Shown piece by piece: positions 1 through 64,000 of a stretch of DNA of 64,000 bases; position 1 is the first letter of the stretch, and each line of letters starts with the position of its first letter. A model generated the notes under the pieces. It did no database searches, was not told where the DNA came from, and worked only from the letters and a program-made list of their open reading frames with translations. The DNA is from Phaeodactylum tricornutum CCAP 1055/1 (taxonomy: Eukaryota; Bacillariophyta; Bacillariophyceae; Surirellales; Neidiaceae), in assembly GCF_000150955.2 (NCBI RefSeq), contig NC_011677.1, forward strand, positions 901,511 through 965,510, written 5' to 3'. A program made the position numbers and the translations under genes.

Positions 1-49
1 CAGGTCTTACATTAACTGTAAAGCGCTCAGAAGTGCGGTCAATGGAATA

Positions 50-355
50 GCTAAAAGCATAAATCTCCTGCTTCGGCTATCGCAAACTTGTAGCCACTGA
101 GTCTGGTGTTGCACTGAGAGTTTTACGGCCATGAATTGTCTTCAGCCGTTCGGAGGCGTCTTCGCGAAGATTCTGCATGAACGACGGAGTGGCAACTCCC
201 TCCTGCCCATTCTGACGATCGTTGATCTGTGCCTTCATTGCCGCCATACTGTCGTTGAGTGCCTTCCGCCCAAAGGCAGGAACGACGGCAACTTTGGCGC
301 CAGCTCAGAGTGGTTCTCGATTGCCTCGAAACACGTAGATTATGGTCATGTCTGA
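50..355 (-). pseudogene. Broken fragment of glycosyltransferase-like gene (copy 1 of 3)
   Basis: Read on the minus strand, this stretch is a diverged copy of the end of the two intact paralogues that follow. It carries the C-terminal tail (VATSLR-like), an internal deletion of roughly 230 nt, and then the block around the NDRM and VAVVPAFGR motifs before similarity stops near 355. A TAG replaces the Cys codon found in the copy at 2516-3670 (VATRLRCP). No open frame joins the parts. It looks like the remnant of a tandem duplicate, and more of the array may lie to the left of the window. Confidence 0.75.
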
Positions 356-414
356 ATATCCGATTATAACATGGACATGCATCATACTTCTGGGATATCA
401 CGGTTTCGTGTTCC

Positions 415-1632
415 TCACCCAGCTTCCTGAGCCGGGCATTGCAAGAGCGAAGAGGACAGAGCTACCGTCCTGTCTCGACACTTCCGCCCCAGAATAGACT
501 CCAACACTTCGATCTTGTCTTTCCCAAGATTCTTCACAATAGACGGGGCAGCGTTCTGATATCTATTCCCCTCACAATCCTTAATCATTACTGTGTCATC
601 TGCACGAGCGCGGAAGAAACACATAAAGTCGTCTTCGACAATAGTTGTATTTGTTTCTCGAATAGCTGGAAAGATTGTCCACTTGACGAACCTTTCTGAG
701 TGCATACCCCATCCCGGATGCTTGTCATGCACAAATTGCACATGGGTCTCAAGCCGGTCAAATCGCTGTGCGGCCCATATTTCCACAGCGTCTCGTGGTC
801 CAATAATCATGCGATCACTGACAGGATACCGCCCAAAGGCAGGAACGACAGCTACTTTGGCGCCATCTCGGAGAGGCTGCCGATTGGCTTGGAAAAGGTC
901 GATTGGGGTCATATACACCACGTCCGACCGCAACATGGCCACACGATCATATCGTCGAGACTTCATTGTCTCGTGTTCCGTCATTAGCTCCCAAGCCGAT
1001 TGGATGCTGTGCCACATTTTGACAATATTATCAGTGGTGAGTGTATACAAATACGACTTGTCACGCCACGGAAAGTACAAATAATGTCCATCTGTATCGT
1101 TGACGGTCCGTATTCTATCAATGAGCGGCTGGTATTGATCCCAAAAGGCCTGTTCTTGGTCGTAGCGAAACTCGACGATCGAGTTGGGCGAAACATTGTG
1201 GACAGCTTGCTTCAGCAGCAATATCTCGTCCGGATCAAGGCGGCCTCCGGAATTGGCCCGTCCCTCCTTTTCATACGTCAAGTAGTAGTAGTGTACAAAA
1301 TAGTCACAGTTGTGGAGTGCGTTGGGACGAATCACACTCTGTACCAACGAGGGTAACACTAAGGATTGAAAGGCTCTGGGTAGCCCGAACAGATTGATGG
1401 CGCATTTTCCTGTAGCAGCGGACTCTCCGCTGTTTTTCGGACGAAAACGCTGGCCTGACCGAAACAAACTGGTGTCATCTCGAATTTGTCGTTTGTCAAC
1501 CTCTGGGCTGTAGGCCGTGCTACGAACCTGCTGCAGTGATAGATTGGAAAATGTTTGAAAATGAAGCACAGTCCTGGCAATTGAACAAGCCACGAGCAAT
1601 ATGACAGCCACCGATTGCTTGTTCAATCCCAT
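415..1632 (-). CDS. Type II membrane glycosyltransferase-like protein
   Basis: 405 residues. Residues 5-25 form one hydrophobic segment, read as a signal anchor that would place the rest in the Golgi/ER lumen. The lumenal part begins with GKCAINLFGLPRAF and contains RSDVVYMTPIDLF and SDRMIIGPRDAVEIW. These resemble the acidic RPD-x-Y and NDR-x-x-G motifs of several eukaryotic glycosyltransferase-like families, but I cannot name the family with certainty. No introns are needed. A close paralogue lies 0.9 kb downstream on the same strand and a broken copy just before it, so the locus is a local tandem expansion. Substrate unknown. Confidence 0.8.
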   Translation of the reverse strand: MGLNKQSVAVILLVACSIARTVLHFQTFSNLSLQQVRSTAYSPEVDKRQIRDDTSLFRSGQRFRPKNSGESAATGKCAINLFGLPRAFQSLVLPSLVQSVIRPNALHNCDYFVHYYYLTYEKEGRANSGGRLDPDEILLLKQAVHNVSPNSIVEFRYDQEQAFWDQYQPLIDRIRTVNDTDGHYLYFPWRDKSYLYTLTTDNIVKMWHSIQSAWELMTEHETMKSRRYDRVAMLRSDVVYMTPIDLFQANRQPLRDGAKVAVVPAFGRYPVSDRMIIGPRDAVEIWAAQRFDRLETHVQFVHDKHPGWGMHSERFVKWTIFPAIRETNTTIVEDDFMCFFRARADDTVMIKDCEGNRYQNAAPSIVKNLGKDKIEVLESILGRKCRDRTVALSSSLLQCPAQEAG

Positions 1633-2515
1633 CCTTTATCATGAAAAAGTGAACTCACTCAGCTCCTGCTACGGTTGTGGCCAAAAAGGCTGTTCAATAC
1701 TATTGATTTTCATTTTGGCGATTTTGTTTTGTACATCAATGTCGTAGTAATTGCAAAGTTATGGATAGCTAGCAGCTATTTATGGGCGAAACTGCCAGGA
1801 CTTACAAGCTTCTCAATATATTTGTCTTAATCGATTCCCTAATTATCAGTTCTCGACAGATTTGGCGGCCGTTGGCTTTTCAATAATATTGGAGTTGATA
1901 CAGAATACCTTTCCAACATATATACATTGACAAAGAGAGCTGGACGGGGACATACGAAACGATCTTGGTTTGGTAGGGCCGTCGCCAACCGTGAAGCAAA
2001 ATGATTCTAGATTTACAGTTGTGCAATGGGCATTCGTTCCTCGCCGTAGAGTCACGTTGAAGAACGATAACAGCACTGACAGCCGCCTCTTCAGCCGCGC
2101 CCTTCAGCTAGGCTAGAGTTGTATCAAATTGACACTCAATTGAATATATATACTACTAGTAACAGTAGCGGTCAATTGCTGTTTTGCTCATTCGGAATCC
2201 AGCGTTTAGTGAGCCGGTCAATTGCATATGCTGCTGTGAGGGAACTAGCTGCATATGTGGTCGTCGTCCACGACCTTCAAAACCCAGGATCTACAGTTGT
2301 ATGTAAGAAAGGTACAGAGAGTGAAAACGCGACTCCCTTGGCCAGTTTTGGTTCCCTTTTTCGAAATCTCTGGCCTGAAGGTTCTCGTTACGTCCCAAAA
2401 ATCTTTCATGTTGTGATTGCGAGTGCAAAAGGCGTGATGTTTTCCATTCGTAAACGTACATGAATCTGCTTAGAAATGAGGACAGTGGAATGGCTTTTCA
2501 GAAGCGAAATTATCC
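1633..2515. other. Spacer between tandem paralogues
   Basis: This 883-nt spacer holds only short open frames without recognisable motifs (for example 1846-2076 minus and 2119-2463 plus, the latter lacking an ATG at its start). It includes the promoter of the copy at 415-1632 and the 3' end of the copy at 2516-3670. I see nothing else I can support. Confidence 0.5.
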
Positions 2516-3670
2516 TCATACCATCTCAATCGGACATCGCAACCTTGTAGCCACTGAGCCTTGTGTTGTATTGAGACACTTGCGGCCCAGGACTAACTCC
2601 AACCGTTCAGACACGTCTTCCCCAAGATTTTGCATGATCGACGAAGCGGCCACTCGCTCTTGGCTATCCTGACAATCATTAATTTGTACCGTCTCGTCCG
2701 CTCGGGCCCGGAAGAAACACATATAGTCGTCTTCTAGAATAGCGGTTCCGGTGTTTCGAATGGTCGGGAAGATCGTCCAGTTGATGAACCTTTCCGAGTG
2801 CATACCCCACCCCGGATGCTTCTCCTGCACGAACTGCACATGCGTCTCGAGCCGGTCAAATCGCTCTGCGGCCCATATTTCCACAGCGTGCCGTGGTCCC
2901 ATGATCATACGGTCGTTGACGGGGTGCCGCCCAAAGGCGGGAACGACAGCTACTTTGTCGCCGGTACGGAGTGGTTGTCGGTTGACTTTGAAGACGTCAA
3001 TTGGAGTCATGTACACCACGTCCGACCGCAACATGGCCACACGATCGTACCTTTTAGAAGTCGCCCCCTCGTGCTCCGTCATCAATTCCCAAGCCGATTG
3101 GATGCTGTGCCACATTTTGATGATATTGTCTGTTGTAAGTGTGTACACATATGACTTATCGCGCCATGGAAAATACAAATAGCGCCCATCTGTATCGTTG
3201 GCGGTCCGTACTCTGTCAATAAGCGGTTGGTATTGATCCCAAAAGGCCTGTTCTTGGTCGTAGCGAAACTTGACGACCGATTCGGATGAAAGGTTGTGGA
3301 CGGCTTCTTTCAGGAACAGTATCTCGTCCGGATTAATACGGCCGCCGGCACCTGATCGGCCGGCCTTTTCATGCGTCAAATTAAAGTAGTGCACGAAGTA
3401 GTCGCAATGATGAAGAGCGTTAGGACGAATCACATTCTCGACGAGCGATGGCAAAACCAAGGAGCGGAAAGCTCTGGGGAGCCCAAACAGGTTGACAGCG
3501 CACTTGCCGGTCGCCCTCGACACCGAACCTGTGACCCATTGTGGAACGTACAGCGCATCCGAATAATCGAACGCTGTACTGGCACTGGCATAGATGTGGA
3601 GCAAAGCAGTAGCAGTACAAAAACTCAACAACGCTATCACCGCAAAGGTATTTCGTGTAAGCAAACACAT
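2516..3670 (-). CDS. Type II membrane glycosyltransferase-like protein, paralogue
   Basis: 384 residues from the ATG at 3670. The frame is open upstream to another ATG at 3823 (435 residues), but the 3670 start aligns with the start of the paralogue at 415-1632 and puts the hydrophobic anchor at the very N-terminus. The lumenal domain is strongly similar to the paralogue throughout: GKCAVNLFGLPRAFRS, the YFVHYF region, RSDVVYMTPIDVF, VNDRMIMGPRHAVEIW, and a Cys-containing tail. The short variable stretch after the anchor differs between copies. Function inferred as a secretory-pathway glycosyltransferase; substrate unknown. Confidence 0.8.
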   Translation of the reverse strand: MCLLTRNTFAVIALLSFCTATALLHIYASASTAFDYSDALYVPQWVTGSVSRATGKCAVNLFGLPRAFRSLVLPSLVENVIRPNALHHCDYFVHYFNLTHEKAGRSGAGGRINPDEILFLKEAVHNLSSESVVKFRYDQEQAFWDQYQPLIDRVRTANDTDGRYLYFPWRDKSYVYTLTTDNIIKMWHSIQSAWELMTEHEGATSKRYDRVAMLRSDVVYMTPIDVFKVNRQPLRTGDKVAVVPAFGRHPVNDRMIMGPRHAVEIWAAERFDRLETHVQFVQEKHPGWGMHSERFINWTIFPTIRNTGTAILEDDYMCFFRARADETVQINDCQDSQERVAASSIMQNLGEDVSERLELVLGRKCLNTTQGSVATRLRCPIEMV

Positions 3671-4317
3671 TGTTGTGCCAGAGCGGAAGCAAGCATGCCT
3701 TTCATAGGGACGCCTCTTTCTGGAATTTTTCGGAGTAGTCTCCGCTTGACAAGTGAATGAATGTATGATCGCTTTAGAACTTAAAGCTCGCTCCATACCA
3801 CCGTGAGACCAGCTGGATTCCAACTAGGAAACGTTACCTAAAAGGACACCGCTCGGACAGGAATGCTTTGCGGCACGCGAGCCGACCTTTGATGTAGCAA
3901 CGAATCATTTTGTGAAATGCAGTCCAAGCATCTCGCCCTATTAAAAAAGGTAGGGTTTTCGTTCCCCAACTCACAAATAGCTAGATTATATACTTTAGAG
4001 GCAGTCAGTGATCATACGCTCAGCTCCGTGAGTTAACCAAGCCCACAGAGAGGCAAATACCCCTACACTAACATAAGTTAGGCTATGAAGCGGATTCTAA
4101 CGTTGTGTATGATTTAAAGGTTCCTCGCTTTATGGGTGTCCTATGTGGACGAACCGAAAATCCTTTGCTTCTCAACAGGCCAGTGCACCCACCCGCCCCT
4201 TTCGGGACGCGGTCTCGTAAACATGACATTACGGGTCACGGTACCACGTCCTCATCTTTTCCCGTCTATGTCGCCACCGTCTCAATGAATTTGTGGAAAG
4301 CCGAGCCGCGTGCGGGA
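3671..4317. other. Spacer, no gene seen
   Basis: Holds the promoter of the glycosyltransferase-like gene on its left and the 3' flank of the heme oxygenase gene on its right. No supported gene. Short frames here are antisense shadows or lack coding character. Confidence 0.4.
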
Positions 4318-6033
4318 CTATAACATAGGGGCCACCCTTGACCACGCTGCACACAAGATAACCGCGAGCAATGCCCAGGACTTCCAATCACGCATGTTGA
4401 CGCGCCAAAACATCCACGGGCCGGAAGACTTTTGGAAAGGGCGCGTCGCAAGCAGCAGCAATGCCGCCAGCGGTGCCACTCCCCACGCCCAGCTTGGTAT
4501 CATACGGAGCCAGGCCACTATGGGAGCCGCGTAGACGTAGCCGGCTCCCGGAAGGGCAACAGTCGCGAGACACGCCCACGTTTGCCAATCACGACATCCT
4601 TGTACGGGATCATGGAAAAAGACAAAAGGCCAAGGGCAGCGATGCCTGCTCTTCGCCGCGGGATCTTGAGTACCTGACTGACGTACCAAAAAGGGACACT
4701 GGTCGTCCGCGGAACCAGCCGCGGCGGCGGCCGCTGCAACGTCCACGTTAGCGAAGCGGAGAGCCTCTTGGAGGGGCCGGACTTGCGCATTGGGTACACC
4801 CGCGAGGACATCGAGTTCTTCAAAGATGCGCATGTTGAGTAAAAATGCCACGTTGGCTTCCGAGACGAGGTGCTGCCTTTGTGCGGGCGTGAGTCGCAAT
4901 TCGCTGTCGTCCAGCGCGCGGCGGTATTCGTCCTTGAAGAGTTTGAGACTAGGCACTTGGGGGAATTCGTAAAAGGCGAGGCCGTCTGTATCGAGTTGGA
5001 GGGCGCGTTTAGCGACACGAGCGAGGATCTTGCCCCCGGACAGATCCCCCAGGTAGCGTGTGTAGGAATGGGCCAACAAGAGCACGGGGTCCGTTCGGGC
5101 AATGTGGCGAATTCGGTCGACGTAGTCTTGCGTTGCGGGGGTTATCTCGTTGACAACGGCATTTTCACCACCGCGGACCCAAAAATCCAGGTCTTCGGCG
5201 AGGGCCGGGACGCGTCGGAGTTGCGTAGGAAAATGGAGGGATGGGAAACAGCGGGGAGCATGTTCATCGAGGGCGACTTCAAGAGCCTCGTACACGTGGT
5301 ACAGACACACCACCATTCGGGCGTACACGTCCCGATCAATCTGGCCTCGGATAAAGTTGCGGACAAAGTGTACATCTTCCGCGGCTTGGTGTGCCACGGC
5401 CGTGCCTTGTTTGAGACTTTGCGAAAGTGTGGCAGCTGTGGGTGCATTTGTGCTACTACTATCGGTAGGACTGGTAGCCGGGTCGTTTCCAGGGTTTGTA
5501 CCGAGACGGACAAGATTGGCGTGCCCCGCTTCGGCGACGGGTACGTCAGCGTGTTGGGTTTCGACCGAGTGCGCCATGCGTGCCATGAGTGCGGCGAGGG
5601 AGAGGTCTTCCATGGCGTGGGCAAAGCCCCCCGCCGGCAAGGCGTCGCGGAGTTCCGGAGCGTGTGCCACGGGACATCCGCCCGGAAGGACGAAGGATGA
5701 GCGGGGCGTGGATCCCGCCACGTGCGGCTGAACGGCGTGCAATTCTGACAAGAGACGGGCAAAGCTTCCGCCCGGAGTCCAGTGCGAGGGAGGGACTTTG
5801 GCGAGGGTTTGGCGAACTTCTTCCGGAGAAGCGTTCTGGAAGGGACAGGTGTTGTTGGCGAAGGCGGGACAGGACTGACGCGTCAGCTGTACGAGATCGT
5901 CGTCGACGTCCGAGTCGTCCTGTAAGGCCACCGCGTACGGACACGACGATGACGAGGGATTCGAAGTCGACGCCTCGTCGCTCGAGTGGATGGACCTTTC
6001 CTTCGGCGGATTCGTCGCCGTCGTCGTCTTCAT
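4318..6033 (-). CDS. Heme oxygenase with Cys-Pro motifs and C-terminal membrane segments
   Basis: 571 residues, no intron. The catalytic domain (about 203-420) has the family features: proximal-ligand region GTAVAHQAAED with His215, and the signature HSYTRYLGDLSGG (322-334). The family cleaves heme to biliverdin, CO and iron. The C-terminus has hydrophobic stretches at about 487-510, 522-540 and 562-570, so it is probably membrane anchored. The first 200 residues are low-complexity and unusual. Six Cys-Pro dipeptides (Cys31, 55, 63, 120, 446, 466), several followed by an aromatic residue (CPY, CPF, CPF, CPW), resemble the heme regulatory motifs of mammalian HO-2. There is no plastid presequence, unlike the algal HO that supplies phytochromobilin precursors, so an ER or cytosolic role is more likely. 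Confidence 0.9.
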   Translation of the reverse strand: MKTTTATNPPKERSIHSSDEASTSNPSSSSCPYAVALQDDSDVDDDLVQLTRQSCPAFANNTCPFQNASPEEVRQTLAKVPPSHWTPGGSFARLLSELHAVQPHVAGSTPRSSFVLPGGCPVAHAPELRDALPAGGFAHAMEDLSLAALMARMAHSVETQHADVPVAEAGHANLVRLGTNPGNDPATSPTDSSSTNAPTAATLSQSLKQGTAVAHQAAEDVHFVRNFIRGQIDRDVYARMVVCLYHVYEALEVALDEHAPRCFPSLHFPTQLRRVPALAEDLDFWVRGGENAVVNEITPATQDYVDRIRHIARTDPVLLLAHSYTRYLGDLSGGKILARVAKRALQLDTDGLAFYEFPQVPSLKLFKDEYRRALDDSELRLTPAQRQHLVSEANVAFLLNMRIFEELDVLAGVPNAQVRPLQEALRFANVDVAAAAAAAGSADDQCPFLVRQSGTQDPAAKSRHRCPWPFVFFHDPVQGCRDWQTWACLATVALPGAGYVYAAPIVAWLRMIPSWAWGVAPLAALLLLATRPFQKSSGPWMFWRVNMRDWKSWALLAVILCAAWSRVAPML

Positions 6034-7365
6034 TTTGTGTGGTCAATGTGGCGCGGGCGTCGGAGGCAACACGAAAGGTTGAAGTAATGATTGTTTGCTG
6101 TGTCGAGGCTCTCGTGTCTAACAGGTAGAGAGGATACACGTTTGTGTGTATGTTGGCCGTCGTGTTTTCGTTCGTGTCGTTGTGCACACAGCACGGGCCC
6201 AAATTCTTCGGTACTGGGACGGGAAGTCGATTTGGGTTTGGTCGGGTCGTGTTACCGGCGACGACCGTTGTCGTGGGCTTACAGACAGACAGACTGACGG
6301 ACTGATACCCGGTATACTCACAGTCAACAGATTGACAGTGAGTCGGAAACCAAAGGTGGCACGGGACAGCGTGTGTCCATGCACGAGTTCCGTTCGCTTA
6401 TTTGACGATTGCGTTTCTCACCTATCAATTTTTTCGTGTGACTGTGAATGAAAACTATATTACTGTTAATGTAAATACTAACTGTAAGCAGGAGCAGGCA
6501 AGCTCCTTGTGGGTTTAAGTATAGGGTACAATCACTTTTTCCTTGCCCCACTGTTCAGTGCCGATACATTCCATACAAGGCAATTTTACCCCTACAATTC
6601 TAATCGTCTTGGAAAAGCTGACGACCTAACAATCCTTCGCTGTGCAATATACATATGACCTGAGTGTTCCGTCCGTTCTTTGGTGCATTCTCTGATGGAA
6701 CAATATCGCTAGGGCTTGATATTGCTGACTTACTACCATGCTACATGGGACAGGTGCACCAATCATGTCGAACGGAAGTCTTTGCCTGCAAGGAAGCCGA
6801 AGAGCGCAGCCGAGAATTGCTCCAACATCCTAAAGGAACGTGGCCAGCATCTCATAGGCAAAAGTCGCACGTAGGAGCGCTAGCTACACTTGTGGGTTGG
6901 CATTCGCTTTTAACAGTAAATGAAATGGCAGGTGCTGTGTGACCGTCAATATGACTGTTTACATTATTTTAGATAAAACAGTAAGCACATAGGAAAACAT
7001 TTACTAAATGATTGTGGTATATAACTTATATATGTGAGACCCATAGCATGATCTTTTCTATTTCTATACCTGACTGTGCGTCATCTTCCACTAAATCACG
7101 AACATATACGAGTCGCATCTCCGATACGGAGTAATTGGTCTGGTATCGCGACCAACATGGCGCTACCACATCGAGCCGTAGCACCTTTCCCCTACCATAG
7201 ACCGCTTCAAGTTCAAGGAGAAGAGTCAAAAAACTCGGATAGAAATTTGCGGCGTGATCATCTCTTGAGGGAAAGCTTTCTGGCTGTCCGCTTTGCTGAG
7301 GCTTTCGTTCGTCTTGTCCGCGCTGCCTCGCTTTCGCCACCACACAAGAACTATCTGTTGGCAAT
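6034..7365. other. Intergenic region rich in TXA-CTG-TXA nonamers
   Basis: A 1.3-kb divergent spacer between heme oxygenase (minus) and the LPA3-like gene (plus), so it must hold both promoters. Six copies of the covarying nonamer lie here: 6318-6326, 6333-6341, 6439-6447, 6460-6468, 6479-6487 and 6911-6919. The first five fall within 170 bp. I find no supported gene. Confidence 0.6.
6318..6487. repeat. Cluster of five TXA-CTG/CAG-TXA nonamers
   Basis: TCA-CAG-TCA, TGA-CAG-TGA, TGA-CTG-TGA, TTA-CTG-TTA and TAA-CTG-TAA occur within 170 bp upstream of the heme oxygenase gene. In every copy the two flanking triplets are identical, although the middle base differs from copy to copy. Confidence 0.85.
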
Positions 7366-8442
7366 ATGCGACGATCGCCGTCGAAGCAAGCTCGCTGGTG
7401 TCTCGTGTCTTCTTTGGCCTTCTTACTGGCACCGGGGTCTGCTGTAGATGCCTTTGCATCGCTGTCCGGGATGAGGCAGCACTGTGCAAATAACGTCGGA
7501 GCATACTTCCCGCAACATAAACCGACTCTGCTGTTACGCAGCAACAAAGACGACAACGCTAGTAACAATCCAGAATTGGAAAAGACCTTTGGCGGTTATA
7601 CAGCCAAACAGCGTCTACGCGAAGAGGTCGAATCCCCCTTTCGCACGGTCCGTCTCTTTTTCTTTGGCTCTTCCACCGGCTCGGCACTCACAGCATTGTA
7701 CTTTTCCCTCCTCAACATCCTTAAGGCCAAGTCGGGATTATATACGGACGGCCCGTCTCTGGACGACGCCCTGCAGAGTACGGCTATCAATGTCGCGGCT
7801 GTCCTCATCTGCGGTTATCTTACCTACCGCGACTGGAAAGCCGGCGAGACGAACCTGGCTCGCATCGCCAAGGGCGGTGCCCTCGCTCAGCTTGTCGTGA
7901 ACGGTCCTTCCCCACGTACTCTCGCCAGCTACCGCCGGAACGCCCGGGTACTCATCGCCGTTGGTGGGGACGGTTACATTGATACCCTTTGTCGGAGCCT
8001 CAACGCCGATCAACGTGCCGACGTCAATTCGTTGCCTCAAGCACTCAGCGAAGCGGAAGTTGTAATTGTGCCAGTGTTGCTGCAAAGGAATGGCGAGACA
8101 GATTGGCGAGTGGGAGACGTCAAGAGTCGTTGGAGTGCTACCGAACCGACCGACAGCGATCGAAACATGGACGTCACACGCGCCGACGAGGTGGTGGCTT
8201 TTCCGCGGAGCCCTGGTCCGTGGATAGACTACCTACGCGATGAAATCGCCACGGCACAGTCCCAAGGGTTTGATGTGCTGCAAAAGGGTTTCATTATTGT
8301 CGTCAAGAAAAATGGCCGTATCCTTCGACGAGCCACGGGACAACCACCCTTTGACGAATTGGTGTCCAACATGGAAGTCCTGGACGGATCCAAGTTTGGC
8401 ATGCCCGGTGACGATGAAAAATATTCTTCCAAACCGCTGTAG
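7366..8442 (+). CDS. Plastid LPA3-like protein (DUF3493 family)
   Basis: 358 residues. The N-terminus (1-30) is a hydrophobic signal peptide ending in SAVDA, followed by FASL: the alanine-phenylalanine junction typical of diatom plastid preproteins. Residues about 78-165 (RLREEVESPFRTVRLFFFGSS, two hydrophobic stretches, YRDWKAGETNLARIAKGG) match the DUF3493/LOW PSII ACCUMULATION 3 family of cyanobacteria and plastids. That family assists photosystem II assembly. The C-terminal part (about 190-355) resembles the thioredoxin-like extension of plant LPA3. The start at 7366 gives the best targeting peptide. Confidence 0.8.
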   Translation: MRRSPSKQARWCLVSSLAFLLAPGSAVDAFASLSGMRQHCANNVGAYFPQHKPTLLLRSNKDDNASNNPELEKTFGGYTAKQRLREEVESPFRTVRLFFFGSSTGSALTALYFSLLNILKAKSGLYTDGPSLDDALQSTAINVAAVLICGYLTYRDWKAGETNLARIAKGGALAQLVVNGPSPRTLASYRRNARVLIAVGGDGYIDTLCRSLNADQRADVNSLPQALSEAEVVIVPVLLQRNGETDWRVGDVKSRWSATEPTDSDRNMDVTRADEVVAFPRSPGPWIDYLRDEIATAQSQGFDVLQKGFIIVVKKNGRILRRATGQPPFDELVSNMEVLDGSKFGMPGDDEKYSSKPL

Positions 8443-8624
8443 CGTCACCAAAGGGCTACCTCTTTGGAGCAAGCTACTGAAGCAAATTGGGAGTGCAATA
8501 AAATCTCACGAAACCCCTAATACACACATTGTTGCGTTTGTCATTTGTTCGTTCGTTCGTTCTATATATAAAGTCGTCACTGGACTACAAAAGCAGACTG
8601 CCCCATAGAGAATTCAAATGAGCT

Positions 8625-11600
8625 TTACACCAGTTCCTTCTCAAAGGCAAGTTCTTCTTCTTCACTGTCAAGGGCCTCACCAGCCTTCATCTTGGCCTTA
8701 ATTTTCTTGATGAGTGCCTTCTCTTCCTTCTTGGACAGCTTCTTTTTGTCCTGCTTGATCTCGATCTTGTTACCGGCCGCATCGGTAACGTCCGTATTGA
8801 TCTGCATTTGATCAGAAATCTTAGAATCCTGCTTCAACATCCAGTCAGCGTCACCCTTGGTCTCGAGGTGACCGGCGTCCATGACCCAGGTTTCGGGACA
8901 CAGCTTGGAAACGAATTCGTTGTTGTGCGAGATGATGATCACTCCACCATCAAACTCCTCAATCGCACCAGCCAGGGCACCTAGCGATTCGCGATCCAGG
9001 TAGTTCGTGGGCTCGTCTAGAATGACAATGTGTGGCTGCATCCACATGGCAGCAGCCAACACAACCTTCACCTTCTGTCCTCCGGACAACGCCGACATAC
9101 GGTAATGGGTACCGAACTCACGTCCCAACCCGCAGCCTTCCAAATGCTCTTCGACATTCTTGGTCGACAAAGGACGGATGAACATACCGGCAGTCTGGGC
9201 AATCTTGAGATCGACAGCCTTCATGGCCTTTTCCCAACCCATCTTCTTGAGGATCTTCGACGACAAATATTCACCCGAGTCAACGGTCGAGCCGGCGTAA
9301 CGGACTTCGTACTCGTATTCTTTGCTCTTGTTCTGTTTACGTCCTCCCATGAGCTCACCCACAACCTTCTTGATCTTCGAAATTTTTCCACTGGCTTCGT
9401 CTACCACCTGAATCTCAAAGGGGGCCTTTTGCAGCTTAATTTCTTCATCGGAAAATTGTAGAGATACCTTGACCAGTGACTCCTTGTCTTCACCATTGTT
9501 GGCAAAACGCCAACGAATGTACTCGTTCGGGGTCTTATCCAAGTGGGATTCAATGTGGTGAAAGGCGTGCTGTGCGACGTAGGCGACACGAGCGTTGGGG
9601 TGCTTCCAGACGTCACCAACTTGCGGCTCAATCTCACCGACCAATAGCTTGATCATTGTTGACTTGCCAGCACCGTTCTCCCCAATACAAGCGATACGGG
9701 AACTGAGTGATACTTGCACAGTAATGTCGAAAAGCGTCGGCTTGTCGTTGACGGGATAGGTGAAGGTGCAGTTGGCCATCTTCATCAAGGCCTTACCCTT
9801 GGACTTGACACCCTCGATCGGTCCCGGCTGGGGAAACTTGAACTTCATCTTGGAGTCGCTCAAGGTAAAGTAGGCACGGGCAGCCGGGTGGGCCTTGACG
9901 TACTCGTCGAGATTTCCTTTGAAAGTGCTGAGCTTCAGGTTGTCGAAAGAAAGAATGTGGGTGCAGCAATCGTTCAAGAGACCGGAATCGTGACTGACAA
10001 TAATCGACGTCACGTTGGTCAATGAGTTCAGGTAGGTCTTCACCCAGGCAACGTTAATGACATCCAAATGGTTGGTAGGTTCGTCGAGCAGAAGAATATC
10101 TGCCTTTTGAAGCATGGCACGCGCCAGGGCCAATTTCATGCGCCATCCTCCACTCAAAGTCGACACGGCGTGGTTAGGCTTGGCCTTGCCGTCTTCGGTG
10201 AAACCAACCGTCGCGAGCACGTTGCGCACTTCTTCCGTGGTAATGCCCAAAGCCTCAATCTTGGGATCGTGTAGAACGTAGTCGACACACGACAAGTGGG
10301 ACTGTTCACCCTGAATATCGGCTTCGACGAATACGGTACGAACCTGACCAGTATCGGGGAATCCCTCGACCTGGTTATTGGCAATGGCTCGCATGAGCGT
10401 GGTCTTTCCGCAATCGTTGGGTCCCAACAGACCGTAGCGCTTACCACGCTTGAGGCGCATTTTGGTGTTGTGCAACAAAATCTTGGTACCGTAGGCGAGT
10501 GTGAAGGTACAGTTGCAAAGTTCCTCGGAGTCGTCCTCGTCTTCATCTTCCTCGGGGACGACCAACATCTTTTCGGCTTCTTCACGGACCTTTTCGATAC
10601 CGGCTTCCACCTTGGCCTTATCCAAATAGTCCACAAACTGCGACGAAACATGCTTGGTCCACTGCACATCTTCCATAAAGTGCAAGTCCATCATTGTGGT
10701 GGCAATGGTCGAGGCTTGCTTGATAACGACCAAGAGGCCTCCTTCCGCATTTTCGGCGCCCAAAGCCTTCTTAAATTCGTCTTCGAGCTTGGAGATATCT
10801 CCTCGGACGGAGAATTGCTTGTCCGCGAGTCCTTTCAGTCGATTCAACTGCGCCACGGCCAGTTCGGTGACTTCGCGGGCCTCGGGGTCGGCAATACTTT
10901 CCGCGTTGGTCTGTAGAGCCGGCAGCAAGAGGGGCAGGAAAGGAGCGGCGTCAAGCGGGTTGTCGACCAGCTTACTCATGTTGTTGATAATAACGGCTGA
11001 CTGACGCTTGGTAGCAATCTGCTTTTCCCGTAGTCCACGCAACAAAAGGGGCACGACCATGGCCAAGGCGGGTGATTCGACCGATTGGACAAAGGTAACT
11101 CCCGCCATCTTGTGCATAATTTCGGGCACTTCCTTGGGCTTGGTGATGGCGACCAAAATTTTGTCCGTCATGTGTTCGATATCGCGGTTCCCAATAACTT
11201 GGAGAGCGGCTTCCATGGCTGCGGTGGCGGCAATCTTGACCTGCTTCTTGGTGTCCCACATACAGGCGGTGACTTCGGGAATGACCTCCGGGAGGGCATC
11301 ACCCAACTGGCGCGGGGCGGTCTTGTTGAACTTGGCGATGCACTTGAGTCCCAACTCCCGGATTTGCCACTTCTTCTCTACGGGAAGCTGGGCAAAGATC
11401 TGGGGCAGCAAAGACTTCATGGCGAACGGATTGATGTTTTCGCAAATGGCAAAGGCCGTTTCTTCGGCGGTATTGCGGACATCTGTATTCTTGGACAAGG
11501 CTTGTTCCAGACCTGCCAACAACAAAAGTCATGAAATGGAACGTGAGAATGCACGTTCGATGCGAGTCGCGCAGAGATTCCACACAGATTCGCTTCCGGT

Positions 11601-11866
11601 GTGAACCAGCCAAAGATGAGTCGTTACTTACAAGCTGTCAAACAGTCCTTGGTGAAGGCTTGTGCGGTAGGGCACTGTTCCACCAAAGTCTTGGTAGTTT
11701 TGAGTGCCACCAAGGCTTCGTCGTCGTCGCTCGAGGCGCAACGAGCGGCCAACACACCAATGTTGGCGGCCAGACCCGACTTTTCGACCCCGTCCTTCTG
11801 GACGGCTTGTACAATACTGTCCACGTCGTCGAGCTTGAGAGCGGCAAATTTGGCTTCCAAAGACAT
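8625..11866 (-). CDS. eEF3: Translation elongation factor 3 (ABC-F type)
   Basis: Two exons on the minus strand, 11866-11632 and 11512-8625. The 119-nt intron starts GTAAGT and ends GGCAG. The product is 1040 residues, the usual eEF3 length. Order: N-terminal HEAT repeats (to about 320), a four-helix region, first ABC cassette (Walker A GPNDCGKTT, signature LSGGWRMKLALARAM, Walker B LLLDEPTNHLD), second ABC cassette (GENGAGKSTMIK, LSGGQKVKVVLAAAM, VILDEPTNYLD) with the chromodomain-like insertion before its signature, and a Lys-rich tail. eEF3 binds the ribosome and drives E-site tRNA release with ATP. It is known from fungi and some algae and absent from animals and plants. Walker A of the first cassette has Asp where Gly is usual (GPNDCGK). 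Confidence 0.96.
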
Positions 11867-14831
11867 GATAATGATGTATTCGTTCCCGTACGTATTCCAA
11901 CAAAAAATCTGTGGCGCAAGCACGACGAGCGTCAGCGTGTATGTGAGTATAAAGTGGGACAGGAAGAGTACCGTGAACAGTGCAAATGACTGGGGAACGA
12001 AAACGCATTCCCACTACCGAAACGACCGACTTTCGACCGTCGCAGCACATTGTCTCCTGTATTCCTACACTGTCCATCAGTAGCAGCGATAGTGTGTATC
12101 CTAGTCCAATCCATAGGTCTTCCTCTCGATCCATTCTTACCTACACGCACCGAAACCGATGGTCCTTTGGAAGAAATATACTATGTGTCCGTGTCGTCGT
12201 TTTGGGTGGGTGGGTGGTGTTGCGTGCAAAAAACTCCTCGTTGCCGTCGCGCCCTTCGAACGGTACTGGGCCTCCGTTTTCGCTGTCCCCAACGTTCCGG
12301 GTGGGGGTTTTCGCGGGTCGCGCGCTGCTGGATGGCGTCGGATGGACGTGAGCGTCGTTCGTCGCACACGTTCGTGATCTCATAACCTGTACCTCCGGAC
12401 CACGTTGACCGCGACGCACTTCCGTCCTAATGTCCGATACGACAAAACATCCGTACGGTATTCACAGTCAAGGACATGCGGGTCGCGCAGACGTACGAGT
12501 ATGGACCAAGCGGAAAGGACGGCGTGTCGTTGGACCGCGGAACGGTACTTTCGAGACCAGTGAGCGAGCTGGAGTTACGGACACGAAACGAGGGAGTACT
12601 GTCTACAACCTGTATTAGTTGTCTAACGATAGAGTCATCAGGCTCACGTTCGTTTTTATTTATTGGTGCGATGGGCCACAGCCAAGCGGGATTATTTTGT
12701 AATCGACCCAAATCGGCTGAAACGGCACTATCCTCGAGGAATCACCAAGTGCAACAAATCTTTCGAAAAGGAGCTAGCAACATTTGTTGGCCACATCCAT
12801 GGATGCCGACGCCACAATCAATCCTACGATACTAGGATCTTCAGCTGAGAAAAAAGGCAGAAAAAACAATTACCGAGTCAGACCCTGTACCACTCAATTG
12901 ATCCAAACCAATCCAACGCCGACCAACGGTCGCAGGGAGCAAGCGAGGACATCAGCGTATACAAATGTATAGAAACTTCGGCACTAAACAGTCGGATGCC
13001 AGTAGTCATAAAAGCATGTTGTATTTTCTTCCCTTGTCCCCTGCTTGCCCTCGTCCATATCGCCGCAACCCTTTTCCAAACCACAAACCCATCAGACAGT
13101 ACGAATAACAACAGTAGTCTTCTCATAACGCCATAAAGCGTTCTGAAGGTGTCCTAAGATGGGAGTCTTCATCTGGGTTGCTTGGTTTTGGGGCTGCGGG
13201 TTCGCGGTGTCCCGATCGGTCGCTGGAGGAAGACGCAGCATCCCGCCGGGTCGTTCGTTTTCGTTGACACCCCACACACACACAAATCTTCTCAAACTCC
13301 TGAGCTCCAACACGATGCCCCCCGGTACCACTCACTATTGCAAGACCTCACAGATTTTGTCGACATACTGGATTCAGTCTCATTATATCAGTATACTTTG
13401 GTTCGTTCATTGTGGTTTGGTGGGGGGTATACGTGAATCAGAACTCGAGATAGCGGCATTTTGCGTAACTTCATTTTGACCCAAAGGTTTCCTTTCTCTT
13501 ACATTCACACTCGTCGTCGATAGTAAGTACAAGAAACTTACCAAAAGTTACACTTCACGCAGAGACGATCCCAGCCTTTGCAAGGCCTCGTACGTTGCCT
13601 GACTGTGAGTGCCCTTGAGCGACTTTCGTCGTAGAAAAACACATCGTTATCTGGATTATGTAGAGTATCCCATTATAATTTCAGCCTCTGGACGAGCTTG
13701 ATCCTAATCAGGATGCATGCTTCCAACTGGTAAGACCTCATGACAAATATGTTGGGTGCGAGGCGATCAAAGCACTTCTGGAATAGTTGTGTGGTTGAGG
13801 AGCACGGCCCGTGATGTGGGGAGTGTCGTGCGTTAATTTCTAGTCGAATGGATCCGTTTCGATTCCGTATTCGACTGTATCGATCGCGACCAAGTACCGC
13901 TACGAGGGATCTGACTTGGCAAACCTACCGGTACTGATAATTCAGGGTTTAACTTCCTAATATTTCCACCAAATGCTCTTGTTTGGTTGTGTTTCCTGGT
14001 AACAAGTCCCAGAGCTTTTTTAGGCGACCACTCGCACCATATCATGCTATTTTATAAAGGCGAATGGTTTGTTTAGCGTGATTTTACGTATCTCAGTGTC
14101 GGTCGCTCCTATCGCCCTTTGTTTGGAAACGTAGCTGTCCGGAACATCAGGTCCGGAAGCGTTACTTGCCAGCAAACACTGATAGATTCCTACGTGACAC
14201 GATGTGGAGGCACTGAGACGCCTATTGGACAAAGCGGCCCATTTTGCGTTTCTTTGGATATAGCTTACGATGAATAGCGAAATGTGGCAACAGCTTACTG
14301 TTTGATTGCTCACAGTCAGCAAACACCCAAGACCTGCTGGTTACGAGCGTGGTATGCGAGAAGGCATTGCGTCAGAGATCCAAAGAGAGCAGCAGCAGAT
14401 AGCAGAAGTAATAAAGTGACGCGTGATGGCTGCTGAGTTGGCAAGAGTACGGATCGCCACCTCCATGTCAGCAGGTGGGAAACGATGGTGTTCAACTTAT
14501 GCAGATCCGATTGCAGTGAGTGATACTGGTTTGAAAACCTGGCTCTTAATTGTTAATGATTTCGACAATTCATTGAAAAAGCAGCTGTTGTTGAACTAAC
14601 ACGTCAACTTTCTGCTGTCTCGAGTACCGGATAGAAGAATTGGAGTTCAGTATTGGAGATTCCCTGTCTTAGTTTAGTGTCTTTTATATCACTACCACAG
14701 AGCCAAAAAAGCATTCGAAAACATCAACTCTTCTCATTTTCTGGGACGAATACGTGGTGACCGAGGGCTAGCGGGATGCTTGGCTGGTTGGCCTTGATAA
14801 TAGGGACTATCCTGTTGAGATAGAAGATCCA
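11867..14831. other. Long intergenic region, no gene recognised
   Basis: Almost 3 kb between the eEF3 start and the Y14 gene. Many overlapping short frames occur on both strands (12-13.4 kb) but none has a recognisable domain, splice-consistent partner or targeting signal. Three TXA-CTG/CAG-TXA nonamers lie at 12462-12470, 13600-13608 and 14310-14318. An unrecognised small gene or a long 5' UTR cannot be excluded. Confidence 0.4.
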
Positions 14832-15248
14832 ATGTCGGCTTCAGATCGGCGAGAGGGAACAAGACATGGTGACAGTGGTCAAAATCAGGAAAGTTCGGAT
14901 GACGGTGACGGATCGACACATTCCATTCTCCGATATGGACCACAGAAGTCCGTGGACGGGTGGGTTATCTTTGTTACGGGTCTACACGAAGAGAGCCAAG
15001 AAGACGATATCATAGATATGTTTTCCGAACACGGCCAAGTCAAAGACTTTAAGCTGAGCTACAACCGCCGGACGGGCCAAGTGATAGGGTACGCTATGAT
15101 CGAATACGCACGGCAATCTGAAGCGCAAGACACAATCAACAACTTCCACGGAAAGAGGTTTTTAGGCAAAACCATAAGCGTGCACTGGGCCTTTGTCAAG
15201 CCATCGGTGGTGGGGGAATCGACGCTCAGCGACATTGATGGGCGATGA
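14832..15248 (+). CDS. RBM8A: RNA-binding protein Y14/RBM8A, exon-junction complex core
   Basis: 138 residues, no intron. An acidic, Ser-rich N-terminus (1-35) leads into YGPQKSVDGW, the conserved Y14 entry sequence, and one RRM (about 46-125). The RRM shows RNP2 VIFVTGL and the RNP1-equivalent GYAMIEY. It ends with SVHWAFVKPS, as in animal Y14. In other eukaryotes Y14 pairs with Mago and locks the exon-junction complex on spliced mRNA. The basic C-terminal RS tail of plant/animal versions is nearly absent here. Confidence 0.9.
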   Translation: MSASDRREGTRHGDSGQNQESSDDGDGSTHSILRYGPQKSVDGWVIFVTGLHEESQEDDIIDMFSEHGQVKDFKLSYNRRTGQVIGYAMIEYARQSEAQDTINNFHGKRFLGKTISVHWAFVKPSVVGESTLSDIDGR

Positions 15249-15463
15249 CAGGAATACCGCTCCTGCTACAAACCGCGTACAGAGACAGTGCATCGACATA
15301 CGTTTCTGTCGACCACTTTTCTGGGCGCTGAATGATCCTTCTTTAAAGAGAACGAAATCAGGATCAAATTAATGGCAACAAGCTATGTACTCGTAAAATA
15401 GAAAGACGTCTAACCTCTGTGTAAAAGCTACTTTTGTTTCTTCACGGCCACCAATGAAATTCC

Positions 15464-18400
15464 TTAGCGCCAACGACTGTTGCCGTCCGAAGGGGGCCCA
15501 CGACGATCGTTGTAGCTACCACTCCCTGCGCCGCCACGACGATCTCCTCCGTATGCGCCTCCTCTACGATCGTCTCCTTCTCTACGATCGTCTCCACCTC
15601 TGCGATCGTCTCCACCTCTGCGATCATCTCCACCTCTGCGATCATCTCCACCTCTGCGATCATCTCCACCTCTACGATAATCACCACTTCGGTCGCCACC
15701 ACCGCGCCAGCCACCGCCTCGATCGTCCGAACGGCCTTCATAACGTCCACCTCCAGGGTAGGATCCGGCACCACCAAATCGACTGGGGCGGTCTTCTCCA
15801 CCGCCGCCACCACGTTCGCCACCGCTAGCCAAGCGTTGTGATGGAGGAATGTACTTGGCAGGACCTGCCTTTTTTCGACGCTCTTCCTCCATTCGTTCGT
15901 CTTCTGCCCGCCGGCGCTCTTCCTCTTTGGCTTCTCGCTCCCGGCGAGCCTCATCTTTCTTGCGCTTCTCCTCCTCTTCCTTCCGGCGAGCTTCTTCCTC
16001 TGCCTCACGGGCAGCTTCGGCAGCCATAAGCTTCTCCTCCGCTGCTTTCCGCTTGCGAGCTCGGGAAATTTTGGCCTTTTCGGCTTCCATTTCTGCCTCT
16101 TCTTCGGCTCTTTGGCAAATTACGTCATGCTCGGCTTGGCGTCCCACCATTACGGAGTTTTCAAACTCAGAGCAGTAGGCAAAGACGTTGTGGGATTCCA
16201 ACACAGCCTTGTCTTTCACATCGGCTTCCCATTGCAACTTAGCCTTTTGCGCCTTCTCGATGTTCTCTTGTTCGTACCGCTCCTTGTCCAATTTCGTCTT
16301 TTCTTCGTACTTCTTCTTGATCAGAGGCAGTTCCTCGATACGAATCGCCCGGACCAAATAATCCAGTTTCTTGGCCGTCTCACGAGTTTTGCGTTCGGCT
16401 TCCTCACGTTCCTTGTTGATCTTTGCTTCGTGCTCCCGCTGCAAGGCTTCCGTATCGATCTTGGCGATTTGCTCTTCCGAAATATCCTCCGTCTTTTTTC
16501 CCATGGCGGCCAGAAACCGTTTCTTCTCTTGATTGTCCAACTCTTGTTGAATTTTGCGCTGCTTTTCAATCTCGCGCAAGCGCTGTTCCCGCACGATGCG
16601 CTGTTCTTCTTCGGCCTTACGCGCTGCTTCCTCTTCCGCCTTGACACGGGCTTCTTGCTTAGACTTTTCTTGCGCTACTCGTTCGGTTTCTTCTTTGCGC
16701 GTTTCGATCAAGTTTTTACGTTCCAGCACGGCCGCGTGTTCGGCGTGGAGATTTTCGCGGACCGATTGGTACGTGGACAGTCGGGACTGCAACACGCTTT
16801 GCCGATCCGGTGGGGTCAGAACGTTGGACACGGCCTGTAGCTGCTTCGATAAGTTTACCAGCTGCGAGCGCATTGCGTCCGATTCCAGTTGCACGTTACC
16901 GAAACGTAGACAGCCGGCACGGTGATCCAGACGCACAGCCAGCGTTTTTGAACTCGTGACGATGGTCTTTTCCACCTGTTCGAAGCTCAGATCGAGACCA
17001 GACGTGAGAGATTTCAAATGATCCATTGATACCGTGTGGTAAGCTGCCGACAAGTTGCGAATGAGTTTCAGTAACAGCACGTTGGTGATGGGCTTAACGT
17101 AGCGACCCAAGGTCGTGTCATCGACGTCGTCGTTCTTGACATCGTTAGACGTGGTGGCCCCGAGCTCTTGCTGCAGCTGTTCCAAAAGCGGCTTGGCCTT
17201 TTGAACCATAATAAGCGGATCGTTGGTTTCTTCCAAAAGCTCGTAGAGTTCTCTCAAGTAGGCCGGAGCCTGTTCCAGAATCCCCTTGCTACGGATTTCC
17301 GCCAGCAAGGCGTCGCGGGTCGGGTTGCGCGTATGAAAGCCCAACAAGGTAGCCATGCGGGCCATTTTTTGCTTCACTATCCCGTCTTCGACCGTGGTGG
17401 CAATAGTATGTTGGTTGGAATGCGAGGCCTTGCTTTCGTTCGCGGGGACGGAAGGGATGCACAAGGCGGCCAATAGGACGGCCGACGCCTGCATACGCTT
17501 CGTGTCTTCCGACATGCCACGATTGAACTCTTTGCACAAGGTATAGTACTTGTACCAGGCAAAGGCGTGGAAAAGGTAATTTTCCGAAACCCAAAACAGG
17601 GTCGTGAGCTTTTCGTAGTAGGATGCCATGAGCTTGGCCTTGGGTGCGGGCACGTCGGGATTGTGCTTGCGACGAGCCTGGCTGATTTGGAGAATATTGA
17701 AAATATCCTCGCATGTCCGGAATCCTTCGGTGTAGCGGTGCAGGACGCTGGCGGTTTCGAGCTGTATGAAGCGCGTTTGTAGGTGCAACTCGATCGATTC
17801 CGTAGTCCAACCTTCCCAACCGCGGACCTAATGGCGCAAACGCGAGACCCACCAAAGTTTAAGAGCAGTGTGAGTGCACCGTTTCGGGGGATTGTCGAGC
17901 GAAAGGTCAATTCGTGGCATACGTACCTTGTTGTTGGTTTTTCCGTCATCGTTGGCGTCGAGATTGCCGTACTGGCGCAGATTGCCGAGATGGAGTCTGA
18001 GCATGTCACAAAGATTCCTAAACTCCATTCGACGTTTGTAATCTTGACAGAACTGCAAGGCGCTCTGTGCCGCAAAGTGGTAGACGTGTTCTAGTTTGGA
18101 GTTGGATCGCAAAATGTCCAGAACGGCTCGGTAGGTTTCCCAGAGAAACTTGAGGGACGGCACGAGGAGGGCGGAATCGCGTTGCGATTTGGCCGGGTCC
18201 GTGGACATGGTGGATAGCAAGATTGCCTGCGGAGAAGCCCGGAAACCGTCTTCGTCGTCGCCATTCCCATTCTCTTCCAAAATCTGATCCTGCTGGGCGT
18301 CCGCGGAAGCTTTGGCTTCGGTACACTTTTTCTCCGCCGCGGTGAGTAAGTAGCGAATCACCTTTTCCAACGATCCCGGAGCCTGTGTTTGACTCAAATT

Positions 18401-18631
18401 ACGGTACTGATGCAGACCATCTTTGGCTTCGCGTGTTTTGTACAGCTTGAGGCAGAGATCAACGTACACGATCATGATTTGTTCAAAGGCTGGACTCCAG
18501 GTACGATGACGGCGTGAGGATAGCACTTCGTGCAACATGGCCAAGGCGGCGTCGTCCTGATGGATGCCTTCGAGTTCCTGCGCGCGTCGCAAGGCCAACT
18601 CGGGCTTGTGGAAAAAGTTGGAAGTCGCCAT
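15464..18631 (-). CDS. eIF3a: Translation initiation factor eIF3 subunit a
   Basis: Two exons on the minus strand: 18631-17927 and 17827-15464, with a 99-nt intron (GTACGT...TTAG). The junction gives KTNNK-VRGWEGWTTESIELHLQTRF. Product 1022 residues. It opens MATSNFFHKPELALRRAQEL, the eIF3a N-terminus. The PCI module lies at about 330-545 (ending DLSFEQVEKTIV...LRFGNV). A long Lys/Glu/Arg-rich coiled coil follows, then a Gly/Arg tail with about seven RRGGDD hexapeptides (15552-15683). eIF3a is the scaffold of the eIF3 complex on the 40S subunit. The tail parallels the decapeptide repeats of animal eIF3a. Confidence 0.95.
15552..15683 (-). repeat. 18-bp coding minisatellite in the eIF3a tail
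   Basis: About seven head-to-tail copies of an 18-nt unit encode RRGGDD hexapeptides with small variants (RREGDD, YRRGGD). Adjacent units are nearly identical at the nucleotide level, so copy number could vary between alleles. The unit length divisible by 3 keeps the frame whatever the copy number. Confidence 0.85.
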
Positions 18632-19271
18632 GATGACGATAACGATACTACACACCGACGATGATAACACCAGCCAGTCTTCTCGACGACCAAGGGATCC
18701 TTTGACTAAAACGCACGGGTGTAGGTGTGTGGAGTAGGATTGTCTCGCGGTTCCGGAATTCCCGGGAGGATGGCACAAGGCAGGAAGAGAATACGGTACG
18801 GCGTCTCACTCAAGAGTCAAAGCAGAAGCAAGCGACGACGGACCATCACCGGACCGGACGGGAAAGCAAACCAATCTGGGGTGCGCAGGAATGGAGCGCA
18901 TAACCCAAGCGAGCATCCCCTAACCCTCTTGATAATGTGAGGGTGGGAATGACTACATTTCCGGGTTTCAGTCTTGTATTCCGGATAGAGTTCGCGATTG
19001 TTCGATACCGAAGTGAAGGCCTCGGGACACGGACGATTTCCGGGCTGGCTCGTGTTACGGTCTTTTTCAAACAACGACGGGAGTAAACGGCAACGAAAGT
19101 GTCCGTTTGCGCCGCGCATCTAACCGTGCTGCTGCGGTATCAATCTCACAATCAGTCCGTACTACATACGCACCTTGCTACAGACTGGGGAACGACGGGA
19201 CACACAAGGCTACTCTAGGATATCCGAACACTCTCTTGTTCATCGTCAAATACTACACTTTTAACATCACC
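18632..19271. other. Divergent promoter region, eIF3a / PRA1
   Basis: A 640-nt spacer between the start codons of eIF3a (minus) and the PRA1 gene (plus), holding both promoters and 5' UTRs. Short frames on either strand have no recognisable content. Confidence 0.5.
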
Positions 19272-20278
19272 ATGTCTTCCTATCAAGGACTCAACTCGGA
19301 CGATACAGCGTCGTCGACTGCGGCAACGGCCTCGTCCATTATGGGACTCATGAATTCGGCGTAAGTACCGCTGCGCCAACCGAAGGACGGTCATTGACCA
19401 CTGGGGGCTTGCTTCTGGATCGTGATAAGAGAGCGGAATCGTTCCAGAGACAGAGCTTTGGGTATTTTCGTGTGTGTCTGCGTTTGTGAATGTGTGTGTG
19501 TGTGCCATAATGTGCGCTTTACATGTTCGTCGAGCTCACGCTGTACATTGCGGACTATTCCTTTCTCGGATTATCACAGCAAAGAGAAATGGAACGCGTC
19601 CGGAGCCAACGAGGCTGTTGGTCGCGTTTCGGCAAAGATTCCCGAAAGTACCAAGAACTACGTCGGTACCCTCTTTTCCCGTGAGCAGTTGCGGTCCGTC
19701 ACGGTCTATTTCGGAATTGGCGAAGAGCGACCCTTTTACGTGGAGAAGACCCCTTCACTGCTCGTAGAACGTCTGCGCCACAATTTCACTTTTTTCTACC
19801 TCAACTACATGCTCTTGACGGCGGTCTTTTTCTGTCTCACCCTGTTCATCAGTCCTACCGCTATTATTGGTATGGCTATTCTCGCAGCAGGATGGATGTG
19901 GGTGATCAAAATGAGCTCCTCGGGAAGTTTGAACTTGGCGGGTAGGTGTTTCGGAACGTTCCCGTTGTTATACAGACTCCCCTTTGAACCTGGTATCAAG
20001 ACTCACCCAATTTGCAATTTCTACTTTTGGTTGTAGGGATTAAGATTCCGCAAAAAACAGCGACGATTCTCATGACAGTCATATCGGTATTTTCGCTTAT
20101 TTATTTGCTCAGCAACGTCTTTTGGTACACCCTGTTTTGGTCCGGCTTATTTGCCTGTATCCACGCCTTTTTGCGGGACGCTTCGCTGCACAAGGACATG
20201 GGCGATCAAGTCGCAATGGAAGGTGATCTGGCTCTGGGATCCAGCGAAGACACGTCCTTTCTCAATGATGAAGTATAA
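19272..20278 (+). CDS. PRA1-family (prenylated Rab acceptor) membrane protein
   Basis: Three exons: 19272-19360, 19580-19941, 20037-20278. Introns are 219 and 95 nt with GTAAGT/CAG and GTAGGT/TAG borders. Product 230 residues. After a Ser/Thr/Ala-rich head come PFYVEKTPSLLVERLRHNFTFFYLNY and four hydrophobic segments arranged as two pairs, the PRA1/YIP3 layout. The tail is acidic (DLALGSSEDTSFLNDEV). The family acts in ER-Golgi and endosomal Rab trafficking. The first intron contains a long GT-rich run (about 19470-19503). Confidence 0.88.
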
Positions 20279-20546
20279 TCATGTTGGCGCCTGCCGCGTG
20301 GCGACCCCAACGCCTTTTTAACTCTACACTACGTACGTGAGCTTTTTTTAGATTGCGCCACGCTTTTTTCTCGTATTGTTCGTTCACAGAATCCGTTTGA
20401 ACACTTGTCTCGGGATGATTATAGGTTGCTCGCAAGCGAACTTTTTTGATTGCGTGGCAGCGTTTGTTCCCGAACGATTGAGGAATGATGTTACCGGCGT
20501 GGAGCGTCTCAGCAGTTCTTTACAGTGATTTGACTGCTTTCCAGTT

Positions 20547-20879
20547 TCATTGCTGCTTCGGACGAGCAGCGCGTGATTGCAAAAGGGCCAGATCGGCCCG
20601 GAGTTGGGACCGAAGCTCGTGCAGTTCTTGGACTCGCGCGGCGAGGTCAGCGTATGACTGCCCACGTTCCTCCGTGTGTACGAGCTGGTGCCGGACCAGA
20701 TCAACGGGACACGCCTCGTTCTGGCGTTGACGCCCGCAAAATTTCACACCGGCGACAATGATAATACTCAGACCGACAACGGACCAAAGCAGGTTCCGTG
20801 CGACGAGCCAAAGCTCCTCAAACTCGACGGTCCTTTGGCGATTCATCGTGCATGTCTTCGTTACGCCGTTCAATTCCAT
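20547..20879 (-). CDS. Small single-pass membrane protein with coiled coil
   Basis: 110 residues, unrecognised. Residues 28-48 (NLLWSVVGLSIIIVAGVKF) form a clear transmembrane helix. Residues 65-105 are rich in Leu, Arg, Glu and Gln with heptad character and would form a short coiled coil. This organisation supports a real gene, but the frame could instead be an exon of something larger; I find no partner exon. A second ATG 12 codons in is an alternative start. Confidence 0.45.
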   Translation of the reverse strand: MELNGVTKTCTMNRQRTVEFEELWLVARNLLWSVVGLSIIIVAGVKFCGRQRQNEACPVDLVRHQLVHTEERGQSYADLAARVQELHELRSQLRADLALLQSRAARPKQQ

Positions 20880-21215
20880 ACCTAGGGCTTGCCAGATTCG
20901 GAATGCGATGAGAGCGCTCCTTCACGTTCGCTCTCTTTCTAATTCGTAGATTCATTTCCAGAGATGGTCTTGGTATTGAGCAAGTTCGACTACATTAAGG
21001 TGCTTCAACCACCATCTTAAATCAACCTTGAGGGATGCGAAAATCCTGGAACCGACAGTTGACAGTCACAATAAAAGCGATCGGGAAAGAGTCCTCGATC
21101 GGGACTCAATATAGAAACGGGATATGAAATCTCAGACGAATCACACGTTGAAGCTCTTCCCTCACTGTCACACAATTTCCATTTTGCCTCATTCTTCGTT
21201 TGTGTCTCTGAAACG

Positions 21216-22475
21216 ATGAGGCAAGGCGCGGTTTGGCTTCTCGTTGTATGCACCATCACAAGGCAGCAAAGCAGTCATGCCTTCTCGTCAGTACCGCTTT
21301 ATCCGGTGCCGCCGAATAGGTCGTTGATACACCGAATGCGGGATCAGCGGCGTTCAACTCTTGAAGGACGGGCACCTGTCCGGGGTCCACGTCACAATCT
21401 TAAGTTGTCAACATTTAGGGAGGCGATGGCCTCTTACCGGAATAGTGATGGATTGGCTCCTTCTAGGAAACGGTTACATTTTCGGGCCTTTGCGGATAAG
21501 AACTCTTTTCTTTTTGGTATGATCCTGGTAGTAAGCTTGGCGAGAGCCTTTCCTACGCTTGGTGCCAACGGTAGTTTCCTTCGTCCGGAGCTAGTGATCG
21601 CCCAGTTTGGCGTCTCTTTTATCTTTCTGTTGATGGGATTATCAATGTAAGTTTCTCAGGTTAGCCAAGCTTTGTCAAACATAAAGCTTATCTCTCTTAT
21701 TCAGTTCTGCACTTTCGGAGTCTGGCCGTTTTTAGTGGGAATTCCGCTGACAAAAGCATGTACATGGCTTCTCCCAAATGCTTTGCCAAAGCCCTTGCTT
21801 GATGGCTTACTTATTCTATCATGTTTGCCAACAACTGTGAATATGTGCGTCATATTGACTTCGGCGGCGGGCGGCAATGTCGCATCGTCGGTCTGCAACG
21901 CTGTACTTAGCAATTTGATGGGGATAGTTGTGACTCCCGCATTGCTCTTCCACTTTTTTGGATCCAGCATCCAGTTACCCTTTCTGGAGATGTGTCTCAA
22001 ACTCTGTGGCAAAATATTGGTGCCGGTTGCTCTTGGACAATTGCTGCGCTCTACTATCGCTGGCGAATTCTCTCAGAAATACTCGGGATTCTTCAAGCGG
22101 TCTCAGGAGTTTGCCTTGTTGAGCATTCTGTGGAACTCGTTCTGTACAGCTTTTGTACAGGGTTTCGGAATCGAAATTCGTCATAGCCTTACGCTACTTG
22201 CGCTTTTGCCCACTTTGCACGTTGCGTCGCTTGCTACCTTGTTCAAAATCTTTTCGATACCTGCTATTGGCCTATCTCGCAGCGATGTTATTGCTGGCAT
22301 GTTTGTGGCTTCGCACAAGACGTTGGCGTTTGGTTTGCCGCTCATTAGTACGGTTTTTGCGGGGGATGTCAACCTTGCGGCCTACTCTGCCCCTATCATG
22401 TTATTGTTCCCCCTGCAACTCATTATTGGTTCCTTGCTAGTCCCTCAACTAGAAATTTACACTGCAAAGTTATAG
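21216..22475 (+). CDS. SLC10A7/BASS4-like carrier with an in-frame TAA
   Basis: The N-terminus is a signal peptide ending SSHA followed by FSSV, a diatom plastid-targeting motif. The body matches SLC10A7-type bile acid:sodium symporter relatives (BASS4 in plants): a first membrane helix, then VIAQFGVSFIFLLMGLS, then LPTTVNMCVILTSAAGGNVASSVCNAVLSNLMGIVVTPALL, then VFAGDVNLAAYSAPIMLLFPLQLIIGSLLVPQ. The reading frame is the same on both sides of a TAA at 21648-21650. Without it the product would be 418 residues. The only GT-AG pair that removes the stop and keeps frame is 18 nt (21647-21664). The stop may be a nonsense mutation, readthrough, an extreme mini-intron or a sequence error. Confidence 0.8.
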
Positions 22476-22798
22476 CCAATGTTGCACTACTGCACACAAT
22501 CTCTTTTGGAAACTTAAGGGATGATGCACACTTGCTATTAACTTTGGCCCTTCCTAGTTGTAAGGCTTTTGCATTCGTAAACAGCAAAGCACGCAAAAGA
22601 AGTGGAGATAAGTCTACTTTTCCAGATGATCAGGTGGTTGTGATGTGTCCCTGCAAACTGGCCTGTTTGGTGTGTACTTGTTTGCTCTTTTGATGGTACC
22701 AGGGCATGTGGCAAGATTTTATGCATAGATGTGAAAGTGGAAAGTATATTGTTTCAGGCTCTGACTTTTAGAACAACAATTCTCACGTCTAGAATTGT
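22476..22798. other. Spacer left of the inverted-repeat element
   Basis: 3' flank of the carrier gene. A short Ser/Thr-free frame on the minus strand (22538-22726) has no support. Nothing else seen. Confidence 0.4.
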
Positions 22799-22974
22799 TA
22801 ACAGTGGGCGTCACCATAGGGTTCATTTGGCTATAACTTTTCTAGAAAGGCGCAAATGGCTCTGCTGTCCCTACAGTGGGAAAGCAATTGATTCGAACTT
22901 TCTAGTCAGTTTTTTTTTAATTTCTGACTCCTAGGAGAGATTGAGTTATCATAGTCCAAAAAAATTTGGTCTAG

Positions 22975-22994
22975 CTCGTGACTCGAGTCACGAG
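22975..22994. repeat. Perfect 20-bp palindrome inside the element
   Basis: CTCGTGACTCGAGTCACGAG reads the same on both strands. It lies about 40 bp upstream of the ATG of the element's internal frame and could be a subterminal binding site for a transposase or a promoter element. Confidence 0.8.
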
Positions 22995-23033
22995 TGGATT
23001 TCGACGGCAAATCGCTGAAACACAAAAGTCACC

Positions 23034-23228
23034 ATGGCGGACTTGTATGAAGATTACACCGCTTCTTCAGATGAAGAATCTGATGTAACTTGTAGAGTCA
23101 CAAAAAAGCTTACAATGGAAGACATCGGGCCGGAAACCTCTTCAAAATTGTCCTTGTTGAAGTCTCCAAAGGCATCCAACACCAAGTTGGGCCGACAAGA
23201 GTGTAAAAAACAACTTAACATTTGGTAA
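23034..23228 (+). CDS. Short acidic frame inside the element, possible remnant exon
   Basis: 64 residues from an ATG in good context (GTCACCATGG): MADLYEDYTASSDEESD, then a Lys-rich tail. The end of the frame coincides with a strong splice donor (TTG-GTAAGT at about 23225), so it may be the first exon of a longer gene whose remainder was lost, for instance the transposase of an autonomous parent. Acidic DEESD heads occur on several DNA-transposon proteins, but nothing more specific can be claimed. Confidence 0.35.
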   Translation: MADLYEDYTASSDEESDVTCRVTKKLTMEDIGPETSSKLSLLKSPKASNTKLGRQECKKQLNIW

Positions 23229-23312
23229 GTTGCAATTTATCAATGTAGTTTTTTTTAATACGTAAATACTAGTGGTTATCCGGGTTACTTATCCAATTTC
23301 AAGGTCTCATCT

Positions 23313-23343
23313 AGGTATCTAGCCGAAGGCGGCTGAGATACCT
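23313..23343. repeat. Hairpin near the right end of the element
   Basis: AGGTATCTAGCCG and CGGCTGAGATACCT pair around a 4-nt loop with a single irregularity. The hairpin lies inside the inverted-repeat element, about 75 bp from its right repeat. Confidence 0.6.
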
Positions 23344-23438
23344 ACCGCTTCATAAAGTCGCTCCATTGTACATTTAACACATAAATAGATACCATATACT
23401 GAGTTTATTTCTTCATCCTATGGTGACGCCCACTGTAA

Positions 23439-24210
23439 GGAGGTGCAGACACTTCCTTAAATAAACAATTTCTTAGAGTGAATCCTTGTTGTTTGTTAGA
23501 AAACCGTGGATTGTGTACCAGCTAGATACGTAGAATAGGACAACTGTTGTTTCCTACGTAAAGCAGGACAACAATAAAGATTTGATCACACAAGGGAACC
23601 GTCACATGGTTGTTGCACACCAAGCAATTGAGATTGGGATTAACAATCCAACTGTCAGCTATAGTCAAGTACAGTTGACATTATTAACCAACAAGTTCTG
23701 CAAAGGTGAACAATTGATATTGGCATAACAATCAGACAAGCAGATCCCAACACGCAGATGGCAAATCTCTTCAACAGGAAAAACCACACAACAAACACCA
23801 CACAAGTAGTACAAAGGAATCTCAATGGACCAATGAGTAAGACTTACAAATACTACCTTTGTTGTACAGTTGGATGGGGGGTGACACTAGTTACTTGTTA
23901 AGAGTATAAGGAATGGCTGTGTTGGCGGGAGATTGTGAGACTCTTCTCAAAGAGATCAAAGTCTAGAGAAAATACACCAGAACTGCACATTCATATGTTG
24001 CCTGTAGAAATGTACATAGTGAGTTTCCCCTCAATGGGATGGACTGGACACTCATGACTCCATTCACACTTGTGACCTAACATACAATATGAAAACACAT
24101 GCAGCATTGGGACTGTTGAAACTTGTGCATTAACAATGGCATGGCTGTCCAGGGTACTTTTCTATTTTGCTTGGTTGTTTTCCTTTGCTACACATTAATC
24201 TTTGACGCAC
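23439..24210. other. AT-rich, repeat-like DNA without genes
   Basis: No frame of note. The sequence is AT-rich and full of short AACAA/TTGTT and CACAC strings, unlike the gene-dense blocks on either side. It appears to be old inserted DNA. Confidence 0.4.
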
Positions 24211-24580
24211 TCACTGTCAGCTTCTCAAGCATTTCAGTGAAAAACCACCACCCCTTGGCCTCCCATTTCTTTCTGCTTTGCATGGCATTGTTGAGACATT
24301 CATCCTGGAAAGCGCAAGCACACTGCAATCTTTGCGCTTTTTTCCCAAAGGAATAATGTAGACGTCAAAAAAGCCAAGTTCCCCTTTGTACCATTTTGCG
24401 GAAGGGTCAATATCTGCATGGCCTGATTGATATGCCTGGTAGCACTCCATGAAGAATTGGTCATTCCATTTTTTATAAATATTCTAGTGCTGCATTGTGT
24501 GAGAAACATTGGATGCCCAAACCTAACATGCAATGACTGTCACAATACACATCAAGATGATGTGTCCCTAGGACAGGTCT
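24211..24580 (-). pseudogene. Remnant of a diatom cyclic-nucleotide phosphodiesterase catalytic domain
   Basis: Read on the minus strand, the conserved end of the HD-type phosphodiesterase domain is visible in order: VWASNVSHTMQH, a TAG where Trp is expected, NIYKKWNDQFFMECYQAYQ, SGHADIDPSAKWYKGELGFFD, VYIIPLGKKRKDC. A frameshift follows, then DECLNNAMQSRKKWEAKG. In diatoms this domain is common in receptor-type nucleotide cyclases. The stop, the frameshift and an upstream TAG (after IAC) show it is dead. A TCACTGTCA nonamer sits at its 3' border (24211-24219). No upstream part of the gene could be traced with confidence. Confidence 0.65.
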
Positions 24581-26424
24581 CACTTAAGTTAGATGAGGGA
24601 AGTGTGATTCAAGACGTTGACCATGGTGGGATTTTAGAAATTCATTGATCCAAATATTACATTAGCATAGGTCCTTGTATCCGCTGTCTTACCTGTGAGG
24701 AGTGTTTTCAGCAAGCTGAGTTTTACAGTCCCTAAGTCTGCTTAGGTGTATTGCAGGTCATTTGTAATAACGCCCACTTGCGTTTACCAGGTATTGTTGA
24801 CACCTTGTTTCTCCTGTTTTTGTACGGACATTGGTTGTACTACATAACAATGACAATGGTAGCCTTGCAATTGCTTGCTCCTGCTGGGGCTGCAGGCTGC
24901 TTGTTGGAAAAAGCAATTATCAAGTAGTTGTTTCTTAATACCTTAAGGCCTTTGTTGACAATTTCTGTTGCCATCACTGAGGTGACAACAAGTTTACAAA
25001 AACAGTTCATTTCACTCTCTGTGCCATAATAATGTCTCTAAGCTCCTCATAGCACTCCTCCACTAGCAAATTCCAAGCAATGTCTATTTTGGAAAGAGGA
25101 GTCAAAGGTATGAGGGGCAGCATCCAAAAGAGCTAAGCAATAAATCATTGTTCTGCTCTGCAACACTCTTGCTATTGAATGTTGCAGAAATTTTGCATTT
25201 TTCTTTCACAAGTTGTGCATTGGGCAATCCAAAAGGGTCCTCATTGAGAAAAAGATGTTGCAAACACATTGTGCTTTCAGTTAAAGATCAGACAGTTGAA
25301 TTTCAAAACTGCAAGCATTATGCCAACCAAAACAAAAAACAGTACCTACTGCTGCAAGAAAATTGCTTCTTTCCTTGTTACCAATCAAACAGCCATGTGA
25401 CAACTGCTGTTGCAGTTAAGAGCTCTTAAATGAGGAGCAATGTGAGCTACTGGTTTGTGAAAAGCGGTAAAATTCTTGAATAAATGCTTTGTACCACTAG
25501 AAAAACAATTCTTTTCCAGCATTTTCTAAGCTTGTCAGCTTTTGGATCTTGTTTTGAATCCTTTGATATGTACTGCTCTTCATCTGAATGTGGCAGCCAA
25601 CCTTCCTGGTGCAACAAATGTGACAAAGTTACTGAACTTGCCAATTGGAAGGCAATTTGTTTTTCAGCTGCGGAGGACTCAGACAAAAACTTGGATTCTT
25701 CATCCAGTTGCCTAACACAAAAAGCAATGTGATTGTTGTCATGGTCTCAGTTGTATGGGAGATGCCTACCAGCCACCAAAGAGGCAGGCAGTCTTTTTGT
25801 GAAGGCCTAACCAATGCTGCAGATTCTCAGGTGTTTCCCAAGATGGCAATTGGGTCATTTTGACAACATTGAATTCTACACTGGATCACTCACTGTCAAA
25901 TTGAATGTTGGTGTAAAAGACAGAAATTTCAGCTGTTTAGGTTGCCAAAAGCACACTTTGTCTTGTATTAACTGCAATATAAAAAGTGGTTTTTGCTGTG
26001 GGAAGTGCCTTGGAGCAGTCAGTATCCGAAACCCTATCCCTCTCCCTATTCGACTAATGGAGATAACTGCAAAACGGACTATTGCTTACATACAGTCAAA
26101 AAACAGACATGGTATCCACGACAAAACAGCCAACCGCGATCCCGCTCGCGACTCCGTGATTCAGCACAACTACGATTAAAGTTCGACCGTTGGACCTTAC
26201 TTGATGTCCTTGCGCGCGCTCGTCCTTCCACACGTTAATGAGCCGGAAATAGGGTTCTCGTTTTCTGGGTTTTTGGCAGTTTTAGACCACACGAACGGGA
26301 CTTCGCGTGTGCCAAGCTAGGAAGCACATTGAGCCGTTGTCGTGCCGGCGTCCTCAGGCGTACCGTTGGGAGCAACGAACTCTCTTTCCCACTCACCCTC
26401 TCACATATCGAGTTCGGCAGCAGT
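24581..26424. other. Repeat-like region, no intact gene
   Basis: Short frames occur on both strands, for example a Lys/Asp-rich minus frame at 25447-25686 and a Cys-rich plus frame at 25814-26179 with CLGCQKHTLSCINCNIKSGFCCGKC. They look like decayed coding DNA or transposon pieces, but I cannot identify them. The last 200 nt before 26425 would hold the promoter of the next gene. Confidence 0.4.
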
Positions 26425-27553
26425 ATGGGTTGCGGTGCATCGACAGAGGCGGCAGCGTCCGCTACTCCGGTACCTACGACCAAGACTACTGTCTCGGCCA
26501 GTGCGTCCCGCAATCTTCCCTCGCCGACGAGTAAGGTACGTATCGAGAAGCGTTGTTCTCTTGCAGTGAACCAAAAAACTGCTTGAGGGCGTCAGTAGCG
26601 CGGTGCCAATCTTTCGGTTCTTTTCTCACGCCGGCGATTTCTCTTGAAACCTTCCAATCTAGACGGATGACTCCAAACGTGAAAGCGCAGGCGACGTGAC
26701 CGGGGAGGAGTGCTCCTCGGAGCTAGAAAAGATACGAGTAGAAGCTCCTCACGAACGGGTTACGGCCGACCTTTCGTCGGTACCCCCGCCGTCGTCATCG
26801 AAGGCGGTCGCGGTGGAGCCAAGCGCAGCTGGCCCAAAAGAGACATCGGATTTGTCCAGTGTTGCAGACTCTGTTCAAGGTACAGTCGTCACCTCCAATA
26901 CAACCACTCAATTGATGGACGTAGCGGAAGCCACAAGTTTAGGATCAATCGTCAAGAACGCGACATTTCCCGAAACAGAAGTACCCATTGAAAGCCCTGC
27001 TGCCCCGTTGATCGTAGACGAGGAAAAAACTGAAAGCGCTGAGAAACTCGCCCCAGGTAGTGACAGTGTTTCGCTACAGGCAGATGAATTCTTGCCGGTG
27101 GAGCAAGCAGTGGAATTGAAGGTTGAGGAACCTGTCATAGAAACGGAGAGCATGAATGAACAATCGGACAGCAGCCAATCCAGAACAAAACAAGTAGGCG
27201 TCGTGGAGGATCAAGGAGACGAAATTGCCCGCGTGAACGTAAATGTCGACGGGGAAGTAGAAAACAAGGAGCGAACTGTTGCGCCTCTTACTGACAAGGA
27301 GGACGAAGGCTCGAACAGCTTGAAGGGAGAGAGCAAGGAAGACATAGTTGACAGTACGGTGGATAGCCAGAACACTTCCGAGAACCTGGCGTCAATTGAT
27401 AATGACCAAAGCGAGAGTACTGGTGCCGATGACGGTCCGAACGAGATAAGTGCGCAAGGCACCGTGACTCCAGCCGAATCCGACGGATCAACTCTGGGCG
27501 CCGGGAAAAAGAAAAAGAAGAAAAACAACAAGAAAAAGGGCAAAAAGAAATGA
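26425..27553 (+). CDS. Acidic protein with predicted N-myristoylation and poly-Lys tail
   Basis: Two exons: 26425-26535 and 26663-27553 (127-nt intron, GTACGT...CTAG, phase 0). 333 residues, unrecognised. Exon 1 encodes MGCGAS, a consensus N-myristoylation start with a palmitoylatable Cys3. The body is low-complexity, Glu/Asp/Ser/Thr/Val-rich and probably disordered. The C-terminus is an abrupt run of about 16 residues, almost all Lys (KKKKKKNNKKKGKKK), which could bind acidic phospholipid or act as a nuclear or nucleolar signal. Membrane attachment at one end and a polybasic end at the other suggests a peripheral membrane scaffold. The next gene shares the exon-1 design. Confidence 0.75.
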
Positions 27554-28305
27554 GCTTCTGGTTCTGTCGGTCTTTGTCATGATGCGATACACTTCGTAAT
27601 GTCGATTCACAAAGCAACGAATTTATGTTATAATTGATATAAGAAAGGACCTGATAAGCCTTTCCCGTTGATTTCTTGTTAATTGCTCTGTATGAGGAGC
27701 TTTCCATTTCATTTTTAGTTGGCAAAGTTCATAGAGTATTTTGAGCCAATCCGTACTGTCACAAGTTGTAGCCTCCTCTACTATGATTTGTAAAGTTGTG
27801 TGAAATTCACAGTCACTGTCAGCGGCAAAAATCTCTCTTTCGGGAAAGCGAACTATAGAGAAAAAAGAGGCTGACGAGTGACCATTTTGCTTGTGACCAG
27901 GTCTCGTGCAGATTCCTCTGATCACTGGGTGCCTCACCGTCAGCAGAATTTGTCGACTTGTGTTACATTTAACGATGTCGCTTCGGCTACTAGCGGATTT
28001 ACAATGAACGACGGATGAGAAAAGATTTATACTTATGTTAGGCAGCTTTGATGGTTCACGGTAAATTTGTCATTCAGATTTAGATCCTTTTTACGATATT
28101 TGAATATTATTCTACACATAGAGATCCTCGTGCGGTCATAGCCACCGCGCATCTATGTCCTTTTCAAGATTTCCCTTAGGCCGTGAATGTCAGTCTTTGT
28201 GTTTTCTTGATTGCAGCCCGTTTTCACACTCAAATGCATCTTTAAGGGTGGAAGACCACTTCACGATCACTCAAACAGCTCAAGGAAGTGCGCTTCAGTC
28301 GTGCC
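27554..28305. other. Spacer with a nested double nonamer
   Basis: No gene supported. Contains TCA-CAG-TCA-CTG-TCA at 27807-27821, two overlapping copies of the window-wide nonamer sharing the central TCA. The right end would hold the promoter of the ankyrin gene. Confidence 0.5.
27807..27821. repeat. Nested double nonamer TCA-CAG-TCA-CTG-TCA
   Basis: Two overlapping nonamers share the central TCA, one with CAG and one with CTG as core. This is what two successive insertion-and-excision events at the same TCA target would leave. Confidence 0.8.
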
Positions 28306-30513
28306 ATGGGATGCTGTTCTTCGAAGCTGGCGGCAGAGGAGACGGCTGCATTGCCCACACCAATTCTTGCAGTGCCACATGACCTATCAGTAGTGACGAT
28401 TCCAGTTCTTTCATCAAAGGTAAGATGTCCCCCGTTTTCGTCTGGTATCTATCGGGTATCCTCATTTCACTAGGTCAAAATTATCCACTTACTGATTTCT
28501 GGGGCTTCCTGCCTTGTGTCATCTTCCGATTGATGCTTGCTTTAGGTAGGGCATGCCAACTTGAAAAAAACTGATCTTGGAGTCTTAGGAGTAGAAAAGA
28601 AAGTATCAAGCGAAGTTGATTCTAGCTTGATTAACGACGCAGCCACTGCAGGGTATGATGCAAACGAGCAAAGTGACAATGGGATATCGCGAACAATTAT
28701 TGATAATGAGCAAGAAGATGTTTTTGCTGATCGAGAAAGCAGAAAGGCTCACACGGTTACAGACGATCGAGTGACAATTCAAAATAAAGTAATCATCGAC
28801 TCAGAAACAAATAAATCTGGTTCATGCGATCCCTTGGTTCTCGCAAACAAATCGTTCGCTTTGAAACTTGACTGCCTTGGTAACACGAAAATTGGAGCGA
28901 CGCCCAAGACAACCGCCAGCGGCTCTTTAACGAGAGGGAACTCAGGAGTCCAATCGCAAGAAGACGAGACTTTTGAAATTATAGAGCAAGAACGTAGTCG
29001 CCAGGAAAGCGCGGCCGGGGTAGTCGCTGAAGAGAAAAAGTTTAGAAAATCAGAGCATTTTGGACTGGCACCGGCAAAAGGACTTTCCAGGCACAAGCGG
29101 TGGGACGGACAGGATGGCGGCCCCATTGCCGAATATTCTACAAACAACGAGCTCGGACTTGAGAAAAGGACAGAAGAGAAAGAAGTATGCGCAGACTATG
29201 AGAAGAAAAGGACAAAGAAGGAAAGGCAATTGGATCCAATACAAGCACAGAAAAAAGGGAAAAGCGGCAGACAAGGCGGCAGCATTGACGAGGAAGTACC
29301 TGAGAGCAGCTATCAGAAGAAAGAGGTATCAAGTCCCAAGAGAAAAAAATACACTTTGTCAAACCAGGTTGTGAAAATCAAACAATCCCAGATTCCTCAT
29401 ATAAGTGAGCCACCGGATTGGTTATTTCGCCCTGAGGACAGCAAGGCAAAAGGAGCCCTCAATATTCGAGGCGATATTGAAAGCGAGAGACGAAAGGATA
29501 AAGCTGCGGCTAGAGCAGCAAACAGAATCGCGAGAGAAAAGGAAAAGATGGACCAGCTGAAGCAATGTATTGACACACATAAAGGAAAAAAGAAAGCAAA
29601 CAGCATGTGCAAGGAGAATAAGTATGTTGGAGAACTTAAAGACACTATGGACCGCATTCAAGCAAATAAGCTTTTCAAGCTTATGAACTTTGATCCATGG
29701 AGTGAGAACACTTGTTTTTCCGACAACGCGGTACGTCGCTTAATAGTCGACTTTCCGGCTTCGTGCAGAGTCATGTACGAGATCGATGGATTCGCTGAGC
29801 CTCTGTATCCACTATCTGTGCTCTGTACACTAGGCGCCTCTCTTTCCACCATCGAAACCTGTTTCAAAGCAAATCCCGATGCAATGGAAGAAGCGGACGA
29901 TTGGCTTGGAACTCCACTGCACTACGCATGCTCCTACAAGGCGCACCATGAAGTTGTTCAATTCATTGTTCAGGAGTGTCCTGATCTAGTGGCGAAACTG
30001 AATCGTTTTCGTCGAACACCTCTGCACATGGCTTGTCTTTTTAACGCTCCAGAAACCGTAGTGTCATTTCTGATTGACAGAAATCCACTAGCTACTCAGC
30101 TCGGGGACAAGGAGGGTCTTACGCCTCTCCATCTCGCTTGTGATAGTGATGCAGAACTCGAGGTAATTCAGATCCTCACAAACGAATTCAGCTTAGGCTG
30201 TGTTGCTCGATCCAATATCGGCTCTACCCCTCTTCATCTAGCGCTGGGTCAACACGCGCAACTTGGTGTTATAAGAACCTTGGTGGAGGCACACCATTCG
30301 GCGCTTGAAATGGTTGACGATTTGGGGCAAACTCCCCTTCATGTTTGCGTGCTGGCTGGTGCAGACTTGAAAACCGTCAAATTTTTGGTCAAATGCTTCC
30401 CTGATGGTATACACAGCGAAAATAGAAACGGAGAAACACCGCTGGATATTGCGGAGAGAGCGGCCAACATTAGCGACAACATCAATTCAATCTTGAGTGG
30501 TGTTCGGTTTTGA
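28306..30513 (+). CDS. Ankyrin-repeat protein with predicted N-myristoylation
   Basis: Two exons: 28306-28419 and 28546-30513 (126-nt intron, GTAAGA...TTTAG, phase 0). 693 residues. Exon 1 encodes MGCCSSK, a dual-acylation start (Gly2 myristoyl, Cys3/Cys4 palmitoyl). Residues about 50-420 are charged, Lys/Glu-rich and probably disordered, with coiled-coil stretches. From about 455 to 690 there are six ankyrin-type repeats, recognisable by TPLHYACSYKAHHEVV, TPLHMACLFNAPETVV, TPLHLACDSDAELEVI, TPLHLALGQHAQLGVI, TPLHVCVLAGADLKTV and TPLDIAERA. Likely a membrane-tethered protein-binding scaffold; partners unknown. Confidence 0.8.
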
Positions 30514-31175
30514 CATGTCGCGAATCAATCTCTTTGCATGCACTCTTCTATGCAACCTGGTTCAAGCTCTGCACATTAAGAATTTACTGTTTTTCGAAAA
30601 TTCTGCTCCTTTTTGAAAGTAGAGTGAGGTAGTTCAGCTTTTACAACCAGCTCTTGAAAAGAAGCGAACTTTCTGTCCCATCATGTCTTCGCTTGCATTG
30701 CAGCGTTGGACATACGGGTTATGCTCGTCCACATTCTTCATTATTCGGATTATTTTCAGTCGTCGGCGACTAAAATGATCGATTTCGTGCGATCTTTCTG
30801 GGATGTCAACGAAAGTCTTGACTGTGAGTCTATTTGTTGAAGATGACTGTTGCCTCTTGCGATTCGAATGGAAATTAACCTTCAATCGTTAGAGGTACCA
30901 ATCGAGCTGAATCGATGCTGACTGGCAAATTGGAAAACGATTAGAGTGAACTCCATTCCTTTGGCATAACATGTGAGTTCAGAAAAACGATATAAAAAGA
31001 CATTCCCAATACGAAACAGTCATTTAGTTTCGATAGATTTAATAAATACACTTGGGCTCTCGGGTCATATTATGCAAGTCCTTCACCATCTTTCAAATTC
31101 TCATACATGATTTTCATGTTTTGCCACGATCTTTTTTGTTTCTTTACTTTTTCTCAAAATTGGAACACCTGAGAA
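30514..31175. other. Spacer, no gene seen
   Basis: 662 nt between the ankyrin gene and the small secreted protein. A basic 83-codon minus frame (30634-30885) lacks any recognisable feature. Nothing else seen. Confidence 0.4.
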
Positions 31176-31613
31176 ATGATTTCATGCAAGCGGATTTTCT
31201 TCCTCACTGTCATAACTTTGGTCACAGCAATTGATCAAGAAGGTTGTAACATTTGCGGATGTAAAGATTGTCAAATCCTGGCTAGTTCGGGGTCTGTTGA
31301 GTTCATCTACCAAGACCGACCTCTCAAACTTGGATGTTCACAACTCCAAAACATAGTACAAAATCCTGTTGCGATTTCTCGCTCTTTCTGCCTCGACGAA
31401 CTTCCGCGCTTCGTTTTGGAGCCATGCTTATGTGCTTATCCAAACGGCGATCTCATCCTTGACACTCCACCAACCGCATCACCTACGACCATCATCGGGA
31501 AGGTCGAGGAATATGGAGAGGCTATGCGCTCTTTCGGCAGCCAATCTTTTACCATTTTTGCTGAAGCACTAGCGTCAATTGTGGCAATTTTCTTCCTCCT
31601 TCTGCAACAATGA
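31176..31613 (+). CDS. Small Cys-rich secreted or GPI-type protein
   Basis: 145 residues, unrecognised. A signal peptide (about 1-18, FFLTVITLVTA) precedes a short ectodomain with nine cysteines, beginning EGCNICGCKDC. A Pro/Thr linker (DTPPTASPTT) follows. The protein ends in a hydrophobic tail (FAEALASIVAIFFLLL) with only two residues after it, as in GPI-anchored precursors. Diatoms have many such short Cys-rich surface proteins. A TCACTGTCA nonamer (31204-31212) lies inside the signal-peptide codons and encodes part of LTVI. Confidence 0.7.
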   Translation: MISCKRIFFLTVITLVTAIDQEGCNICGCKDCQILASSGSVEFIYQDRPLKLGCSQLQNIVQNPVAISRSFCLDELPRFVLEPCLCAYPNGDLILDTPPTASPTTIIGKVEEYGEAMRSFGSQSFTIFAEALASIVAIFFLLLQQ

Positions 31614-31762
31614 ATTTAAACGAAATGTGGGCTCAGGGGTTTGAACGCTGGCGTCCAATGACTGACCAAATCTACACCTGCTAGGTCCTGGATTGAATCG
31701 GTGAATATTTCTTTTCATACCCCTTGCAACAAGCCATGGACGAAAAGTCGCTTTAAAATAGT

Positions 31763-33036
31763 CTATAAATCTGATAACACGTGGTCACACTTTTTTGCAA
31801 TCGCCAGTTCTTCGTTGCTTTCGACGACGAGGCAAACCGGCCATACGTCCAAGGGACTCAGCACACCATTTGTAGTCTTTCCGTTTTCAGCATTGAGGTC
31901 GTTCGTGATTTCAATCGAAATTAGTGGTTTGAGTTGTTCAAGACATCGACGTCTGATGTGGGCCGAATTTCTTCCTATTCCTGCAGTGAAGACGAGGGCA
32001 TCGAGACAACCTTGAAAAGCTACCGCGCTAGCTGCTATATACTGAGCTAGTCGATAGACAAACATTTCAACGGCCAACATAGCGTCTTGATCTCCTTCAC
32101 GTTTCTTCTCGAGGAGGCGTACCATAGACCTTTCGGCCCCTTGCATCATTCCTTTAAGACCGCTATTTTTGTTTAGGTCAAGCAAGACTTCGTCTGCGGA
32201 CTTTCCCAAGTTCTCCACAGCGTAAGACACAATCGCAGGGTCTACGCTTCCAGATCGCGTACTCATCATCAACCCAGCCAGCGGCGAAAACCCCATAGAA
32301 GTTTCTACGGACTTTTGGCCACTTACGGCCGTCACCGACGCACCACTTCCGAGATGGCATACAATAATGTTGTAGGATTGACTCTCCTTTCGCGTGCGGA
32401 GAATTTTCGCGGCTTTGTCAGCGACGAATTCCACGGACGTACCATGAAAGCCATATTTCCGAATCCCTGCGTCGCGATACGCCTTGGGAAGAGGATACGT
32501 TGAAGACTTCGCCGGCAATGAATGATGAAACGAAGTGTCAAAAACGGCTATGTTTGGGATGTTCGGGAGCTCTCGTCTGCACTGCTTTATAGCCGTGAGG
32601 CTGTTTGGATTGTGACTGTACGTTGTGAAGGTAAGACACGCATATTTGCAAAATGTACACCTCCAAAATCTACGTATACGTACAGCGGGGCTAGATGGGA
32701 GAGGGCATCAATCTTTTCCATGACTGCTTTATCGACCACCACAGCTTGAGTAAAGTGTTCTCCCCCGTGAACTATTCTATGACCCACGGCCGTAATTCTC
32801 CTTAACACTTCCTTTTTTTCTGCTTTGATGATTTCAAAAATTTGCCTTAAAGATTCCTCATAGTTCAAGTTTGCTATGTACTTTGTGTCTTTGTATGACG
32901 GGGAAACGAAAGCAGTGATTTTGGATTCTTTCGAGTTGAGATGCTCCGCAGAAAACCCGGCAAGTTGCTTTTCTTCTTCCAAAATTGCAAGCTTCAACGA
33001 GGATGAGCCCGCGTTCACAACTATAAAGCACTGCAT
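31763..33036 (-). CDS. ackA-like: Acetate kinase
   Basis: Two exons on the minus strand: 33036-32684 and 32615-31763 (68-nt intron, GTACGT...TACAG). 401 residues, the family's usual length. Motifs in order: VVNAGSSSLK (1-12), GHRIVHGG with the substrate Arg, AVFDTSFHHSLP with the catalytic Asp, YGFHGTS, CHLGSGASV, GFSPLAGLMMSTRSGSVDP and FTAGIGRN. It interconverts acetyl phosphate and ADP with acetate and ATP. No targeting peptide is present, since the first residues are already the ATP-binding strand, so it is probably cytosolic. It is divergent from the phosphoketolase gene 414 nt away, the enzyme that makes acetyl phosphate. Confidence 0.95.
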
Positions 33037-33450
33037 ACTTGAGATTCGTTTCCGATGAAAAATGTGGTTTAGGCACCGTGCACGAGCAATTGTTGCATAG
33101 AGACAAGTTGACCTATTACAATGGTGAACAAAAATTTACTTATGTTGATGGAAATCAGCCATCGGAGATCTTCGAGAGTCTTGGACCATTGTTGTATCTG
33201 GCAATACCCAGAGAAACGGCACTGTACACATCCAATTTCACAACCTTTGGGGCATGTTAAAATCTGGAGAAATCTTTTTCTTTCGCTCGATGAGTGTAGA
33301 GGAAAAACAGAAAAACCGTCCAAAGGGAGAAATTCTTCAGACTTCTGACAGAATTTGTGATCCCAAAGTGTCTTCCACGCTTCGAGCCAAAGCTGCACCG
33401 GCATAGAAAATTTCATTTCACAAAATATATTCAAACTGGTCGACGACACG
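33037..33450. promoter_or_regulatory. Shared divergent promoter region, acetate kinase / phosphoketolase
   Basis: Only 414 nt separate the two start codons, so both 5' UTRs and both promoters lie here. That would allow co-regulation of the two consecutive pathway enzymes. No specific binding site can be named from sequence alone. Confidence 0.55.
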
Positions 33451-36264
33451 ATGAACGAAAAGACTTCCTACAACGAGACCAAGACGCGAAGAAAAACTGT
33501 TCCATCAGCCTTTCTGATGGTGGATAGATATTGGATGGCATCCAACTACCTTGTTGTTGGACAGGTATGCTTTGGTCCATGAAAACCTTATAAGTTCTCA
33601 TTCGCTCCTTCATCGGAATATCTCTCACTAGACTTATTTGTGAACCCTCAGATCTATTTAATGGACAAAAATCCACTATTGAAGCAGCCGCTCAAACCTG
33701 ACCATGTGAAGTCGAGACTACTCGGACACTTTGGTACCTGCCCAGGTCAGGTAAGATTTATGAGAGGAGCGTTTACGGTTAGTTTTTGAATCTGACGCCG
33801 CCATTCATTTCTTGTAGAACTTTATCTACGTCCACTTAAACCGTATCATTTGTGAACGAAAACTCAGCATGTTTTACGTTTGTGGGCCCGGTCACGGCGG
33901 CCCTGCGATGTTTGCTCAAACTTACCTTGAGGGCTCGTTTACAGAGCGCTACCCTGACATATCGAAGGACGAAGAAGGTATCGGAAAATTGTTCAAGCAA
34001 TTTAGTTTCCCCGGCGGATTTCCGTCACACGCGGCACCCGAGACACCTGGATCCATTCATGAAGGAGGCGAACTGGGCTACAGTTTGTCGCATGCCTTCG
34101 GCGCGGTGTTTGATAAGCCTGATTTGATTGTGGCTTGCGTCGTCGGGGATGGCGAAGCCGAGACTGGCCCTTTGGCTACGTCTTGGCACTCCAACAAATT
34201 TTTAAGTAAGTCAAACCTGGTAACGTGCAGGAACAGTCCTAAGTTTTCTAGCTAACGCTCTGCTTTACATGACATGTGTGCCTAGATCCTGCAAAAGATG
34301 GAGCCGTTTTACCAATCCTTCATCTCAATGGTTTTAAGATTGCGAATCCGGTCGTTTTAGCTCGCATACCAGAGGAAGAGTTGCTTTCTCTTTTTCGAGG
34401 CTATGGGTACAACCCAGTCATTGTCGAGGGTTCTGATCCGGCGGAGATGCATCCAAAATTCGCGGCAGAGCTAGACTATGCCGTGGACACTATTCTATCG
34501 ATACAGAAGGAAGCACGAACTCATTTAGAAGAGGGGCTCCAGCTTCGACGACCGACATGGCCAGTAATTCTTCTAAAAACTCCGAAAGGCTGGACAGGAC
34601 CAAGTGAAGTTGATGGCGTCAAGATCGAAGGGTCTTACAAATCCCACCAAGTCCCTGTCTCAAATCCCTCAGAAAATTTAGAGCACTTAGATATTTTGGA
34701 AAAATGGTTAAGGAGTTATCAGCCAGAAAATGCATTCGACGACAATGGGAAATTGCTCCCCGAGCTACAAGCACTGGTTCCTCCACGACATCTCCGAATG
34801 GGATCCAACCCCTATACGAACCCAGTTATTTCCCCCCTTCTCTTACCCAGTTACGAAGCGTATGGGGTAAAGATTGACAAAAATTCACGCGGGAAAGCGA
34901 AAGCCTCCGATACTTTTACCTTAGGAACATATTTGCGCGATGTGATCATCAAGAATGTTAAGCACAAGAACTTTCGAATTTTTTCGCGTAAGTTTGGTAC
35001 ATTGTCTCAATGAAAGACAGGAGTGACATGTTTCTAATCTCTTCCGAGTTTTTTAATAGCCGATGAAACTGCGTCAAATCGCCTTCATGCAGTGTATGAA
35101 GCCACCAACAAGCAATGGATGGGCTCGCTGAATAGCGACGATGATACTCTTGCTGACCACGGACGTGTGATAGAAATGCTCTCCGAACATCAATGCGAAG
35201 GATGGTTGGAAGGATATCTACTCACTGGAGGTCATGGCCTCTTGAATTCATATGAAGCTTTTATCCACATAGTAAGCTCCATGTTTAACCAGCATGCGAA
35301 GTGGCTGAAAATCTGCAAAGAAACTCCGTGGAGAAACGAGCTCTCAAGCCTTAATATTCTCCTTTCGTCGCACGTTTGGCGTCAGGATCACAATGGTAAG
35401 GCAATTCCTACTGTTCGGTGTTGGATCGATTCGGATGCTCTTATCCAGTCTTATCTCCTTCAATTTTTCGTAGGATTTACACACCAAGATCCGGGATTCT
35501 TGCAGCATGTGGCTAGTAAGAAACCCGGGATAATTCGTATTTATCTGCCACCGGATGGGAACTGTCTTCTATCGGTCATGGACCATTGTCTCTCCTCGAG
35601 ACACTACGTCAACATCGTGGTAGCCGGCAAACATCCCTCCCATCAATGGCTTACGCCTGCAGAAGCGAGTGAGCACTGCACAGAGGGAATTGGTATTTGG
35701 AAGTGGGCATCAAATGATATAGGTCGTGAACCTGACATAATTGTTGCTTGTGCGGGTGACGTTCCGACGCTAGAAGCTCTTGCCGCGGTGTCTATTGTTC
35801 GTAAAAAAATGCCAGAGTTCCGTATTCGATTTATCAATGTCGTCGATCTCATGAAATTAACCAACACGAGTCATCACCCGCATGGATTGAGCAATGAAAA
35901 GTTTGATTCGCTTTTTACAACTGACAAACCAGTTTTGTTCGATTTTCATGCTTATCCAGAGCTGGTAGAACAGCTAATATTTTGTAGATCGAACAGAAAT
36001 TTCACTGTTCGAGGATACAAGGAAGAAGGAACGATGAGTACACCGTTCGATGGATGTGTGATGAACGGAGTTGATCGCTTCCATCTGGTAATTGATATAT
36101 GCAATATAATTGAGCACCATTGCAGGACGGTGACCGAAAAAACCCGTTGGCTTGCACCTTACGTCAGTCAAGACATGAGACAGCTCCTTGCCAAACACAA
36201 AAAGTATATCCATGGCAACGGTGTTGATTTGGAAGAGGTGGCTGACTGGGAGTGGGAATGCTAA
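33451..36264 (+). CDS. xfp-like: Phosphoketolase (xylulose-5-P / fructose-6-P)
   Basis: Six exons: 33451-33564, 33652-33750, 33818-34205, 34286-34987, 35060-35395 and 35474-36264, all with GT-AG borders and consistent phase. 809 residues, the usual length. Visible are [15 protein letters not shown], the GPGHGGPAM loop, [18 protein letters not shown] with catalytic-type His and Glu, the ThDP motif [11 protein letters not shown]...SWHSN, and the C-terminal block [19 protein letters not shown]...[13 protein letters not shown]. It splits xylulose-5-P (or fructose-6-P) with phosphate into acetyl phosphate and a sugar phosphate. No targeting peptide, hence probably cytosolic. The fifth intron (78 nt) has no stop and is a multiple of three. 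Confidence 0.95.
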
Positions 36265-36265
36265 A

Positions 36266-36450
36266 CCTATTGAAACCCACTTTCAAGGCTGTGGATTTAC
36301 ATTTGTTGTGATTATCTATGTCGTCAGGAAATGTATTTCAAAGGAAAAAGCTTAAGAGCTATTGATACTCACTTTTCGAGGCTGCGAATTTTTTTGGATA
36401 TGATTATTTATCTCATCAGGAATCAACTTTTTAGAGAAGAAAGCTTAGAT
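36266..36450. repeat. Diverged tandem duplication, about 92 bp
   Basis: Two units lie head to tail. The first, 36266-36352, runs from CTATTGAAACCCACTTTC through GGCTGTGGATTTAC to AAAAAGCTTAAGAG. The second, 36358-36450, runs from CTATTGATACTCACTTTTC through GGCTGCGAATTTTTTTGG to AGAAAGCTTAGAT. The first begins directly after the phosphoketolase stop codon, so the 3' UTR has been duplicated. Confidence 0.7.
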
Positions 36451-37559
36451 TCGAAGGCAATAATTTATGTACGGCAATTTTTATGCGTTTTATATAAACA
36501 TTCAAACCCAGATAAAGACTGGCTTTCAATAAAAGCACCGACAGTAGGAGATGGATGGCTACTTTTATGAGCTGAAACCATTTTGCTTTCTGACCTAATA
36601 TAACGAAAATGATTGAAATGAAGTAAATATTGATTGAATTCATTGTATTACATCTGACAATTTTGCTATGTTGTCTAAACATGTTTCTTTTAGTTTCTTG
36701 AATTATTTCGACTGAGCTAAAAATCGTTGATGCGGCAATTTCCCTCAAGTCTTAATTTGTTAGAATGTTGTAAAGCTAAGATCGATGGCTGACACGATTT
36801 CCAATCTTCCATGCTCCCCCCTTCAACATCATCCATATACATAGAATTTATCTCATACTCAAAACATATAAAATCGGAAACTAAAGGAAAGGACGTTGTG
36901 AAAATTAATTTCAACATACTTCACAAGTATTCGGGGTTAAGACGGTTTTCAAAAGTACATTTAAATGGTTCCAGCCGTGAAATCGTCATGTCCAACATCT
37001 CGGATACGGCTCTAAGGGTAAAGTCAACAAAATTGTTGTATCGCACATTTACTGATGATTTGCCAATATACTCTTCAAGAAATTTAACTAAGTGTGCAAC
37101 CTGAATATCTTCAAGTTTTTAAAGAGTTAGATGATTCGTATTTTGCTTAGAATTGAATCGCGTCGGATAAATTAATAACATGAAATTAGAAGGCACAGCA
37201 CCGAGACTCAAGTTAATTTGATAACTGAAGAAACAGAATTGTGTGATTCTGTGAAGGGAACGCAATTACATAATTTTCCCAAATGGTTCATGATTTGTGA
37301 ATACGTATGCAAATGAAATCATTATGGCTATATCCTTATTTCATTCCTTACGAGAAAGCAAAAGGAGGCAAGTACTGAACATTGCAAATTAGTTTGGAAT
37401 CGATTTCGTGTCACCATTTTCTTTGATATCCAAAGATTGACACAGAAGGAGCTTTGATCCTATTTAAACAAGTGGTGAATCATTTTACAAAATATATTTC
37501 GTAAATAAATACTTTGGTAAAAAAATTCTCATTTTTCATTCCGGAGGTAAAAGAAATTT
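36451..37559. other. AT-rich gene-free DNA
   Basis: Strongly AT-rich with many short frames and no recognisable coding content. It differs in base composition from the neighbouring genes and continues into a tandem duplication on its right. Confidence 0.5.
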
Positions 37560-37563
37560 TTTT

Positions 37564-38097
37564 AAGCGCTATATGGGTAGATTTCATGTAGCTGAAGAAA
37601 GTGACCGTCTCATACTGCCCTTATGAAAGGCGCTAAAATTATCATATGGCTAATAGCTGTTTTAGCACATACCAAGCTAAAGAGATAGTACGCTTCACTA
37701 AAGTTTGCGCTATTTTTATTGTTTTGCAAATAATTCACGCTATGTCGATTCCATGAAGGGAAAAATTTTCCGGAATATTTTCGAGGGTCGCATTCATGCC
37801 GATCCATTTATGATATACCTTGCTCTCGAGACGATCAAAATCAATTTCTTAAACATGTATTTTGGAAAGAAGGCAATTTTTATCAAGCGCTATATGGTTA
37901 AATTTTACGTGACTGAAGAAAGTGACCGTCTCACATTGACCTTATGAAAGGAGCTAAGGAGTTCTTTGAGGTACTACGCTTCAGTAATTTCACTTCGTTT
38001 TAACCGTTTTGCAAATTATTCATAGCGATTTCATTAAGGAAAAAATCGTAAGGCATATCTTCGAATTTCACATTCATCCAGTTCCAGTTATGATGTA
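37564..38097. repeat. Diverged tandem duplication, about 300 bp
   Basis: The segment starting AAGCGCTATATGG at 37564 reappears at 37887 (AAGCGCTATATGG). Both continue with GAAGAAAGTGACCGTCTCA and CTTATGAAAGG. The match extends through TTTTGCAAATAATTCA / TTTTGCAAATTATTCA to the ATGATATA / ATGATGTAA strings near 37813 and 38091. The copies differ by many substitutions and indels, so this is an old event in noncoding DNA. Confidence 0.75.
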
Positions 38098-39381
38098 AAT
38101 TTGAGTCAATTAATCAGTTGGCCCAGCTAATCTCAGTGCGTGTACTTTCCCTCATTTTCTTGCTATAATATCGTTGTCATTTTTTCTATTCTGAATGATG
38201 TTGTTAATCGAGAGAAAAAAGAGCTCTTGCCGCATTTCCAGACCGCTCTTGTTCGCTTCCATTCCCGACTTTTACGCAGCAAATTACGCTTTTATTAGTG
38301 GAGAATGTGCCTGCATGGTCACTTTGCGGGATTTTATCGCTCTAACTGTGGACGGCGACCATGTCTTTCAGTTGGGGTATGATGTCCGTGATCTTTGGAA
38401 GCCTCTCGGATTTTCTCCTGAGTCCAGGTAATTTACAGCTTATCTAACTGACAGTGAACAAGAATTGCAAGGCGAGGGAGTTTAGGAAGCTCAAATTTTG
38501 TAAAGCGGTTGAAAGCAAGATTGGGAATGGTCTCCTCACAAGCTCGAATTGGCCATGAGTCAGTCGGAGCCATCTAACTGACTGTGAATGAAAATCCCCA
38601 TCAATGTCACGTGATCGAACTGTAACCTGAAAGACGCCGATGGGAGTATTAACAGTAACATAAAAACGTAAGGAACGAATTCAAGGTCACCGTCAAATTG
38701 GTCACACCGCTTGGTAGGGCTAGGTGTTATTGGGGATTGTTCATTTCCGTGTTTCCAGACGGTGTTGGAAACGAAAAGACTTTTTCACGGAGGGACGACG
38801 AGTGCGTCATTCGTGTGTGACGGTCCGCCGAAGGTGAGTCCCCAATCTGCCACAGTACGGGTTTGAAGTTCCAGCCTGTCGGATCCCACGTCATTACTGC
38901 GACAAATTTTACCAGTGGGGAGTTAGCAGAATGTCAGAATTTGGGACAACACGTCAGCAGTGAGAAAGATGGTTTAGGATAAACAGACGGTGGATATTCC
39001 TCTCGAGACGGGCCCGCTCGGGTTTCTCGATCTCGTTCCGTTGTGTGGCGTCTCACGAAGTCCCAATCGAGACAAAAAAAGAAAAAAGAGAGAAACATAA
39101 CTTCAACGGCGAACGTCCAGAGTAAAATTCTCTGTCAGTAATCCCATTGCACGCCAACAAGCGACTACTTCCTCCATCAAGAGGTCTTTCGAATTGCCTG
39201 CCTGACACCATTCGACCCACACATACACAACAACAAATATACACGCACACAGAAGACAAAAGCGAACGCAGTTAGCTCTCCGATTGCACAAACGAACGAA
39301 CAAACGAACGAGTATTGAGATTTCATTTGCATTTATTGCTTGCGGAAACATCTTTAGATTTTGCTCTTCCGTGTGTGCTTA
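38098..39381. other. Spacer, no gene recognised
   Basis: A 78-codon plus frame at 38195-38431 has a possible start but no recognisable domain; I do not annotate it. Three nonamers lie at 38449-38457, 38579-38587 and 38650-38658. The last 400 nt hold the promoter of the first carrier gene. Confidence 0.4.
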
Positions 39382-40749
39382 ATGAATTCGTTCCTTCTCT
39401 GGTGCTTTTGTTTGCTTCCATGTTCAGCGTTGAGCTTTACTCTCGATAAGTCCTACAGTTGCGGGAAGCGGCACCACTGTGTAGCGGGAAAGCAGCAGCA
39501 GCTGTCCCACCGACGCCCTTCCGCCAATAGCGCCTCATCCCGTCGGCTCGTAGCGGATGGTTCCGTTCTGGAAACGATCGTTGCAGGGGGAATCGCGGGT
39601 GCCATTGGCATCGGCGTGGCGTTTCCTTTCGATACCATTCGAACAAACGCAGTGATACTAAACTCGGCAGCGAATCGAAAAAAGCAACTCCAACTTCAAC
39701 AGCAAAACGTGCAAAGCGGATATCCAGTGTCCTCGACGACAACAGCGTCCGAAGCCGAGCGATCGGAAGCTTTCTCTTCCACGTCGCTGTCCGCTTCCAT
39801 GTCTTCGACAGCGGAATACATGATGGAATCCTTGTCGTCTTCTACTATTACCTTGCCTATACCTACATTCACATCTACATCTACCACCCACTCCAACCCT
39901 GCTACCAGTACATCATCTTCACCCTCTACTTCTTCTGCCTCAACTTCAGTAACCGACGAATCGACACCCAGAAACGCTAACCTCAATATGATGCAAATTA
40001 CTGCTTATATTTGGGAACGGGAAGGCCCTCAGGGGTTCTTTTCCGGTGTCAAATCTATGATGATTGGCCAAGCAATTGTCAAAGCCATGGCTTTCTCAAC
40101 AAATGCCTACATGATTGACTTTTTGCAAGTCAACCCCCTCACACACAATCTGCCGCACTCCGCGACACTTTTAATGGCCGCATGCATGGCTGGGTTTGTC
40201 GCATCCTTTGTGGTGACTCCCGTGGAACGCGTCTCGGTGCTCATGCAAGCCCAGCAGACAAACAAATATGCGTCTGAAATGGACTGCTTTTTGTCAGTCT
40301 TGCGAAAAGAAGGACCCGGCGACTTGTTTACACGCGGGCTCGGAGCCACACTGTGCCGAGAGGTGCCTTCGGACGGCATCTACTTCTGGTTGTACGGTCT
40401 TCTTATGGCCAGTCCGTACGTTGGACTCGTTCCGGCAGCTTTGGCACCTTTGCTCTTTGGCGGCTTTGCCGGAATGGCTTCATGGTTGCCCATTTATCCT
40501 GTGGATCAAGTCAAAACGATTATACAAAACACGGATGATGAACAAGCAGAGAACAAGTCCATGTGGTCCGTCACGCAACAGCTGTATCGGGATGGCGGTG
40601 TGGCGGCGTTTTATGATGGGCTCGACGCCAAGCTTTTGCGAGCGTTTGTGCATCACGCTTTTACGTTTGGTACGTTCTTCCAATTTGTTCGGCAACAGTT
40701 TTGCCTGGAATCGCGCCATACAAGTGGCCCATGTTTGCTGGTATGTTGA
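39382..40749 (+). CDS. Mitochondrial-carrier-family protein with secretory/plastid presequence
   Basis: 455 residues from the first ATG (39382). The N-terminus NSFLLWCFCLLPCSALSF is a signal peptide rather than a mitochondrial presequence, so a plastid-envelope or endomembrane location is likely. The three carrier repeats carry the P-x-D/E-x-x-K/R signatures PFDTIRT, PVERVSV and PVDQVKT, and each ends in a Gly-rich FF-G or YDGLD turn. A Ser/Thr-rich loop of about 90 residues (about 95-190) interrupts the first repeat. The layout resembles S-adenosylmethionine or similar metabolite carriers, but the substrate is not readable. An alternative end is possible by splicing 40741-40793, which would give a tail of PYSK. 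Confidence 0.85.
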   Translation: MNSFLLWCFCLLPCSALSFTLDKSYSCGKRHHCVAGKQQQLSHRRPSANSASSRRLVADGSVLETIVAGGIAGAIGIGVAFPFDTIRTNAVILNSAANRKKQLQLQQQNVQSGYPVSSTTTASEAERSEAFSSTSLSASMSSTAEYMMESLSSSTITLPIPTFTSTSTTHSNPATSTSSSPSTSSASTSVTDESTPRNANLNMMQITAYIWEREGPQGFFSGVKSMMIGQAIVKAMAFSTNAYMIDFLQVNPLTHNLPHSATLLMAACMAGFVASFVVTPVERVSVLMQAQQTNKYASEMDCFLSVLRKEGPGDLFTRGLGATLCREVPSDGIYFWLYGLLMASPYVGLVPAALAPLLFGGFAGMASWLPIYPVDQVKTIIQNTDDEQAENKSMWSVTQQLYRDGGVAAFYDGLDAKLLRAFVHHAFTFGTFFQFVRQQFCLESRHTSGPCLLVC

Positions 40750-41539
40750 CCTTCTGCTAGCTGACTCATCCAATTCCTTTGTTATTTTCTAGCCGTATTC
40801 GAAATAGTCATGGATATGTTTCGACACGCCTCTCATTAAAAAACAACCCTGTTTGCTCCTGAGATTTTCCCGTGAAGAACAGATCAAATCCTGGTCGTTG
40901 TTTCCAACCTTGTTGTATTGTGTACACACAAATCACGGACTTTTCACGCACCTTGTGCTTTTACGTTCGTAATCATGAGGTGGTATGAGGCATGGTATTG
41001 TAAATGAAGTCTCTTTTGTACACAAACTGCTGTTCCCAAACAGCAACGATTTTATTGGTATTTGTTAGGCACCCGTTTTCAATCTTTCTGAATTCTACCC
41101 TATATACGTAAACCTGCTTGTAGAACGAAGGCTGATCTCGTGCTCCAGAGTGTCATATAGTTGGTATCCGAGTTCTCAGTCACTATCAATGTGGGAATGG
41201 AGTGATCATTATTTTTCACTGTTTGTTTGTGGAATTGTCTTTCGTTTCACGAGAAAGGAAAACAGTTCCCTGGTTGATATTCCTTAAAGAGTAATTCCGC
41301 TCCTGTGGATTGGCAGTGCATTCACAACCTATCCTTCGCATGTCACTCACCCGGGGCCTACCCGTATACGCTCGTAATGCTTTCCATCTGTTTGCTTGCG
41401 TCGCGTAAGTCTCTATTAGTTGGGCCGACGAAATGTCAACTCGGTAACGACGCAAGCAATCGCCTCCGCGTCTAATGCGACAAGCTTGGTCTGAAAAGGG
41501 GACAACCTATCTGCACTAGAGCTGTATATATACTCAAGA
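40750..41539. other. Spacer between carrier paralogues
   Basis: 790 nt with the 3' UTR of the first carrier and the promoter of the second. The 79-codon minus frame at 41216-41455 has no recognisable feature. Confidence 0.4.
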
Positions 41540-42694
41540 ATGAAAGATGTCTTTTTCACACGACTATGTTTCCTTTTGCCTTACATCACCGTCGCGTTCC
41601 CGGCGGGTAGATTTGGTTCCAGGCAAGGGCGATACATCAAACAAATGAACTTATCCGTGTCTCGTATCCTTCGTGGAGGGGCAGTACGCCGAATAGCAAT
41701 AGGCCAAAGAGGGAATGCCGACGCCGGTACTCAGCTGACAGCACTGAGCCCAACGCTGCTTAGTGTATTGGCAGGCAGTGCCGCTGGTGCGATTGGGGTC
41801 GGGGTTGCCTTCCCACTCGACACGTTGAAAACCAAAGCGCAGACCATGCGCTCTCTCGGAAATGATGTTGGTACTATTGCAACTACTACGACTGCTACTG
41901 GTACGGGTGAAGGGACGTGGTCTCCTCAATCCGAAAAACTCAACATGATCCAGCTTATTGGCGTCATATGGAATCGTGAGGGTCTCGATGGTTTCTTTTC
42001 GGGAGTGAAGGGCATGATGATAGGTCAAGCCATCATTAAGGCATTGGCGTTTTCGGCAAACGCGAATGCGCTTTCTTGTCTAAAAGCATCCGACTGGTCG
42101 CAAGACCTTTCGACGGGTAGCATTTTGCTAGTTGCTGCGTGCTTTGCAGGTTTCGTCTCCAGTTTTGTCGTGGCTCCTATTGAACGTATTAAAGTTATGA
42201 TGCAATCATCGTCACCCGGCAAGTATATGAACGAGCTGTACTGCCTTCAGGTAGTGCTCCACAATGAAGGTATTGCGGGGCTATTGACCCGTGGGCTTGG
42301 GGCGACTTTGGCCCGAGAAATACCATCTTATGGAATTTATTTTTGGCTGTACGGGTTTCTATCCCAGAGCCCTATCGCTTCCTTACTACCCGCCACGGTG
42401 GCGCCACTGATCTTTGGGGCAATCGCGGGAATGTCGTCCTGGCTGCCTGTTTATCCTATTGACGTTGTTAAGACCACTCTGCAAAACACAGAAGGTGGTA
42501 TGCAACCCAACTTGACCGGCGAAGGCGCCAATCCGACAGCTTGGCAAGTTGTGTGTGAGTTGTACCGAGATGGAGGAATAGGGATCTTTTTCGATGGTCT
42601 CGACGCTAAAATGCTAAGGGCAGCTGTCAACCACGCTGTCACATTTTCCATTTACGACTGGCTGATGAACACAGTGTTCGTGGCGAACATATAA
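41540..42694 (+). CDS. Mitochondrial-carrier-family protein, plastid-targeted paralogue
   Basis: 384 residues, no intron. The N-terminus ends ITVA followed by FPAGRF, a textbook diatom plastid-targeting junction. Carrier signatures PLDTLKT, PIERIKV and PIDVVKT mark three repeats, with shared strings FFSGVKGMMIGQAIIKALAFS, LLTRGLGATLAREIPSYGIYFWLYG and YRDGGIGIFFDGLDAKMLRA. It is clearly a tandem paralogue of the gene 0.8 kb upstream but lacks that gene's Ser/Thr loop. Likely an envelope metabolite carrier; substrate unknown. Confidence 0.88.
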   Translation: MKDVFFTRLCFLLPYITVAFPAGRFGSRQGRYIKQMNLSVSRILRGGAVRRIAIGQRGNADAGTQLTALSPTLLSVLAGSAAGAIGVGVAFPLDTLKTKAQTMRSLGNDVGTIATTTTATGTGEGTWSPQSEKLNMIQLIGVIWNREGLDGFFSGVKGMMIGQAIIKALAFSANANALSCLKASDWSQDLSTGSILLVAACFAGFVSSFVVAPIERIKVMMQSSSPGKYMNELYCLQVVLHNEGIAGLLTRGLGATLAREIPSYGIYFWLYGFLSQSPIASLLPATVAPLIFGAIAGMSSWLPVYPIDVVKTTLQNTEGGMQPNLTGEGANPTAWQVVCELYRDGGIGIFFDGLDAKMLRAAVNHAVTFSIYDWLMNTVFVANI

Positions 42695-44178
42695 TACAAT
42701 CCTAGCCTACGTCAACACCATTCACTCATCAAAGCTTAATGAAGAAATCGTCTGGAAAATGCAAATGGCGGATCATGAGTGGGTGAAAGGTCTTTTTGAA
42801 GTTAGCCACAAAGGTCTGGCAAACGAGAGTTGTCCATTTACAATCCAGTAGACCAGAGCAACTGACGTGTCGGCTTCTAATTGACATTAATAAGAAAAAC
42901 AGAAAGCCCCGGCTGTCTATATTCGGAGAGGGCGAATCCCATCTTACAGTCAATACTTAGTCCCAATCCTCTGACACGCAACCTGATTGTGCATTGATTC
43001 ATCAAAAATCTAAAAGTGGGAGGTGACTCACTGCAAAACTCTTTTAAACAAATTTGAAAGCTCCATGTGGACTTCGTTAGCGAGCGGGGATAAGATGTGT
43101 CTTTTGCAGTTAGGTATTCCTTGACTCGCCCGGTTTTGTAAGGGCAATGTCTATTATGTCTTTCGAGAGACTCTCTATTTGGAAGGGAGAAAGTAATTTT
43201 AAAATTGAAGTAATTCAAATTAGGCCGAGATGAATCCTGTATGTTAACAGTAAGTAACACTCGACTGTGAGTGAAGGCTTCGGCTGGCAGGTGGACGTCG
43301 TAGGAGCTCATTTTGACTCGTGAACTTGTCATAGCTATCTATAAAAGCTAGGCGTTGACAAATCAAGTGTATATTCGTTTTACATCGGCACGTTTTAACT
43401 CGCGAGCACCGTACTCGTTCTGCTGCAATATTGGAACATCGCCACGCACATCCGATAAGTCAAGTAACGAAATGACCAAAGGTGCTATTTGTTGGGTAAT
43501 ACTTTCCAAACTAGGGGTAGCGAGGATTGAAGTCTTGGAGTAAAGTGTGATTTGGAGGCGCGACCGCTGGTCGTGCGTTTGTCGACTCATAGCCAGCACC
43601 ACCCTATAATTGTCGATAGACCTCTCGAATTGTCGAAAGACTTCTTACCTAACCTTTCTACGAAGATGCACGAGAAGAGCTGAGCTTTGCCACGAAACGG
43701 CATTGACACAGTAAGAGCAGTGTTCCTTGGCTCCTACGGGTCATTAGTCGGAAAAAGTAGTCACTTTTTTATTTGGACCTCGAGCTCGATTGGGAAATCA
43801 ATCCCGTCAGTCTGCACCAGATTAGCAGGTTTCTTTTCACGAGCTCCATTTTTAGCTGATCCAGTACCACTACAAGATAAGCTTTCAATGCATCAAAACC
43901 CATTTACAGTAGTTGGTTGCACTGTTAAGTTTCGTATTTCACAGTCGAAGTCAAGAGGTCTCCGGAAATCATCGGCGAGGGAACTCTCGTTCGTTGACGT
44001 TGACAGTGAATGGGACTGACTGTGAGTAGGCAATCCCAAGAGACACGGAAACTCACACGCAAAAACGTTTTTGAGTGTGTTTCGTCCTCCGATCACATTT
44101 CGTCACACAAAAATTGGTGGGCTATTTTGTAAATTCATAAAAACACAAAAAAGACACCCCAAATCACCCCTCTAGCAA
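42695..44178. other. Spacer, no gene recognised
   Basis: 1.5 kb between the carrier and the ornithine decarboxylase. Short frames (42877-43332 minus, 43687-44019 plus) show no recognisable motif. Nonamers at 43245-43253, 44001-44009 and 44017-44025; the last two are 7 bp apart and just upstream of the decarboxylase. Confidence 0.4.
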
Positions 44179-46511
44179 ATGATGTCTTCTACAACCGCCG
44201 CGGTGACTCGACCACAGCACCATCATCGTGCCAAGTCTTTTTCCAAAATGAATTCCTCTCAAGCTGCGATTCGTCTTTCCGATGTGCTTCGTGAGGAAGG
44301 CGTCTTTTTGGGCGGCGCATCGGTCGGTAGGGGTCTTAAAAACGCCGCTCGCTACCATCTTCACCAACGGCGCGAACAACAGCACGAGTTTTTGAATCTT
44401 CCCGGTGCTGCGGATCTTGAGCCTACCGCCGATTTAATGCCTTTGGAAGACTCTTTTTACGTTGTCGACATTGGTGTCCTCGTTTCTCAGGTCTACCAAT
44501 GGAGACGAGTCTTTCCACGTGTGGAGCCTTTTTGTAAGTGTCACTGCCAACTGCGAGGGACAGTCAAAATCACACTTGGACAGCCAGAGCGACAAGGCGA
44601 CATAGTATGAGCAACAATTTCTGTAAAGCAGTCAAGTTCGGTCGGAAGATGCAGGGACAATCGTTCGTCGAATCTATTCTCATTGCTACTTCCTATATTT
44701 TCCTTTTGCAACGCATTTTAGACGCTGTCAAGTGCAACCCCGACCCTCTAATTGTCAAGACCCTAGCGACGCTAGGCTGCAACTTTGATTGTGCGAGTCG
44801 CAACGAAATACGTCTGGTGATGGAAGCCACAAAAGACATGCCCACCAAGCCCGACATCATCTACGCCAATCCCTGCAAATCGCGACTCGGGCTCCTCGAA
44901 GCCGTTTGCAAGGGCGTTAAAATGGTTACCTTCGACAACGAAATGGAAGTTCAAAAGTGTGCCTCCATTTCGAAAAACATTCAACTCGTCCTCCGCATCA
45001 TCACCGATGACCGGGGATCCCAGTGTCGTCTTTCTTCCAAGTTTGGTGCGCCTCGTCACAAATGGCGCCTATTGCTGGCCGCTGCACAAAAGCACGGCCT
45101 CCAAGTGGTCGGGGTGTCCTTTCATGTCGGCTCCGGCTGCCGCGACGCTTCCCGCTACGAAGCAGCCCTGAAAGACGCCAGGGAAATCTTCGACCTTGCT
45201 GGAGAGTACGGCATGAATATGCAAGTCTTGGACATTGGCGGTGGTTTCCCGGGAGAAACACACAGTATGTGGAATCCGGCCGATCTTGACGAAGACGTGG
45301 TCGACGAAGTGGATACCAAGGACGTCGGATCGCCCGTCAGCAGCGACAGCGAAGAAGAAGGGGATGGCCACTTTATGTATTTCACTGAAATTGCCGAACA
45401 AGTGGCTCCGCTCATTGACGAAATGTTTCCTCCCTCCGTTCGCATCATTGGTGAACCTGGACGCTACTTTGTCGCTGCCTGTGCTACTTTGTGCTGCTCC
45501 GTAATTGCGGCTCGTACGAATGAAATGAATTCTTCCTTCGAACCCGAAGCGATTGATGACAAGGAGGCCGCCGAAAACCTGCGTGACATGAGCCGTGAAG
45601 AAGAAGGTGAATTTGTTCGCCAGCGTGGGATGTCGATTTCCGAAGACAAGGATGCGGACGCTATTCTTACCACCATTCAGGAGGAACTGGCAGATTACTC
45701 CAAATTATACGCTACACAGCAGCTAGCGCAGCAAGAAGTCGATGTTTACAATGACGCCCTTGACTTCTACAAGGAAGGCTTTGAATCGGCGGCCGATTTA
45801 TTGGGCCCGCCCGACGAAGATCAAAAGCACAAGGTCAAACATTCGGTCGAAGGTATGACCTACTCTCTAGCCAACATCAATGATGAAGGAGCCGACCCGA
45901 GTGGCCTTATCACGCTGGCCGCGGCTGGCGAAGCCGCCGTGAACGGTTTTGTCTTACAAGCGGTGGCCGATGCAGCCCCTCTCCAGGACGACTACTCCTA
46001 CTACATCAACGATGGTGTGTACGGGGCCTTCAACAACATGTACGTCTACCGTGAGATTGGGACTGCAACTTTTTGCTTTTCCCCTTAACGATTGCCATTC
46101 CTATTTTACAGTATGTTCGACCATGCCACGGTGCGTCCTCGCATTCTTGGACCCGGAGAAAAGATTGTAGCCACGGAAGAGGATGGTTTCCTCAAACTCG
46201 AGACGTCCAGCAACTTCTCAGACTCCAACTACCGCGACCTCTTCGCTTCGACAGTGTTTGGACCTACATGCGACTCGATTGACGTGATTGCCCGATCGGT
46301 TCTACTTCCCAAACTCAAGGTGGGCGACTACATGTATTTTCAAAACATGGGAGCTTACACTATGGCAGCTGCCAGCTCGTTCAACGGTTTTACTCCTAGC
46401 GAGAAGTTCTATGTTTGCTCCGTCCAGCCCGACTACTTTGATGCACTTTTTAAAGGACCGGGTGCGGTTGATGTCGAAACCGACAATACTGACGAAAAGA
46501 AGGAAGAATAA
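44179..46511 (+). CDS. Ornithine decarboxylase-like enzyme with large acidic insertions
   Basis: Three exons: 44179-44533, 44722-46039 and 46112-46511 (introns 188 and 72 nt). 690 residues against about 430-460 for the family. All active-site blocks are present: FYAVKCNP with the PLP Lys122, [25 protein letters not shown], the catalytic Cys in FGPTCDSID, and YFQNMGAYT. The extra length is two inserts: about 35 acidic residues after the GGGFPG block, and about 150 acidic residues between EPGRYFVA and [12 protein letters not shown]. The family makes putrescine from ornithine, the first step of polyamines, which diatoms also use to build silica-directing long-chain polyamines. The FGPTCDSID block favours ornithine over diaminopimelate or lysine. 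Confidence 0.92.
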
Positions 46512-47579
46512 AACTGTGCGAGCAACGCTGTCGCAAACCTCTTGAGAGAAGACTTGATAGAGCGCGGCTTCCAAATGAATAACCTTATGCATGCCATTAT
46601 AGAGGCATAGATAAACAAATTGGAGAACGTTCCGAAATGTAAGAGTCCAGACGTTGACTGGACAAATGCAATCCTTTTGTGAAAAAGTAAATCAATCAAT
46701 TCTCTAAAATGTAAGAGTAAGTTGTAGCGGCGTTTCCTTTGTTGCGCTATGAAAGGGATGCCGCGAAAGGGCTAGTTGTCCGCAGGTTCATGTCCTGAGT
46801 TTAAGTGTCAAATGCTGAGTTGTCATTGAGAAGGAAGCAGGAAGATTGAATGTGCATGAAGCAGACCTGCTCAAATATTAGCTAGCGGAAACAATAAATT
46901 ATCGTAAGTGGAAGTCGCAAGACAAGCACTTCTGTTAAAATATTTGTTACAACGAGTAGAACTCAAAGCAAGAATTCAATGGAACGCGTAGCTTTTAGGT
47001 AAAAATAACACTAGGATCACAAGTTGATCTTTTGCGGCACGAGGCAACTCGAAATCAATGTACTCGGTTTGGGAGTCTGAAAACAATACCAAGTCGACCA
47101 TATTAACCGCCGACGCTAAACTATTTGGCGATTATCTTTCCATTAGCGGGGATTCGATTTGACCAACTCGAACCGCTCCTAACTCGAACCGCTCTGACTG
47201 TGAACGACGTTGCCATGGCAGCTTAGAATTGCAGTGTACGACCTACCTATTTTGTCAGAATTAGTGATGACAATGAGTCTCTGGTTTACGGGACTTGCGA
47301 GCATCGTTTTTTTCTCTCTTTTATTTGAGAGATTGCTTGACCGTGAATATATCAATTTTCACGTCACGACGATACATTTATTTATTGGGGGGAGGATTGC
47401 AACGACACCTCACAGTCAATGCACCATTTTGTATATTGCACCCAGAACGGCTATTCGACATCGTTTTCTCTGTTTCACTGTCAACTTGCTTGCTTACGGG
47501 GGTCTATTGGCAACACGACAGAAACATTCTACCGCCTGTGTCCACTCTCTTCTCGCTCACGATCCAACAGACTATTTCG
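46512..47579. other. Spacer with three nonamers before the phosphatase gene
   Basis: Holds the decarboxylase 3' UTR and the phosphatase promoter. Open frames here lack an ATG consistent with a gene. Nonamers at 47195-47203, 47410-47418 and 47475-47483 lie within 400 bp upstream of the phosphatase start. Confidence 0.45.
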
Positions 47580-48695
47580 ATGATTGCCAATTTGATCGCC
47601 TTTCCGTATATGCTTTTATTTTTTGCGGTATGGATTTTCTCGAGTCTAGCGCGACCGGTCCTTGTTTTGAGTTTGTTCTGTGTGACATCCAAACCCGCAG
47701 CCGCCTTTCGCAAATTCCAATTATTCCTAACGACGGTGCGGTTTATGTTGCTAAGCAAGGACAAATCGTGGAAGAGACCAAAAGATGATCCGCAAGACTT
47801 TTTTGAATTACGGAACGATGTTGGTGTAACGAACGTAGACAGTATCCGGAAGAAGTCAATTATATTTGTTCGACACGGGGAATCCACTTGGAATGATACC
47901 TTCAATAAAGGAGATCGCAGCAAATTCAAGTTTGCGTTGCTGTTTGTTCCCAATTTGGTATACGCCTTTTACGTGGAGTGGTATTTCTGGGTTACAGGAG
48001 CATCATACGAATCATGGTTTTATGATTCTCCGCTGTCGGAAAAAGGATTGAAGCAAGCTCTGGGGGTTCAGTCATACCTGTCAACAACAAAAGTTGAATT
48101 TTTGACACCGAGAGAACGTGCCTTGGTAGAAGTCTTGCTAGGGACGTCAAACGTCACCAAATCTCAGCTCGTCTCTTCCAATTTACGCCGTGCAATATCT
48201 ACCATGTTGTTGGGCTTTCAAGATCGCCTGCGCCGAAACGGAGACGAACGCGTTCAGTTGTTGTCTTGTTTGCAGGAAATATCGCGCAATCCAGATGCTT
48301 TGTCGATCACTCCGGCGAGAGGTAAGGCCTTGCCGTCATGGACCGAGCCGGATGGTCTCCAATATTTGTACGATCGCGTTGATACATCGCGATATGACGG
48401 CAACAAATCGGTCGACAGCAACGGCCTTGTTCGATTGGATGCCTTTTGTCAATACGCGTTTAAAGACGAGGCTACTGACGGCACGGATGCGATTGTGGCT
48501 GCCGGCCACTCGTTGTGGTTTAGGTCCTTTTTCCAGGTGTACCTTCCTTACGAGGTGGACCATGTTGCGAAAAAGAAGAAACTGATCAATGGTGGTATTG
48601 TTGGATTCACGCTAGAACGGATCGAGACAAAAGAAAACACTTTCCACTATCGGATTGATCCAAAATCCATCACTACCCTCCATGGTGGCTTCTGA
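47580..48695 (+). CDS. Membrane-anchored histidine phosphatase (phosphoglycerate-mutase superfamily)
   Basis: 371 residues from the ATG at 47580. The frame is open further upstream but without an earlier ATG. A hydrophobic N-terminus (about 3-45) suggests one or two membrane segments. The catalytic domain starts with FVRHGESTWNDTF (His at about 100, the phospho-acceptor). It has NLRRAISTMLLGF, the usual second Arg block, and ends with AAGHSLWFRSFFQVYLP, the second catalytic His. The second residue set matches a phosphatase rather than a glycolytic mutase, and the inserted segment VEWYFWVTGASYESWFYDSPLSEKG is characteristic of this subgroup. Substrate unknown. Confidence 0.85.
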   Translation: MIANLIAFPYMLLFFAVWIFSSLARPVLVLSLFCVTSKPAAAFRKFQLFLTTVRFMLLSKDKSWKRPKDDPQDFFELRNDVGVTNVDSIRKKSIIFVRHGESTWNDTFNKGDRSKFKFALLFVPNLVYAFYVEWYFWVTGASYESWFYDSPLSEKGLKQALGVQSYLSTTKVEFLTPRERALVEVLLGTSNVTKSQLVSSNLRRAISTMLLGFQDRLRRNGDERVQLLSCLQEISRNPDALSITPARGKALPSWTEPDGLQYLYDRVDTSRYDGNKSVDSNGLVRLDAFCQYAFKDEATDGTDAIVAAGHSLWFRSFFQVYLPYEVDHVAKKKKLINGGIVGFTLERIETKENTFHYRIDPKSITTLHGGF

Positions 48696-49168
48696 GCATT
48701 GGGATCTAACTGTAAAGTGTTTTGTAACCAGACAAGTTAATACCCGCGCAAATAGCTTTTCTTTGGCTTGCTGAGGCGAGAAGACGACAAGAGTAACTCT
48801 AAGGGATTTTATTTCACGCACAGTTAGATACCAACTTGCTGAAGCAAGCTACAAAGAGAGTAGAGCTCTTGCAATCAGCAAGTTAAGTAAAAGGCCGATA
48901 CGGACTCATTGATCAGATACTTCCCCATTTCAGCGGTATTCTAGACGTGAGACTTCACAAGCTGTTGCATTCATTAACATCGTCAAGCCATTTTCGTAAA
49001 ACATAAATACAACAGAAATGAGCATTATTTTCCAACTTTGGAATGGGATCGATCTTAAAAATTCATTGACATCTCGACGCTCTTTGTTTCGTAGCCAACA
49101 CAAAAGTTTGGATGCTGACAAGAATCACTCTGGTTCCAGCGTGTTCAGCTAAAAATGCGCTTGTAACC
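48696..49168. other. Convergent 3' spacer
   Basis: 473 nt between two convergent genes. Carries a nonamer at 48707-48715, right after the phosphatase stop. No gene seen. Confidence 0.45.
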
Positions 49169-49891
49169 TTATTGCCCAAGGTTTCGGCCATTGAGATCGG
49201 AAGAATTCCTCAAGTCCTGTTTTCGTAGCGCACCTCGTCGTTGCCGTAGCGAGTGAGACACGTTCCCGATTCTCGTTGTAATCGTTTCTAAACGCTCCGA
49301 ATGCCTATCCTTTGTCATCGTACTCGCAACTCTCGTATTCATTTCGTGCATTCTATACCTGAGAATTGCGCGGGCGTAGCTTATACCCGTAGGTGCCGAG
49401 TACAACATCGTGCTTGCCATAATTGTCTTGGTGGCATTTTTTTGGAGAAGGATCTTTTCGCCTTCTCGGAGAATCTTTTGGGCCCACCCTCTGGTAACTG
49501 CAATGTTTTCGAATAGTTTAGGATCATCGATAATGTATAGTATCCATTTAAATGCCACCCAGAATATCTGCTTCAATAAAAAAGGGAATGCTAGGTATAG
49601 AATCCAGGCTCGTCGTGCAATTAGGGCGAGTATAACGCACCCGTAAATTTCAAGCGCGGTCCATGACATGAAAAAAATATTTTCCACCTCCATCCCGCTG
49701 CGTTTTCTACAAGCTTGTTGGTCTTGCGCAGTTTCTACGAGCCTGCTGTAAGCTTCAACTACGATGTCTTTAAGAACGTCAAGATAGTCCTTGCTGCTGT
49801 GTGCGAGTTGCAGAGAAATCCGAGTACTTCTAACATTCGTCGACACCGTTTTCGACAAACCCCGCAGAGATGATCCCCGCTCTGCAGACAT
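49169..49891 (-). CDS. Uncharacterised membrane protein
   Basis: 240 residues, unrecognised. Two adjacent hydrophobic segments lie at about 72-95 (FMSWTALEIYGCVILALIA) and 98-125 (ILYLAFPFLLKQIFWVAFKWILYII), with a weaker one at about 158-175. The rest is basic and polar. An upstream in-frame TAG precedes the ATG at 49891, supporting that start. Function not inferable. Confidence 0.55.
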   Translation of the reverse strand: MSAERGSSLRGLSKTVSTNVRSTRISLQLAHSSKDYLDVLKDIVVEAYSRLVETAQDQQACRKRSGMEVENIFFMSWTALEIYGCVILALIARRAWILYLAFPFLLKQIFWVAFKWILYIIDDPKLFENIAVTRGWAQKILREGEKILLQKNATKTIMASTMLYSAPTGISYARAILRYRMHEMNTRVASTMTKDRHSERLETITTRIGNVSHSLRQRRGALRKQDLRNSSDLNGRNLGQ

Positions 49892-51065
49892 CTTCTACAC
49901 TCTGCTGTTTTGGGCAGAGTTGACCGTCCCATATGCAAAGGTAGACCGCTCCCCAGAGAGGCGTCGTTGATTTTCTTCGTCTCGAAATTCGAGCGTGACC
50001 GAATCGACTTCAAAAATGTTGCTGGACTGGTGTTCTCAACGTTCATAACCAGGACGGCCTCCTTACATTAACTCTAACTGTAAATGCGGTATTTTGACCC
50101 AAACACCGCTAATATCAGCGAATACGATTAGAAACTCACCGTAAAAGAGGGTACTAAGTTAACGTCAATTATGTCTATTTTACGTAGAGTCAGTACAACC
50201 CTAAAAAACAGGAGTATTGAACAGTGAGAGCGAGCCCCACCCACTCTACAAGGCGGTAATCGACTCCATTGTGAACTTCATTCTGCAAACCAATGCCATG
50301 ACAATTTTCCAGACAAGACACAATGTTCAAGATGGCCTGAGAGGTACCGCTTGTAATCCTTGTAGCAGTCGCGCCATCAGAGTGTTTGCCGCATTTGTAG
50401 TGTCTTTCAGCGCGAAGAATTGGGTGGAAACAAGCGGTCGCCTACAATGAATGTGAAGTACTTTCGACATATCGAATATCTACAATACTACAATTCTTTT
50501 TAATTTTCCGTTACAAACTGGGAAAACGATCCTCGCTGACAAGATCTCACAGCCGTTTCGCGCTCAATCTGAAGTACTTATTGTTAGAAATTTTCAGGTT
50601 TGGCCGAAACAGCAATTTTTTCATGTCTTTCAGGCTGAAATAGTGGTTTTCCTCATCAATTCTCTAACGTCAAAGGCGTAAAAACGAAGTTTAAGAGCCG
50701 GTCTTTAATTGTTCTCTTCGAAATAAAAAGAACACCTCACGAAGCGATTTCCGCCAGAGTTCCTCTGATCATTCATTGATAGTTCCAGTTAGTCACCATC
50801 CAGGTCATCGGGCAATGCTTTGATGGATGAACGTTTACTTGCTTTTGAAGTTCTGAACAAAGACAGGGTGAAACACTTAGGACACTGAGCGGGTCCGAAG
50901 CGATGTTCCGAAAAGGAGTCAACCGTTCGGGCAGGCTCCCAATCGAGATTGTAGGCTAAAAGTGTTGCAAGAATTCTCTTTCGACTTTGTCACCCTCTCA
51001 TCATCCCATACTTACGTTGAGCTGCCGTATCAGAAATAGCCTGCGGGTTGGAAGTGAAGGTATTT
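49892..51065. other. Spacer, no gene recognised
   Basis: 1.2 kb. The minus frame 49759-50046 overlaps the membrane-protein gene in another frame and is not supported. One nonamer at 50075-50083. Nothing else seen. Confidence 0.4.
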
Positions 51066-52792
51066 CTAGCTCTTCCGTTCACATATGGACAATCCACGCT
51101 CGTCCGGCAAGGTTATCCACAACCCCAAAGCTGTCCATGCCGCTATAGTAACAATACTCAGAAGATATGTTGGCAAGTATACCTTGGCTACAGCAGCGGC
51201 TGAATCAGCCAATGACTCATTCGCCTTCAAGACCACCACCACAACAAGTGCACCCGGTAAACACGCGTTGACAACGACCACAAGCTTGGCCAAAGCTGGC
51301 ACGTCTACCAACAAGGAAGTACCACATTCCAACCCCACAAGTGTGCCGACAACAATTAATGGTGAAACTATCAACCGCGAGAGTATAAACCACACCAATA
51401 GTCGGAGCTGTTCCGAATTGGATCGCGGGAATGCTTGGAGCAGTCGGAGTGACCCAGCCCATAAAAAATGATGTACAGATTGCAGAGAAGATTTGGGATG
51501 TCCACATGGCTGCTGTGTTCCAAGGTTGGGATCATGCCGAGTCGGATTTTCCGTCAAAGCTTCTAACAAATTGCTTGAGGTGCTTTCACAACCATCGCCG
51601 TTGTTTGCGCTGGTGTCTTCCTCGACCGAAATTCTAGGTGGTACGAGCGAGGCAGCGACAATCATGGTACTCATTGGAGACGACGCTTGTCCAAGCGTTT
51701 CAATAGCAGATCCAAGAAATCGAAGCGCCGCCCGATTTGAATAATGCTTCGTGCAACGGACGAATGCAGCCGGTCAAGAAACCGAGAAGAATCACGACAA
51801 ATCCAGGGGATGTCGACATTTGGTATAGTGCTCTGCGGAAAGTGCTTATCATACCGGAAGATGACTCTTTATTGCTTCTTAAACAATGCTGTACCTCTCC
51901 CTCCAGAGGCGTGATCACTTGCGTATCACTAACCTTATTTTCGGTGTTGTCGGACGGATTGATCTGTACTTGACTCGTTTCGTCAGTTTCTTCTGTTTGT
52001 TGTGCCTCCTCTGCACTGGTACTGTCTTTCAGATTTGCAGTTGGCCGCTTCGCTGCTGCAATCAATTGAGGTTGTCCAATCGAATAAAACAATAGGGACC
52101 AAGAGAAAAAGTAACAAAAAATCATAGTATTTGCTTTGGCTTCACAGGTTTCTCGCATAACGCTCGGATCTGATACAGTATCGGGGTCGAGGCTTGCCTG
52201 GAAAAATCCTTCATAAACCACTCTGTACTCGCACAACGAAGGAAATATCAAAATAGGTAATGCAACAATATTTGGAAACGTTGCGGCGATGCGTAGTGCA
52301 CAAAAATCGCGAGATTTGTTTATACGCCACAGACCACCCAAAACGGTAGCCGTGATATAGCTGATACCCAACACCAGGACAGCGGCCACTATTACGAACC
52401 AGAATTCGCCAATGGAAGATGGAGAAACGGACATGGCAGTCGTGCCGTACATGAGCGGAAGGAGCAAAGCATTGAAGCAAAAACGCGCGACCGTTCCGAC
52501 GGCGGTGTGTGGCAGCAGCGGTGCTTGCCAAGGATCTTCCAACAAAGCAGAAGCAGAAGATTTTTTAGAGAATCGAGTTAGCACCATACCAGTTTACTCG
52601 GTGTCATCACTGCCAGCACCTTCCCGACAGCACTTGTAGGATCGTATTTGTAACGCGTTCGAAGCTGCCCATTCAAGATCGCACGATGTACATACATTTG
52701 CTTGACAAGTAACCAACAGCCCCAATCACATAAACTTTGCCGACACTTTGGATCGCTGCAACAATCACCGATCCCACCGCACTATCGGCCAT
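51066..52792 (-). CDS. Auxin-efflux-carrier (AEC) family transporter with an apparent frameshift
   Basis: Exon 1 is 52792-52696 (ADSAVGSVIVAAIQSVGKVY, the first AEC helix). Exon 2 is 52535-51066, after a 160-nt intron (GTATGT...GGAAG); the join gives YLSSKYPWQAPLLPHTAVG. The frame matches the family to CIRPLHEALF. It must then shift by one base near 51740-51748 to continue RAALRFLGSAIETLGQASSPMS. After a Ser-rich loop come LLVWFILSRLIVSPLIVVGTL and VAKVYLPTYLLSIVTIAAWTALGLW. With one base removed the product is about 521 residues, ten-helix AEC layout. No intron fits at the shift. It is either a recent lesion or a base-calling error. The family exports auxin-like or other organic anions. Confidence 0.8.
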
Positions 52793-53803
52793 GCTATCAT
52801 TGAAGAGGTCTTAGACAGCAGCAACCACAACATGAATAGCTGCTGACAAGGGGAATGAAGTAACTCTGATATCGGCAGATTACAGTTAACAGTACTGGTC
52901 TATGGATTCCAAAGAGGAATTCTGTCTGTTTTTTGGCCGTGCGTCAAGTTGACGACGTATCTGGAAGTCGTTGGCATGTCGCGTGAAATCGTCGATTTAA
53001 CATTGAGTGTGAAAAGAGCTTCCCCTCTCCAACGAAAAGATGTCCGCAGGGACTTACACTTCAATATACCATACACTCGTTGGATAACATAGAAGGATGT
53101 AAAATCGCGACATACAAAGACATATGTATGGCGATCAAAGCACGAAGTTTGAAAGCAATGATACTCCTAGAGAAAGAAGAAAAGGGACCAGATAATCACT
53201 ATCAACAACACAAGCAAGGAAAGAGTAGACCAAACTTGGTGATAAAGTTAAGTCTCCACAGTCGATTCGTAGCCCCAGTCAGTAAGACAATCAATGTAAA
53301 AAGAGGAATCAGGAATTTTCAACACTGCGAGAAGTTCACAGACTTCCAAAGATAAGGCAGGCTCACTGTCAAGCGGCGGGACAACATATGCTGCTCTGGC
53401 TATTTACATTAGTAGAAGTTTGAGAGTTGGCCGTGCGAGTTTCGGTTCTACCGCTGGTTGCGTCAACATAGCGTCCGACTTCCATAGTTTAAAGTCATAG
53501 TCATCATCTTAAATCTGAATATAATGTCAAGATATTTGATAATTCTTTTTGTCGAACGCACAACAGAAAGATGATAGTAAATTAATTTTCATTGACTTGA
53601 AAAATTTGTATAAAGTAGGTTAGAAATTCGGAAGGGAATTCGCAACTAACTGTAAGCCAGACGACTTGGAATCGAGGCATCTTCGACAATCACCAGAAGA
53701 CCAAAAACGAATCATATTTTTTTCCGCATCGAGACTATAATTCATCCTCCTCATCTTCTGCCCTTCCTGGTTTTGGCTCTCTGAAAGCGATGAAAGTTTG
53801 ACC
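52793..53803. other. Divergent spacer, no gene recognised
   Basis: 1 kb between divergent genes, with both promoters. Nonamers at 52880-52888, 53363-53371 and 53647-53655. A 91-codon plus frame at 53080-53355 has no ATG at its start and no recognisable motif. Confidence 0.4.
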
Positions 53804-54802
53804 ATGAGCTTTCGATGGAAAAGCAAAGGGACATCTCATAAAGGCTCCTCTAGCTCGCAGAGCGACGAAGACAGCGCGGTACATTCTACTTGGTTAGAGC
53901 GAGTCGGAAGCCACGATCGGATGAGCATGGTAGGGCCCCGATCTAGACCTTTTGGAACGAAAAACATACAGCGATACCATAGTGTCGACGAGATCCTTCC
54001 AAAAAATTCTCTGAACGGATCCATGCATTCTTTTTTTCAAAATGGAAGCAACGAGCGATTTCCGCCAGCAAGGCCAGTTCGATCATCCTCGAAACGAAAT
54101 CTGGGGGATTATTATCTGAGCATGTCGTTTGACGACGGCAGCAAAGATGTAGCAGTTGGAAGCGCGCCGAAAAAAATGCAGATGCTTGACTGTGAGCGAT
54201 CAACGTCCCCGGCTTCGAATCACTATGGGACAGTCTTACCGTCTGCGACAAACGAAGGCAGTTTATGCCGACGAAAAGCCTCTCCACTTATTTGTACGGA
54301 CCAGACAGTTCCTCCCAACTCGCACAGCGCTGAATCTCTTCGCGAAACGGAAATAAAAGCATCGGTTTCTGCACCTCGCGTGGATCGGGCAAATCGGAGA
54401 TGGAAATCCGGTGGGGAAAATGCCTTCCCGTTTCCAGCACAAAATAGTCCCCGAGAGAATAAAGTCCATCAAAACGAATGTTCTAATCCCCCAACTTTCA
54501 TCGATATTGCTCCAGGATGCTGCCTCCGGTTGAGGGGAGCAAAGGAAACCTGGGCATGTGTGGAGCAAGATTTCTTCATCCCAACATCTTGCTTTGCCTG
54601 TTTATTGGATCTTTGCTGTATTCAAGATGCTGAATATGTTCTTTGTCCTAGATGTAGGGTGGTCAGTCCATTAAGAGGATCGAGTTTACAGTCAATTAAT
54701 GGAGCTGGTGGAGTGGGATTGGGTTTCACGATCGCCGACCTTGAACTTCTGCAATCCGAAATCATTTCAAAGAGCAACAACTCTATACATCCTTCTTCAT
54801 GA
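53804..54802 (+). CDS. Diatom-specific protein with C-terminal zinc-ribbon-like domain
   Basis: 332 residues from the ATG at 53804. The first 230 residues are Ser/Arg/Lys-rich and look disordered. From about 235 to 320 there is a compact domain: IDIAPGCCLRLRGAKETW, DFFIPTSCFACLLDLCCIQDAEYVLCPRCRVVSPL and VGLGFTIADLELLQSEI. I have seen this arrangement (LRGA..TW, CxxC, IQDA.YVLCPxCRxVSP, GLGF) repeatedly in diatom proteins of unknown function. The paired CxxC motifs would suit one zinc. A TGACTGTGA nonamer lies in frame at 54187-54195 (LDCE). Confidence 0.75.
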   Translation: MSFRWKSKGTSHKGSSSSQSDEDSAVHSTWLERVGSHDRMSMVGPRSRPFGTKNIQRYHSVDEILPKNSLNGSMHSFFQNGSNERFPPARPVRSSSKRNLGDYYLSMSFDDGSKDVAVGSAPKKMQMLDCERSTSPASNHYGTVLPSATNEGSLCRRKASPLICTDQTVPPNSHSAESLRETEIKASVSAPRVDRANRRWKSGGENAFPFPAQNSPRENKVHQNECSNPPTFIDIAPGCCLRLRGAKETWACVEQDFFIPTSCFACLLDLCCIQDAEYVLCPRCRVVSPLRGSSLQSINGAGGVGLGFTIADLELLQSEIISKSNNSIHPSS

Positions 54803-55233
54803 GAATCACTTTCCCACCCTATGGGAAAATGTACCACTGTTCCACCAAAGACTGAAATACGCAACAGAAATGTCCACATATTTACGGCACTGGGAACCCC
54901 TCCTCTCCTATGCCTCCGTCTTCAACTGCTCCAGCTAAGAGAATGGTAATTTCCGCAAGAAGAGCGGCGCGAACGCAACTGGTGTATGCAACCCGTGACG
55001 TGTGTTCCAGTAAAAAATTACGGACTGCGACGCAGGTCGGCGCTGAAATCCTTGTAACCTTGGCTTTCTAGACCACATAGCGGAGGTTTAATACGTGAAG
55101 ACAAATATTCAGCGTGAGGTTTGTTTTCATGATGCGATTTTTTTGACTACGTTTATGAGGGATGTATATCACTTACAATTGCAGGTGTGTTCGCGAACGA
55201 CTTCACAATCTTCCGCGCTCAAACAACTAAAAC
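54803..55233. other. Spacer, no gene seen
   Basis: 431 nt between the zinc-ribbon gene and the lectin remnant. No supported feature. Confidence 0.4.
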
Positions 55234-56325
55234 GTGAAGAGCTCCATTCTCCAGATTGTTTCTTGCGTCGCCCTCTTGGCTCTTTTGGCTTTGATGGGCT
55301 TGGTCGCCAAGGGAACGATTCAGAAGCTGGGGGCTACTTTTGCTGTTGAGGCGGTGCGAAACGCTTCCTTGCTACGCGACCGCGTCTTTTAGTCCAGTTC
55401 CTACGCGGGCAAAATCGGGCGCCCAGGTGGAGCCTAGGAGACAGCGATTCCGACTCCGACTCTACCGGAAGTCTTCGTAATGCAACGGCGGAGAGTCCGT
55501 GCCTGGATGTGATGGAGGAGCCACGACGGGAGCCGTAGCGACTTTTGCAACGATCCAAATACTGGCGTCCGTCGCCGACACCCCCTTCCCCAACTCCTCC
55601 TTCCCCAACGTCTATGTCCCTTTCCTACGTGGGCGACAATGGACGGCCAAGCGGATTCTTTTTCCCTCGGAAACTGCCAAGGAGACTGCGATTCCGACTC
55701 TGACTGTGCAGGCAGTCTTCATTGTTTCCAACGCAACGGATGAGAGTCCGTAACTGGATGCGATGAAGGCTGCTCCGGCCCGAGTCGCAACGACCCCAAT
55801 GGCGGCGGTAGAAGTCCGTCGCCGACGCCTCCGTCTCCAAGTCCTCCATCTCCTGCTCCTCCAGCTTCGGGACGCTTCAATCTCAAGCTCTACTGGGAAG
55901 AAGGATACTTTTGGCAAGAAGAGCGGATCGAACGCAAGTGGTGCATGCAGTGCCGAGGTGGATGCCGTATCGGCAAGGAATTGAAGATTGTGGACTGCGA
56001 TGGAGGTCGTCGCGGTAACCCCGACAACTTTCGCTTTATCCAACACAGTGGAGGCGAAATTCAGATCCAGGAAGACAGCAGTGAACTCTGTTTCCAACGG
56101 TCTGGTCGCGATATTTCTCTTCAAAGATGCAACAGCGGCAACTCCAATCAGCGTTGGGTTGCAACCAGTGGTGGATTTGGCGGGAGGCGCTTCCAGATTT
56201 CACCCAAGGGTCGTCGGGGTGACTGCGTGACTCAACGTCATCACCCCAAGGATGGAGAGATCGTCGAGATTGAGCCATGTGCTACGGCTCAAAAGGGAGA
56301 TACCTCGTTTTGGAATCGTGCCTAG
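55234..56325 (+). pseudogene. Decayed secreted lectin-type gene (Cys-rich module plus beta-trefoil)
   Basis: A signal peptide reads KSSILQIVSCVALLALLALMG, but its expected ATG is GTG (55234). Two copies of a module follow: YVGDNGRPSGFFFP then LGNCQGDCDSDSDCAGSLHCFQRNG, the second more intact. In that copy a one-base shift separates the two halves (T5C3 run near 55665) and a TGA interrupts NG-ESVTGC near 55740. The first copy has lost most cysteines. After a Pro/Ser linker the frame is clean to 56325: RFNLKLYWEEGYFWQEERIERKW, then a domain with CMQCRGG, LCFQRSGRDISLQRC and QRWV repeats like ricin-B beta-trefoils. Intact relatives occur in diatoms. Confidence 0.7.
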
Positions 56326-57058
56326 AACTCGTTTGTGAAGCAATGGTGGTGTGTGTCGCTTGGTGGATAGTGAGATGAAATTTCTGTTATGTTTCGAAGA
56401 TAAGATTAGATTGAACGTCTAGCTAGTCTCGAAGTACCAACAATAAACGACGTATGGAGAGAAAGTTGACAACTGAAATTCTTAATGACAATGTATGTGC
56501 GATTCATCACTTCTCCGGATACGTTCAGAAATCGCGTAGCCTGCCTATGCTCTAGTGAGACGGTTGTTGCAAATCAACTGTCTATACCCTCCCCGCAATA
56601 CCCGAAGTATAGTTGGTTGTCGTTACGTTCGGCATTGCAAATTCCGAGCTATGCGTGATCGTGGGCACGGCAGTTAATTAGTTGAAAGAAGATAAGGTAG
56701 CCTGTAGAGGTGTAGATCGCTTAACCGTGAGTGCTTCATTATACTGCAAGTGAGCGCATCAACTGACGTGTCAGAGACTATTAGACAGATTGCACCAACT
56801 TGTCATCTGTTTCACAGTCAGAGCCTCTCTAATAGAAGCTAGTTATTTATGTGAGTCCAAGGTCAGTCGCCCTAACAGACGTACACTTACCCATTTCCAA
56901 TATCCGGGTCTACTTGGCCTTCAAAATTACGAAGCGTCCAGACTGCTCCCTTAGCCGTTCGGTTCGAATCTTGATTGCATTCGTTTTTGTAGTCTAATCA
57001 CTTTCAACCTCCTTGTACACTGATTTTCAATCTCCTTGTACACCGATAGAAAACGAAA
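56326..57058. other. Spacer, no gene seen
   Basis: 733 nt. One nonamer at 56812-56820. A B-box-like GGTTCGAATC near 56960 has no matching tRNA fold. The right end holds the cupin-like gene's promoter. Confidence 0.4.
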
Positions 57059-57679
57059 ATGTCAAATTTGAATCCTTCCGTGGAGGACCAAATAGCCGTC
57101 GGCACCGAGGCCATTCTGGACAGTCCTCATGTCACCGTGGGGCCGGGTCGGGTGGCGAACGCACCTGTTCCAAGCGTCTTCGTCGACGATCGCGGCGACA
57201 TTCATCGGCTGAGAGTTGGGCACAGGCGTATTAACCTTCTCTACAGCAAAGAATCAGTCATGCGTTCAGGGTATCTTCATCACCAACCAACGCACGATTT
57301 TGTCGTGACAGGAAAGGTCGAAGTATGGTATTTGACTCAGAAAACAACGGAAAAGAAAATTATCGGCCCTCGGGAGTACTTTTCCATTCCAAGTTATGTC
57401 CCACATATTCTTTTCTTTTTGGAAGACACAGTTCTCGTTGAATGGTGGGACTCCAGCGATGTTCAGTGTTGGTATTACCATCCGTATCGGAAAATTGTGG
57501 ATGTCCAAAATTCGTTAGTCTCTTCTAGTACGGGGCGTCATCAGCTTCTCGTGCCGCAAGATTACAACGTCGACAAGCCGTTGCCTTCGAATCGCAACGA
57601 TTTTGTGTATGCAGCACTGGGGGTTGTATTTGGTTTAGTCGTTGGAGTTGTAATAGGAGAACGCAGACGATTGGCTTAG
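57059..57679 (+). CDS. Cupin-like protein with C-terminal membrane anchor
   Basis: 206 residues. The central part (about 60-145) has the strand pattern of a cupin/RmlC barrel: SGYLHHQPTHDFVVTGKVEVWYLT, then GPREYFSIPSYVPHILFFLEDTVLVEWW. The first stretch has two His near the usual metal-site position (HHQPTH), but the second cupin motif lacks a full ligand set, so metal binding is uncertain. Residues 184-201 (FVYAALGVVFGLVVGVVIG) form a membrane helix followed by ERRRLA, a tail anchor. Function unknown. Confidence 0.75.
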   Translation: MSNLNPSVEDQIAVGTEAILDSPHVTVGPGRVANAPVPSVFVDDRGDIHRLRVGHRRINLLYSKESVMRSGYLHHQPTHDFVVTGKVEVWYLTQKTTEKKIIGPREYFSIPSYVPHILFFLEDTVLVEWWDSSDVQCWYYHPYRKIVDVQNSLVSSSTGRHQLLVPQDYNVDKPLPSNRNDFVYAALGVVFGLVVGVVIGERRRLA

Positions 57680-57803
57680 TCAAAAATAGGACCGTAACCA
57701 AACCTTTCACATTTTTGGATTTTCGATAAACTTTTTACATTCTCCGATTCCAGCCCACTTGCTCGAGAGGATTGAAATTTACACTAACTGTAAATTAACA
57801 CTA

Positions 57804-59849
57804 TCATGGCTGCAGGACAGAAATTGGTTCGGCAACTAAAAGTTTGACCATAACGTAGACCACAAACAATAGTATACAGACAAAGCACAACACGAGTTGA
57901 TCCGTCAATAACGCTTCACCTTCACAAACCTCTGCAGTTGCGGTGTAGGTATTCAAAACACTATGGCCCGCTTTTGATCCATCGGCAGATGCCGCACGTA
58001 TTTTTTCATGATTTAAACGTCTCTTAACGTGCTCGGGATCGTGAGGGTCCAAAATTGAAACAACAAACTCTCCTTGCGCGTTCAGTTTCATGCCCACATC
58101 TACCAATCGTGCGTCGTTCCCCAAGTTTGCCAGCTGTGCCTTCGTCATCCGATGCAGCAAAAAGGTGAAGTCTCCAATGCTTTCATAGGTTTCGATGTCG
58201 ACTTGCTCCACGGCCTGTACTGTAACGCCCGCTTGTCGAGCATCAGCTAACTGAAACGGAGCAAATCCGGTCGCTGGCAAAGGTGATCCTTTCTTAATGA
58301 CCTCAATGAAGTGTGCTTCACTCAAACGCACTCCTATTGCGTGTGGTACGGTATCCAGCATTAGAGCAGATTCAATGTCGTATCTTGGTATCAAACCGGA
58401 CCACAAAGCGGCTTGAATAGCCGTTCCTTGTGCCACTGCAGCCATGGCATTCAAAGACAAACACAATTCGGGAGGGACCGGCGGAGGGAAAAGTTGTTTG
58501 AGCAGTGACCGTACTGCCGGAACACGGGTGGCTCCACCGACGAGAAGAACTTCGTCGAATGTTATAGCAGCGTCGGTTTGATCAGTCATAATCGAAGTGC
58601 AAGAAGTAGCTTTATACTGCCGTATCGCCTCTTGGATCAACTTCTTTGCTCGATGTATTAGCGGCTCAATCACAGCCTCGAAATCCTTTCGCGTCAAACA
58701 TATTGACCGGCCATGAACAGTCATTGAGTATGAATTGACTGGTTGCAGATCGCCATGCTCAGCATTGCCACACAATGCTTCTTTGGCTTGCTTGCCGTGG
58801 AGTAAAACCTCACGCTGTGTATGCAAACTACAGTCTGACGGATGCACTTTCAGACGCTGCCATACCAATCTTGAAAGGGCTGCATCCATATCATCCCCGC
58901 CTAACCTTTGGTCTCCGAACGTCACCTTGACCTCAAAGTCGGCATTGACTGACGTTGGCGCTTCTAAAGCTGGTGGATGCATTTCAGCAATTGTAATATC
59001 GGTTGTCCCACCTCCCATATCGAATACTAGAATCGTTTTCGTTGTTGCAATAGTAATTCCGACCGTTAAGCCGTAGGCAATGGCGGCAGCAGTTGATTCT
59101 GTAAGTAACAGCACGCGACCCGTAAAGCCGGCAATTCGGCAAGCTCGCTCTATCAGACTACGCTGCGCCCGACCATACTGCGCAGGCACACCGACCACAG
59201 CGTGACAGCAAGGCTCTCTAGCATCCCCGGGAACTTTCAACTGCTTTTTTGCAGCACAAAGCCTTAGGTACCGTCCGGCAGATAAACGCAGCGATTGTAA
59301 CAAAACGGCTGATACTTGCGTTGGCGTCACGAGGACTGTTTCGGAGGACCCCAGAGGAGTTATCTCGAGATATAGATTATTTTCTTCCGTTCCGCCCGAG
59401 ACTACTCGGTAGGGGAGCGAGTCCAAAAAATCGCTATTCCGAAAAGCTATCGAGTTGGCTGCGCCAATCAATCGCTTGACACTGGCCACGAAAGCGGCCG
59501 ATACCTGAGCCGGTGAGAAAGGCATTTCAATCTCACGTGCTTGAGATTTCTCCAGGATTTTCACTGCACTGTTGCCAACGAGAGCCACCAGATCAGATCG
59601 TTCCAGAATCCCGTCGACATCTTGAGCCTCGTCCAAAAGGTTGTGTAGTGCTGCTGCATCTCGCGTCAGGAAGAGGACAGCGGAGGGAACAACGCGACCT
59701 ATCTTGCTAGAATTGCGTGGCGGTGTCGCTATGTTAGCTAGTCGCATCCATTTCGGATGACCCCGAGTAGAATCCCAGACCGCGACAGCACAATTTGTCG
59801 TTCCGAGGTCGATGCCGATGGAAGGACCGTCAACAACTCGTGGCAGCAT
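57804..59849 (-). CDS. Divergent tail-anchored Hsp70-like protein
   Basis: 681 residues, no intron. The nucleotide-binding domain is complete: IGIDLGTTNCAVAVWD (11-26), the phosphate-2 loop ILVFDMGGGTTDITIAEM, and VLLVGGATRVPAVRSLLKQLF. A substrate-binding beta domain follows (from IPRYDIESALMLDTVPHAIGV to about residue 600). The helical lid and EEVD-type tail of ordinary Hsp70 are absent. Instead the protein ends with a transmembrane helix (VLCFVCILLFVVYVMVKLLV) and about nine residues, so it would sit as a tail-anchored protein with the chaperone domain in the cytosol. No signal peptide. An AT-rich 124-nt gap separates it from the convergent cupin-like gene. Confidence 0.85.
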   Translation of the reverse strand: MLPRVVDGPSIGIDLGTTNCAVAVWDSTRGHPKWMRLANIATPPRNSSKIGRVVPSAVLFLTRDAAALHNLLDEAQDVDGILERSDLVALVGNSAVKILEKSQAREIEMPFSPAQVSAAFVASVKRLIGAANSIAFRNSDFLDSLPYRVVSGGTEENNLYLEITPLGSSETVLVTPTQVSAVLLQSLRLSAGRYLRLCAAKKQLKVPGDAREPCCHAVVGVPAQYGRAQRSLIERACRIAGFTGRVLLLTESTAAAIAYGLTVGITIATTKTILVFDMGGGTTDITIAEMHPPALEAPTSVNADFEVKVTFGDQRLGGDDMDAALSRLVWQRLKVHPSDCSLHTQREVLLHGKQAKEALCGNAEHGDLQPVNSYSMTVHGRSICLTRKDFEAVIEPLIHRAKKLIQEAIRQYKATSCTSIMTDQTDAAITFDEVLLVGGATRVPAVRSLLKQLFPPPVPPELCLSLNAMAAVAQGTAIQAALWSGLIPRYDIESALMLDTVPHAIGVRLSEAHFIEVIKKGSPLPATGFAPFQLADARQAGVTVQAVEQVDIETYESIGDFTFLLHRMTKAQLANLGNDARLVDVGMKLNAQGEFVVSILDPHDPEHVKRRLNHEKIRAASADGSKAGHSVLNTYTATAEVCEGEALLTDQLVLCFVCILLFVVYVMVKLLVAEPISVLQP

Positions 59850-60242
59850 AGTCCACCAAGGTCAATTCTTGTTCACCCTTTCAAGCAGAGAGATCCGAAT
59901 AGACATGACAAGCAAGCAGTGTTTGTCTATGTCTAGAGAACTGCTGTGGGAGAACAGTGTAATGGCAGCGCAACGGTAAAGGTGGACGAATCTTTGTGCG
60001 CGTTATTACACGAAAAATAACTCTTCAAGCCCTAGGTTCAACCAAAAATGATGCGAACAAAAACAGTCGTTGCGGCAAATACACCATGGCTGTACCATCA
60101 TCTATTTGTAACAGCGGTGGAGTCTTCAAGATATGGGCTGTGGCATAACTGTAGAAAGAGTCTATACTGTTTGATTCATTATAATTCTCACTAGAAATTA
60201 GATTCGGACCCGCTCATCTTCAGCGACGTGAACAAATGCTTT
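59850..60242. other. Spacer, no gene seen
   Basis: 393 nt between the Hsp70-like promoter side and the S10e 3' end. No supported feature. Confidence 0.4.
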
Positions 60243-60662
60243 CTAGACACCTCCACCACGGCCAAAGCCGCCACCGCCGCCTTCACGACCGCGGTACTCG
60301 CGATCACCCCCGCGAAAGGCCGGGCGTCCCCCCGCGTACTTGTCTTCCTCGCGGTCACGCATGTCCGGGCGCGAGGCCTGCTTCTTGTGCGTGTTGGGGA
60401 TGATCTCGGCGGGCAAGGCCAAGTAGGTGCGAAGGTATTCAATACCTTCGTCCGTCAAGTAGCAGTAGTTGTACTGCCAAGAGAAGGTGATGCGGACGAA
60501 TCCACGAGATTCCAAACTCTTCATGAGCATGAGGACTTCGAGGTTCGTCGGACCTTCAATCTGCGGGTGCGTTTGGCTGCGAGTGTCCTTCCGGACAACG
60601 CAGACTCCTTCCTTGAAAAGATAGCTGAATACAGCAATGCGGCTTTCCTTGGGAATAAACAT
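60243..60662 (-). CDS. RPS10: 40S ribosomal protein S10e
   Basis: 139 residues from the ATG at 60662; the frame continues upstream but the S10e family starts at MFIPKESRIAVFSYLFKEGV. The winged-helix core shows VRKDTRSQTHPQIEGPTNLEVLMLMKSLESRGFVRITFSWQYNYCYLTDEGIEYLRTYLALPAEIIP. The tail is the usual Arg/Gly-rich extension (GGDREYRGREGGGGGFGRGGG). A structural protein of the small ribosomal subunit head. Confidence 0.95.
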   Translation of the reverse strand: MFIPKESRIAVFSYLFKEGVCVVRKDTRSQTHPQIEGPTNLEVLMLMKSLESRGFVRITFSWQYNYCYLTDEGIEYLRTYLALPAEIIPNTHKKQASRPDMRDREEDKYAGGRPAFRGGDREYRGREGGGGGFGRGGGV

Positions 60663-61101
60663 GATTCTTCGATGCCTGTCGTATTTGTTGAAACACGAAA
60701 AAAATTCACAAGCACATGGGTTGTGCGACAAGATGGACAGGGAGCTGAGGCTGGTCGGCTATCCATTTAGCGCGGATGGACAAAACCAAAAAGACGGTCT
60801 TGCCGACCGTGACAGTATGGCAAGTAACGAAAGTAAGCGGTAATGTCACTCTTCCTTTTTGTGTCACAGGGAGTGTCGTCTTTGCTAATTTCGTCATCAA
60901 CAGGAAGAGCCCATAACGGGACTGACTGACTGTGAAAATAGGTTAGGTCCATGGTTCGTTTGAAGATGGACGGAGGGAACACCGCATAAACAACAATTTC
61001 TTCCACAATGGGACGAACCGGTGGTAAGCCAGAGTCGGACTCTTTTGAATTTCTCAAAGGATCGTCAATGAGATTCGGAATAACTGTGAACACTTCTCGA
61101 A
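60663..61101. other. Divergent promoter region, S10e / GT32
   Basis: 439 nt between divergent start codons. One nonamer at 60927-60935. Contains a minus frame (60767-61153) without recognisable content. Confidence 0.4.
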
Positions 61102-62574
61102 ATGTCTTCTTGGACTCTCCAAACGCGTCGTAGGTCTCACAGGATCCTACCACTGCACACCGAATCTACGGATGCAAAAAGAACATCAACCGCACCACGG
61201 CACCATGATTCCAGAACATCTCAGTCTTTGCGTAGTTTCCCCAACACCGATGGCAGAAACAACTCGCTCACTAGTTTTGATCGGTTGTCGCCAGAGGACG
61301 ATTCTTTGAAGCGATCCAAAAAGGCAAGGTCCAAAAGGATTTCCCGTTATCTTGTGGGTTGTTTCTCTCTCCTCGTGATACTCGGTAAATTCACTACCAA
61401 CTTCCGAGGCCAGTCGTCGACTCAAGATGTGCACTTCACCAGTACCCATGGCTCTGTCAAAGCTTCCCCAGATGCGGTTTTTTCAGTCAACGGAACGTCA
61501 TCGTACAAATTGGATACGTTGCCATTGATACCAGAGGATCATCACCGCCATAAAGTTCCCAATATCATTATATTTACGCACTATCGAGACTTTCTCCACG
61601 AAGATCTTCCTTACTCCATGCCAAATGTTTCAGCAGCACACCATCAACGCTCACATAACCTGACAGAAGATCAAATTGAGTTACTGGCCTTGCAGGCAAA
61701 CGTCCGAGCATCGGCCAGCTTACACCCAAAAGCACAAGTAAGATTTCTTACCGACAACGACTGTATCGAGAGCTTGTCTCACCTCCTTGACAGCGCCGAA
61801 GACAATGCTGACTTGGTAGCGTACTTTCGGCGGGAATCTATTGGCATGTTCAAAGCTGATTTGTGTCGGGGAGCTGCGCTCTATGAAACCGGAGGTCTCT
61901 ACTTTGATGTAGATTTGGGCGTCCGCCAGAACGTCTTTGAAGTTCTGAAGGAGACCACACGTTTCGCAACCGTTTTGGTTCATTCTGCTTCTAATCACAA
62001 GGGATCCTTCTTTCAGGCCTTCATCGCATCGACCCCGCAACATTTTGTATTGAAACGCTACATTGAACTGTTCTTGTCCTATGCACGACACGAACTAGAT
62101 ATCGATGGTCCGCTAGGCGTGATTCTACTACAACGCGCGTACAATGAAATGGTGGAGGAGCGACCGGACATTGTCGATTCGACAGAATTGTGGCAGGAAG
62201 TCATGTACAGACCAGGATTTCAAACCAACATCCTGAGTGATGTGCCGCCCCCAACCTGGGGCTATCGGCGAGCCTGTAAATTCATCGTACTTGCCAACAA
62301 GGCCCTGCCGTTGCGGGTACCTTTCTACAGTCGTATCGCTGGTTCACGCATGTGTCCATTCGGATTTGATTCACGGTACAAGACAAAGCCGAAGAAGAAA
62401 AAGACTGGGAAGAAAGCTAAAACCACAACATCCGAAAGCGACGACAATCAGCACCACTTCGAAAGAATCAATCGCAAATTCGCAGCGGGCAGCGAAAAAC
62501 AATTTGATGAGCTATGGATGAATCAAAGCAACTTTAGGACCAAGAACAGTGCTTTTGTCGAAGAGGATGAGTAA
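61102..62574 (+). CDS. Type II Golgi glycosyltransferase, GT32 (DXD) family
   Basis: 490 residues, no intron. A basic cytosolic head (1-80) precedes a signal anchor at about 82-96 (YLVGCFSLLVILGKF). The lumenal domain has the GT32/OCH1-type motif: GMFKADLCRGAALYETGGLYFDVDLG, with the metal-binding DVD at residues 269-271. It continues with STPQHFVLKRYIELFL, as in mannosyltransferase and GlcNAc-type members that bind a sugar nucleotide with Mn. The C-terminus carries a Lys-rich run (KTKPKKKKTGKKAKTT). Probably acts on N- or O-glycans in the Golgi; the acceptor is unknown. Confidence 0.88.
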   Translation: MSSWTLQTRRRSHRILPLHTESTDAKRTSTAPRHHDSRTSQSLRSFPNTDGRNNSLTSFDRLSPEDDSLKRSKKARSKRISRYLVGCFSLLVILGKFTTNFRGQSSTQDVHFTSTHGSVKASPDAVFSVNGTSSYKLDTLPLIPEDHHRHKVPNIIIFTHYRDFLHEDLPYSMPNVSAAHHQRSHNLTEDQIELLALQANVRASASLHPKAQVRFLTDNDCIESLSHLLDSAEDNADLVAYFRRESIGMFKADLCRGAALYETGGLYFDVDLGVRQNVFEVLKETTRFATVLVHSASNHKGSFFQAFIASTPQHFVLKRYIELFLSYARHELDIDGPLGVILLQRAYNEMVEERPDIVDSTELWQEVMYRPGFQTNILSDVPPPTWGYRRACKFIVLANKALPLRVPFYSRIAGSRMCPFGFDSRYKTKPKKKKTGKKAKTTTSESDDNQHHFERINRKFAAGSEKQFDELWMNQSNFRTKNSAFVEEDE

Positions 62575-64000
62575 TCAATGTCATGTTTCTTGGTAGCTGT
62601 TACTGTTAGTTTAGACTCTTCAACGATAACTGCGAAAACCACTTGAGCGGCTAAGGCTTCCTTTCTGCTGCTGCTCCAATTGCGGCGGCGAGATGCAGCC
62701 AGCCCGTTAAGATATCCTTCGTTTTCAGCTTGGACAGCAATCCTTTGTACTGGCACACTCGAATCACTGGACGTCACTCGCTTAGGAATCGAGTGGGTAT
62801 TGTTTACTCTCGTCGTTGATAGCAATACTCGTTTTGTGTGTGATGTTATCGACGCTTATGGGTATGAAAATCATAGAAAACTCGGGTTCGACAGTTTCGG
62901 GAGGTACTTCAAAGAACAAACTCACGCATGTGGTCGTGCTTTCGGGAACAATTATTAGGCCAATTGCGGGGAAAACCAGAAAAAGGTCCGGGCACATGTA
63001 CACTAGGATCTATCGCTTTGGACCGGACTCTTCACATCAAAATCCCTTTTCAATTAGTCCGTCAAGCTAGTGAGTGTTGCGAGATTCCAGAGCGTTGTTG
63101 CCACGCTCTGTAGACTGAAGGCTTTAAAAGTCCGAAGCTAACAATAAACAGGCTCGAACAGCTTCCTCGATTTTGAGAGATCCCAGAGTAGTACCTGTAT
63201 ATCTTACGATCGGGTTGACTGTGTATAAAGATTATCTAAGAACTAGTGTCTATTCTACTTCTGTGCTCACTGTCAGGTAACCACCTTCCGATGGTTAAGT
63301 TCCACAGCCAATCTCTCCTTGCAGTCATTTTACCCTACGTGATGACAGGAATTCCTCAAAGTAGCTTAATCAACTAACCTTATAACTTTAGGATCTACAC
63401 AAACCAAAAGGTCTGCTTCTCTAGGATAGTTGGTCCCGATACAATCTATCGCTTGACACGACCAACTCGCTCCCTTGAGGAGTTCATCCCCTTCCTTAAC
63501 GCAAGGCTCCGCCTAATGTAAGTAGAAAACCCCTACGTCAAGCGGTACATGAGGGGTTCATATCCCCAAGTCTATCTCACAAGTCTATAATCTTATGTTT
63601 TTACGCCTTTGACCGTCTACGAAAGTATGCGGGATCCTTTCGGGTCCTTAGACGATTCTAGCCCGTTATCGTTGCAGTTTTCTAGTTTATCAGACCCAGT
63701 AGTTCTATGCTGAGGTAGCGGGATCAAAGGTAGTGTTTTCGTTGTGTTTTCGTTGTGTTTTCGAGTGTTTGAAGTGATCGCTGGTTCTGATTGTGCCTGG
63801 GGAGGTAGGGCAAAATACCTGACTTTTCATGTTGTTATTAAGTCGCCGATGCCTGCAGAGGCCTGGAATATACTGCCAGTTTCTCGTAGTGGTCCACGTG
63901 ATAGACGTGTTGATCGTTTACTGGGTTTCGTGTCGGTCTAACGGTCTGAAACAAGGCAAATCTCCATGGTTGGACGCATCCATGAATCTCTTCATCTATC
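62575..64000. other. Noncoding end of window, possible retroelement edge
   Basis: No supported gene. Nonamers at 62600-62608 and 63267-63275. From about 63300 the text changes character (runs such as GAGGAGTTCATCCCCTTCC, then TTTATCAGACCC near 63686). The latter is faintly like a tRNA-Met primer site (TATCAGAGC) of LTR retrotransposons, which are abundant in diatoms. No repeat partner is visible inside the window, so the LTR idea is weak. Confidence 0.25.

Follow-up and report, generated by a model that had tools for sequence, protein, structure and literature searches.

Dispersed TXA-C(A/T)G-TXA nonamers of Phaeodactylum tricornutum as probable excision scars of a small, TNA-targeting cut-and-paste transposon

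In the excerpts of the literature on which this comparison draws, Sleeping Beauty and mariner transposases are described as nicking three nucleotides inside the element, with 3-nt 3′ overhangs (PMC7827188), and NHEJ leaves a 3-nt CAG footprint after Sleeping Beauty excision (PMC8151067). A last D-E/D spacing of 34 to 41 is given for Tc1/mariner transposases, and Sailor (DD82E), an ITm superfamily, is described as ranging from DD78E to DD111E, with DD83E frequent and stramenopiles included, with duplications that are mostly TATA and with terminal inverted repeats (TIRs) that usually begin with GT or CC (PMC8533490). Fot and Fot-like pogo elements, which are also ITm elements, carry D as the third triad residue (DD29-56D) and duplicate TAA (the 3-bp duplication of most Fot elements), TA or TAAA (PMC7386202). 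PIF/Harbinger elements produce a 3-bp “classic TNA” duplication (PMC12477816), and the excision sites of one of them, mPing, are reported to be precisely repaired (PMC4561436). For P. tricornutum, repeat annotations record uncharacterised transposase-containing elements, with nine “Other transposase” copies (12,068 bp); unlike the present analysis, the excerpted text of those reports does not mention excision footprints or scars (PMC2806351, PMC5859163).

The window, i.e., the whole 64,000-nt stretch of P. tricornutum DNA analysed here, contains 38 nonamers of the form TXACTGTXA or TXACAGTXA in which both X are equal, where a Markov model of order 3 for this sequence predicts 1.6, and seven with unequal X, where it predicts 5.0. 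All 36 equal-X nonamers listed in the preliminary description were found at their positions, two further copies (8662 and 30819) had been overlooked, and its figure of four unequal-X forms was too low. When spacer lengths of 0 to 59 were scanned across 264 kb (the window plus C1:100001-300000), CTG/CAG at a spacer length of 3 was the sole combination to stand out. The repeated nonamer pattern is genuine.

The window copies, recorded without strand and mostly regarded as scars, are distributed as follows. TAACTGTAA occurs at 13..21, 6479..6487, 48707..48715, 50075..50083, 53647..53655 and 57785..57793, and TCACAGTCA at 6318..6326 (at the end of a 283-amino-acid [aa] stop-to-stop frame), 12462..12470, 14310..14318, 47410..47418 (within a 472-aa stop-to-stop frame) and 56812..56820. 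TGACAGTGA is located at 6333..6341 (in the same 283-aa frame), 38449..38457 and 44001..44009; TTACTGTTA at 6460..6468 and 62600..62608; TAACAGTAA at 6911..6919, 38650..38658 and 43245..43253; and TTACAGTTA at 52880..52888. Scars reading TGACTGTGA lie at 6439..6447, 13600..13608, 30819..30827 (one of the overlooked copies), 38579..38587, 44017..44025, 47195..47203 and 60927..60935, and a nonamer of this sequence is situated within a 353-aa stop-to-stop frame (54187..54195). TCACTGTCA is found at 21162..21170, 24211..24219, 25890..25898, 31204..31212, 47475..47483 (in the same 472-aa frame as the scar at 47410), 53363..53371 and 63267..63275, in addition to the other overlooked nonamer, which falls within a 967-aa frame and may be due to chance (8662..8670). 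A chained double scar, TCA-CAG-TCA-CTG-TCA, comprises the nonamers at 27807 and 27813 (27807..27821).

The pattern extends across the genome (27,450,724 bases, or 27.45 Mb, in 88 contigs), in which TNACTGTNA is present in 12,594 copies on both strands (control, 5,703), TGACTGTGA in 3,449 (control, 183), TCACTGTCA in 2,226 (control, 314) and TWACTGTWA in 3,725 (control, 1,603). Based on a hand-counted split of TWACTGTWA (11 unequal among 100 copies listed), approximately 8,990 equal-X and 3,600 unequal-X nonamers are estimated, representing a 7.5-fold enrichment per combination of the equal-X over the unequal-X forms and an excess above background of some 7,800 equal-X nonamers, or one per 3.5 kb. 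The genome-wide count proposed in the preliminary description is, at about 9,000, far above expectation, and the unequal-X forms are not enriched to the same degree.

When the window was searched for inverted ends adjoining TXA on both sides, one clear TIR element emerged (22799-23438). A TAA target-site duplication (22799..22801, no strand) precedes a 634-bp nonautonomous element on the forward strand (22802..23435), which starts with CAG and ends with CTG and is followed by a second TAA (23436..23438, no strand). Its left TIR, CAGTGGGCGTCACCATAGGG (22802..22821, forward strand), is identical at 19 of 20 positions to the right TIR, which ends in CACTG (23416..23435, reverse strand). The earlier proposal of a duplicated TNA target surrounding three nucleotides of an element end is supported by this CAG...CTG element between TAA copies. 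A DDE_3 search yielded four matches and led to the L029 element, which is 2,209 bp in length, has perfect 20-bp TIRs and TTA/TTA flanks (context CAC-TTA-GTA) and encodes an open 600-aa frame specifying a DDE transposase. Bases 1-368 and 503-634 of the window element match the two ends of the L029 element at approximately 90%, and the start of a transposase frame, 64 codons followed by TAA as judged by eye, resembles the N terminus of the L029 frame (23034..23228, forward strand); on this sequence evidence the window element is an internal-deletion derivative of the L029 element. This family (family 1) has at least 23 DNA matches in the genome, five of which are near full length, including the window copy itself, the counts for this and the second family being lower bounds with several matches per copy in places. 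Two complete copies on C44, which share the same flanks, are bordered by TAA/TAA and a complete C21 copy by TCA/TCA; the C16 copy has unequal flanks (TGA/TCA). Isolated ends adjoin TCA on C4 and TAA on both C8 and C2, and two truncated ends, on C15 (CTC) and at C12:417947 (CAA), have no adjoining TNA.

The predicted fold of the L029 transposase matches those of Mos1, SETMAR and Sleeping Beauty (VIA-align on the top Foldseek chains), and its D-E spacing is 83 (DD83E). A Pfam scan of three transposase proteins, up to an E value of 0.1, returned DDE_3 and one weak DUF6293_C match and no Harbinger domain, while the IS630 profile NF033545, a model built for bacterial and archaeal proteins, scored 41.1 and 49.9 bits, below its cut-off of 100. 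The protein displays the RNase H-like DDE transposase with a mariner/Tc1-type catalytic domain that characterizes the ITm group. A single phmmer search of the PDB with the transposase was empty, and no relatives were found in the viral and prokaryote contigs searched. Nitzschia inconspicua and Amphora coffeaeformis do carry genes for related proteins.

A second family, with at least 13 genome matches (5 fetched), includes a complete copy of 938 bp flanked by TGA/TGA. All six of its ends found by pattern follow TNA (L032 and L062 represent one copy); the right end of the copy at C12 was sought and not found. The TNA duplication proposed earlier recurs with TAA, TCA and TTA in family 1 and TGA in family 2, and is further supported by empty sites. 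One C44 copy sits inside a repeat, and its flanks, when joined with one TAA, correspond over 277 of 277 positions, with no change in length, to three other places (99, 98 and 96% identity), each of which has TAA at the junction. Because these empty sites carry a single TAA without a gap, the C44 insertion duplicated three bases. In a tandem duplication on C16, one unit has CTG where the other holds an element, although the duplications there are unequal (TGA/TCA), an adjacent spacer reads ATG in place of CTG and upstream homology covers only some 7 bp. Scar-versus-empty paralog pairs in the fetched sequence comprised only trivial self-overlaps, an unequal-X repeat pair (L030) and this C16 duplication. 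The two scars of L059 fall outside the segment common to L057 and L058, and the C12 copies of the repeat present in the window start within the scar at 63267 without spanning it. C60 was considered as a possible alternative allele and set aside, the 801-base test stretch having no second copy.

Across 91 scars, a pyrimidine precedes the nonamer in 75% and a purine follows in 87%, with a weaker preference for A at position -2 and for T at position +10. Similarly, a pyrimidine precedes all eight family 1 ends that adjoin TNA and all six second-family ends, and a purine follows five of six family 1 ends (the exception being C16); the element and scar flank preferences agree. Scars are scarce within long frames. 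When scars were compared with YTNAR sites in the sampled DNA, 79 scars and 1,260 sites lay outside long frames, versus 13 and 1,556 inside, corresponding to approximately 6 scars per 100 target sites outside long frames and to an odds ratio of 7.5 overall (2.8 in the window, p 0.02; 12 on C1).

We propose, with a probability of roughly 0.93, that the nonamers are excision scars of a small cut-and-paste transposon of which copies remain in the genome, and it is the presence of a matching element that makes this proposal well supported. An element with CAG...CTG ends would insert at TNA, in a palindromic context near A-Y-TNA-R-T, and duplicate the three TNA bases, the element structure and the duplication being documented above. 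On exit, the transposase would cut one strand exactly at the element tip and its partner three nucleotides further in, such that each flank would retain a 3-nt 3′ overhang, CAG. The two overhangs could pair apart from a central A:A mismatch, which end joining would resolve to CAG or CTG, leaving TXA-C(A/T)G-TXA. Both X would be equal because they are copies of one target base. This is precisely the product expected if CAG...CTG ends are cut with the 3-nt stagger of Sleeping Beauty; the cutting and joining step is inferred from Sleeping Beauty/mariner biochemistry and the exact correspondence between end and scar, and the resolution of the A:A mismatch is our own inference.

The element is best read as working mechanistically like Sleeping Beauty, with which, as with Tc1/mariner, it shares the predicted DDE transposase fold; here too, the scar corresponds to the terminal trinucleotide CAG. 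It differs from Tc1/mariner, in which TA is the target and duplication, through the 3-bp TNA seen in complete copies and empty sites and through its longer D-E spacing. That spacing lies within the Sailor range, whereas the TNA duplication and CAG termini set the element apart from Sailor as published; the words diatom, Bacillariophyta and Phaeodactylum are absent from the main text of that paper as excerpted (PMC8533490). The element recalls Fot as an ITm element with a 3-bp duplication, but its third triad residue is E and any TNA may be duplicated. PIF/Harbinger shares the TNA duplication, yet the transposase found here matches DDE_3/IS630, with no Harbinger domain reported, and the 3-nt scars contrast with the precise repair reported for mPing sites. 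The element is here classed as a DD83E lineage of the ITm group that targets TNA and is otherwise unassigned; the previously annotated “Other transposase” elements may include it.

The genome is best read as logging the former positions of such elements, with approximately 7,800 recognisable scars, whereas the listed copies and fragments number a few dozen at most. Since the listed copies are very few for so many scars, many of the latter may come from families that share these ends but are extinct or have gone unrecognised. In its full form, the proposal that the scars stem from a different lost or unrecognised family obeying the same rule (CAG ends, 3-bp TNA duplication), and not from the copies found, draws on this disparity (at least 23 family 1 and 13 family 2 DNA matches) and on appreciable scar decay, by which many scars may be old: a rough estimate over six fixed positions gives a one-mismatch equal-X excess of about 81, compared with 82 perfect copies. 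Families 1 and 2, however, reproduce the target, the duplication, the flank preference and the end trinucleotide, such that no other maker is needed, and we consider this proposal improbable. Many scars may be decayed in any case. A dispersed protein-binding site, in which a direct repeat of TXA is spaced by CTG, would likewise lie mainly outside long frames, as do the nonamers, but is very improbable, as X takes all four bases while remaining equal, an equality that a binding protein could not obviously impose, and as genuine elements carry these flanking bases too, their empty site consisting of one TNA. Replication slippage or a (TXACTG)n hexamer microsatellite would suit a nonamer equivalent to 1.5 hexamer copies and the longer chains (two in a 274-kb sample and two unmixed chains on C1, at 1231336/1231342 and 1025737/1025743), yet is scarcely credible, given that slippage would affect many hexamers whereas the enrichment centres on TNA-CTG/CAG-TNA, the flanks of which show a palindromic preference, that no other hexamer expansion was as strong among the spacers counted and that CAG and CTG occur together in both chains of the 274-kb sample, a mixture that slippage does not produce. 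Such mixed chains fit insertion into an existing excision scar.

Our verdict on the excision scars is that the mechanism is known, the element variant is new and the scale is striking; no report of genome-wide excision scars in diatoms was recognised in the open literature listed. Cut-and-paste transposons are usually counted by their remaining copies, whereas here, in a standard model diatom genome, departures can also be counted, as thousands of target-labelled scars that far outnumber the listed elements. Sequence data alone thereby make it possible to measure the history of transposition, the preference for targets and the behaviour of end joining, including the choice between overhangs at the A:A mismatch. 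Because a scar inserts 6 bp and preserves the reading frame, it is a candidate for polymorphism between strains. With its DD83E transposase and TNA targeting, the element would broaden the ITm group, and it may be usable as a gene-transfer tool in diatoms. More tentatively, and as a possibility to which we assign somewhat less than even odds, the genome may be the logbook of a hop-only ITm lineage (DD83E, TNA targeting) spread in diatoms, with few copies persisting for long, which would stay at few copies because nearly every insertion is later excised and joined in the same way; were this so, the scars would be a major source, absent from annotations, of the 6-bp insertions that shape diatom intergenic sequence. 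On this reading, the decayed scars suggest that more excisions took place than the 7,800 whose traces can still be read.

Within the window, nonamers are clustered (five gaps of <30 bp versus 0.9 expected, p 0.001), an effect not significant on C1 (2 versus 1.1, p 0.30). The two spacer forms are unequally represented according to X: genome-wide, CTG exceeds CAG on the TGA strand (TGACTGTGA, 3,449; TCACTGTCA, 2,226), an asymmetry that a simple overhang model does not predict, and a hand count of the A/T forms among 100 listed TWACTGTWA copies gave 57 AA versus 32 TT. A purine X is thus associated with CTG, which may reflect one overhang being kept more often. Alternative footprints were assessed for 19 spacers against a 27% equal-X null with uncorrected p values, and, besides CAG, an equal-X excess (p <0.05) was obtained for the zero-length spacer and for C, CA, CGA, ATC, GCA and CAA. 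Those other than CA lacked additional YR flanks and were taken as sequence background. Apart from CAG, only CA/TG (46 equal, 64 unequal) had more YR flanks in equal than in unequal copies (17/46 versus 11/64, p 0.017), and it is a possible minor footprint.

Around C16:386092-386737, on a contig of the same genome (loci L051 and L052), two direct repeats, each of ~125 bp, enclose a copy of the element, and one repeat unit carries the scar CTG at the position where the other carries the element. Genome-wide, scars in which X is a purine are found with CTG more often than with CAG (TGACTGTGA, 3,449, versus TCACTGTCA, 2,226), an excess which would represent an asymmetry in the resolution of the presumed A:A mismatch between paired CAG overhangs. 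Within the window, five scars are held in 170 bp (6318-6487), a grouping which may represent either a hot spot or local hopping.

Locus L031, from the same genome, harbors a long, transposase-like open frame of 652 aa (L031:199-2157), in which the first catalytic D is replaced by G (VYVGESY in place of VYMDESY). A search within this locus for a matching TIR pair found none; the frame would be dead or, perhaps, domesticated.

A repeat at window positions 63522-64000, which continues past the window end, accounted for 40 of the 42 repeat matches listed in the genome search (80-94% identity) and resembles an LTR retrotransposon terminus. The window also contains a tandem repeat of seven copies of an 18-bp unit (15561-15687).
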